IMG/VR virus record: IMGVR_UViG_3300021519_000023
Location: 1-37,504 of that record
Length of the DNA stretch: 37,504 bases
Direction: 5' to 3' (one strand)
From: a virus
Shown here: in pieces, positions 1 to 37,504 of the stretch
Numbering within the stretch: the stretch's first letter is position 1
How the letters are laid out: each line of letters starts with the position of its first letter
The notes under the pieces: generated by a model
Told to the model about the DNA's origin: nothing
Seen by the model: only the letters and a program-made list of their open reading frames with translations
Database searches by the model: none
Translations under genes and position numbers: made by a program

Positions 1-3000
1 GGGTGTTGGGGCGGCGGCTACTGGGGGTACGGGAACGTCGGGAGTTGACGTTGGCTCTGGGGTTGGTACCGGCGTAGGAGTCGGCTCGGGTGCCGTCTGG
101 GAGGATTTTGTTTTCCAATCGGCAGGAGTAATCGAGGGAGCCGTTTCGTCACCAGACAAAGCCAAGGAGCCATCATTCTTTTCGCCGAACTTCTTGGCGT
201 CAAACCCAGGTCCACGAATAATCGACCGCTCCCCTGGATACACAAGGTCTCGTTGCGGGTGAGGGATAAGACCCGAAACGCGAACATCAACAGCTCCGCC
301 ACTAGAGGATCCTGTTACCTTTGTGAAAATCAAACCAACATTTTCGCCTGAACCCCCATAAAGGCCGTAGTGACTTGGAGCGCCCAGGCCAGACTTCGGG
401 TCAATGTAGTACAGCTTTTCAAGAGCCTTCCCGTTGCCGGTCTTGTATGTCATGCGAATAACTCGGCCGGTTGGGAGTTCCGGGTAGGTCCTGGCTCCCG
501 GCGGAACTTTGATTTGCTTTACCTTATATGGGACTGCGGCGTCCTGTTCAAAGCCGCGGTAGTACAGCTCGGAAGCGATCTCCTCTATTGTGAGAAGAGT
601 CTTGCGGTTAGTTCTCTGAACAAGAAGAAAGGGAACGTCGGGAAGGATGACTTCAATTTTTGTTGGTCTTCCCCAATTTTTGAAATCCCAATCAAGAACC
701 TTTTTAGCGTCATCGGGGCTAATCTTGCGCTGCAAACCATTCCAGTCTGGAGTATCCATCAATTGCGAGGTCTCTCGTACTGGAACGTCAACAGCAACAG
801 TCGGCTTGTCCGAAACAATTGGCTTACTGGGGGGTGTTGGCTCGGGCGTTGGTGCTGGCAAAGATCCGGGTCCCCTATTGTCTCTTGCAATACCGAAATC
901 CCCGTTGGCATCGGGGAAATTGTAGGAAGACCCGCCACCATTCCCCAAATCCTCCCCGGCGTCCCGAATCCTCCACCCCTTATCGACACCACCATAACTA
1001 AGCTGCGTCATTCTGGATTTACCGTTTGCCCCAGGGCCACCGATGTATACGTGTACTACTTCTTTGTCCGTTGTAACTCTAATAATCGAATAAGCAGGAA
1101 GGCTAGGAATGCTAAGAATGCCTCCCTTGAGAAGGGGTACGTTTGTGGCATTAGCGCCACCACCAATTGTGCGCTTATACAGTTCGGAAGCAATAGCACG
1201 GATACTTAGCGTAGTTCCATTTGCGCCACGAAATGGTTTAGACGCATCAAGAACTTCGACACGCGAAGGTTTGCCGAGAATCCCTACGCCTTGGAAAAAT
1301 CTTTGAACTTTTTTGGCTGAAACCATTTCTGGTTTCCCTTCCCACTTAAAATCCTCCACTCCCACATTGGCACCTGGCGCGACAGGTACTTTGGGAGTTG
1401 GCACGGTTGGCTCAACAATTGGTTCCGGCTTTACAACGGGTGTTGGGGTATCGGCAATCTTAAGCGGATCCTTGCCAAACGCTTCATCAAGGAACGGATT
1501 AACACGACCATTTACAATGACGGGTAGATTCGGCATGCCCTCTGCGTCAACTAATTGTTCTGGACTGACAGAATCAACCAACTTAAGGTATTCACCCATA
1601 TCTAGCTTTACGTCGCCAGGGCGAAGACCGCGAGTAATTGGAGTAGAAATCTCAATAGCCTTTGCCACAATCTGGTCATATTCGGCTTTTGTGAGAGTTG
1701 CCTCAAAATCAATCCCGTCAAGAATTGCGTTGATTGTGTCGTTGCGAAGAATGGCGACGGCACTAAAAGGAATGGGCGAATCCTCAAATCCGGGTATCAC
1801 AAGATTGTATAACCAGGCACTAGTCAACGATCGAAAAGCCCTTTGCCGGTCAGACTCTGAAACCTTATTTTTAATTGAGTTGCGGCCTTTTGCGACAAGG
1901 CTTCTTATTGTTGTCGTCGGGCCTGGGGGAAGCATGAACAAAACTTCTTCGCCAGAAGGAAGCTTGATTTTATCTACCGTTGCCTTTGTGGAAACTTTGA
2001 CGCGTGGCGGAAGCTCTGGTCCAAATACTGTGACGGGCTTAGGGCCTTCGCCTAGGATCTGACTAACGCCAGGAGCGGGCTCAAGCGCCTTGCGTCGACC
2101 ACCACTACCGTAAGGAACCAGTGGGTCTTCGCTTCGAGGACCCTTAAGGCTTTCGACGTAAGCAAGCTCGTCTTTAATTGTCTGGATTTTGGGTGGGATA
2201 AGAGTCTCGGCGGTGGTTGCAACTTTGCCGCTACGCAACTCGTTATCTACTGTCCAGCGTGTCATGTCGTACAAACGTTGTTTAGTTACATCCTCGGTAA
2301 CGCCGAGCTTGTGGAGGATGCTTTGGTTTGTTAGCTCGATCGTTGCGGCGTGACTGCGTACGCTTTGTCCTTCCAGAATACGAATGAGTCCTCGGCGTGG
2401 CTCGTCGAGGAGGCGAAGAACTTTGGTGGCATCAACAGTTTCAAGAGCGTGAAGTTCGGCAATGGCGGCTTTGAGGTGGCGCTCGTTTTCGGAGCCGGGA
2501 AGAATAGTTGTTTCGTTGCCTTGGAGGTCAAAGACTTTGCCGGGAACCAGTTCGCCGTCAGCGCCAACCGTGGGTAGGCTGCGTTCGTACATTCCGGCCA
2601 GCATTGATGGACTTGTCTTTACTCGCTTGCCGTCAATGATTACCTCGGGCGCAACAGCAAGCTCGAAGATAAGGCGCTTGCGTACCTTGTCGCTAATGCC
2701 CAGCAGACTTTTTTCAAAGCCGGATGTGACTTGGCGTGCTGCTACTTGTGCGTTGTGGAGGGCGCGTCCTGTTGCTTCATTTGATGCGCGGTTTTGTGTT
2801 TTAATGCGGTACTTTTCTGCGCGCTTGGCAAGGAAACTAGAAGTCTTAGAAAGCGTTTCACCTTCTTTTAGAACTGGTGGTGCGTACTCAAGCAGTGCCT
2901 TCTTACCGGCAGCAAGGGTTTGGTTGAAGATGTTTTGGCGAACTGGACCAACAATTGTTGGCTTTGTAAAGCCGGGGTTTGTATAGGCAAGTTGCTCGAT

Positions 3001-4341
3001 CTTAGGTACGCCGGCAACTTTCTGGCCAAGCTTCGTCTTGGACAAAACTTTCTGCGTAACCTTTAGTTTGCCGACGGTGCTAAGTGTCTTGCCGGCAACA
3101 CCGAGTCCTTCAACGGCAGTCATGGCTGTGCTGATCGGATTCTTCTTTGCGTACTGGTAGATGTAGGGAAGGTCGCCAGACGCGCCGGCCTTCATCAGCT
3201 TCAAATAATCCGAAGCGGTCTGGCTTGCCATTTGCTTCAGAGGATCAAAGTTACCCCTGGCTACTTCGCCACCAAGCATCACAGCAGCAACAGGCAGGGT
3301 CGCATACGATCGGGTTTCGTTACCGACTCCTCGAGCCCAGTCGCGCAACTCTTGTTCCACGGTTCCGGCAGGGCTCGTTAGGGAGAGCTCAAGGATTCGC
3401 TCGTCTGTCAGCTTTGCGTAATCCTGGTTCTTCCATCCGTTACGAATCGAGTCTTTAATGAGTCGCTTGCGTGTTACGTCGGGGTAAGGTCCAAGGATGT
3501 TGCCACCGTATTGTTTGATGATGTCTTTGCCGGAGCCAGCATTGTCTTGTTCGGCAGCGACGTATTCGACGGCGGAGCGGGGCAGAGAGTTGATGTCTGC
3601 TCGCGGCGTTTTTGATCCAGAGATTTGGGCTACGGATTGTGCAACGTAGTACGGGTCGGTGATGTCATTGGTTTTGACTAGACCAAACGTAGGCAAAGCT
3701 TCGTCGGGTTTGAGGCCAAGAATCTTACGCGCCTTGTCTGGGTTTGTTTTGGACAGGCGTTGAATCATCAACGATGCGCCACCACCGCCCCGATTGATTT
3801 GGCTACGCAGCGCCTTGGGATCAATAAACGTGTTCTCGGCGCTAGTGCCAAGACCCTTAGCTTGCTGGACTAGCTTGCCGTAACCTGGGATTGTTTCTTG
3901 TTTGGCGCGCTCGGTGGCAACTTGGTCAGCCATGAAAGACTTAATTGCGTCTTGATAGTTCTTTGCCGCGCCAGGAATAGACTGGATCTTGATGCGTTCT
4001 TGGCGATTGGCATCCGCCGTGACGGCAGGGAGAATGTTCCGAAAGAATGCTTCTCGCCCCTTGCCGAGAGCAGCGGCGCGCTTCTTTGGATCACTCGACT
4101 TTAGGCCAGGATAATAGTATCCGGCACCACCACCACCAACATCAATCTTACGGCCAGACAATAGCGTGACGCTCTTGGGTGCGCGCATCCGCATCTGCTG
4201 GCGACGCTCAAGGAGGGAAAGCTTGGTTCCCTTGGCCTTGATTGTGGAGCGGTACGGACGCAGCGAGTAGAGAGCTCGGGCAGCCTCAAAGTCGGTACCT
4301 GGAGTTACCGATACTTTTTGTGGGATTCGGGACAGAGCCAT
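1..4341 (-). CDS. Giant internal virion/ejection-type protein, N-terminal 1,447 codons (runs off left edge)
   Basis: The frame is open from an ATG at 4341 down to base 1 with no stop. The ATG follows a GGAG ribosome site that overlaps the stop of the gene before it. Base 1 is a codon end, and the frame open at base 37504 is in phase with it, so the two are probably one gene cut by linearisation (about 2,422 residues). The N-terminal part is soluble and basic, with glycine- and alanine-rich stretches. Proline/threonine linkers separate two copies of a roughly 90-100-residue module near residues 1010-1100 and 1212-1315, sharing RVEV/KIEV and IASELY(K/Y)R. The part at the left edge is a PTPEP-rich linker. 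Its size and its place after the tail genes and before the lysis genes fit the internal ejection proteins of podoviruses. The function is inferred from context; no N-terminal enzyme motif was recognised. Confidence 0.8.
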   Translation of the reverse strand, partial: MALSRIPQKVSVTPGTDFEAARALYSLRPYRSTIKAKGTKLSLLERRQQMRMRAPKSVTLLSGRKIDVGGGGAGYYYPGLKSSDPKKRAAALGKGREAFFRNILPAVTADANRQERIKIQSIPGAAKNYQDAIKSFMADQVATERAKQETIPGYGKLVQQAKGLGTSAENTFIDPKALRSQINRGGGGASLMIQRLSKTNPDKARKILGLKPDEALPTFGLVKTNDITDPYYVAQSVAQISGSKTPRADINSLPRSAVEYVAAEQDNAGSGKDIIKQYGGNILGPYPDVTRKRLIKDSIRNGWKNQDYAKLTDERILELSLTSPAGTVEQELRDWARGVGNETRSYATLPVAAVMLGGEVARGNFDPLKQMASQTASDYLKLMKAGASGDLPYIYQYAKKNPISTAMTAVEGLGVAGKTLSTVGKLKVTQKVLSKTKLGQKVAGVPKIEQLAYTNPGFTKPTIVGPVRQNIFNQTLAAGKKALLEYAPPVLKEGETLSKTSSFLAKRAEKYRIKTQNRASNEATGRALHNAQVAARQVTSGFEKSLLGISDKVRKRLIFELAVAPEVIIDGKRVKTSPSMLAGMYERSLPTVGADGELVPGKVFDLQGNETTILPGSENERHLKAAIAELHALETVDATKVLRLLDEPRRGLIRILEGQSVRSHAATIELTNQSILHKLGVTEDVTKQRLYDMTRWTVDNELRSGKVATTAETLIPPKIQTIKDELAYVESLKGPRSEDPLVPYGSGGRRKALEPAPGVSQILGEGPKPVTVFGPELPPRVKVSTKATVDKIKLPSGEEVLFMLPPGPTTTIRSLVAKGRNSIKNKVSESDRQRAFRSLTSAWLYNLVIPGFEDSPIPFSAVAILRNDTINAILDGIDFEATLTKAEYDQIVAKAIEISTPITRGLRPGDVKLDMGEYLKLVDSVSPEQLVDAEGMPNLPVIVNGRVNPFLDEAFGKDPLKIADTPTPVVKPEPIVEPTVPTPKVPVAPGANVGVEDFKWEGKPEMVSAKKVQRFFQGVGILGKPSRVEVLDASKPFRGANGTTLSIRAIASELYKRTIGGGANATNVPLLKGGILSIPSLPAYSIIRVTTDKEVVHVYIGGPGANGKSRMTQLSYGGVDKGWRIRDAGEDLGNGGGSSYNFPDANGDFGIARDNRGPGSLPAPTPEPTPPSKPIVSDKPTVAVDVPVRETSQLMDTPDWNGLQRKISPDDAKKVLDWDFKNWGRPTKIEVILPDVPFLLVQRTNRKTLLTIEEIASELYYRGFEQDAAVPYKVKQIKVPPGARTYPELPTGRVIRMTYKTGNGKALEKLYYIDPKSGLGAPSHYGLYGGSGENVGLIFTKVTGSSSGGAVDVRVSGLIPHPQRDLVYPGERSIIRGPGFDAKKFGEKNDGSLALSGDETAPSITPADWKTKSSQTAPEPTPTPVPTPEPTSTPDVPVPPVAAAPTP

Positions 4342-4348
4342 TCGACTC

Positions 4349-5527
4349 CTACGAAGCTAGTTGCATCTCGGGTTGCGAGTTAACCCAAGCCCTAGCCGTG
4401 GCCGTTGTGTAACCCGGAACGTTCGCAACAATCCACGGTACCATTGCCTTAAGTACCTGGGCGCGATTGTACTTCGGAGTCGATACCTTAGCGCCGCTTG
4501 GGTTGGGCTTGGCGTCGCCTTGCGGAACAACGTCAGCGCGTTGCAACTCGGGACCAAACTCGTTAGCCGCAGCTTGTTGTACTGCTTCCCAATCGCCTGG
4601 ATACCATTTGCGTACAATGATTCCCTTTGCGGGATCCCGGACGGTTACAACGTGACCCATTGTTTGGTCGACGCTTTGAGTCTTTGATCCGAGAAGATCC
4701 TTGATGGTCTGATGTGCTTGAGCCAAATACGCGCTTGGTTTAGCGTTGGTTTTGTCGAGGCGTTGTTGTGCTTGCTCAAGCTTCTTGTATTGAATGTCGG
4801 TAGTGACTTGGAACCTAGCGTTTTGAGCCTCAATGCTGGCAGCCGCAATATCCTTCTTAGTGCCAAGCGTTTCACGCGTAAGGTCAGACTGCTCTCGAGC
4901 TGTAGACTTATCAACCTGGCGCTTGTACATCTCATTAAGGCGGTCGGCGAGCATTGTGCGGCGATCGTCAGCGCGTTTACTGAGTAGGTCGCGTGTCGTC
5001 TGGTTAATCTTATTCTCAACACCAGCAACAGTTGCTTGATTCTCAAGAAGCGGTGTTGATGCTTGCATGATCTGTGCGCCCTGTGTACCAGCGTAAACAT
5101 TGCCACCAGTCATACCAGCCGTGTTACCAGCAAGAGCGCCAAGGGCGGCAGCAAGATTCTTCTGAAGGCTTTCGCCAGAGGCTTGTACGCCGGCACCAAC
5201 GTTCTTTGCGCCCTCAAGCTGACGAGCGCCAGAGTCGGTGATGGAGGATTCGGGGGTTAGTGTTTGGTCAACGTAGTTGACGGCGGCGGTGCGTTGCTGT
5301 TTGGGGGTTAGAAACTTCGAGCCGTAAAGCGGATCGTTCTTCTCGTAGCCGCGCGTTGTGGCGGGGGTTGTGGTCGAGCCGGCGGCTGGTGTTGATGCCG
5401 AGCTTGATGCTGCGGGGGTTACTTTACGCGTTGAGATCCACTTGGAACCGTTCCATTGCTGATGCCAGTTGCCGCTTACGCGCTTGTCTCCTTTTTGGAG
5501 ATCCTTTTTCCAAGATGCCGCCGCCAT
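4349..5527 (-). CDS. Putative internal virion protein, 392 aa
   Basis: This protein sits between two other large low-complexity virion candidates and ends seven bases before the giant gene starts. Residues about 10-35 form a short module with KGDK followed by WNGSKWI. The same module closes the protein encoded just upstream. An S/T/A/P-rich linker (about 38-60) follows, then a long helical, charged region rich in Q, R, K and E (about 90-280). The last 40 residues are tryptophan- and proline-containing and look globular. No catalytic motif is visible. A TAGACT box six bases before the ATG suggests a leaderless promoter, and there is no clear ribosome site. By position it may be one of a set of ejected proteins like T7 gp14-gp16, but no sequence match to those was recognised. 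Confidence 0.75.
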   Translation of the reverse strand: MAAASWKKDLQKGDKRVSGNWHQQWNGSKWISTRKVTPAASSSASTPAAGSTTTPATTRGYEKNDPLYGSKFLTPKQQRTAAVNYVDQTLTPESSITDSGARQLEGAKNVGAGVQASGESLQKNLAAALGALAGNTAGMTGGNVYAGTQGAQIMQASTPLLENQATVAGVENKINQTTRDLLSKRADDRRTMLADRLNEMYKRQVDKSTAREQSDLTRETLGTKKDIAAASIEAQNARFQVTTDIQYKKLEQAQQRLDKTNAKPSAYLAQAHQTIKDLLGSKTQSVDQTMGHVVTVRDPAKGIIVRKWYPGDWEAVQQAAANEFGPELQRADVVPQGDAKPNPSGAKVSTPKYNRAQVLKAMVPWIVANVPGYTTATARAWVNSQPEMQLAS

Positions 5528-5533
5528 GGTAGT

Positions 5534-5539
5534 AGTCTA
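5534..5539 (-). promoter_or_regulatory. Leaderless-type -10 box before the 392-aa gene
   Basis: TAGACT lies exactly six bases upstream of the ATG at 5527 and overlaps the TAG stop of the preceding gene. The spacing puts transcription start at or next to the start codon, as in leaderless mRNAs. The hexamer fits TANNNT but is not a strong consensus; the call rests on the repeated pattern across the window. Confidence 0.4.
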
Positions 5540-7621
5540 CTTTACCTTTGGCTTTACGGTAATCCACTCTTTGCCGTTCCAACGATGCGTTTTGCCGCCC
5601 CACTTCTTTGTTTCACCAATCTTAAAGACCTTGTCTCCCTTGGGAGTAGTCGAAGGCGTAGCCTCAGAAGGCGCTGTGGATCCCGTAGAGGGCGCTGTAG
5701 AGCCCGCAGAGGGCGCTGTGGCAGCCGGCGGAGCGACATACCCATAAGCCTCTGGGTTTGCCAGCATCTTGTCCAGGGCGTCCTTAAGGGCGTTAGAACG
5801 CGTCTGCTGAACGTCAGCGATTCCGCCACCAAGCGTACCGCGCACAAGATCCGTATAACCAAGAGCGTTACCAGTAGTAGCACGCTCAGATTCGCTTTGG
5901 CTTTGACCGCCACCAGTAGTGCCGCCGGCTCGTTGCTGCTCAAGCAGATCGGCTCGCGCCTGCTTTTGCTTAAGAATCATATTACCGAGGGCTGTGCCGA
6001 CAAGGTTTGTGTCGCCGCCAGCAGTATTGGGATTAACTTGGAAGTCGAGGTAATTCTTGCCAGTTACGGTCGCGCCACTAACATTACCCATCGGAGCGAG
6101 CTTGAGTGTGTACTTCGACCAGTCAATTACCTTGTTTGGGTCGCCACCGAGGAGTGTGTTTGGGTCGATGACTTGACCATTCTCGTCAGCGAGTCCCATG
6201 CCGGTTTTGGCATATAGAGCCTTTAGCGCGGCGGCGGCACTATTGTTGGCTGCGCCCATGCCGAGCTCGGGATTGTTGTTTAGCTGGTTTTGGACGAAGT
6301 CGGCGGCGCTGGTGCCGGATGGTGGTGGTGTATCTGGTGTTGTTGTTGCGGCTGCGCCCTCGAGGGCTGTTGTGTCTTCGGGTGTTGTGTTCTGGCTTGT
6401 TGCCGTGTCGCCAATGCCCTTAGCTTCGCCAACTCCATGAGCGTTTGTTTCACGCGAAACACTACCGGAAGGCTTGGGTGCTACCTCGGCAACATACTTA
6501 CCATCCCGATAGTGAATATTCCAAGGAACACCAGATCCACCAACAAACGATGCGACTACGGAACCTTCTTTAATGCCGACCTTAGAGTTTCCAATGGAGG
6601 CTTGCTGCTTTTTAATTGCGTTAGAAATCGCCGCCTGGTCAACGCCCGTGAGATCAACCTTGCTTGGCATCGAAACTTTTACGCCACCAACATTACGCGG
6701 CTGAACAACCCCGCGAAACGGAGCTCCCTTGTCTTGAGCCGCTCCGGCCACTGTGGGAGCCGCGCCACTAGCTGCGGGAGCTGCACCATTTCCGGCACCA
6801 CCGCCGCCAGCACTGACAGTGGGCCGAGGAGCTGGGGGATTCTTACCATCACCCGGCTTCTTTGTATCAACAATCTTGGGCTTCTTTGGATTCGGCGAAT
6901 TTTGCGTATTGCCAGTTCCACCATTTGGAAGCGGAACGCTGGCCGGCTTCGAAGCTGTCGCTCCGCCTACGCCACCCCTGAATGCGCCACCCGACGATGC
7001 GGGACTCTTCGCGGCGGTAGCGGTACCGGAACCACCAACGCCGCCCTTAAACGTGCCGTAGGGCGCGCCACCAGGAGCTGGACGACCAGGCTGCGGCTTC
7101 TGCCCAGGAACAGCAGCGTAGCCTTGTGTCGGTCCGGTTACTTGGGCGTCGCGTGTCTGCTGGTCTTTTGCGGTCTGAGTAGTATTTGCCCGCTCGCGTT
7201 GTTTTACTGGAATTGGAGCATTGGGGTTAGAAGGCGTAAGAAACTTGCCGAACGCTTCTGTATTTTTTCCTCGCTGTTGCTTAATCGCTTCGTTTGTATT
7301 GCTTAAAAAACCACCAACAGCATCAACGGCATTCCCAATGGCGTTAGCCGTCTTGGTCGAACCACTAACACGCGGAGCGGTTGGAGTGACGGTTATTTTG
7401 CCCTGGCCGGTACGATTGTTGCCGCGAGGGTCTGCCGCTCGAGGAGCAGCCGTAGACGGTGCGGCCTTAGCTGGAACGGCAGGCTTGGTTGTGACTTGGG
7501 CGCTGTGCATTGGAGCGCCGCCTGTGCCGCTCGGCAATGGGATTCCCGCCGGCTTTGGTGCCACGGGCTTTGGTGCGGCCGGCTTTGGGGCTTGAGCTAC
7601 GGGTTTAGAGGGGCGCGCCAC
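5537..7621 (-). CDS. Putative virion protein, 694 aa, proline/alanine/glycine-rich
   Basis: The start is GTG; the in-frame codons just upstream include a stop, and a TATGAT box lies six bases before the GTG. Roughly the first 330 residues are low-complexity, rich in P, A, G, K and T, with many AP, PKP and GGG runs, so probably disordered. The middle (about 330-390) looks folded (GSGVPWNIHYRDGKYVAEV). After another linker, residues about 460-630 are helical with a Q/A/S-rich stretch. The C-terminus, after a P/S/T/A linker, ends in a WNGKEWI module like the one that opens the next gene. No enzyme motif was seen. Position suggests an internal or tail-associated structural protein; a tail spike is less likely because no beta-helix pattern is visible. 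Confidence 0.75.
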   Translation of the reverse strand: MARPSKPVAQAPKPAAPKPVAPKPAGIPLPSGTGGAPMHSAQVTTKPAVPAKAAPSTAAPRAADPRGNNRTGQGKITVTPTAPRVSGSTKTANAIGNAVDAVGGFLSNTNEAIKQQRGKNTEAFGKFLTPSNPNAPIPVKQRERANTTQTAKDQQTRDAQVTGPTQGYAAVPGQKPQPGRPAPGGAPYGTFKGGVGGSGTATAAKSPASSGGAFRGGVGGATASKPASVPLPNGGTGNTQNSPNPKKPKIVDTKKPGDGKNPPAPRPTVSAGGGGAGNGAAPAASGAAPTVAGAAQDKGAPFRGVVQPRNVGGVKVSMPSKVDLTGVDQAAISNAIKKQQASIGNSKVGIKEGSVVASFVGGSGVPWNIHYRDGKYVAEVAPKPSGSVSRETNAHGVGEAKGIGDTATSQNTTPEDTTALEGAAATTTPDTPPPSGTSAADFVQNQLNNNPELGMGAANNSAAAALKALYAKTGMGLADENGQVIDPNTLLGGDPNKVIDWSKYTLKLAPMGNVSGATVTGKNYLDFQVNPNTAGGDTNLVGTALGNMILKQKQARADLLEQQRAGGTTGGGQSQSESERATTGNALGYTDLVRGTLGGGIADVQQTRSNALKDALDKMLANPEAYGYVAPPAATAPSAGSTAPSTGSTAPSEATPSTTPKGDKVFKIGETKKWGGKTHRWNGKEWITVKPKVK

Positions 7622-7627
7622 ATCAGA

Positions 7628-7633
7628 ATCATA
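7628..7633 (-). promoter_or_regulatory. Leaderless-type -10 box before the 694-aa gene
   Basis: TATGAT lies six bases before the GTG at 7621. No ribosome site is visible between them, which fits a leaderless transcript. There is a 26-base gap to the stop of the previous gene, enough for an internal promoter in the late operon. Confidence 0.5.
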
Positions 7634-7647
7634 CTATACCTAAACAG

Positions 7648-8517
7648 CTACGTCTTAATAATGTAGTTAGCGACAACACTAGGTTGAGTGTTTTCTCCAA
7701 TACCCGCAAACGTGCTTTGGTTTATTGCCGTTTGTGCCTGGTTTGTGGCGGTCTGGGCTTGGTTAGTCGCTGTTTGTGCTTGGTTAGTTGCCGTACTTGA
7801 AATAACAGCCATTCTGCTGCCAGCTTCAATAAGGCCCGGTGCGTCAGTACCGCCAGCAACACCAGAAAAAATAGTATTACGATCAAACGTATAATGGCTG
7901 TGTGCGTCTTGCAGGTGGTTATGCGAGTTTTGCAGGTGGTTATGCGAGTCTTGCAGGTGGTTATGCGAGTTTTGCGTATGAGTATGCGACTCGGTACGCT
8001 CATCACCAAAAAACTGACCCCGAATACGAGTCGTTAACGCAGTACCACCCGAAATAACACCAGACCCCGTTGCGCCCTGTTTTCCGCCAGTACCGGCACC
8101 GACGAGAATACGCCCAGCCATATTAGGCACATTAAAGGAAACCCCTAAAGTTCCGCCGTACGTCACGCCAAGAACCGCATACAGCGTTGGGTACAAATCA
8201 ACCGTATACAAAGAACCGTCACACAACAACCAACCAGTAGGAGCGGCAGCGCCAGCAAATGCTTGAAGCGAACCCGAGGGCGAACCTGGAGTCATCCAGG
8301 CGGTTCCATTCCAAAAATAAACTTGTTGAGTGTCGGACTCGAAAATCATCTGCCCAACAACAGGACTCGGCGGACGACTCGTGGACCTGCAAGTAATTGC
8401 GTTGGTGCTAAGGCTTTTAAATGTATCGAGGGCGTTGTTGAATAAGACCGATCGCGCAAGCTCGCCACTGCCGCTGAGGGCGGATCGGGATTCTTCTATG
8501 GTGAGAGAGGATTCCAC
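7648..8517 (-). CDS. Tail fibre protein with phage tail-collar domain and His-rich repeats, 289 aa
   Basis: The N-terminal 60 residues probably attach the fibre; a short YFWNGTAWM segment follows. Residues about 92-150 match the phage tail collar domain: a PTGWLLCDG motif, a YPTLYAVLG segment and a FNVPNMAGRILVGAG segment, as in short tail fibres. After it come four near-copies of SHNHLQD/N. HxH repeats of this type bind metal ions in some trimeric phage fibres (T4 gp37-type needles). A TATNQAQ repeat follows about 40 residues later, and the tip ends QPSVVANYIIKT, typical of collar-type fibres. Role: receptor binding at the tail. The start is GTG, with AGGAT 11-12 bases upstream. It lies directly downstream of the tail nozzle gene. 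Confidence 0.9.
   Translation of the reverse strand: MESSLTIEESRSALSGSGELARSVLFNNALDTFKSLSTNAITCRSTSRPPSPVVGQMIFESDTQQVYFWNGTAWMTPGSPSGSLQAFAGAAAPTGWLLCDGSLYTVDLYPTLYAVLGVTYGGTLGVSFNVPNMAGRILVGAGTGGKQGATGSGVISGGTALTTRIRGQFFGDERTESHTHTQNSHNHLQDSHNHLQNSHNHLQDAHSHYTFDRNTIFSGVAGGTDAPGLIEAGSRMAVISSTATNQAQTATNQAQTATNQAQTAINQSTFAGIGENTQPSVVANYIIKT
7720..7795 (-). repeat. Tandem 21-base repeat coding for TNQAQTA
   Basis: About three and a half 21-base units code for TATNQAQ-type heptapeptides near the C-terminus of the collar fibre. The units differ at a few bases. In-frame 21-base units can expand or contract without a frameshift. Confidence 0.8.
7908..7990 (-). repeat. Tandem 21-base repeat coding for SHNHLQ(D/N)
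   Basis: Four near-identical 21-base units code for a histidine-rich heptapeptide, preceded by SHTHTQN and followed by AHSHYTF. The repeat lies in the stalk or tip of the collar fibre and is a candidate metal-binding segment. Confidence 0.85.
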
Positions 8518-8533
8518 GACGTTCTACATCCTA

Positions 8534-10621
8534 CTACGGGACGACACTCATCGCGTTTGTGTTGATACTTGTCGAGTCGGGAGTGATCCCATCACCAAGA
8601 CGCCCCATGCGGAGCTGGTTAGTGGCAGTAACAATCTCAAATAGTGTCCAGGACGGAGTTCCGACCGTGCCAACGTCGCCGTCTGTGAGGACAATTGATA
8701 CGGCTTGCGAGTTCATGTTTGTGTCGAACCGCTTAGTAAACGCCTGGTTCTGGCCAGCTAGGGCAGTGGGACGCGCAACGACACCAAGACTGTCGGTTCC
8801 AAACGTGTACCGATTAACCCTCGTCCAAGCGTTGTCGGGGTTCGTGCCGAGCACATACGAAGCCGTCAGGTACGAGTTGGCGATCGTTTCGTCTTGGATT
8901 GAGGTAAGGAGTTGTGTGTGTCTAAATCTTCGCATCAACGCGGGATCGCCTTCGGTGTATGCTCGAGTTTGAATGCGAGCTGTAACGCGCTGATTGTTTA
9001 CGTCAACAATGCCGGAAGTGCCAATTCCAGTTAGTACGTCTGTTCCATCCAAATACGATATATCGAGAGTAAATCCTGTGTATTCGTTTGGGTAGATGGT
9101 GTCCATTCGCAATAGTTGTGGGTTCTTGCAAACGGTCGTGTCGGTGTACTTGCCGATGGCATAGACGCGGTTACTGAGCGGGTCCGGGTCGTTGACGCTC
9201 ATGGAGAATGGGAGGCTTTCGGCGTTTGGCGCGTTTGTTCGTGTCCAAGCATAATTGTTTGACAAGTCGCAAAAAAATGTTCCGCCAAGTTCTTCAGAGA
9301 AGATGCTGGTTGATAGGGCGTAGATTTTGCCTTCGATAATTGCGGATCCGCCAATTGTGGCTCCATTGTTCATCCCGTTTCGCCATAGGCGCTTGATCTT
9401 GTTTTCGGTGATGTTGGTGAACGTGTTGCCGTCGGTTAGGTAGATTCCGTCGAAAGCGGCAAAGATGACGCCGTTTGGTGTGAGCTGGACACTGTTGGCA
9501 GCAATGCAGCCAATCGAGGAAGAGAGGACACGGACGGAGTAATTTGCTGTTGTTGTGTCTGTCGTGATTGTGCCGAGTGTGCCGCTGACAATGCTGATGC
9601 CGGTATCGCCGAGGACGATTAGCGTGTTGGGTCCAATTGAGACCGTTGCTACTACGGTATTCATGTTGGCAAACGTCTGATAGTTGCGTCGCGGCCAACC
9701 GCCTTTTAGGAATGGGACAAGGCCGTCGGACGCGGTTACGGGACTATCGCTTGGGGCGTTTAATAGCGTTGACCAGTAAATACGATTAGCTTTACCCGTT
9801 GTCAAAAGCGATGTTGTTTGGACGTTGCCTAGGATAATTCTATCCTGGTGAACGCTAATGCAACCAGCAGCTAGTGGTGTTTCTACTGTTCCACTCTCGA
9901 GGCGTGTGCCAAATACTCTTCCGTTAGATCGCGTCGTTCCCGCCGTGGAGACCATGGCGAGTGTTGGGGTTGGGTCTACTCTTGCGCTCGTTGTAGTAAG
10001 TACTTCTTTGATGCGTCCAACATAATCGGCAGTTGCGTTGTTGGCGTAAATGTAGTCTCCGACAACGACGGTTTGTGGTGTTGCCCAGTTGACTGTGTCA
10101 TTGTTAGCAACAGTTGTGACTGCGCCGATGTTGGTGGGGCTAATGTTTGATGTTGGAAGTTGGCCTCCGCCGGCTGATACAAAAGGCGATTGTGTTCCGA
10201 CTGCAAGTGGGCTAGTTGCTGTGATTGGGAAGATGCAATGTCCACTCCACGAAACTGGCGTTCCTGGAGCTCCGGTAACTGCGGTTACATACGTATCTAT
10301 GAACGTACCTGGAATTAAGAGTACTTGTCCGTCTTGGCATTCAAACGACGACATTCTTACCGTGTTAGCAACAGTGTGGGCAACATATCCTCGATTTGTT
10401 CCATTAGCATTTTTAACGGCCCCTAAGCTTGTGATGACTTCGCCGGACGTGGCTGTTGTGTGCCTGGCGTTTCCGTAGCGTTTCTTTAGCTGTCCCGTCT
10501 TGGTAATAAACACATTCCGAGCCTCGTAGACAAAGCCTTCGGGGAGCAGGTAGGCGGGTTGGTCTTGTGACATTCCCTTGGAGAAGTCGTTGTGGCTTTT
10601 CCAGGATAGACGGCTAGTCAT
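8534..10621 (-). CDS. Tail nozzle / tail tubular protein B-like, 695 aa
   Basis: The length and N-terminus (an NDFSKGMSQDQPAYLLPEGFVYEARNV-type start) fit the large beta-rich tail nozzle or stabilisation proteins of podoviruses (T7 gp12 and P22 gp10 types). In these, an early segment describing a 'gift of parameters' lies before beta-propeller-like repeats. The protein is rich in beta-branched residues and repeats such as NTLIVLGDTGISIVSGTLG and GVIFAAFDGIYLTDG, consistent with propeller blades. It is expected at the distal end of the short tail, below the adaptor. It starts two bases downstream of the adaptor gene's stop, with GGAG nine bases before the ATG. Assignment to the T7 or the P22 subtype cannot be made by eye. 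Confidence 0.85.
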   Translation of the reverse strand: MTSRLSWKSHNDFSKGMSQDQPAYLLPEGFVYEARNVFITKTGQLKKRYGNARHTTATSGEVITSLGAVKNANGTNRGYVAHTVANTVRMSSFECQDGQVLLIPGTFIDTYVTAVTGAPGTPVSWSGHCIFPITATSPLAVGTQSPFVSAGGGQLPTSNISPTNIGAVTTVANNDTVNWATPQTVVVGDYIYANNATADYVGRIKEVLTTTSARVDPTPTLAMVSTAGTTRSNGRVFGTRLESGTVETPLAAGCISVHQDRIILGNVQTTSLLTTGKANRIYWSTLLNAPSDSPVTASDGLVPFLKGGWPRRNYQTFANMNTVVATVSIGPNTLIVLGDTGISIVSGTLGTITTDTTTANYSVRVLSSSIGCIAANSVQLTPNGVIFAAFDGIYLTDGNTFTNITENKIKRLWRNGMNNGATIGGSAIIEGKIYALSTSIFSEELGGTFFCDLSNNYAWTRTNAPNAESLPFSMSVNDPDPLSNRVYAIGKYTDTTVCKNPQLLRMDTIYPNEYTGFTLDISYLDGTDVLTGIGTSGIVDVNNQRVTARIQTRAYTEGDPALMRRFRHTQLLTSIQDETIANSYLTASYVLGTNPDNAWTRVNRYTFGTDSLGVVARPTALAGQNQAFTKRFDTNMNSQAVSIVLTDGDVGTVGTPSWTLFEIVTATNQLRMGRLGDGITPDSTSINTNAMSVVP

Positions 10622-10623
10622 TG

Positions 10624-11313
10624 TTAGTAACTCCAGCGCGTATCACGATCGTTACGATGTGGAAGTACTCGTTGGCTGCGTGGATAACCAGAGGCTATGC
10701 GTGTTGTGACGTTTCCTTGGCGGCGTCCAAGCCATTGTTTAAACTTGAGGACTCCGGCGTCATACTTTTGTTCGTACGATGAGGCCAGGTTGTCGTCTTC
10801 TCCGACGGCTTGGATAAGTCGTAACGCTGCTCCAAGCGAGATAAGGTAGTGCCATTGCGACGGAATTGCTACTGGCGTATCCGTTCCGGCACTCATGTCT
10901 ACTGGGGCTGATGCAATCCAAATTGTAAGAGCGTCGCCTGTTTGTTGACATACGGGATAGATTTGAAGTTTTGTGTTTGCGCCCGTGCCAATAACTGTGT
11001 ACTTGCGAATAAATCCTGTTGGTTGTGCGGCGTTAAGGTTGAGGATTTCTTCGAATGTGGCGGGCTCGAGGACTTGGTTGAGTGTATCTCCGACGGCTGT
11101 GTAGAGGACGTACATGATTACGACGGAGTCGCTTGTTGTGATTGGAACGGATGTGTCGCCGGCTGTTAGCGTGAACGTTGTTGATGTTGGCTTTGATTGC
11201 GTGTTGACGACGATTTCTTTGTAGACATCATTGATAAACGCTGCGGCCTCGGTCGCGTCCGCTTCCATCGACATGTTTTGTACGCGGTTGGTTAGCTGGG
11301 TAAATGTTGCCAT
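10624..11313 (-). CDS. Head-to-tail adaptor / tail tubular protein A-like, 229 aa
   Basis: Size, position between capsid-side genes and the tail nozzle gene, and sequence features fit the adaptor family (T7 gp11 / P22 gp4 type). It has a helical N-terminus ending with AAAFINDVYKEIV, a beta-rich middle, and a helical LISLGAALRLIQAVGEDDNLASSYEQKYDAGVLKFKQ segment, where such proteins pack helices around the portal. The C-terminus is basic (R-rich). The ATG is coupled to the stop of the upstream gene by TAATG. It should form a ring under the portal that docks the nozzle. Confidence 0.85.
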   Translation of the reverse strand: MATFTQLTNRVQNMSMEADATEAAAFINDVYKEIVVNTQSKPTSTTFTLTAGDTSVPITTSDSVVIMYVLYTAVGDTLNQVLEPATFEEILNLNAAQPTGFIRKYTVIGTGANTKLQIYPVCQQTGDALTIWIASAPVDMSAGTDTPVAIPSQWHYLISLGAALRLIQAVGEDDNLASSYEQKYDAGVLKFKQWLGRRQGNVTTRIASGYPRSQRVLPHRNDRDTRWSY

Positions 11314-11705
11314 TAGTCGTTGATGATGTCTTCCAGGGGTCGTGGTGCGTGTTCGTCGAGTCCCCTATAGGATAACGCAAACATCTCACCATTGACTTGT
11401 GTTGTACATGTTGGGCAAAGATTCCTGCTAATAAGCGAAATAACTTCGTCTTTAGATCGTAGGCCCGACCATTCGTGAGCAAACTTTTTCCAGATAGACA
11501 AGTTTTTAATCTCGGGCGCAGCGGGAAATACGCTTAGGCATTCGGTGCAGACCAGGCCGAGGCGCATTCGTTCCGCGTCCTCGACCTGGTTTGGTCCGTA
11601 GACATGCCATTTGATGACGCGTTGTGGTTCGCCAGAGTAGAAATCTAGTGTTTCTTCGGCGTGTGCTGCGATGTGACGCCGCCAGTTTTCTACAACTTTG
11701 GCCAT
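11313..11705 (-). CDS. Small protein with four-cysteine zinc-type motif, 130 aa
   Basis: Cysteines at about 53/56 (CTEC) and about 96/99 (CPTC) form a plausible zinc-binding set, separated by 39 residues. The N-terminus is helical and tryptophan-rich (VENWRRHIAAH). No family was recognised. It lies between a 230-aa structural candidate and the adaptor gene with TAATG couplings on both sides, so it is made with the head and tail proteins. It could be a head-completion protein or an assembly factor, but nothing in the sequence decides this. Confidence 0.75.
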   Translation of the reverse strand: MAKVVENWRRHIAAHAEETLDFYSGEPQRVIKWHVYGPNQVEDAERMRLGLVCTECLSVFPAAPEIKNLSIWKKFAHEWSGLRSKDEVISLISRNLCPTCTTQVNGEMFALSYRGLDEHAPRPLEDIIND

Positions 11706-12397
11706 TACTTCACCGTTACAGTCAGGCTTTGCTTCTCAGCATCAGCATCGGCTTCGTCAACAAGGAGCTTCTCGATTGCGTCAACGACTGGTTTGCGGTC
11801 CTTGTGGGACTTCTCGTATGCCAAGACAAGGTTTGGATCAAAGCCGCCGCCTTGGATCATGTCGATGATGACGGATTCGATTGGCTTGTTGGCCTTTGCT
11901 CGAGTCTTGTCGTATCCTGGCCATGGTGCTGGGATCTGCGCCTTCTCGACGAGGACGTACCAGACGTTGTTGTCTGCGTTTGTAGCTAGTGCTTCTTCTG
12001 CAATGGCACGATCGTCAAGGTTCTCGATCCATTCGGAGTCGTAGAGACTCAACTGGTACTCGGGACGCGACGCTTCCGTAATGCCTGTGATGCGACCGAC
12101 TCCGTCGCGGAGGGGTACTGCGCGTTGGTATGGCGTTGCACCGAACACGTTCGGGACGGTGTGTCCACTGGCGTCGACGCGATCCGGGTCGGTGCGTGTC
12201 GATGGTGTGCCGGACCAGTGCAGCATCGCTGCGTACGCTTCGTCTGGTGGGACGATTCCGTGTCGGAACGAGCAGAGAAGAAGCGGTTTTCCAACTGTTT
12301 TTGGAATGAGGTTGCCGCCGACTTGTTCGAAGATTTCGTGGGACTCTTCGTTCCTGGCAATCAGTGTGTAGTTTGCACTACGGCTTACATATCGCAA
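11705..12397 (-). CDS. Conserved-looking late protein of unknown function, 230 aa
   Basis: The start is TTG, supported by an AGGAG site seven bases upstream. The first gene after the capsid in the late order, it is separated from it by a strong hairpin. The N-terminal half is mixed alpha/beta (YTLIARNEESHEIFEQVGG), the middle carries PSTRTDPDRVDASGHTVPNVFG, and the last 60 residues are helical and acidic (VVDAIEKLLVDEADADAEKQ). No motif or family was recognised. Its place suggests a head-associated or head-completion role, by inference only. Confidence 0.7.
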   Translation of the reverse strand: MRYVSRSANYTLIARNEESHEIFEQVGGNLIPKTVGKPLLLCSFRHGIVPPDEAYAAMLHWSGTPSTRTDPDRVDASGHTVPNVFGATPYQRAVPLRDGVGRITGITEASRPEYQLSLYDSEWIENLDDRAIAEEALATNADNNVWYVLVEKAQIPAPWPGYDKTRAKANKPIESVIIDMIQGGGFDPNLVLAYEKSHKDRKPVVDAIEKLLVDEADADAEKQSLTVTVK

Positions 12398-12425
12398 GAG
12401 TTTGCTCCTGGTTGAAAGTGGGGGT

Positions 12426-12461
12426 CCCCGGAAAGCCTCTGGGCGGTGAGGCTTTCCGGGG
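12426..12461 (-). terminator. Strong hairpin between capsid gene and next gene
   Basis: The 14-base arm at 12426-12439 pairs perfectly with 12448-12461 around an 8-base loop. No T-run follows on the leftward strand, so it is at best a partial terminator. It may protect the 3' end of the capsid message or reduce expression of the genes after it; such hairpins are common just after major capsid genes. Confidence 0.65.
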
Positions 12462-12496
12462 GAGGGGAGGGGATAGTGCTCCGCCCAAATTGTTGG

Positions 12497-13666
12497 CTAG
12501 TAGCCAGTCACGCCCTTGAGAATGGCGTGGTTTTGCTCGTTACCAAGTTGGAACGAGTACTCGGTCAGGTACTCCTGCTTTGTCGAGTCCTCGTCGTTTG
12601 CTTGGCGACCCGGCAACAGCTTCGTCGAGCGGAGAGGACGCATCTCTACGTCGTCCATGTCGACCAAGACACCCCAACCGCCGACCTGGTTGGATGTTGT
12701 CGAGAAGTCGTACCAATCTCGCTTCTCCGAGATTTGCACGGTTGCACCGCTTGCGGCGCGGTATGTGGACAACGAAACGCCGTAGTCCTTAACGCCCGAG
12801 CCTGTGTCGTTGGGAGCGAGCTTGCCCAACGGGAAGGACGAGAGGGCGCTAACCAGCAACGGCGATGCGAAGAGCACCTTGTTGCGGGAACCGTAACGGA
12901 ACGCGCCACGCATGAACGTTTCAAACGCTGATTGCGTGAGCGTACCGGCACTTGCCGTGATGTTCGAAGACACGAAGTCGACGATGCCACCAGCGTAGCC
13001 GACGGGTGTCGAACCACTGGTGTCGAGGTCGCGCTGACCGAAGAACAGTGTGTTCTCGATTTGACGCTTGTGCTCGATCATCTTCTTCTTGGCTTCGTAC
13101 TCGGGCTCCTTGCCGCCGTACAGGTCCGACTCGATCAGTGTGTTCGTGAAGCCGAACGGATCGCGTTGGATTTGGCAGTAGTTATACTGGCCAACCTGCT
13201 TGGTGGACTTGATGGTGCCGAGGGTGGCACCTTCTGCGGAGGCGTTGCCGATCTTAATCACATCCGTGAGGTCTGTGATGATAGCGGCGGCAACTGCACC
13301 GATCGAGCGAACGATGGTGAGTGTGTCTGTCGAGATCGAGGAGACCTTGACGTTCTCACCATTGCTCATGCGGAGAACGTCGCCTGCGCGGAAGTAAGAT
13401 CCCGTGCCGGTTGCAACGATGCATGTTGTTGCAATCGCTGTGACGTTGCCGCCGTTGTTCAGGGTTGTAAGGCGTGGCATCAATTGGTCTTGAAGCCATT
13501 CGACCTTTTGGCTCTTCGCGGGACGCGAGGAGACCTTTTGGAGCATGGTTACGAGGGGTGCCTCGTCCGGCTCCAGTTGTTTGATGACGTTGTCCATGTC
13601 AATGACGCGACGATTCGACAGAATCACGTTGTCATCCACGGCGCCAGTCAGAACTGTAACTGCCAT
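12497..13666 (-). CDS. Major capsid protein, SU10/DUF5309-like, 389 aa
   Basis: The length, the place right after the scaffold gene, and the sequence pattern fit the DUF5309 (SU10-type) branch of HK97-fold capsid proteins. An N-terminal MDNVIKQLEPDEAPLVTMLQKVSSRPA segment is followed by KVEWLQD, a beta-rich domain with RAGDVLRMSNGENVKV, then GGKEPEYEAKKKMIEHKRQIENTLFFGQR and a long C-terminal beta/alpha region ending in EYSFQLGNEQNHAILKGVTGY. The 13667-13755 leader carries no gene. It has a purine-rich AAGAAAGAAGAA stretch before the ATG, which may act as a weak ribosome site. A hairpin follows the stop. This is the expected most abundant virion protein. Confidence 0.9.
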   Translation of the reverse strand: MAVTVLTGAVDDNVILSNRRVIDMDNVIKQLEPDEAPLVTMLQKVSSRPAKSQKVEWLQDQLMPRLTTLNNGGNVTAIATTCIVATGTGSYFRAGDVLRMSNGENVKVSSISTDTLTIVRSIGAVAAAIITDLTDVIKIGNASAEGATLGTIKSTKQVGQYNYCQIQRDPFGFTNTLIESDLYGGKEPEYEAKKKMIEHKRQIENTLFFGQRDLDTSGSTPVGYAGGIVDFVSSNITASAGTLTQSAFETFMRGAFRYGSRNKVLFASPLLVSALSSFPLGKLAPNDTGSGVKDYGVSLSTYRAASGATVQISEKRDWYDFSTTSNQVGGWGVLVDMDDVEMRPLRSTKLLPGRQANDEDSTKQEYLTEYSFQLGNEQNHAILKGVTGY

Positions 13667-13755
13667 GATTAGTTCTTCTTTCTTGGGGGGGTGGGTTTGA
13701 GTCCTGGTGTGATTCCGCTAAATGCTTGTCGAGTCGGTTGTCGCCCTGGTGCGGC

Positions 13756-14604
13756 CTAAGCGTTCAAGATCATTTGTTGGATTTGTTCGTCGTAAGACGC
13801 GTCGTCCCCTGGTGTGACAGTGCTTCGCGTTTGTGTTGCGATTTGCTGTCGGTACTCTGGGTCTTCGTACTGAACTTGGTTTGCGAGCGAGTCCTGATAC
13901 TCGCGCCACTTGATGATACCAACGATTGCGTTCAAACCCTCAGCGAGGGCTTGTGGATCGTCGAGAGCGTTGTCGGGGAAGAAGCTTCGTAGGTCGCGTG
14001 TGTTGACGAAATCTGCGACTTGTGGGGCGTATTCGTCAAAGTCCGGCACACTTGTGCGAATGTTGTCGATTGCGGATTGGAGGATTTGGTTCTGGTGTTG
14101 TTCCATGATTGGCTCGTATGTTTGAGACAGGTTTTGTTGTTGTTGTTCAATCATCGAGTTCATCTGGTACATGCTGGCTTCCCATGGGGCTTGTTCCCAC
14201 CAGTTCTGCCAGACGGCGTTTACGAGCTCGGCGGGGATAACGTGCTGGTTCTGAATTGTCCATGTTGCGGCTTCGCCGGGGCTTGTTGCTGCCCATTGGA
14301 CTAGCTCGTCTTCGTTGCCGGGTGTGTTGCCGAATTGGGGTTGGAATGTTGTTTCCGGCTCGGGCTGGTATTCTTGTTGGATCTCGTTTTGGCGCTGATG
14401 GAATTGGCGCTCGAGCTCTTGGTAGGACGCGGCAAGGTCTTCTACGTTTTGGAACTTGCCGAGAATGAGAGAGTCTTCTTCTGCGACTTGGTTCAAGTCG
14501 AACGTGTCGTCTTGCGGGATGGTTCCCTCGTCGTCTTGCCAAGTTTCGTCGTCTTCCGAGTTCTGGTCTTGGATTGCCTGGGTGATAAGGTCTTCTTCGC
14601 TCAT
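13756..14604 (-). CDS. Capsid scaffolding protein, 282 aa
   Basis: The protein is very acidic and glutamine-rich, with no cysteine, and lies directly before the capsid gene, as scaffolding proteins do. Residues about 49-67 carry the LGKFQNVEDLAASYQELE pattern that is typical of phage scaffolds. The middle is helical with WNWW-type tryptophan clusters and a QQQQN run; the C-terminus (about 250-282) is polar and may bind the capsid. It guides procapsid assembly and leaves before or during DNA packaging. The ATG overlaps the stop of the 66-aa gene by four bases. Confidence 0.85.
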   Translation of the reverse strand: MSEEDLITQAIQDQNSEDDETWQDDEGTIPQDDTFDLNQVAEEDSLILGKFQNVEDLAASYQELERQFHQRQNEIQQEYQPEPETTFQPQFGNTPGNEDELVQWAATSPGEAATWTIQNQHVIPAELVNAVWQNWWEQAPWEASMYQMNSMIEQQQQNLSQTYEPIMEQHQNQILQSAIDNIRTSVPDFDEYAPQVADFVNTRDLRSFFPDNALDDPQALAEGLNAIVGIIKWREYQDSLANQVQYEDPEYRQQIATQTRSTVTPGDDASYDEQIQQMILNA

Positions 14605-14801
14605 TTGTCTTGCATCCTCTTATGGGGTGTTTTTAGTACAAGCTCAATGCCACGGATCTCTCCGGTGATTGAGAAGTACTCTGGTTCCGTGCATGTTCCG
14701 CTAAGTAGTCGGCGGATACGCTTGTCGCGTTCTTCGTCTAGGACTTCTTCCACGGCAACCCATACTGGGTGCGAGACAATGTTGGATAGGTCGATAGACA
14801 T
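14601..14801 (-). CDS. Small late protein of unknown function, 66 aa
   Basis: It fills the space between portal and scaffold, starting nine bases after the portal stop and overlapping the scaffold start by ATGA. It looks helical with charged stretches (VEEVLDEERDKRIRRLL). No strong ribosome site is visible, so translation is probably coupled to portal. Many phages have a small gene of unknown role here. No family was recognised. Confidence 0.65.
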   Translation of the reverse strand: MSIDLSNIVSHPVWVAVEEVLDEERDKRIRRLLSGTCTEPEYFSITGEIRGIELVLKTPHKRMQDK

Positions 14802-14810
14802 GATGGTTGC

Positions 14811-16547
14811 TTATTGGCCGACTCCCCCGGCCCCACCGAATGCTGGTGGCGGCGGTGGGCCAGGCGTCATAACTGCCTGTTGGTCCGGTGCTGCTCCAGC
14901 ATCTGGTGGGGTTGTCGGGGTCGTGGGTGCGTTTGGATCTCCCCCACCAGGAAGGGGGGGTCCTGCACTTGGTGCTTGGGGTTGTTTCGAGAAGTACTTC
15001 GACGGTTCTTCGTCGAACGCTTCTGTTACGTCCTCAAGGATGCGGTCTACGTTTAGGGTAATGCCTGCTTGTTGCAGGAGGGCGTAGTTGTTAAGGAAGA
15101 AGTTGCTCTTCGTAAGGGCTTCGGCGCGCTTCTCTTGTCGGATAAGGCTTTCCGAGGCGTCTTCGATGTTGTATTCGTATTGGCCTTGGATTTCTGCGGC
15201 GTTGAATGCTTTCCATTCGTATTCTCCCGCATGCGTGTCGATGCGGATTGCTACGTTCTGTGGGAGGAGTTGCTGGTTTAGGGATACCCATTGGCTTCCT
15301 GCTCGGCGTAGTGCGTAATTGAATTGTTCTCGCATGAGCATCATTCGCTTGGTGGCCATGTTTTGAATAATGCTGATGCCTGTTGCTGTTGTCTGGTCAA
15401 TTTGCGTGTCGGACGCTCCGCTTAGGTACGACACGGCTCCCGAGAGGTTAGTCAGGTCGCCTTTGAGCATCTCTTCGGCTTGGATGGATGGTTGGATAAT
15501 GTTTGTGGCCGGCGTCCAGGGTTGGATCTCGCTTGGTCGTACGCGGAGGATTGCTCCTGGGAATAGGCGGAGGTCTTGGTTTTCTGTGTTGGGGTCAACA
15601 AAAACTGCGGCGTTTGACATGAAGCGCGTGTTGTCGAGGCGATGGTTTTGCATTTCCCAGAGGGCGGCTTGGATGTCGGCAATGAGCTCGACAATGCCTT
15701 TGCCTTCGAGCTTGAACATTTGTGGGACTGGGCTGGCTGTGACAAATGGGAATTGTCCGTGCCAGAATGGGCTGCATTCGTCGCGGATAACTACTTGCCG
15801 GTTGGCTACGACGGTGAGGCGAATCTCGTTGCCTTTGCGGTGCCACCATTCAATTACTTCAACGCGGCCTTTGGATTTGGTTGGTTCGTATCCTTGGGGG
15901 GCGCTGCCGGACGTTACGTCTTTGAGGTTTTCGTATACGCCACTGAGCTTGAGGCTGTCAAGTGTTTCGTATGTGCGAAAGAAAACGTAGGCGGCGTCGT
16001 CGAGGCTTGTGGCTGCTCCATCCCACCAGAAATCTTTCATGTCGATCGGAACAAATCCTGGTTGTTGTAGAACGGGTGCTTTGGTATCGGACTCTTGTTG
16101 GACTACGCCACCAAGCGTTTTAGTAAATTGACGCGTCTTAGTTGTGCGCCACTCCTCGAGCCATGGGATTTTGGCTGCTGTTACGCCTCGGACAAGTCCT
16201 TGCTTGATAAAGGTGCGGAGTTGCCGGCCATACTCAATCTTGTTGCGTTGCTGGTTTAGTACAGCCTCAAGGATCTTTGCACCATCAGCATCCTTGGGTT
16301 GGACGGGAATGACTTTGGCTCGAGGTTGGGCATCAACAACACTCGACTCGATAAGTTCAACGATCTGCAATGCGTAAGGTGGGTGCAAGTCGGATTGCCA
16401 CTGGCCCTCAAGGGCGCGCTGAAGTTTGGCGTTATATGCGTCGTCACACTTCCGGTAGTGCTCGACGCGCTTTTCGTGGTGTTTATACGCTGACGAGTTA
16501 CAGCGAATAAACTTTTCGATTAGCTCTTTGGGGTCGCCTTCAATCAC
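14811..16547 (-). CDS. Portal protein, 578 aa
   Basis: Length, order (upstream of scaffold and capsid) and sequence fit a podovirus-type portal, the dodecameric ring through which DNA enters. Features are a helical N-terminus with YRKCDDAYNAKLQRALEG, a VDAQPRAKVIPV segment, an FVPIDMKDFWWDGAA segment, an RVEVIEWWHRKGNEIRLTVVANRQVV wing and an IADIQAALWEMQNHRLDNTRFM helix, common in this family. The C-terminal 50 residues are P/G/A-rich. The start is GTG, with a TATACT box seven bases upstream that overlaps the stop of the 91-aa gene, so a leaderless transcript may supply extra portal message. Recognition is by pattern; I cannot assign the subfamily. Confidence 0.88.
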   Translation of the reverse strand: MIEGDPKELIEKFIRCNSSAYKHHEKRVEHYRKCDDAYNAKLQRALEGQWQSDLHPPYALQIVELIESSVVDAQPRAKVIPVQPKDADGAKILEAVLNQQRNKIEYGRQLRTFIKQGLVRGVTAAKIPWLEEWRTTKTRQFTKTLGGVVQQESDTKAPVLQQPGFVPIDMKDFWWDGAATSLDDAAYVFFRTYETLDSLKLSGVYENLKDVTSGSAPQGYEPTKSKGRVEVIEWWHRKGNEIRLTVVANRQVVIRDECSPFWHGQFPFVTASPVPQMFKLEGKGIVELIADIQAALWEMQNHRLDNTRFMSNAAVFVDPNTENQDLRLFPGAILRVRPSEIQPWTPATNIIQPSIQAEEMLKGDLTNLSGAVSYLSGASDTQIDQTTATGISIIQNMATKRMMLMREQFNYALRRAGSQWVSLNQQLLPQNVAIRIDTHAGEYEWKAFNAAEIQGQYEYNIEDASESLIRQEKRAEALTKSNFFLNNYALLQQAGITLNVDRILEDVTEAFDEEPSKYFSKQPQAPSAGPPLPGGGDPNAPTTPTTPPDAGAAPDQQAVMTPGPPPPPAFGGAGGVGQ

Positions 16548-16552
16548 AGGGA

Positions 16553-16828
16553 TCAGTATAGGGCAACGATAGCGGTAGCCGTAGTGCCTGTGCTGTAAAT
16601 GCGTGATGCGCGAATGGTGTGATTAATGCCGGTTTGCAAATAAAGCGTTACGGCAACTGTGTCGCCCGAAAGAATGACTTTTACGGTTGTCGGGCTGGCA
16701 ACGGCGTAAACGTTTAGGGCTCGAGGAATCTCGGTAACGTCGACGGTGTCGCTTGTTGTGATTGTTACCGCTCGAGTGTACGGAGCGGTTGTCGAATTGT
16801 CGGCTTGTGCAAAGTTGTTAATAGGCAT
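16553..16828 (-). CDS. Small beta-rich late protein, 91 aa
   Basis: The protein is almost entirely threonine, valine, alanine and isoleucine with an alternating beta pattern (TVKVILSGDTVAVTLYLQTG) and no cysteine. Small proteins like this next to portal genes are often capsid decoration or spike-base proteins (RCAP-type); I see only a general similarity. GGAGG lies eight bases before the ATG, and its ATG also overlaps the stop of the 109-aa gene. Confidence 0.7.
   Translation of the reverse strand: MPINNFAQADNSTTAPYTRAVTITTSDTVDVTEIPRALNVYAVASPTTVKVILSGDTVAVTLYLQTGINHTIRASRIYSTGTTATAIVALY
16555..16560 (-). promoter_or_regulatory. Leaderless-type -10 box before portal gene
   Basis: TATACT lies seven bases before the GTG of the portal gene and covers the final codons of the 91-aa gene. 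No ribosome site separates it from the start. Confidence 0.5.
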
Positions 16829-17157
16829 TACATACCTCCGTATGTGTTTTGTTGCGTAGGATCAGACGATGCCGTTTGTGCGTCTGGTCCGGTTACGGGG
16901 GATCCTTGGGAAAGGGGTTGCGAGATTGCGGCTGCGCCGGCCGGATTATACGTTGGCAGCATTGTCAGGAGCTTTGTGACTTGATCGCGCATCTGTTGTT
17001 GGATTGCGGCGAGCTGACTATCTTGTTGTGTTGCCAATGCGGAAACTTGGGGGGCAATTAGTCCAGCCGGACTTTGCGCTCCACCAGGTGCGGGTGGGAC
17101 GGGAGGCATTCCCATCATTCCTCCGCCCATTGGGGGAGGGGGTGGCATCATTGGCAT
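16828..17157 (-). CDS. Proline/methionine/glutamine-rich late protein, 109 aa
   Basis: I chose the ATG at 17157; a TTG three codons upstream is possible. Residues 1-30 are almost only P, M and G. Residues about 37-60 are helical and glutamine-rich (ALATQQDSQLAAIQQQMRDQVTKLL), then the sequence returns to low complexity. It looks like a disordered arm with one helix for self-association. It is one of three neighbouring low-complexity proteins and probably structural or an assembly factor, but no function can be assigned. Confidence 0.6.
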   Translation of the reverse strand: MPMMPPPPPMGGGMMGMPPVPPAPGGAQSPAGLIAPQVSALATQQDSQLAAIQQQMRDQVTKLLTMLPTYNPAGAAAISQPLSQGSPVTGPDAQTASSDPTQQNTYGGM

Positions 17158-17166
17158 GGGTGGCAA

Positions 17167-17322
17167 TTAGTCTTGCCGTCCTGCAAACTCGCGCTTGAGA
17201 GCGTCGAGGATGCCGAGGTGCTTTTGTGTTGCTGTTCCAATGCGGCCAGGGTTTGGCTTAAGGCGCAAGGGCATGCCTGTTGTTGGCGTCGGGCCGGGCA
17301 TTGTGGTCGGGGGTCGTTGCAT
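17167..17322 (-). CDS. Small late protein, 51 aa
   Basis: Start ATG at 17322, seven bases after the stop of the repeat-rich 211-aa gene; it ends ten bases before the next ATG. The N-terminal 20 residues are P/T/M-rich like its neighbours, and the C-terminal 20 (KHLGILDALKREFAGRQ) form a charged helix. No strong ribosome site is visible, so translational coupling is likely. Tight packing, same strand and similar composition support it being real. Confidence 0.5.
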   Translation of the reverse strand: MQRPPTTMPGPTPTTGMPLRLKPNPGRIGTATQKHLGILDALKREFAGRQD

Positions 17323-17329
17323 CACGATT

Positions 17330-17965
17330 TTAGAGTCCGATTGGTCCGACTACTCCACTGCCGGGCGTTGGTGTTCCAATGCGGGGCGGCATCTTCTTCT
17401 TTGGGATGAATCCGCCTGTTGGCTTGTATGGCAGAGGGGCAATGCCGCCCGCGCTTGACCCAGGATTCATCGGCCCGCCAGGCTTCATTGTTCCAGGATT
17501 CATCGGCCTGCCATGTTTTACCGAGCCGGAAGGGGGCATAAATCCGCCTGTTGGTCCCATGCCTCCTTGGCCGGGCTTTGTGATCTTTGCTGGCATCGGC
17601 TTTGCTGCGCCAAGCTGGTTCTTAAGACCATCTTGAATCTGGGTTGTTACACGATCGGGGTTTGGCATACGATCACGCATGGGGGGCATAAATCCTCCAG
17701 TTGGTCCCATGCCCCCTTGACCGGGACCACCAGTTTTAGCTTGTTTTTGAGCTTGAACTTGTGCCATTTCCGAAGCGCGGTCTGGAGAAGATTGTTTGTT
17801 GCCAACCATTTGCCCAATTGTTCCCTGGCCAACCATCGGGCGCTGGCCGTGAGGGGGCATAAATCCTCCAGTTGGTCCCATGCCTCCTCGGCCGGGCTTT
17901 GGACGCGGCTTCTTTGTGCCGCCCATGGGCATTGCTTGTGCGGGATCGTTCGGCATCATTGGCAT
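17330..17965 (-). CDS. Gly/Pro/Met repeat protein, 211 aa
   Basis: Three copies of a GGMGPTGGFMPP motif (around residues 28, 86 and 131) and a degenerate fourth (KPTGGFIPKKK, near 186) are separated by K/Q-rich linkers. The protein is basic, low in hydrophobics and probably disordered. No catalytic motif. It follows the lysine-rich 60-aa gene by TAATG-type coupling. It may bind DNA or capsid during packaging, but this is a guess from charge and place. Confidence 0.7.
   Translation of the reverse strand: MPMMPNDPAQAMPMGGTKKPRPKPGRGGMGPTGGFMPPHGQRPMVGQGTIGQMVGNKQSSPDRASEMAQVQAQKQAKTGGPGQGGMGPTGGFMPPMRDRMPNPDRVTTQIQDGLKNQLGAAKPMPAKITKPGQGGMGPTGGFMPPSGSVKHGRPMNPGTMKPGGPMNPGSSAGGIAPLPYKPTGGFIPKKKMPPRIGTPTPGSGVVGPIGL
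17532..17895 (-). repeat. Dispersed direct repeat coding for GGMGPTGGFMPP
   Basis: Three nearly identical stretches of about 40 bases lie around 17532-17574, 17681-17725 and 17851-17895, each encoding the same GGMGPTGGFMPP peptide. Spacing between copies is about 150 and 170 bases. They differ at only a few bases, so recombination between copies could change the protein length in frame. Confidence 0.75.
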
Positions 17966-18147
17966 TAGGATTTTCCAGCCTTCTTTTCGGCAGCGCGCAT
18001 CTTTGCGCCCTCGGCCTTTTCGTGGGCCTTACCGTGCTTGGCAGACTCGTTGTGTTTTGTTGCCTTCTTACCAACAACAGGACTCTTGCTCTTCATGTAC
18101 GCAGCTAGTGCGGATGGGAGTGTGCGTTTCTTTGGTGTTGTTGGCAT
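17965..18147 (-). CDS. Lysine-rich basic protein, 60 aa
   Basis: About a third of the residues are K, R or H with many alanines (KKATKHNESAKHGKAHEKAEGAKMRAAEKKAGK), as in histone H1 tails or DNA-condensing proteins. It lacks any folded-domain pattern. A TACACT box is six bases upstream of the ATG and there is no ribosome site, so it may be the first gene of a leaderless transcript. It could condense packaged DNA or travel with it into the host; this is inferred from composition alone. Confidence 0.7.
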   Translation of the reverse strand: MPTTPKKRTLPSALAAYMKSKSPVVGKKATKHNESAKHGKAHEKAEGAKMRAAEKKAGKS

Positions 18148-18153
18148 GTGTGT

Positions 18154-18159
18154 AGTGTA
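18154..18159 (-). promoter_or_regulatory. Leaderless-type -10 box before the 60-aa gene
   Basis: TACACT lies six bases before the ATG at 18147. The 40 bases between the fibre gene and this start are A/T-rich, unlike the surrounding coding sequence, as expected for a promoter. Confidence 0.55.
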
Positions 18160-18187
18160 CGTTATTTATTTGTATTTAGGAAACATT

Positions 18188-19540
18188 TTAGTTCGATGCC
18201 ATGATGATCCAGTTTGTACCATCACCGACAAGAATTGCAAACTTACCAGCAGTAGCAGCAAGAATCGCGGTTGATGCGGCACCACCAACAAGTGGAACAA
18301 CATTGGCGGAAGCCGACGTAACGGTAGCAGCGGTAGTATTTTTAACTAGAATTTCGCGTCCAGCCGTAGCCGCACCAAGAGTTAATACGGCAACAGCTGT
18401 ACAAATAACCCAAGTTGTCGTTGCCGTAACCGTAAGGTTAATTGCGGTAGAAACTGGGGCAGTTCGTTGCAAGTATCCGGTCAATACAGCATTTGTGGCC
18501 GTAACAGTGCCGGCGGTAAAGTTGCCGCTTGCGTCGCGCTTAACAATGGCTGATGCGGTATTTGCATCAGTTGCGGTTGTCCATGTTGGTGCAAGTGTTG
18601 TACCGGCACTTGTAACAACTTGTCCAGCTGTACCATTGGCAAGAAGCGCAGTAGTGTCAACTGCTGTCTGATAAGGAATGCTGCCCCCTAAACCACCGAC
18701 GATATTAGTGGCTTTAGTAGCAGTTCCGGTAAGAGCAGAAGTGATTGTTCCGGCAGTAAAGTTGCCACTGGCATCCCGAGCAACAATTGCACTAGCAGTA
18801 TTTGCACTAGTCGCGGTCGTTGCACTGTTAGAAACTTTTAGTGCCGTAGCAATAGTGGCAAGTTTGCTATCTGGCAATGACGTAATGGTTGTAGCATTAC
18901 CTACACTAGTAACATCACCAGTAAGATTGGCATTAGTTGTAACTGTGGAAGCATTGCCAGTAGTGCTACCAGAAGAACCACTTACGTTACCTGTAATGTT
19001 TGCAGTAATTGTTCCTGCCGAAAAGTTGCCTGAAGCATCACGAGCAACAATCGCAGATGCAGTATTAGCATTAGTAGCTGTAGTTGCACTATTGGAAACT
19101 TTTAGTGCTGTAGAAATGGTGGATAGTTTTGAGTCGGTAATGCTGCCAGCAAGCATAAGGTTTGTAACGGTTCCAGTATCTCCAACAGTTACAACAGCAA
19201 TCCAAGAAGTTCCGTTATACGTTAAGAATTTGTCAGTGTCATTTTCGTAGATTGTTTGACCATCAAATGGTGTTGCCGGCCTAGTAGTTGATGCACAAAC
19301 AATAACATTGCCAAATCCTTGCCACGTATTACCACCCGTAGCGTTTGTATAAACAAACAATTCTTTAAGCGTCGAGTCGTAAACAAGATCGCCAATTGTT
19401 GGTGTAAGAGCAGTACGTTGCGCTGTTGTGAGGTTTTGAATGCGAGCGTTAATATCAATGATGTCACTGACAACTCCATTCCAGGAAGCGCTTGCTAGCT
19501 TGGTATTGGCAGCTTGAGTGGCTGGGGCGACGTACGTCAT
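18188..19540 (-). CDS. Tail fibre / receptor-binding protein with ASAIVARDASGNF repeats, 450 aa
   Basis: The N-terminal 125 residues contain a FLTYNGTSWIAVV segment like those seen in fibre proteins. Then come three copies of NTASAIVxRDASGNFxAGT(I/V)T. Two sit inside longer duplicated blocks starting SKL(S/A)TI(S/A)TALKVSNSATTAT. The rest is T/A/S/N/G-rich, as in trimeric beta-helix or collagen-like fibre shafts. The C-terminus ends FAILVGDGTNWIIMASN, a common ending for such fibres. It probably contacts the host surface. Its place between terminase and portal, far from the other fibre, is unusual. A TATTCT box seven bases before the ATG suggests its own leaderless promoter. Confidence 0.82.
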   Translation of the reverse strand: MTYVAPATQAANTKLASASWNGVVSDIIDINARIQNLTTAQRTALTPTIGDLVYDSTLKELFVYTNATGGNTWQGFGNVIVCASTTRPATPFDGQTIYENDTDKFLTYNGTSWIAVVTVGDTGTVTNLMLAGSITDSKLSTISTALKVSNSATTATNANTASAIVARDASGNFSAGTITANITGNVSGSSGSTTGNASTVTTNANLTGDVTSVGNATTITSLPDSKLATIATALKVSNSATTATSANTASAIVARDASGNFTAGTITSALTGTATKATNIVGGLGGSIPYQTAVDTTALLANGTAGQVVTSAGTTLAPTWTTATDANTASAIVKRDASGNFTAGTVTATNAVLTGYLQRTAPVSTAINLTVTATTTWVICTAVAVLTLGAATAGREILVKNTTAATVTSASANVVPLVGGAASTAILAATAGKFAILVGDGTNWIIMASN

Positions 19541-19547
19541 TGCGTAT

Positions 19548-19553
19548 AGAATA
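19548..19553 (-). promoter_or_regulatory. Leaderless-type -10 box before the 450-aa fibre gene
   Basis: TATTCT lies seven bases before the ATG at 19540, in the short gap after tRNA-Thr. No ribosome site is visible. Confidence 0.4.
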
Positions 19554-19583
19554 CACCATGTTGGGCTTGTGAAACTATTTTAG

Positions 19584-19655
19584 AGCCGAAGCCCGGTTTC
19601 GAACCGGGAACCTCTCGCTTACAAGGCGAGTGCTCTTCCGTTGAGCTACTTCGGC
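19584..19655 (-). tRNA. tRNA-Thr(UGU)
   Basis: A full cloverleaf is visible on the leftward strand: 7-base acceptor stem GCCGAAG/CTTCGGC, D arm GCTC/GAGC, anticodon stem CTCGC/GCGAG with loop CTTGTAA (anticodon UGU), variable loop of five, T arm CCCGG-TTCGAAA-CCGGG, and discriminator U. CCA is not encoded. Its first base is the last base of the terminase stop codon (TAG), so it must be cut out of the terminase transcript. It probably supplements decoding of ACA codons. Confidence 0.95.
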
Positions 19656-21235
19656 TAGTTTGGTCGTGGTGCTCGACGCGAGATGGTGTTGGTTGCGTTG
19701 TTGCGTCGGGGTGGTGCTAGTACTTGTGGTCTGGAGTAGTTTTCTGTCCAGACGGCGACGCAGCCGGCGGCGGCTAGGACGCGATCGTCGTGGCATCCGT
19801 TGTCTGCTTGTTCTCTGCCACGTTTGTTGTAGACGAAGGTTCGCATTTCGTCGAGGAGTGTTTCGGAGTTGAGGAGGTTGGGGTGGTCTCGGAGGTGTTC
19901 TTGTAGTGCGGTGAGCATGCGGACGCGGCTTGGTCCAGTGGTGAGCCAGCCGTAGGTCGTGTCGAGGTCGGGTCTTGTTGAGTCGATTCGGCGTGGCCTG
20001 TAGAGGTTGGGGTAGTTGATGCTTTTTGCGAGGTGGATAATTACGGCTTGTCCTGGTCCGTTGCGTTCGATTGCGACTACGGCTCGGTTGTACCAGTAGC
20101 CGAGCCTAGCTAGGTCATCTGCGTATTGGTCGAGGTCTGCTCTATAGTGAAGTTCTGCGACGATTTCTGCACTTTCGGCGTCCATTACCATCGCGCAAGA
20201 GTAGTCGCTGCCCGAGTCGGCTCCATTCCTGGCTACGCGTTCGTTGTAGTCGTCGGATCGTACGCTGCCGGCTACGTCGGCAAAGACGATGTAGCGATGG
20301 TTTTCTTCTCGAGATTTCCAGACTTTGAGTGCGCCTGTGGTGTCTTGCTCGAGTGTGAGTTGTCCGCCTTGGTAGGGGGCTCCAACGAGCCGGCCTCGGT
20401 AGAGGGGTTCTTTGGTTTGGAAGCGGTCGAGGAAGTTGAAGTATTGGCGTCCTGTTGTTTCGGCGAACTCGCCGAGTACGCGGATCTTGTAGGCGCTTGA
20501 GTCTTCGCCCCATTGGATTTTCGCGTCTGCTACCCATTCTTTGGTGACTAGGGCTCGAGATACGTTGGCTGGTACTTGTTCGCCTGTGAATGCGGGTGTG
20601 TCGAATGCGCTGACATGGATGCGGTGCCAGCCGGATTCTGGTTTGAATGCTCGGTAGAATGTGCCGCTTGTTTTGGTTGGGTTGCCGATGAGGAGCATTC
20701 GTGCTCCTTCTGCGGTCATGTATCCCATCGAGGCTTCGTAGATTGATTCGTCTACACCACTGGCTTCGTCGACTACAAGTAGGAGGCGGTCGTGGTGGTG
20801 GCCTTGGAATCGTTCTGGTGTGTCGGTTGAGAGTCCCATGGCGACCCAGTTCTTGTCGACCTCGAGCATCGTCTTGTAGATAGTGCCGAAGCCGCCTTCG
20901 ATTTGGGCGTGGCGTTGGGCAATTTCGCGCCAGAGAAGTTGTTCGACCTGCGACCATGTCGGTGCGGTGGTGATTACGCGACATGGCCCTTCCGTCATGA
21001 AGTCGAGGACGACACATGCGGCGATGGCTGTTTTGCCGATGCCGTGGCTTGAGCGTACGGCTACTCGTTTGTGTTTGCGTACGGCGTGTAGGATCTCTGC
21101 TTGTTTGCTCCAGGGGTGGAATCCAAAAAGATTTTTGGCTTTCCATACCGGATCGAGCATAAGTTTGCGAATCTCGAGGGCAGACTCGTCAATGTTGTCT
21201 GGGTCAAGAGTCTGTGGTTTTGTCTTTTTCGTCAT
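19655..21235 (-). CDS. terL: Terminase large subunit, 526 aa
   Basis: ATP-driven DNA packaging motor and nuclease. Walker A is SSHGIGKT (residues 62-69), Walker B LLLVVDE (151-157, D156/E157), and a coupling-type motif follows at LLIGNPT (181-187). The nuclease domain shows FADVAG (D320), VVAIERNG (E390) and a late DDR near residue 497, the expected acidic residues of the RNase H-like fold. The length is normal for the family. The start overlaps the small-subunit gene by 32 bases, and the stop shares one base with tRNA-Thr. The motifs alone do not tell headful from cos packaging. Confidence 0.95.
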   Translation of the reverse strand: MTKKTKPQTLDPDNIDESALEIRKLMLDPVWKAKNLFGFHPWSKQAEILHAVRKHKRVAVRSSHGIGKTAIAACVVLDFMTEGPCRVITTAPTWSQVEQLLWREIAQRHAQIEGGFGTIYKTMLEVDKNWVAMGLSTDTPERFQGHHHDRLLLVVDEASGVDESIYEASMGYMTAEGARMLLIGNPTKTSGTFYRAFKPESGWHRIHVSAFDTPAFTGEQVPANVSRALVTKEWVADAKIQWGEDSSAYKIRVLGEFAETTGRQYFNFLDRFQTKEPLYRGRLVGAPYQGGQLTLEQDTTGALKVWKSREENHRYIVFADVAGSVRSDDYNERVARNGADSGSDYSCAMVMDAESAEIVAELHYRADLDQYADDLARLGYWYNRAVVAIERNGPGQAVIIHLAKSINYPNLYRPRRIDSTRPDLDTTYGWLTTGPSRVRMLTALQEHLRDHPNLLNSETLLDEMRTFVYNKRGREQADNGCHDDRVLAAAGCVAVWTENYSRPQVLAPPRRNNATNTISRRAPRPN

Positions 21236-21668
21236 CGACGATTACTAGCTCTGCTTCTATTTGTTGGACTTTTTCTGCTGGGATGCGCGCAATGAGCTCT
21301 AGGGTCATTGGTTGGTCTGGTGCTTGGAGTTGGATTTCCTGGTTCTTGTGGTATCCGAAGCTGCGCTCGAGGACCCACGATGCGGCTTTCCAGTCTTCTT
21401 GGCTGGATTCCATGACTTTTCCGAGGAGGTTGTCGTGTGCCGAGTTCCTGGCGAGTGTCACTTGTACGTACAAATCGTTGAAGAGTTTGTAGCGTTCAGG
21501 TTCGTCGCGTCCTAGTTGCATCCAGCGCCTAAAATTTTTGGCGTCTACAAGGCAGGCTTCGGAGATGCGGGGGATGCTAGCTCCGGTGCGCGCTATTTTG
21601 ACGGCTTTTTCGATGAGTCCTTCTGAGAACTCGAGGGGGATGTGGTCTGGGCGTGGAACGAGGTTCAT
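21204..21668 (-). CDS. terS: Terminase small subunit, 154 aa
   Basis: It lies directly upstream of the large subunit with a 32-base overlap. The N-terminal half is helical with a helix-turn-helix-like segment (ISEACLVDAKNFRRWMQLG) that would bind the packaging site. The middle ARNSAHDNLLGKVMESSQEDWKAASWVLERSFGYHK matches the pattern of many small terminases and would form the oligomerisation helix. The C-terminus is acidic and probably contacts the large subunit. The start overlaps the stop of the 124-aa gene by four bases. Confidence 0.88.
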   Translation of the reverse strand: MNLVPRPDHIPLEFSEGLIEKAVKIARTGASIPRISEACLVDAKNFRRWMQLGRDEPERYKLFNDLYVQVTLARNSAHDNLLGKVMESSQEDWKAASWVLERSFGYHKNQEIQLQAPDQPMTLELIARIPAEKVQQIEAELVIVDDEKDKTTDS

Positions 21669-22039
21669 GGTTCTAGTTTAGCGCGTAGCGATCGTACCCA
21701 TGCTGCTGCGGGGTCTCCACCGAGTAGCATCCAGGCAACGCTGCCTGGTGTTTCTTCTGTCTCGAGTCCCCACTTCCGGTCCCGATCTTTCTGATGAGTG
21801 TCAAACAAGACGAGCATGCGACGTAGCGTCTTCGACGACAAGGGTCGTCCTTCTGCGATGCGCTTAGCTAGATAGACTGGGTATGTTCCGTAGCCAATCA
21901 TCATTGTTGATGCTGTTGCTATGCCCGTAATTGCAACTCTTCGAGCTTCGGCTGGGGCAATCCAACTACCCTTGCCGTGTTCTTGTTTGTGTTTGCGTGC
22001 GAGAATTGTTTTTTGTTGTTTGCGTTGTCCGTTACTCAT
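21665..22039 (-). CDS. Conserved phage protein with WMLLGGDPAAAW motif, 124 aa
   Basis: The basic N-terminus (KQQKTILARKHKQEHGKG) is followed by KTLRRMLVLFDTHQKDR and a C-terminal PGSVAWMLLGGDPAAAWVRSL. This RRML..F..H....PG.VAWLLWGGD..AW pattern occurs in many phage proteins, often fused to or near head-morphogenesis and terminase genes, and looks like a small DNA-binding or adaptor domain. Its place just before terS fits a packaging or head role. A CATACT box lies six bases before the ATG. The exact function is unknown. Confidence 0.75.
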   Translation of the reverse strand: MSNGQRKQQKTILARKHKQEHGKGSWIAPAEARRVAITGIATASTMMIGYGTYPVYLAKRIAEGRPLSSKTLRRMLVLFDTHQKDRDRKWGLETEETPGSVAWMLLGGDPAAAWVRSLRAKLEP

Positions 22040-22045
22040 AGTACG

Positions 22046-22051
22046 AGTATG
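22046..22051 (-). promoter_or_regulatory. Possible leaderless-type -10 box before the 124-aa gene
   Basis: CATACT sits six bases before the ATG at 22039, the same spacing as the better boxes, but its first base departs from TANNNT. Transcription from the promoter upstream could be enough. Confidence 0.3.
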
Positions 22052-22067
22052 ACAACCAGGTCGGACG

Positions 22068-22445
22068 CTAGTTATAGGAAGGGGGAATTACAAGTCCCGA
22101 GTTTTGTCCTTTTTCGTTCTGATTAAAGTATTTTTTAAAAGGAGCTAAACCGCCGGCTCTACTAATTTGTTTTGGAGATGGTGTAAATGACCAGGATTTT
22201 TGTTTTCCTGGGACCCATGATCCGCCAGGATTTGTAGTTGTCGAGTATTTTGATTCATTACTAAACGTAGGATGATTCGGCTTTTTAAACTCGTCAGATA
22301 AATGACCAGATTTTGTAATGCTTTGAGGGTCTTTTAGCCAAGCTCCACGCAAATCATAATTTTTAGTGTCGTTAATTCTGCCGGCAAGTGTTGCAGCAAT
22401 ACGATATCTAGTTTCCTGAGCTGGAGAAAGATGAGTGTCGTACAT
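22068..22445 (-). CDS. Conserved phage protein, first gene of the late block, 125 aa
   Basis: I chose ATG 22445 because a perfect TATAAT lies six bases upstream; a longer form from 22490 would run through the promoter. The sequence carries YDLRGAWLKDP, GHLSDEFKKPNHPTFSNESKY, GGSWVPG and a C-terminal FKKYFNQNEKG. This set (YDLRGA, KKPNHPTFS, G.W) is a recurring one in small proteins of podoviruses near packaging genes. The structure and role are unknown to me; it may be a virion or packaging accessory protein. It begins the leftward block that continues to the terminase. Confidence 0.78.
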   Translation of the reverse strand: MYDTHLSPAQETRYRIAATLAGRINDTKNYDLRGAWLKDPQSITKSGHLSDEFKKPNHPTFSNESKYSTTTNPGGSWVPGKQKSWSFTPSPKQISRAGGLAPFKKYFNQNEKGQNSGLVIPPSYN

Positions 22446-22451
22446 ACAAGA

Positions 22452-22457
22452 ATTATA
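22452..22457 (-). promoter_or_regulatory. Main late leftward promoter, leaderless (perfect TATAAT)
   Basis: A perfect -10 hexamer lies six bases before the ATG at 22445. A CGGACA hexamer 18 bases further upstream is a possible -35 and lies inside an operator-like palindrome. There is no ribosome site, so the message would start at or next to the AUG. It is the best candidate for the first promoter of the packaging and structural genes. Confidence 0.65.
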
Positions 22458-22463
22458 GCGAGA

Positions 22464-22483
22464 GTCGGATACGCGTGTCCGAC
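22464..22483. promoter_or_regulatory. 20-base operator-like palindrome at the late promoter
   Basis: GTCGGA-TACGCGTG-TCCGAC is an inverted repeat in which nine of ten base pairs match (the tenth is T·G). It spans about -19 to -38 relative to the predicted start at 22445, overlapping the -35 region, as expected for a repressor site. A shorter palindrome with the same half-site lies upstream of the XRE-type regulator gene. That the regulator binds here is inference. Confidence 0.55.
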
Positions 22484-22499
22484 GCATCAAGTAGACTGT

Positions 22500-22725
22500 T
22501 CTTAACCCGCTTCACAAGCGGAGTTCGCCCGTCAGAGGGGCTTCGGCGCAGCCTGCAAAAAGAAAACCACCCGTAGTTGGGGGAGGAGGCGGCTGCGCGC
22601 CTCGCCATTCAAGTGACTCGAGGCAACAATAGACACGCCTAGCCATGGCAGTCACTGCGGAGAACAGTTACCACTTCTCGGACGGAGGAGGGCATTCAGA
22701 GAACCGCGTGGTTCAAGCTCGATGA
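22500..22725 (+). ncRNA. Candidate structured RNA (unassigned)
   Basis: Several arms pair: CCGCTT/AAGCGG with a 3-base loop at 22507-22521, GCGCAGCC/GGCTGCGC at 22546-22553 and 22591-22598, GCCTCG/CGAGGC at 22599-22604 and 22619-22624, and GAACC/GGTTC near the right end. The arms are consecutive and mostly compatible. It does not match tmRNA, RNase P RNA or a tRNA that I know. No terminator is visible, and the strand is a guess. It may simply be a structured DNA region. Confidence 0.25.
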
Positions 22726-22746
22726 TGATGAGTATGAATAGTCCCT

Positions 22747-23045
22747 CGAAGAGCAACCACAAGAACATCCCTTACAGGAACAAGCAAAACCACCATCATC
22801 ACCCCACCACTACCAAAGTATCCGCATACAGATACAAACACAGCACCATCATCGCCGAAGAATCAACGCTATACACACAAAACGTGAACAACACAACGCA
22901 GATAACCCCCCCACCTAACAACACACAACCAAACAGACAACACCACACGGAAACACCACCCACACCACAACCAGTGGGTTCCCCGTGACGGAACGGCGTG
23001 GCTGTCGTTGGGGGGGTTGCCGCGTTGGTGGGTGACGGGGGTCGA
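22747..23045. other. A/C-rich to G/T-rich strand switch, possible origin
   Basis: On the given strand about 230 bases contain very few G or T and then change abruptly near 22976-22990 to a G/T-rich stretch. AACCCCCCC at 22904-22912 is the exact inverse of GGGGGGGTT at 23010-23018, so a large hairpin could form across the switch. Such asymmetry at a divergent intergenic region is typical of an origin or of a strand-displacement start site, but no iterons or DnaA boxes were recognised. Confidence 0.35.
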
Positions 23046-23179
23046 TGCCGGCGTCGGGTCGGGGCGCAGAGTCCAGCTCCTTCGCCATCGCCGGCCGTCG
23101 AGGCTGCTCGGCAGGGCATCGCGCGGGAAGGGGAACACGCGACCGTGCGTGCTCGGTGGTGGTGCTGTCTGGCTGGTGG

Positions 23180-23208
23180 TTGTTGTTGTCCGTTCGGTCA
23201 GGTACACT
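23180..23208 (+). promoter_or_regulatory. Putative rightward promoter for the accessory block
   Basis: TTGTTG and TACACT are separated by exactly 17 bases; transcription would start near 23215 and leave a leader of about 38 bases with a GGAGG site before the ATG at 23253. Unlike the leftward promoters it is not leaderless. The match to consensus is moderate. Confidence 0.45.
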
Positions 23209-23252
23209 TGGTGCTCGGGCTATCCTGCCCGTCGGTCATCGGAGGTTGTCAG

Positions 23253-23831
23253 ATGTCTAGTGTCATCGAGCGCTACCAGTACCACCAAGATCCGGGTCAT
23301 GGTTGGGTCGAGGTTCCCCTCGAAGATTGCGTAGGGCATCGGGTGTCGTCCTACTCCTACTGGGGCTACGGCTCGGACGGTTGTCTCGTCGCGTACCTCG
23401 AAGAAGATCTCGACGCGGTCACGGTGCTGGGGAGTCAGGTCGTCGAGGTAGACGGCAGGGCTTACGCTGCCCGTCCTCGAACGTGCGTCGAGTTGCGCTA
23501 CGTCCTCGAACCGGTACAGCACCCCAAGGACTGTTTCATCCGGGGCTTGGAGCGGTTCCCCGCTGCCGCGTCTAACGGGTTCGACATCGAGCAGGTCTTT
23601 GCTGTCGAGTCGAGTCTCGCGGCGGATATCGACGCGGCGCGGAAGCGCAACGCGGCGCACCTTGTCCTAGTCCAGGCGCTGCGCTCGGACATCGAGGCGG
23701 CGCTAGAGTCGAGCACCCAGGGCGAGCCGCTTGGGGGAGTTTGCTCGGAGTGCGAAGGCTCGGGGAGTGTCGTCGCAGAGATCGACCCTCGACAATGCTC
23801 TTGCTGCGACGGCTCGGGGCTAGCGTCGTGA
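23253..23831 (+). CDS. First rightward-block protein with DnaJ-type cysteine motifs, 192 aa
   Basis: ATG 23253 follows GGAGG by seven bases. The N-terminal 50 residues (HGWVEVPLED, SSYSYWGYGSDGCLVAYLEEDLDA) resemble small phage proteins I have seen with an HGW..VP..SYSY..YLEEDxDA pattern, function unknown. The middle is helical. The C-terminus has CSECEGSG and CSCCDGSG, the CxxCxGxG repeat of the DnaJ zinc domain, here as two repeats (four cysteines), enough for one zinc ion. No J-domain HPD is present. It may be a regulator or host-takeover protein. The stop overlaps the next start by GTGA. Confidence 0.75.
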   Translation: MSSVIERYQYHQDPGHGWVEVPLEDCVGHRVSSYSYWGYGSDGCLVAYLEEDLDAVTVLGSQVVEVDGRAYAARPRTCVELRYVLEPVQHPKDCFIRGLERFPAAASNGFDIEQVFAVESSLAADIDAARKRNAAHLVLVQALRSDIEAALESSTQGEPLGGVCSECEGSGSVVAEIDPRQCSCCDGSGLAS

Positions 23832-24115
23832 TCGCCGACGCCTACGCTCGCACCGCGTCCTTCGAGGAGGTCACCTACCTCGCGGGGCGCGGGTCGATCC
23901 CTGCCGGTCTCGAAGTCGTCGAGCGGCTCGGGTTCGAGGAGTGTCGCCGCCAGTACGGTGCGCCGTTGGGCGCTCGGGACTGGGCGGGGTCGTGGTTCGA
24001 GCCGCCGCGTCAGAGCGGCTGCCAATGGATCGACACCGACTACTACCCGTGGTGGTCGGTGGTGATCCCGCCAGCGGGTCACGGTGGCGGTTGGGATATG
24101 TCGAACGCCGACTAG
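23828..24115 (+). CDS. Small accessory protein, 95 aa
   Basis: The GTG at 23828 overlaps the previous stop by four bases, the usual coupling here; an ATG about 30 bases upstream in the same frame is less likely because it would sit deep inside the upstream gene. The protein is acidic with several aromatic residues (CQWIDTDYYPWWSVVIPP) and no recognisable family. It stops eight bases before a tRNA-like element. Confidence 0.6.
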   Translation: MIADAYARTASFEEVTYLAGRGSIPAGLEVVERLGFEECRRQYGAPLGARDWAGSWFEPPRQSGCQWIDTDYYPWWSVVIPPAGHGGGWDMSNAD

Positions 24116-24122
24116 GCGCACC

Positions 24123-24176
24123 GGACGCGCTGGCAGGTCGCCAGAGCATCGCCCCGGTTCGAGTCCGGGCGCGTCC
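24123..24176 (+). other. tRNA-like element lacking an anticodon arm (54 bases)
   Basis: The 7-base acceptor stem GGACGCG/CGCGTCC and a perfect T arm (CCCGG-TTCGAGT-CCGGG) are present. Between them lie only a CTGGC-AGGTC-GCCAG hairpin and AGCATCGC. The AGAGCA-like end of the D arm is followed at once by the T arm, so the anticodon stem and loop are missing. It is either a decayed tRNA or a tRNA-mimic. A short hairpin at 24180-24195 follows, without a T-run. CCA is not encoded. Confidence 0.6.
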
Positions 24177-24214
24177 CTCCCGCCATCCGGCGGGGAGTAG
24201 ATAGGAGATTCACA

Positions 24215-24697
24215 ATGAGTAGCACGACACCCCGGATCGACCGCGACGCGCTTGCCGCCATGATCGAGCGCGCCTGCCTCACCATCGAGTCGACCCCGAT
24301 CCCCGCCGAACTTCGCGCCTCGGGCGACGGTGGGGGATTCAACGACGCCGAAGTCCTCGCCCTTTGGATTGGCGCGGGACTTGCCAGTCAGGTCGGCATG
24401 GCGTTGGCGCTCGACCCGTCGCCGTACGTTATCGGATTCCCGCCGAAGAATGACGACGATGACGCCGCTACGCCTGACCTGTACGCGGTACGCGCAGAGT
24501 GCCAGACCGCTGCGCTGTACGTTGGCACCGAATCCGACTGCTGCGAGTGGGCTAGGCAGGCAGAGGAGCAGAGCGGCAACGAAGTCAGCCTAGTCGTGGA
24601 TACCGCCACCGACGACGAACGGGCAGACTGGTACAACATGGAAGGCGTATCAATCAACCGCGAAGAAGCCGCCCCCGCCGTCGACCTTCGAGACTAG
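24215..24697 (+). CDS. Accessory protein of unknown function, 160 aa
   Basis: AGGAG stands seven bases before the ATG. Acidic, alanine-rich, with a helical N-terminal half (DRDALAAMIERACLTIE), a middle with PKNDDDDAATPDLYAVRAECQ, and a C-terminal half that looks alpha/beta (EVSLVVDTATDDERADWYNMEGVSIN). No motif or family was recognised. It follows the tRNA-like element and precedes the first copy of the duplicated unit. The codons end mostly in C or G, as elsewhere in this block. Confidence 0.7.
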   Translation: MSSTTPRIDRDALAAMIERACLTIESTPIPAELRASGDGGGFNDAEVLALWIGAGLASQVGMALALDPSPYVIGFPPKNDDDDAATPDLYAVRAECQTAALYVGTESDCCEWARQAEEQSGNEVSLVVDTATDDERADWYNMEGVSINREEAAPAVDLRD

Positions 24698-24727
24698 ACC
24701 CGCCGCCGCGCCCCGCTGGGGGGATAT

Positions 24728-24747
24728 CCGGGCATCGACGCTCGGCG
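24728..24747 (+). repeat. 20-base repeat, copy 1, upstream of duplicated small gene
   Basis: CCGGGCATCGACGCTCGGCG is identical at 25791-25810. It can fold as a hairpin (CCGGGC/GCTCGG with one G·T pair and a six-base loop). It lies 29 bases before the ATG of copy 1 of the small paralogous gene. Confidence 0.85.
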
Positions 24748-24776
24748 CGGCACTCCACCACGAAAGGAACAGCACC

Positions 24777-24968
24777 ATGAAACTCGTTTTATCCATCGAC
24801 CTAGCGCCCGGCATCGACCCCGACGACGTTGTGACAGCGCTAAACGCTGACGTTCTCTGCCGACTTGAGGACGACGACCACGCCATTATCGGCTGGGAGT
24901 GGAAGTACCCGGCGGAATGGCTTCTGGCGCTCCGCGCCGCCGCCGACGAGGTACCGCCGTGCGCCTGA
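24777..24968 (+). CDS. Small duplicated accessory protein, copy 1, 63 aa
   Basis: The start follows an AAGGAAC site. The sequence opens with KLVLSIDLAPG and ends DEVPPCA, exactly as copy 2 at 25855-26070; the middles differ. It looks like an alpha/beta domain with a beta strand first and a W-rich second half. The last bases (CCGTGCGCCTGA) also hold the GTG start of the next gene. Function unknown. Confidence 0.75.
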   Translation: MKLVLSIDLAPGIDPDDVVTALNADVLCRLEDDDHAIIGWEWKYPAEWLLALRAAADEVPPCA

Positions 24969-25762
24969 CCACCGAAACGCGCCGCAACGTACGCGCCACA
25001 CTCGCCGCGATCGACCGGCACTACCCGGCGACCGGGCGCAGCTCCCTCCTGACTCTCGAGAATCCCAAGACCCTGAAAGATTCGAGCGCCTACCTGACTG
25101 CCGTCATGCATTTAGCGCCGGCAGCGTCGAGCGGCGCGAATGTCTGCGCGTGGTCGGTAAAGACTTGTGTTACCGGATGCCTGACCTACGCCGGGCGGGG
25201 CGGGATCCAGCTCGACTCTAGCAACTGGAACAAGATACAGGCAGCCAGGATTCGCCGGACGGCGCGCCTACTCTTGCATCCTGACGCGTTCCATTATGAC
25301 CTCCTTACCGAGATTGCGACGCTGAAGCGACGCGCTGACCGGGACGGCAGGACACTAGCGGTACGACTGAATGGCACCTCTGATATCGCTTGGCATAAGA
25401 CAGACGCGGATCTAGTCGACGCTATCCGCACAATGGGCGTGACGATGTATGAATACACAAAGCGCCCGACCCCGGCAGGCTATACCGATGCGGGAATCGA
25501 CGTGACCTACTCATACCCGGGCGGCGAAGGTATCGCGGCGCGTCGCTTCCTAGAGGCAGGGCATCGCGTCGCTGTTGTGTTCGCCGGTAAGGTTCTGCCT
25601 GCCGAATGGGTAGCGCCGTGGGGCGACGCGCTCCCTGTGATCGACGGCGACGCGCATGACCACCGATTCCTCGAGCCGGGCGGCGTTGTCGTCGGACTTC
25701 GGGCGAAGGGAAGGTTACGCGGCGCGACCGGGTCGCGGCTTGGGTTTGTGCAGGTAGCGTGA
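24959..25762 (+). CDS. NGTSD-motif phage protein (Gp88-like family), 267 aa
   Basis: I chose the GTG at 24959, which overlaps the end of the upstream gene, because it matches the MRLTT start of the gene after copy 2. Motifs in order: SLLTLENPKT (about 26), CAWSVKTCVTGC with three cysteines (about 60-71), a repeated arginine helix (ARIRRTARLLL), AVRLNGTSDIAW (about 120), MYEYTKRP (about 145), VAVVFAGKVLPAEW (about 200), VIDGDAHDHRFLEPGG (about 220) and VVVGLRAKG. This order recurs in a widespread phage family; the NGTSD and HDHR motifs probably form a catalytic or metal site. The alternating alpha/beta pattern may be a TIM-barrel-like fold. The biochemical role is unknown to me. Confidence 0.8.
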   Translation: MRLTTETRRNVRATLAAIDRHYPATGRSSLLTLENPKTLKDSSAYLTAVMHLAPAASSGANVCAWSVKTCVTGCLTYAGRGGIQLDSSNWNKIQAARIRRTARLLLHPDAFHYDLLTEIATLKRRADRDGRTLAVRLNGTSDIAWHKTDADLVDAIRTMGVTMYEYTKRPTPAGYTDAGIDVTYSYPGGEGIAARRFLEAGHRVAVVFAGKVLPAEWVAPWGDALPVIDGDAHDHRFLEPGGVVVGLRAKGRLRGATGSRLGFVQVA

Positions 25763-25790
25763 CGCGTTCCCCCGTCCGATGGTGGACTAG

Positions 25791-25810
25791 CCGGGCATCG
25801 ACGCTCGGCG
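25791..25810 (+). repeat. 20-base repeat, copy 2, upstream of second small paralog
   Basis: Identical to 24728-24747. It sits about 44 bases before the first possible start of copy 2 and about 74 before the internal one, so the duplicated segment included the upstream hairpin as well as the gene. Confidence 0.85.
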
Positions 25811-25854
25811 GGGGAGTCCAGCCGCTACTGGCTGGCAGTAACAAAGGGGATAGA

Positions 25855-26070
25855 ATGACTAGCGCGACTGACAAGGAACGCATCATGCAAAAGCTGGTTT
25901 TATCCATCGACCTAGCGCCCGGCGTAGACGGTGAAACCGTCGTGACTCACCTAAACGCGCTTGCAGTCCTCGACGAACTGCAAGAGGACTACCACTACAT
26001 CACCGATTGGTCGTGGACGTACCCGCCCGGCGACCCTGACGCCGCCGACGAGGTACCGCCATGCGCCTGA
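25855..26070 (+). CDS. Small duplicated accessory protein, copy 2, 71 aa
   Basis: Two starts are possible: 25855, with AGGGGA upstream, and an internal ATG at 25885 with an AAGGAAC site in the place equivalent to copy 1. The core opens KLVLSIDLAPG and ends DEVPPCA like copy 1, and a 26-base stretch of DNA near the start is identical between them. The middle differs (LNALAVLDELQEDYHYITDW versus LNADVLCRLEDDDHAIIGW, still alignable). Function unknown. The end overlaps the ATG of the next gene in the same way as copy 1. Confidence 0.75.
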   Translation: MTSATDKERIMQKLVLSIDLAPGVDGETVVTHLNALAVLDELQEDYHYITDWSWTYPPGDPDAADEVPPCA

Positions 26071-26306
26071 CAACCAAGACTTGGGCGGTGACGATGGTGT
26101 GGAGCAACGGAACGGAGACCGTGACGGTTCACGGGCTGACCGGCTGGGAAGCTCTGATAGTGGGACAGGAGCGCATCATCGAAACCGTAATGAGTGGTGA
26201 GGCTGCCGTCACTGACGAGCAGCGCGACCAGTTCGCCCACGACCGCAACAAGTACCGCGAGACTGGCACGGGTTACGACCTGTACGCACGGGAGGTGACG
26301 GCATGA
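26061..26306 (+). CDS. Accessory protein of unknown function, 81 aa
   Basis: The first residues, MRLTT, are shared with the gene after copy 1, because the duplicated segment carried the start codon with it. After that the sequence is unrelated: a beta-rich start (WAVTMVWSNGTETVTVHG), then a helix (WEALIVGQERIIETVMSG) and a polar C-terminus. No family was recognised. It is coupled by overlap to both neighbours. Confidence 0.65.
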   Translation: MRLTTKTWAVTMVWSNGTETVTVHGLTGWEALIVGQERIIETVMSGEAAVTDEQRDQFAHDRNKYRETGTGYDLYAREVTA

Positions 26307-26557
26307 GTGCCAACGCGCTCCGCGTCCTCGACATGCTGCGCGAAGAAGAGATGAAGGCGTACAACGCCATGCTCAAGGTCGATAACTTTGCACCCGACCG
26401 CGAGACACTGATTGCCAACGCCAACTACCAGACCACCAAGCGCCTGTACGCAAAGGCTCGAGTACTCCTGACAGGAAACCAGCATGAAAGCCGCAACACA
26501 ACGATGGCACCGGATGAAAGCCGCAACACAACGACGGCGGCGCCGAATGAAAGCTAG
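26303..26557 (+). CDS. Small helical accessory protein with a repeated tail, 84 aa
   Basis: GGAGG is seven bases before the ATG, which overlaps the upstream stop (ATGA). The first 58 residues are helical and charged (LRVLDMLREEEMKAYNAML). The tail is a short repeat (HESRNTT.APDESRNTTTAAPNES) produced by the direct repeat at 26484-26555, read in another frame by the next gene. The TAG stop arises in the third, diverged repeat unit. Function unknown. Confidence 0.65.
   Translation: MSANALRVLDMLREEEMKAYNAMLKVDNFAPDRETLIANANYQTTKRLYAKARVLLTGNQHESRNTTMAPDESRNTTTAAPNES
26484..26555 (+). repeat. Direct repeat used in two frames
   Basis: Units of 30 and 33 bases plus a partial third begin ATGAAAGCCGCAACACAACG. 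In one frame they give MKAATQR repeats at the start of the zinc-type protein; in another they give DESRNTT repeats at the end of the preceding protein. Expansion by a 30- or 33-base unit keeps both frames. Confidence 0.8.
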
Positions 26558-26843
26558 AACACAATCCGGCGCAGTCGTCGAAGGTAAAGCGATTACCCGC
26601 TGCACCATCCATATCGGGGAAACCTGCGTGGAATGCGGAAAGGCTTGCGACTTCGGCACGGGACTATTCGTGAATCGGATACCCGCCGAACTGCCAGCCC
26701 AGGAATACGGGACAACGCTAGACGGGTACCTCTGCGCCGAATGCCAACTCGAAGTGTGCGTACTGTGCCTCGAGAAAGTCCTCGACTGGTCGATGGATCC
26801 AGAGCGTGGCGTAGTGTGCGACGACTGCGGGAAGGCGGCATGA
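26484..26843 (+). CDS. Zinc-ribbon-type protein with a repeated basic N-terminus, 119 aa
   Basis: AGGAAA lies seven bases before the first ATG at 26484. Because the direct repeat contains an ATG in each unit, starts at 26514 and 26547 are also possible, giving proteins of 109 or 98 residues. The N-terminus is very basic (MKAATQR-type repeats). The body has CVECGKAC (residues about 50-57), CAEC (about 84-87), CVLC (about 92-95) and CDDC (about 113-116), enough for two zinc sites. It may bind nucleic acid. The overlap with the previous gene is 74 bases. Confidence 0.7.
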   Translation: MKAATQRWHRMKAATQRRRRRMKARTQSGAVVEGKAITRCTIHIGETCVECGKACDFGTGLFVNRIPAELPAQEYGTTLDGYLCAECQLEVCVLCLEKVLDWSMDPERGVVCDDCGKAA

Positions 26844-27163
26844 CGCTACACCTAATCGTGCCAGCAGACGGAGAGACAACGCTATCCAGCGACGCGCTCG
26901 AACTACACGACTACCAGCGCATCGTCGGCGGATGGATCGAGCACGTTCACCTGCCCGGTCGTAACGTGATCGCCGTAGTAAACGAGGAGGGCGCATACCA
27001 GAACGCGCCATACAATCCTCGAGCGTCCGTCATCGCGTCGGCTTGCCTCGGCAGGCACCAACCCCTTGTCGGCACCGTCGTATTTGTCGGGTCGGACTAC
27101 GACAAAGACAACGAGGTGGATCTACCGGAAGCGTTCCTGCTCGAGTTCATGCTGACAACGTAA
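26840..27163 (+). CDS. DUF3846-like protein, 107 aa
   Basis: The opening LIVPADGETTL, followed by LHDYQRIVGGWIEHVHLP and VIAVVNEEGAYQNAPYNPRASVIA, then PLVGTVVFVGSD, matches the DUF3846 pattern found in many phages and plasmids (a small conserved domain with unknown biochemical role). The final gene of the rightward block, it overlaps the previous stop by ATGA and is followed directly by a strong terminator. Confidence 0.82.
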   Translation: MTLHLIVPADGETTLSSDALELHDYQRIVGGWIEHVHLPGRNVIAVVNEEGAYQNAPYNPRASVIASACLGRHQPLVGTVVFVGSDYDKDNEVDLPEAFLLEFMLTT

Positions 27164-27169
27164 CGACGC

Positions 27170-27209
27170 GCCCCGCCCTGCCGATCGACTGGCAGGGCGG
27201 GGCTTTTTT
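27170..27209 (+). terminator. Intrinsic terminator of the rightward block
   Basis: A perfect 13-base stem (27170-27182 with 27191-27203), an 8-base loop and six T bases (27204-27209). The T-run overlaps the stop codon of the opposing gene. On the leftward strand the hairpin is not followed by T bases, so it acts mainly rightward. Confidence 0.95.
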
Positions 27210-27681
27210 ATTTGTCGAGCGGCAGCGGATCGAACATCACGATCTGATCGACGGCGACCCACTCGCCCGTCGGAGACTTGTACCCTCCCGCCTCCTTGAC
27301 CTTAGCCTTCCAGTCCTTGTACGACACACGCGCCGTCTTACCCTCGGCACAGTCCAGGTCGCAGAACTTCTTGTCACCAAGCTCGAGCCACACGACGTTC
27401 AGCATTGCCTCGCAGAAGTCGCAGTACTTGACTGCCTGGATGCGTGACCCGCCCACTATTCGGTCGTAGTGCGAGCGGAGATACCCCTCGCCTTCGCGCT
27501 TTGCCGTGTCGATGTAGACGTTGCGTTTCCATGACCGCCACGATGCCGGGTTAGTGATCGCCTCGCCACGCTTGATTGCCTTGTCGTACGCTTCGTCGAC
27601 TAGAGCAATGAGCGTGTCCGTGACCATCTTCTGTCTCCGTTCCTTCAGTTCTTGTTCGGTATGAAGGGAGACTTGATCCAT
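27208..27681 (-). CDS. Zinc-type protein, last gene of the recombination block, 157 aa
   Basis: The N-terminal half is helical and charged (TEQELKERRQKMVTDTLIALVDEAYDKAIKRGEAI). Residues about 88-111 hold CDFC and, after 16 residues, CDLDC, a four-cysteine zinc site. The C-terminus has tryptophan and lysine residues (YKDWKAKVKEAGGYKSP). No family was recognised. The start overlaps the stop of the gene before it by ATGA. It converges with the rightward block at the terminator. Confidence 0.7.
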   Translation of the reverse strand: MDQVSLHTEQELKERRQKMVTDTLIALVDEAYDKAIKRGEAITNPASWRSWKRNVYIDTAKREGEGYLRSHYDRIVGGSRIQAVKYCDFCEAMLNVVWLELGDKKFCDLDCAEGKTARVSYKDWKAKVKEAGGYKSPTGEWVAVDQIVMFDPLPLDK

Positions 27682-27977
27682 CAGTCTTGTTGTTGTTGTG
27701 TTGTATTATGGGCGAACATCATCGAGTAGATCCACAAGTCGAGGATCTCGTCACGCGCCTCGACCATGAGCTCTTCGGGTGTCATCGTCAGCCACTTGCC
27801 ATTGTGAATGGCTGCGCCCTTCTCGAACTTCTCTTTGAGTTGAGTCTCGAACGTGTCGTCGATCATCAGCGCAGCGAGGGTGCGGTTGAATGAGTCGAGG
27901 GCAACGATGGGTGCCGACAGGATGTAGTCGGACAGTGCAGACCACTGTTCCTGTGTGGTTGGTACTTCCTGGGTCAT
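27681..27977 (-). CDS. Small helical protein, 98 aa
   Basis: Four helical stretches, acidic overall. The motif EELMVEARDEILDLWIY near residues 68-84 resembles the EExxE...ExxD helices of the MazG-like nucleotide pyrophosphohydrolases, but the second metal-binding helix was not found, so this is only a possibility. The start is coupled to the resolvase stop by TAATG. The tail is Q-rich. Confidence 0.65.
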   Translation of the reverse strand: MTQEVPTTQEQWSALSDYILSAPIVALDSFNRTLAALMIDDTFETQLKEKFEKGAAIHNGKWLTMTPEELMVEARDEILDLWIYSMMFAHNTTQQQQD

Positions 27978-28507
27978 TAGAGTCCAGCCTTTCGGATGCT
28001 GTCGAGGTGTTGTTCTTGTTGGATTGCCATGCCGGCGTACGCGATGCATGCGGCGTCGGCAATGTCTTGGTTCTTGATGCGGGATGCGGGGAATGTGCTT
28101 GTTGCCCAGTCCCATACGGGTTCTTTGCCTCTGCCCTTGATGCCGCAGCGTGACCGCCACGTTGCAGGCATGATTGTTTCCGGGTAGACGGGTGTCGCGT
28201 TGGCTGCCCGGTCGTGCGCGAACGTAGCACAAGCGGCAAGGACGGAGCCGACTACCTTTGCGTGGTTGACCGAGCCGCGCCTTGACACTCCCATGTATGC
28301 GTCCTCGACGAAGATTCCAGTAATGGATTCTCGAATTGTCTGGATGCACAGGTAGTCGCTGATTGTGTCGAAGCGTTGGGCGTGGTCAACCATTGGCTCG
28401 TCCTTGTTGACAGTCTCGAAGTAGAGAACGTCAATGATCTTCGCCTTGGTGGACATGTGTACGACTGCGACGCGTTTGCCGGACGCGTCAATGCCAATGA
28501 CTCCCAT
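27977..28507 (-). CDS. RuvC-like Holliday junction resolvase, 176 aa
   Basis: It opens VIGIDASG with D7, the first catalytic acid; E68 lies in FVEDAY; and D148/D151 lie in NQDIADAACIAYA, giving the DEDD arrangement of RuvC/RNase H-fold resolvases. It should cut branched DNA made by recombination or replication before packaging. The start overlaps the SSB stop by ATGA, so both are translated together. Confidence 0.85.
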   Translation of the reverse strand: MGVIGIDASGKRVAVVHMSTKAKIIDVLYFETVNKDEPMVDHAQRFDTISDYLCIQTIRESITGIFVEDAYMGVSRRGSVNHAKVVGSVLAACATFAHDRAANATPVYPETIMPATWRSRCGIKGRGKEPVWDWATSTFPASRIKNQDIADAACIAYAGMAIQQEQHLDSIRKAGL

Positions 28508-28911
28508 CAGAAGGGAACGTCAGAGTCGACGGTGGATGTGGACTCGGGCGCAGGGGTAGCTGTCCTCGAGAGGGACGACTCCTGGTTGTTGCTGGCTGCG
28601 CGGTTCGGTACTTCGATGCGGTCCGAGAGAACTTCGATCTTCGTTTTCTTCACGCCGTCCTTCTCCCACTCGGACTGGGACAGGCGACCCTGGACGTAGA
28701 CGCGCTCGCCCTTCTTGCCGTCCTGACCGAAGCGTTCTGCCTTGTCACCGAACGCGACAACGTCGATAAAGACTGGGTCGTCGATCCATTCGTCGCCGTT
28801 CTTCTTGCGGTTGTTGACAGCGAGGCGTCCGTTGGCGATCTGGAGTCCACTCGCGGTGGCTCGCATCTCAACGTCGCGGGTTAGGTTCCCGCTGATGATG
28901 ACTGTGTTCAT
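28507..28911 (-). CDS. ssb: Single-stranded DNA-binding protein, 134 aa
   Basis: A typical OB-fold SSB: MNTVIISGNLTRDVEMRATASG at the start, WIDDPVFIDVVAFGDKAERFG in the middle and GERVYVQGRLSQSEWE, then KIEVLSDRIEV. The linker is S/T/P-rich and the tail ends DSDVPF, the acidic tip used by SSB proteins to recruit partners. It binds single strands during replication and recombination. GGAGG lies about five bases before the ATG. Confidence 0.95.
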   Translation of the reverse strand: MNTVIISGNLTRDVEMRATASGLQIANGRLAVNNRKKNGDEWIDDPVFIDVVAFGDKAERFGQDGKKGERVYVQGRLSQSEWEKDGVKKTKIEVLSDRIEVPNRAASNNQESSLSRTATPAPESTSTVDSDVPF

Positions 28912-29312
28912 TTGTCCTCCTTCATTCCTAGCGCGATTGACGCTAGGTCTTGTGGGTTGTTGGCTCCGCACGATATGTCGAGCAGAGCAACATGGTATTT
29001 CCATGCGCGTCTTGCGACGATGCAGCATGGTGCGTTCTTGTTGTCCTTGTTGCCTTGGACCATGTGGTCGAGGGTGTCGTTGATGATGAATGGGAATGCA
29101 GCATCAACTGCTTCCTGGGCAATGCATCCGTTGCAGCCACAGTACGCGTCGTTGGATAGGTCTTTCATGGCGTCTTCGTATTCGCCACCGGTAATGCCGA
29201 AGTCGTTTGGCTGGTCGCCTACATGCTCAAAGTTCTGGTAGAAGTAGACGATGTCTGCTGTTTCCAGACGATCGACAACAGCTTTGACTGCATTGCTTAG
29301 GTCGAGTTCCAC
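28908..29312 (-). CDS. Cysteine-containing protein of unknown function, 134 aa
   Basis: The start is GTG with a short AGG site. Residues 58-63 are CGCNGC, and CC at 96-97 plus C at 115 could complete a metal site. Otherwise alpha/beta with a helical C-terminus (RRAWKYHVALLDI). No family was recognised. It overlaps the SSB start by ATGA and so belongs to the recombination operon. Confidence 0.7.
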   Translation of the reverse strand: MELDLSNAVKAVVDRLETADIVYFYQNFEHVGDQPNDFGITGGEYEDAMKDLSNDAYCGCNGCIAQEAVDAAFPFIINDTLDHMVQGNKDNKNAPCCIVARRAWKYHVALLDISCGANNPQDLASIALGMKEDK

Positions 29313-29318
29313 CGTTAC

Positions 29319-29609
29319 CTACCCCGCTAGTGTTCCACGGGGATCATATCGAGGATCGTGCGGGTTGGATGCGGCTACGCCGCCGCGACTGTCGTCCTCT
29401 CGGCACAGTACGCAGAGGTCTCCGAAGAACGAGTCGACCTCGTTTAGTTCGGCTCCACACACCGCGCAAGAGTATCGCTCCCATAGCACAGCGAGCCAAG
29501 GTACTTGCTCGATGATTGCCATGGCAGCGTCGTTGCCGAGCATCCAGCCGGGTTGTTCGACGGAGTCGCCGACTACTACTTCTGCAAGGATGTCGCGTAG
29601 CTTTTTCAT
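29319..29609 (-). CDS. Zinc-ribbon-type protein, 96 aa
   Basis: CAVC and CVLC, separated by 16 residues, form a four-cysteine zinc knuckle in the middle. The N-terminus is helical (KKLRDILAEVVVGDSVEQPGWMLG) and the last 25 residues are polar, rich in P, D and R. The start overlaps the tiny upstream ORF by ATGA. It may bind nucleic acid or a partner; nothing further is visible. Confidence 0.7.
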   Translation of the reverse strand: MKKLRDILAEVVVGDSVEQPGWMLGNDAAMAIIEQVPWLAVLWERYSCAVCGAELNEVDSFFGDLCVLCREDDSRGGVAASNPHDPRYDPRGTLAG

Positions 29610-29677
29610 AGCGCCTTCAGTGCGTAGGCAATCACAATGAGGGCTGCGATTGCAATGATGTTGGACAGGTCAAACAT
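29606..29677 (-). CDS. Tiny single-pass membrane protein, 23 aa
   Basis: ATG 29677 follows GGAGG by five bases, overlapping the nuclease stop; the frame codes for an MFDLSN opening, a 14-residue hydrophobic helix (IIAIAALIVIAYAL) and KAL, and its stop overlaps the next ATG (ATGA). The strong ribosome site and both couplings support translation. It could be a membrane anchor or a small regulator of the host envelope; the size prevents any homology test by eye. Confidence 0.55.
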   Translation of the reverse strand: MFDLSNIIAIAALIVIAYALKAL

Positions 29678-30571
29678 CTAATCCTCCTCGGGTATTGGCG
29701 TGTCGACGGCGACTGCTGTTCGGGATCGGCGACCGTAGTCGCATACGTCGTAGTATCCACACCATCGTTCGCTGCACTTCCATGTTCCCCTTCCTGTTGG
29801 TGGGAACACCCCTGCCGCTTCGACTGCCAGTAGGATTGTTGCCTGGTCGGCGGCAGACTTCATTGTTTCCTTGTTGCGAGCAATCGCCGCTTCGTGGCTC
29901 GGCTCTCGCACGAATACGTTGGAGAACTTGGCGATTGTTTTCTTGTAGCCAATGTCGAGCGTACGCCAGCCACGCGTGAGGGGACTAAGTCCATCCTCGA
30001 TTGCAATGGCTGCTTGGTACAGGGCAAGTTGCTGGTCTACTGTTGCCTTCTCTGGCGTGTAAGAAGAACGCCCAGCCATGCTCGCCTTGTTGTCGGTAAC
30101 GACGATACTACCGTCGTCCGCCCGTTCGACCATATCGACGTAGCCAAGCAAGTCAATATCGCCCAGGAGTTCGACTCGTACCTCTCTCTGTACGCTGATA
30201 GGGTTGATCGTCGGCGCGACATCTGTAACGTAGAGCTCGGCGGCGCTTGCCAACCTGTCGCGTGTCGCGTCTTGGTCGATGTCAGAGAAGTCATACTCAA
30301 GCGTAACGCCATGCTTACTTTCGGTTGGTGGATTGTCGAAGCGTCGAGTGATTAGTTCCTGTGCCTCCTCGACGCTAGTGTCGATGCTGCCGATCTTGTT
30401 GTCCATGACTAGCCGAGTGAGGCTGTCCCAGGCTGTGCCGACATGCATGCGTCCGGCGACTGGGGTGGTGATGCCTTCAATGTACCGGTATCCCCACGCT
30501 CGTAGGCAGCCGGCGTCGCCGAGGGCTGACTTGAGTTGGGAGTGGGAGAAGTGTCGGCGTTCTTCGGTCAC
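29678..30571 (-). CDS. Cas4/RecB-like PD-(D/E)XK nuclease, 297 aa
   Basis: I chose the GTG at 30571, which overlaps the annealing-protein stop by GTGA and has GAGGAG eight bases upstream. Motifs: H43 in MHVGTAWDS, D146 in LLGYVDM, VVTDNKAS with D160 and K162, and QQLALYQAA (180-188), the RecB/Cas4 nuclease set. C22 together with C266, C271 and C277 (KC....WC.....C) are in the arrangement of the Cas4/AddB iron-sulfur cluster. It should be an exonuclease that makes single strands for the neighbouring annealing protein, in the manner of a phage recombination pair. It lacks a helicase domain. Confidence 0.88.
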   Translation of the reverse strand: MTEERRHFSHSQLKSALGDAGCLRAWGYRYIEGITTPVAGRMHVGTAWDSLTRLVMDNKIGSIDTSVEEAQELITRRFDNPPTESKHGVTLEYDFSDIDQDATRDRLASAAELYVTDVAPTINPISVQREVRVELLGDIDLLGYVDMVERADDGSIVVTDNKASMAGRSSYTPEKATVDQQLALYQAAIAIEDGLSPLTRGWRTLDIGYKKTIAKFSNVFVREPSHEAAIARNKETMKSAADQATILLAVEAAGVFPPTGRGTWKCSERWCGYYDVCDYGRRSRTAVAVDTPIPEED

Positions 30572-31353
30572 GATGTTTGCTCCTCGAGCCACGCGGTAAG
30601 GGTTTGGTTCTCCATGTTGTAGCCCGACTTGGTAAGGGTGTCGGCGATCTTTGCGATCGTCGTCTGACCTGTGATGCCGAGGGACTCTTTGATCTGCTTC
30701 TTCTGGTCGGCAGTCAACGCGCCAAGCTCGTCGAGTAGTGGGTTAACGATGCTCTTGGGTGCCGGTGCGCTCATTGGCTCGTCCCATTTACCTCGAGCCC
30801 ACAAGCCGCCACAGATACCGAAGCGCAATGCTCCGTTACGGATCGCATCACCGATCAGTTCTTTGAGTGTGTCGCCGTAGCCTTTAGCGCCGGGGCGCTC
30901 GATCGTTCCCACGGCTGGGATAGTTCTCCCACAAACCGTCATCAAGACCCACATGGCGCGCGGGTTGCCAGACTCGTCACACTCAAGGTAGGGTGTGCCG
31001 TGTTCAGTGAGGCCCATTGGCTCCCACTCCCAGTACGGGTCGATGTCAATCAGCATGCGCGTGACGGTTGCGTGGTCAACGTAGTCGAGCTCGAGGCCGG
31101 AGCCGCGCTTGATCTTGGAGATCAGCTTCTTCTCGGGATCCCAGTACTTGGTGACTGCGAGGTTGAGTTGTTCTGTTTGGTACGTGAAGCGAGGCGTGTC
31201 CATCTGTGGTTCTCCTGGTGTCTTGTTGACAAACTCGGTGTAGAACGGATCGTCGTTGTTGTGGTGTGGTCCTTCGCACTCATGCCATGCGCGTAGGGTT
31301 TCCGTTGCAAGGTCGGGGACTGTCAGCCAGCCCTCCTTGGAAGAGACAAGCAT
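30568..31353 (-). CDS. Rad52/ERF-like single-strand annealing protein, 261 aa
   Basis: The core (about residues 80-185) has DHATVTRMLIDIDPYWEWEPMG, the LTVCGRTIPAVGTIE strand, and KELIGDAIRNGALRFGICGGLWARG. This order resembles ERF/Rad52-like proteins of actinobacteriophages. The C-terminal 70 residues are helical and probably interact with partners. Two starts are possible: ATG 31353, one base overlapping the regulator stop (TGATG), or ATG 31203, with an AGGAG site nine bases upstream, which would drop an N-terminal 50-residue extension. The protein anneals complementary single strands and pairs with the Cas4-like nuclease and SSB. Confidence 0.85.
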   Translation of the reverse strand: MLVSSKEGWLTVPDLATETLRAWHECEGPHHNNDDPFYTEFVNKTPGEPQMDTPRFTYQTEQLNLAVTKYWDPEKKLISKIKRGSGLELDYVDHATVTRMLIDIDPYWEWEPMGLTEHGTPYLECDESGNPRAMWVLMTVCGRTIPAVGTIERPGAKGYGDTLKELIGDAIRNGALRFGICGGLWARGKWDEPMSAPAPKSIVNPLLDELGALTADQKKQIKESLGITGQTTIAKIADTLTKSGYNMENQTLTAWLEEQTS

Positions 31354-31613
31354 CAGCGTGTCACGATCCGTAGACGTTCAACGCGTGACCGCTTCTTCGG
31401 TGTGAAGTCCGGGTCGAGACCGAGCAGTGCATCACTCGACAAGCCGAGTACGCGTGACAAGACAATCAAGTCGCTCGCCCTCGGTGTGCGATCGCCGCGT
31501 TCCCAACGCCCAACGGTTTCCTTCGATACGCCACACCGAATCGCTAGATCCGCCTGTGGCATACCACTTCTTATGCGTGCCTCTCGGAGACACTCCCCTA
31601 TGTTGTTGTCCAT
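31353..31613 (-). CDS. XRE-type helix-turn-helix regulator, 86 aa
   Basis: The domain spans almost the whole protein: LREARIRSGMPQADLAIRCGVSKETVGRWERGDRTPRASDLIVLSRVLGLSSDALLG. The recognition helix is VSKETVGRWERG. The C-terminus is basic (KKRSRVERLR). The length is that of small phage repressors. ATG 31613 is used because a TACTAT box sits six bases upstream, and a palindrome with GTCGGA half-sites lies at about -19 to -29. It is likely to repress itself and possibly the late promoter. No integrase is present, so lysogeny is not implied. Confidence 0.88.
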   Translation of the reverse strand: MDNNIGECLREARIRSGMPQADLAIRCGVSKETVGRWERGDRTPRASDLIVLSRVLGLSSDALLGLDPDFTPKKRSRVERLRIVTR

Positions 31614-31619
31614 AGAGCC

Positions 31620-31625
31620 ATAGTA
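31620..31625 (-). promoter_or_regulatory. Leaderless-type -10 box before the regulator
   Basis: TACTAT lies six bases before ATG 31613. There is no ribosome site. It starts the recombination operon just after tRNA-Gln. Confidence 0.55.
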
Positions 31626-31631
31626 CACTAC

Positions 31632-31642
31632 CCGTCGGACGG
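31632..31642. promoter_or_regulatory. Operator-like palindrome at the regulator promoter
   Basis: CCGTCGGACGG is a perfect 11-base palindrome around a central base and contains the GTCGGA half-site of the late-promoter palindrome. Its near edge is at about -19 relative to the predicted start, the same as in the late promoter, so a single regulator could bind both. Confidence 0.5.
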
Positions 31643-31663
31643 ATGGTGTGCCAGTATGGTTGA

Positions 31664-31734
31664 CTGCGGGACTAGGAGTCGAACCTAGATTCGTGGATTC
31701 AAAGTCCACTGTCCTGCCTTTAGACGATCCCGCA
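31664..31734 (-). tRNA. tRNA-Gln(UUG)
   Basis: The cloverleaf reads: acceptor TGCGGGA/TCCCGCA, D stem GTC/GAC, anticodon stem GTGGA/TCCAC with loop CTTTGAA (anticodon UUG), T arm CTAGG-TTCGACT-CCTAG, and discriminator G. The U1-A72 pair and G73 are the identity elements of bacterial tRNA-Gln. CCA is not encoded. It lies between the late terminator and the regulator promoter. Confidence 0.95.
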
Positions 31735-31740
31735 CCGGAA

Positions 31741-31779
31741 AAGCAAAGAGCGAGGGGGGACTATGCCCCGCCTCGCTCT
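31741..31779 (-). terminator. Terminator of the leftward lysis block
   Basis: A nine-base outer stem (31747-31755 with 31771-31779) plus an inner G/C stem, followed on the leftward strand by TTTGCTTTT. It would stop the late transcript just before tRNA-Gln and overlaps the end of a small coiled-coil gene. Confidence 0.75.
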
Positions 31780-31922
31780 GTTGTCAGAAGTTTACGGAGG
31801 AGTCCGTCTACCTCATGCAGCTTCTGATCGCACGACTCGACTCTTAGTACTGCGTTATCTTCTCTGGCTTTGAGTACGAGTCTGATTGCTTTGCGAACCT
31901 GGTCTAGCTCTTCGGAGCCCAC
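31761..31922 (-). CDS. Small coiled-coil protein, 53 aa
   Basis: The start is GTG at 31922, inside the end of the holin gene (19-base overlap), and the stop lies inside the terminator hairpin. It is almost all helix with heptad-like hydrophobic spacing (QVRKAIRLVLKAREDNAVLRVES). The AGGGC upstream is a weak ribosome site. It may be a holin partner or spanin-like scaffold, but it has no membrane segment. Real status is uncertain. Confidence 0.45.
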   Translation of the reverse strand: MGSEELDQVRKAIRLVLKAREDNAVLRVESCDQKLHEVDGLLRKLLTTERGGA

Positions 31923-32089
31923 GAGCCCTGGCTCGTTCCGTATCCGACCGCGGCTGCGATGATGACGGGAATCGAAGCGATGACTTCAGCCGGCAGGTCG
32001 AGGTTCAGTACGCCCGTGAGCAGGTACACAATCAGTACGCTGAGTGCGCCGCCGACTGTGGCGTTGCGGATCTTGGGGTTGAGATTCAT
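31904..32089 (-). CDS. Holin-like membrane protein, 61 aa
   Basis: GGAGG is five bases before the ATG. Two hydrophobic segments (ATVGGALSVLIVYLLTGVLNL and VIASIPVIIAAAVGYG) with a short acidic turn between them and a short basic N-terminus fit a small two-pass holin. It lies in the lysis block with the endolysin, so it probably releases the enzyme through the membrane. Confidence 0.72.
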   Translation of the reverse strand: MNLNPKIRNATVGGALSVLIVYLLTGVLNLDLPAEVIASIPVIIAAAVGYGTSQGSWAPKS

Positions 32090-32103
32090 GTGTCCTCCTA
32101 GGA

Positions 32104-32994
32104 CTACAGGATGATGCGGTATTCCGCCCGTGCCGACTGGATTGTACCAGCGGCGGCGGCGCGGCTTCCCGCTTGGGTGGGGGTGATCTGAATAACTGGT
32201 GGTCCAAGTACACGATCGGTTTTCTTCTTGAAGCCGCGTGTCTCTTCCCATGTGGTGTGGGCTTCGTCGCCCTGGTGTGTGTCGACGCGTCCAACCTTGT
32301 ACGTTCCCGTGTGTGCAACGATGCGGTTCCATTCGCGTACGCTGTTGGGTCCGATGCGTAGGCTGGGTAGGATGTTTGCGACTCGATCGTGAGAGTGTCC
32401 TCGCAAGACAACATCAGCATCAGACTCTGCCAGGTCTAGTTCCATCTGGTTGAGTTTGGAGCCGGAGCGGCGTCCGCCTTGCCAGCCATGGGCAAGGTCG
32501 AAGACTGTCGAGAACTCGGATCCGGCAGCGCCAGACGATGCGCGGTTCCAGTTGATGCGAAGGAATCCGTTGTATGCCATGTATGGGACTTGGAGTGCGC
32601 CAGCAATTTCGCTGCCGATCTCCCGGTCGGTGTGCTTTCGGATGGTGCGCTCATGGTTGCCGGACAGCCACACCCAGATTTTCTTTCGGACTGGCATGAA
32701 GAGCTCGAGGGCGTGGTCGACGACTTCGCCTGGTACGCCGCCCTCTTCGAATGCTGCTTGCAGGTATCGTTGTGTCCACATGCCAGCGGCGAAGCGTGGG
32801 TCTCGGTGTGTGATGCAGTCACCGACGTCGCCCATGAAGATGATGCGAGCGTCGGGGTCTTCGTCGATCTGGTCGATGTGCTTCTTGAGTAGCTTCTCGT
32901 TTGTGTCTACCGCACCGAGGTGGGTATCTCCAATTGGCCAGACGTTGAATGTTTGTCCGGTTCGGTAGCCTTCTGTTTTGCGTACGACTCTCAT
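32104..32994 (-). CDS. Calcineurin-like metallophosphoesterase, 296 aa
   Basis: Motifs: WPIGDTHLG (D23, H25), FMGDVGD (D56), SGNHE (N113, H114), a DLAHGW segment and RGHSHD (near 198-203), the two-metal site of the calcineurin-like phosphoesterase fold. The length is normal. ATG 32994 overlaps the endolysin stop by four bases and has GGAGG upstream. The substrate is unknown; in phages such enzymes act on DNA ends or nucleotides or cyclic signals. Its place between endolysin and holin is unusual. Confidence 0.85.
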   Translation of the reverse strand: MRVVRKTEGYRTGQTFNVWPIGDTHLGAVDTNEKLLKKHIDQIDEDPDARIIFMGDVGDCITHRDPRFAAGMWTQRYLQAAFEEGGVPGEVVDHALELFMPVRKKIWVWLSGNHERTIRKHTDREIGSEIAGALQVPYMAYNGFLRINWNRASSGAAGSEFSTVFDLAHGWQGGRRSGSKLNQMELDLAESDADVVLRGHSHDRVANILPSLRIGPNSVREWNRIVAHTGTYKVGRVDTHQGDEAHTTWEETRGFKKKTDRVLGPPVIQITPTQAGSRAAAAGTIQSARAEYRIIL

Positions 32995-33701
32995 ACTTTT
33001 GTTACCTCCACAAACATGTTGATGCTGTTGTTGGTATGCCACTTACGATGAACGCCTTCACCCGTTGTGTCGCCCGTGTTACCTTCGACGGTCTGGATAG
33101 GCGTCATAATTGTTCGCTTGACTAGGCCGTAGTCCTTCTCGATGAATCCGATGTGGTCGGGTACGTTGTCTCCGTCCCAGTCAAAGAGAACTACGGTGCC
33201 TGGTTGTACTCGGAGTGCGCGAGTAATTCGTACCGCGGGGCGACAATAGATTTGCAGACCCTTTTGGGCTGCGTCTTTCCACGATGGGCAGTACCGCCAA
33301 TTGAAGAGATTGCCTGTGCGTAGGTCGTAGCCGGCAAGGAGGAACATGAAGGTTACGAAGTCGGCGCACCATGGCTCTCGGTCAACGTAGCCGTTAAGGT
33401 TTTGCTTGAGCGTGTCGATGAGCTTGCCGCGGTTCGGTGTCTCTTCGAGTGTGCCGATCCAAGCTTGTGCGTGCTTGAGGGCTTGGGCTCCTGGACGGCC
33501 GGCGACGAGCTCGAGGTTGTGGAGCGTGACGGGATCGAAGCGTCCCGTCGATGGGATCTTCTGGTGCTCTTGGTACGAGCGGAGAAGTGTGCGAGCATGC
33601 TTGCCAATCACTGGGGTGTATGCTCGAAACCCCTTCGGAATCGGGATGCCTAGGATTCGGCATGCAAGTTTTAGCTTGTATTTTCGTGTGGTGTTTTGCA
33701 T
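32991..33701 (-). CDS. CHAP-domain endolysin, 236 aa
   Basis: The N-terminal 70 residues carry a peptidoglycan-binding-like pattern (GKHARTLLRSYQEHQKIPSTGRFDPVTLHNL). The catalytic part has REPWCADFVTF with C112, DHIGFIE with H183, and TVEGNTG with E206 and N208, the usual CHAP amidase/peptidase set. A TACAAT box stands six bases before the ATG and no ribosome site is present, so this gene may be made from a leaderless message of its own. It would cut peptide bonds of the host cell wall. Confidence 0.88.
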   Translation of the reverse strand: MQNTTRKYKLKLACRILGIPIPKGFRAYTPVIGKHARTLLRSYQEHQKIPSTGRFDPVTLHNLELVAGRPGAQALKHAQAWIGTLEETPNRGKLIDTLKQNLNGYVDREPWCADFVTFMFLLAGYDLRTGNLFNWRYCPSWKDAAQKGLQIYCRPAVRITRALRVQPGTVVLFDWDGDNVPDHIGFIEKDYGLVKRTIMTPIQTVEGNTGDTTGEGVHRKWHTNNSINMFVEVTKV

Positions 33702-33707
33702 GTATAT

Positions 33708-33713
33708 ATTGTA
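33708..33713 (-). promoter_or_regulatory. Leaderless-type -10 box before the endolysin
   Basis: TACAAT lies six bases before the ATG at 33701, next to the stop of the previous small gene. No ribosome site separates them. Confidence 0.55.
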
Positions 33714-33714
33714 T

Positions 33715-33924
33715 CTAGCGAGCCAGATACGAGAGTCCAGCAATAACACCAACAACAATCAGTGCAGTAGCAACACCAGTGACAAGGCGACCGAGGGCTC
33801 GTAGTGTTGCCATGTCTTTCTCGAGGTTGCCCATCTTTTCTTCAATGCGAGTGACGCGTTCTTCCAACGATTCAAACCTTTTGTCGAGGTACCGTTCTAG
33901 TCTATCTACTTCTGCGTCACTCAT
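33715..33924 (-). CDS. XhlA-like coiled-coil membrane protein (holin type), 69 aa
   Basis: Residues 1-40 form a charged coiled coil (VDRLERYLDKRFESLEERVTRIEEKMGNLEKDM), and residues about 44-66 are a single membrane span (LGRLVTGVATALIVVGVIAGLSYL). This is the layout of XhlA-type proteins, which work with holins and endolysins. It overlaps the NlpC/P60 start by four bases and precedes the endolysin promoter. Confidence 0.72.
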   Translation of the reverse strand: MSDAEVDRLERYLDKRFESLEERVTRIEEKMGNLEKDMATLRALGRLVTGVATALIVVGVIAGLSYLAR

Positions 33925-34577
33925 CGGTATCTCCGAATGCCAAGAAGGTCGGAGGCACTGGAGAGCTTAGATATCTTGACAACATCACCTGTCTGTGGGG
34001 CTTGGATAAAGTTTCCGTTGCCTAGATAAATGCCAACGTGGCCGGGTCCACTTGAGGTGGGGTGGAAGAATACGAGGTCGCCGGCCTGGGCATTGTTCGC
34101 TGTGATCTTCATGCCGGCGTTGAACTGGGCTCCGCTGACTCGGGGGATGGTGATGCCGAGCTTGGCGTAGGCAAAGCTTGTTAGTCCCGAGCAGTCAAAG
34201 CCAACAGTGTTCGCGCCCTGCTCGATTCCCCGCGTTGGTCCACTCGAAGACCCGCCACCCCAAGAGTATGGAACGCCAAGCTCGGAGATTGCGGCTCGAG
34301 CAATGGCGCGTCCCGTCGCGTCGCCACGCCCAATGGCGACACTGCCAGGATTGATTGTAGTGGCGTTGACTAGGTTCTTACCACCATCCGCTATTGCCAT
34401 GCCGACGTTACGTACGCTTGGCAGGTCGACACCAGGGTCGGCTCGGATGTGAGCATCAATGATTGGGATGTACATTTTGACGCGACCAATTTTGCCGAGA
34501 CTATTTAGCGCGCCGCGCAACACGTCGGCTGTCTGGGTTCCTGCTGTTGGTGTTGTTGGTGTTGTTGGTAGTCGCAT
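33921..34577 (-). CDS. NlpC/P60-family cell-wall peptidase, 218 aa
   Basis: The first 85 residues are a polar region with T/P-rich repeats. The catalytic domain (about 88-215) has GVPYSWGGGS, GFDCSGLTSFAYAKLG (C129), VSGAQF, AGDLVFF, GPGHVGIYLG (H180) and NFIQAPQTGDVV (Q192), the NlpC/P60 pattern. It would cleave peptidoglycan peptides. Since it follows the giant virion gene by ATGA overlap rather than the endolysin, it may be a virion-associated enzyme that helps DNA entry as well as, or instead of, a late lysin. Confidence 0.88.
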   Translation of the reverse strand: MRLPTTPTTPTAGTQTADVLRGALNSLGKIGRVKMYIPIIDAHIRADPGVDLPSVRNVGMAIADGGKNLVNATTINPGSVAIGRGDATGRAIARAAISELGVPYSWGGGSSSGPTRGIEQGANTVGFDCSGLTSFAYAKLGITIPRVSGAQFNAGMKITANNAQAGDLVFFHPTSSGPGHVGIYLGNGNFIQAPQTGDVVKISKLSSASDLLGIRRYR

Positions 34578-37504
34578 CAGTTACCTTTCGCTCTGTTGCG
34601 AATAAGGTTTTGCATGTAAGAGTCGAGCTTGGCTTTTGCGACTGGACCCTGTGCGTCAATAACAGCGGGTGAAACTCCAACCGATTTGAGAAGCTTAATC
34701 CATAGTGTATTGTCGATCGTGGATGGTTCCAAACCTCGAGCAACCTTGTACGTTTTCTTTTGTGGATTGAAGAAAGAGCTTGTTGGTGTCTGGTCGGATT
34801 GGCGCAAGAAAGATACGGGAAGAAGGTTTTCAAGTTCTCGGGCGACAAAGTTTGCGTACGGCTTATTGATACCGACTTCGACTTTTTTGCCTGTCGCGGG
34901 GTCAATAACATTTTTGCTACCGCCCGGCGCTGCGACCATACCCAAAACAATTTCTGCGCCGGTTTGAAGTATGGGACTAGAGATCTGAACAAAAGCGTTG
35001 AGGGCGGATCCGCCACCCTGGCCGATCGGCATGAAGTCGGCAACCTGGGATGCCGTAGCAAACGGGTTAAGACTCGAGGTACGAATGCCACCGATAACGC
35101 GTTGCTTACCGTACCGCGTATTGCGCTCGTCTTCCCATAGTGGTAGTAGGTCTTGCATCCAGTCGGGCCATACACCATTCTCCTTCTGGTATTCCTCGCC
35201 CATTTTGGCGAGAGTGCCGAGCATTGCGCTGCGCCCTGGATAGTCGTATGGCATCGTGATGAATGTAAGGCGCAGGATATGCCGGTACCACTGGTTAAAT
35301 GGTACGGCAATGGCAGCGGCGCGCTCAAACGATCCGCCGTGCCGATACGATCCGAGCCAGTCTTCTGCGCGTTGAAGGGCGGCTTGTTGGATTCTAATGA
35401 TTTCGGGACTGCCACTGGTTCCGTTGAGTGCGGCATTAACTAGGGCTTCTGCGTCGTCGTTCATCTTCCGCATGTTTGCCAGAAACTTCTTGCCCTTTAC
35501 CTTATTGGCGTTTGTCATAAGGCCGTCGATGTAGAGTGTTGCTCGAGCAAGGTCCTCGGACAAGATGTTGCCGCGCTGCATCAGTGACATCCAAGTCCTA
35601 AGGTAACGAACAGGAGGAGCGAATAGCCTTAGCTTGCCTTGCAGCTTGCCCTCAAGGGCGTGGGTTTCGGAGAGCATGCCGTAGATACCGCGACTTTGAA
35701 TTTCGAGTGGCAGTTTGTTTTGGCGCATTAGCTTGACCGCAAGGAAGAATGCTTTGGGTCGGAATGTGGCAAGGGCGGCAAGTAGTGCGTTGCCTGTGAT
35801 GTTGGCTACTGGTGTGCGGGGAAGGAGTGTTAGGTTGATGCGTTGCCACGATTGGCTGAAGCGCGTGAGGATGTTAGGGTCTTGGCTTCGGGCCGCGTCG
35901 TTAAGTACTTTGCTCATCTTTTCCCATGTTGTATTGGGAATGGCAAGCAACTCGAGCTTCTTACCTGCCTTGAAGAATTCGGCTCGCTTTTCGGGCGTAC
36001 GGCCTACTGTCTCTCGGACGTAGTCCATGTTTCCGACTTCCGTCATTAGCAATCGGGCGGAGTCTTGTTGCGGATTGTCAACGGCATTATCGAGTTTGAT
36101 TAGGAGGTTAGTGGCTTCGTCGCGACTGTTGACTTTGAATGCCGTCTGGGCATTGACAAACTGGACTTGCCCCAAGTTAACTTCGTTCTTAAGGAGGCGT
36201 TGAAAATCTTCTTCGCTACGGATAGTGATCGAGTCGGAGTTTGCTCGAATAAACTTGTTAAGGCCCTCAACGAGAGTCAACATGCGCTTGGGTACTTGTG
36301 CTTTTTGCACTAGGTTCTTAGCATTCAGATTCATAATGCCGAGAGCACCAGACTTACCGCTACGCCTACGTTGTTGGGATCCAAGGATTGGAACCAGCGG
36401 GCCAGGCTTAACGGTAGAAACGTCGAGTGCCTCGGAAGCACCCAGGCCACCATTGTCCCTGCCGGTACGAAGAAAGATAGTTGGCCCCACAAGGTCGCCA
36501 GCGCCAACGGCCTTACTGGTATCTTCGATCATCTTGGTAGCCGCGTCGCCCACGCGCCCTTGCAAAAGTTCCTCTTGGATCTTTAGTTCGTTTTTAAGCC
36601 ACTTAGTCCAAGAGTTAAGGCCAGCAACAGAAAGCTGTGCATCATACTTAACGCTGATTGCTCCGCGAATACCAGCACCATCAGCAGCCGCCCACCAGTC
36701 GTTAGCTTTCTTGCGGCCAGGAACAAGTGTTTCCCACAGTCGAGCTCGAGCGTCGAGGAGGCCAAGGACAGTGTCGATCTCTTCGGGTGTCGACCCACTC
36801 CTAATAGCAGCATCACGAAGAGCAGTGCGGATTGGACTACTGGTTGGCTTGACGACTCCGTTGTCCCACGCTTTGCCTTCGTACTTGAAGTAACGATCGA
36901 ATACTCCCTTTACTTCGTCGGGCAGTCCGGTGTCTTGGAATCCGCGTCGCATGCGATTGAGTTGCATGACCTGGTGCAGCATGTAGGTGCGAATGGCGTT
37001 ATAGATTTTCTGGAGTTTTGGTGTTGGTGCTTTGCCGCTTTGCAAGTACAGCATCATGCTGTCAACAAACTTTTCGTGGTTGTCGCTTGTCCACTTCGAA
37101 AGGCTCTTGCCCATCCACGCCTCAAGGATCTTAAGTTCGCTTGGTGCCATGGCGGCAAGTTCGCGTGGTACGCCGTGGAGGATTTCGTGAAGCATTGTGT
37201 CGGCGCGCTTGACTGTGTCGATGGGGGTTTGTGCAACCATGGCAATAAGGCGACCATTGTCGCCAAACGATTCGCGCCAGTAGGTAATGCCGAGGATGCT
37301 GCCGTCGTTTTGGAGGTTCATGCGAGGGACAAGTTTCTGTTCCTTCCTGTTTACTTGTGTCGATTCGGCAATGATCTTCTCGATCGGTTCCCGTTTTGGC
37401 ATGCGAGGAATGTACGTTCCGATTGGGACGAGAAGTTTGTTGGGGTCGCTGGGCAGGTAGGGTGGTGCCGGTTTGGAGGGCTTGGGTGCGGGGCCGTTGT
37501 AGAT
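34577..37504 (-). CDS. Giant internal virion protein, C-terminal 975 codons (enters at right edge)
   Basis: The frame is open from base 37504; the Met at 37402 is internal if the genome is circular. The first 34 codons are a P-rich linker continuing the one at the left edge. A zincin-like HEILH motif (37175-37189) lies in TMLHEILHGVPREL. The middle is helical with long polar segments. A C-terminal region (about codons 500-900 of this part) has INLTLLPRTPVANITGNALLAAL, FNQWYRHILRLTFITMPYDYPGR and IGGIRTSSLNPFATASQVADFMPIG, a pattern I associate with large polyvalent phage proteins. It ends by ATGA overlap with the NlpC/P60 gene. It is likely ejected with the DNA. The metal site is predicted from the motif alone. 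Confidence 0.8.
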   Translation of the reverse strand: MYNGPAPKPSKPAPPYLPSDPNKLLVPIGTYIPRMPKREPIEKIIAESTQVNRKEQKLVPRMNLQNDGSILGITYWRESFGDNGRLIAMVAQTPIDTVKRADTMLHEILHGVPRELAAMAPSELKILEAWMGKSLSKWTSDNHEKFVDSMMLYLQSGKAPTPKLQKIYNAIRTYMLHQVMQLNRMRRGFQDTGLPDEVKGVFDRYFKYEGKAWDNGVVKPTSSPIRTALRDAAIRSGSTPEEIDTVLGLLDARARLWETLVPGRKKANDWWAAADGAGIRGAISVKYDAQLSVAGLNSWTKWLKNELKIQEELLQGRVGDAATKMIEDTSKAVGAGDLVGPTIFLRTGRDNGGLGASEALDVSTVKPGPLVPILGSQQRRRSGKSGALGIMNLNAKNLVQKAQVPKRMLTLVEGLNKFIRANSDSITIRSEEDFQRLLKNEVNLGQVQFVNAQTAFKVNSRDEATNLLIKLDNAVDNPQQDSARLLMTEVGNMDYVRETVGRTPEKRAEFFKAGKKLELLAIPNTTWEKMSKVLNDAARSQDPNILTRFSQSWQRINLTLLPRTPVANITGNALLAALATFRPKAFFLAVKLMRQNKLPLEIQSRGIYGMLSETHALEGKLQGKLRLFAPPVRYLRTWMSLMQRGNILSEDLARATLYIDGLMTNANKVKGKKFLANMRKMNDDAEALVNAALNGTSGSPEIIRIQQAALQRAEDWLGSYRHGGSFERAAAIAVPFNQWYRHILRLTFITMPYDYPGRSAMLGTLAKMGEEYQKENGVWPDWMQDLLPLWEDERNTRYGKQRVIGGIRTSSLNPFATASQVADFMPIGQGGGSALNAFVQISSPILQTGAEIVLGMVAAPGGSKNVIDPATGKKVEVGINKPYANFVARELENLLPVSFLRQSDQTPTSSFFNPQKKTYKVARGLEPSTIDNTLWIKLLKSVGVSPAVIDAQGPVAKAKLDSYMQNLIRNRAKGN

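Follow-up and report, generated by a model that had tools for sequence, protein, structure and literature searches.

The 37,504-nt window, by which we mean the whole stretch of DNA analysed here, is the entire IMG/VR virus record IMGVR_UViG_3300021519_000023 and belongs to an uncultured bacterial virus. The majority of its genes are found on the leftward (-) strand, which carries a podovirus-like virion module with genes for the terminase small subunit (21204-21668; phrog_4102, E 3e-9), the terminase large subunit (TerL, 19655-21235), the portal (14811-16547, with a GTG start; PHROG portal/head-tail adaptor, E 1e-20 to 1e-24), the major capsid protein (MCP, 12497-13666), an SU10-type adaptor (10624-11313), an internal-virion-type protein (8534-10621) and a collar fibre (7648-8517). 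Other genes of the window encode an SSB, a PD-(D/E)XK exonuclease, RecT, a metallophosphoesterase and an NlpC/P60 lysin. Two tRNA genes, tRNA-Thr (TGT, 19583-19655) and tRNA-Gln (TTG, 31664-31734), lie on the same (-) strand, and Rfam detected nothing beyond these two in the window; the first base of tRNA-Thr (19655) is at the same time the final base of the TerL stop codon. Between terminase and portal two proteins rich in proline, glycine and methionine are encoded (17330-17965 and 16828-17157) that contain internal repeats (D2, D6), and similar MMPPP-rich proteins occur between terminase and portal in relatives. The reading frames at 1-4341 (-) and 34577-37504 (-) are both open at the ends of the window and share the same frame; if the record is circular, they would be two parts of the same ~2,420-aa gene, and a relative (L028:6955-13515) possesses a single intact gene of 2,186 aa at a comparable place just ahead of the lysis genes. 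Pfam gave no assignment for this giant gene, nor for the 694-aa and 392-aa proteins mentioned below.

Nine leftward genes of the window are preceded by a TANNNT hexamer at a nearly fixed distance from the start codon. At the head of the structural run, TATAAT (22452-22457) lies 6 nt before ATG 22445 (gene 22068-22445); this start is uncertain, as an in-frame ATG at 22487 could serve instead, and CGGACA, 18 nt 5' of the box, represents a partial -35-like match. TATTCT (19548-19553), which adjoins tRNA-Thr on its downstream side, lies 7 nt before ATG 19540 of a repetitive, fibre-like protein of 450 aa (18188-19540) with weak fibre matches only, and TACACT (18154-18159) lies 6 nt before ATG 18147 of a lysine/arginine-rich protein of 60 aa. 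The portal start, GTG 16547, follows TATACT (16555-16560) after 7 nt, while GTG 7621, the start of a 694-aa protein encoded by the first gene past the collar fibre, and ATG 5527, that of a 392-aa protein, each follow their boxes, TATGAT (7628-7633) and TAGACT (5534-5539), after 6 nt. TACAAT (33708-33713) precedes ATG 33701 by 6 nt; the 236-aa product (32991-33701) has no Pfam match, but 'endolysin' is a reasonable name because it shows 32% identity over 151 aa to a CHAP and peptidoglycan-binding protein of L028. TACTAT (31620-31625), adjoining tRNA-Gln on its downstream side, lies 6 nt before ATG 31613 of an 86-aa Cro/CI-type helix-turn-helix regulator (31353-31613), for which 31613 is a sensible start because the longer alternative, 31709, falls within tRNA-Gln. 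Both tRNA genes are thus located directly 5' of a putatively leaderless gene.

These eight hexamers had been listed in a preliminary description, whose coordinates mark the 3' base of each; all eight are present on the minus strand, and the spacing of 6-7 nt given there was confirmed, the first base being at -12 in six cases and at -13 in two (16547 and 19540). A further TANNNT box had been overlooked, namely TAAACT (21675-21680), which also sits at -12, separated by 6 nt from the terminase small subunit start (ATG 21668). Conversely, CATACT (22051-22046), proposed as a weaker ninth member, does occur 6 nt before ATG 22039 but is not a TANNNT motif, and this degenerate box was left out of the statistics. 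TACATT at -12 of ATG 37402 was likewise rejected, since this ATG is internal to the gene that is open to the window edge. The genes were said to start with ATG or GTG, which is true for all nine boxes, and to lack a ribosome site in seven cases; SD sequences are indeed absent, although the number is eight of eight in a test for AGGA, GGAG or GAGG. The view that the boxes mark operon starts or subunits in high demand fits the portal and an endolysin, but several boxes lie inside packed runs. Most relatives have an SD ahead of their capsid and scaffold genes, the expression of which is necessarily high.

Gene starts were determined by a simple codon-usage script, and 40 starts of the window were set by codon usage and gene layout, blind to the motif. 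TANNNT was found at -12 or -13 in 7 of these 40 starts (binomial 3e-7), with a strand background of 0.57% per position. When the upstream sequences were rotated 20,000 times, seven was never reached, and ahead of 210 internal ATG/GTG codons TANNNT occurred at about 1% and 0.5%. Two of the eight boxes listed earlier are not represented in the blind set, which omits 22445 and 31613 because each has an alternative upstream start.

MCP and portal searches of IMG/VR yielded about 45 related loci, while TerL as bait in viral contigs retrieved zero relatives. When 64 patterns of the type XYNNNZ were scored at 13 positions over 285 non-redundant starts from the window and its relatives, TANNNT at -12 was the top combination of pattern and position (24 seen, 3.6 expected), exceeding even fragments of the SD sequence. 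In the clade of the window (clade A) 25 of 183 starts carry TANNNT at -12 or -13 (17+8, compared with about 2.65 per control position), and in the sister clade (clade B) 14 of 114 do so (9+5, about 1.19 per control position), whereas the most distant relatives, used as outgroups, have none in 36 starts. An excess of TANNNT at starts over the null expectation, which the preliminary description had suggested looking for, is therefore present in the window, in its clade A relatives and in clade B. Within clade A, usage per genome lies between about 5% and 29%; a partial relative, L007, has no TANNNT elements. Individual boxes recur at comparable places: the start of the structural run bears TATTGT in L003, L013, L018 and L019 (TATAAT in the window), and the slot past the collar is boxed in L003 (18414, TACAAT) and L009 (18248, TACTTT). 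The apparent leaderless use is several-fold above that of seven phages of known hosts (7/33 in the window vs 6/259; p=1e-4). As phages of Mycobacterium, Arthrobacter, Gordonia and Thermus hosts, that is, of phyla that use leaderless genes, show almost no TANNNT signal, the host alone does not explain the pattern.

Sequence features that had played no role in picking the elements were studied in 43 non-redundant elements pooled from the window and its relatives. The TGN of an extended -10 precedes 14 of the 43, compared with 44 of 683 control TANNNT hexamers (6.4%; p=1.2e-6); this mark rests on the relatives, because none of the nine window boxes has it. Relative to the box, G is also overrepresented at -2 and T at -5; within the hexamer, A or T predominates at position 4 and C or A at position 5. 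Immediately before the start codon (-1), 32 of 42 boxed starts have a pyrimidine, compared with 143 of the 357 others (p=1e-5), and so do eight of the nine boxed starts of the window. A pyrimidine at this position is the normal context for a transcript beginning at A or G. SD sequences accompany only 2 of 42 boxed starts in the pooled set, compared with 128 of 357 others (p=8e-6), and 42 of the 43 elements are followed by ATG or GTG. By contrast with these marks, a TTGACA-like -35 at 15-19 nt is not enriched (mean best match 2.88 vs 2.79 in shuffled sequence, p=0.27). A generic sigma-70 scan of 16400-23000 gave fewer sites than shuffled sequences and found the 22452 box alone, because such a scan demands a -35.

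Taken together, the exact spacing, the excess over chance, its replication in two clades, the independent promoter marks and the conservation of the portal box described below support the reading first put forward in the preliminary description. From the sequence evidence we consider it very likely that the hexamers are -10 promoters of the host's housekeeping sigma factor that give rise to leaderless mRNAs of the portal, terminase, fibre, endolysin and regulator genes. RNA polymerase of the host, guided by the housekeeping (sigma-70 class) sigma, would bind the -10 in the absence of a -35, aided in many relatives by an extension of the -10 with TGN, and transcription would begin on the initial A or G of the start codon, yielding an mRNA devoid of a 5' leader or SD. 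Such a leaderless mRNA would then be started at its AUG or GUG, probably by intact 70S ribosomes. The boxes would in this way provide the terminase/portal/fibre run, the endolysin and the regulator with compact promoters of their own inside packed operons, in which SD-led genes (MCP and scaffold in relatives) and stop-start-coupled genes would be read in the ordinary manner. By analogy with known leaderless systems we infer both that the polymerase uses the boxes and starts at the start codon and that 70S ribosomes initiate at the boxed starts.

A variant of this scheme accepts the boxes as real -10s but places the start of transcription a few nucleotides upstream, resulting in very short leaders, or replaces the host sigma by a phage-encoded factor. 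The 7-nt gap ahead of 16547 and 19540 would permit a start one base upstream, and some proteins of the window have no assigned function. However, 6-7 nt from the end of the -10 to the start site is normal sigma-70 spacing, the strong enrichment of pyrimidine concerns -1 of the start codon only, and PHROGs and Pfam found no RNA polymerase or sigma factor in the window, so that we regard this variant as improbable. Alternatively, A/T-rich, unstructured start regions could assist ribosome binding in the absence of an SD on long, leadered mRNAs, with no promoter being involved. SD-less initiation within operons does happen, because many starts lack both elements (of the 357 other starts, 124 are free of an SD, a box and a stop-start overlap). 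Nevertheless, the excess is restricted to TANNNT at two exact positions (the count is 0 at -11 and 1 at -14), no other A/T-type pattern comes near TANNNT at -12, and TGN, the hexamer interior and the pyrimidine at -1 are features of promoters and not of ribosome binding, which makes this explanation very improbable.

Ahead of the portal gene, TATACT or TAATCT occurs at -12 or -13 in 11 of 12 distinct portal upstream sequences of the window clade, followed by ATG or GTG starts. The gene 5' of the portal in most relatives encodes 91 aa and ends in Ala-Leu-Tyr-stop. In L009, L018 and L021 fibre-like or other genes have been inserted 5' of the portal and the box is retained, while L007 ends its upstream gene with the same Ala-Leu-Tyr-stop, encoded by CTTTATTAA, and has lost the box; coding therefore does not force the portal box. 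In clade B the portal box is mostly absent although TANNNT is used elsewhere, which indicates gain and loss by lineage, and, together with its loss in L007, that the box is not essential everywhere. Least credible among the alternatives is a coincidence of gene packing, in which an upstream stop codon TAA or TAG and conserved C-terminal codons supply TA...T near the next start: the TAG of TAGACT (5539-5537) does terminate the upstream gene, and the portal box of the window runs into the final codons and stop of its neighbour, but only one of nine window boxes begins with an upstream stop, the portal box outlasts the replacement of the upstream gene and, in reverse, disappears in L007 where the amino acids persist, boxes also follow both tRNA genes with no protein gene immediately upstream, and neither internal codons nor rotations reproduce the excess.

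Concerning the host, the preliminary description had named an actinobacterium or a Deinococcus. The former fits and is, judging from the gene content, the probable host: all 183 phage matches of RecT are actinobacteriophages, Arthrobacter phages are nearest to the N-terminal half of TerL among named isolates, and the lysins of the group are peptidoglycan peptidases (NlpC/P60, CHAP or M23, some with peptidoglycan-binding domains). GP88 is present in a relative. MCP and portal are nearest to phages of Proteobacteria and cyanobacteria, at a remote 20-33%. The actinobacterial marker WhiB is absent from the window and 12 relatives, an absence that is uninformative. A member of the Deinococcota is unsupported and a most doubtful candidate; the Thermus phage Riverbug shows only weak TerL similarity (23%), and its own genes are practically devoid of the TANNNT signal (1 of 49). 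An MCP-alignment scan of bacterial genomes revealed no close prophage, and the remote matches obtained (24-28%, in a Phycisphaerales bin and a Bacteroidetes bin) were discarded as indicators of the host.

To our knowledge, leaderless expression is well established in bacteria but has rarely been seen in so systematic a form in any phage. The leaderless gene of phage lambda is the cI repressor. In cellular genomes, TANNNT about 12 bp 5' of the start marks leaderless genes of Actinobacteria and Deinococcus-Thermus (Zheng et al. 2011, PMC3160421) and acts as -10 in D. radiodurans (Zhong et al. 2025, PMC12340547). The elements described here share with these the hexamer, the distance from its first T to the start, ATG or GTG starts and the lack of SD and -35, and the blind count of 7/40 comes near the mean of 19% for actinobacteria; they differ in belonging to uncultured podovirus-like phages, in being located in structural operons and in the extended -10 of relatives. 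Among phages, one leaderless gene is recorded for lambda (PMC3160421), and gene 90 of mycobacteriophage Adephagia has a transcript described as putatively leaderless (PMC11373665). As proposed here, a phage gene is transcribed from its start codon in both, but these are single genes (repressor, toxin-antitoxin), whereas the present pattern extends over the whole genome and takes in portal, terminase, fibre and lysis genes. Similarly, the bacterial extended -10 (TGN-TATAAT) finds its counterpart in the 14 pooled elements with TGN at the exact position and no -35, unlike the window's own boxes.

The boxes of this group represent a known mode of expression in a new phage lineage that makes unusually heavy use of it. 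They allow gene starts to be corrected in an uncultured phage group, in which SD-based callers would miss or lengthen such genes, they provide a clue to the host that is free of cultivation, and the lineage is a test bed for the benefit of leaderless initiation to a virus. More tentatively, we may be dealing with a widespread phage lineage whose late region is broken into separately promoted leaderless cassettes. If so, each inserted or rearranged virion gene would carry a promoter of ~15 bp that doubles as translation start signal, genes could shift slots without needing a neighbour's ribosome site, as a gene with the N-terminus MTYVAP seemingly did, and dose would be fixed gene by gene. This N-terminus is common to the fibre-like gene at 18188-19540 and to that of L035 (8726-9736), which has TAGGAT at -12 and a genomic slot different from the window's. 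From their sequences, MTYVAP-type fibre-like genes look like mobile cassettes with their own promoter. The gene follows TerL and tRNA-Thr in the window and precedes the portal in L035, and sister-clade loci contain similar MTYVV/MPYVV starts, also with boxes.

Two further observations concern the composition of the window. The leftward genes avoid the codons CTG, TTG, TTA, CAT, ATA, TGC and TGT, which is unusual at 55% GC. The opposite strand carries a block at 22722-27163 (+) with a GC content of up to 64% and a different codon usage, which from these features looks as if acquired from another source; it comprises small genes, several with clear SD sites, and duplicated genes at 24777-24968 and 25855-26070 (repeats D4, D5, D7).
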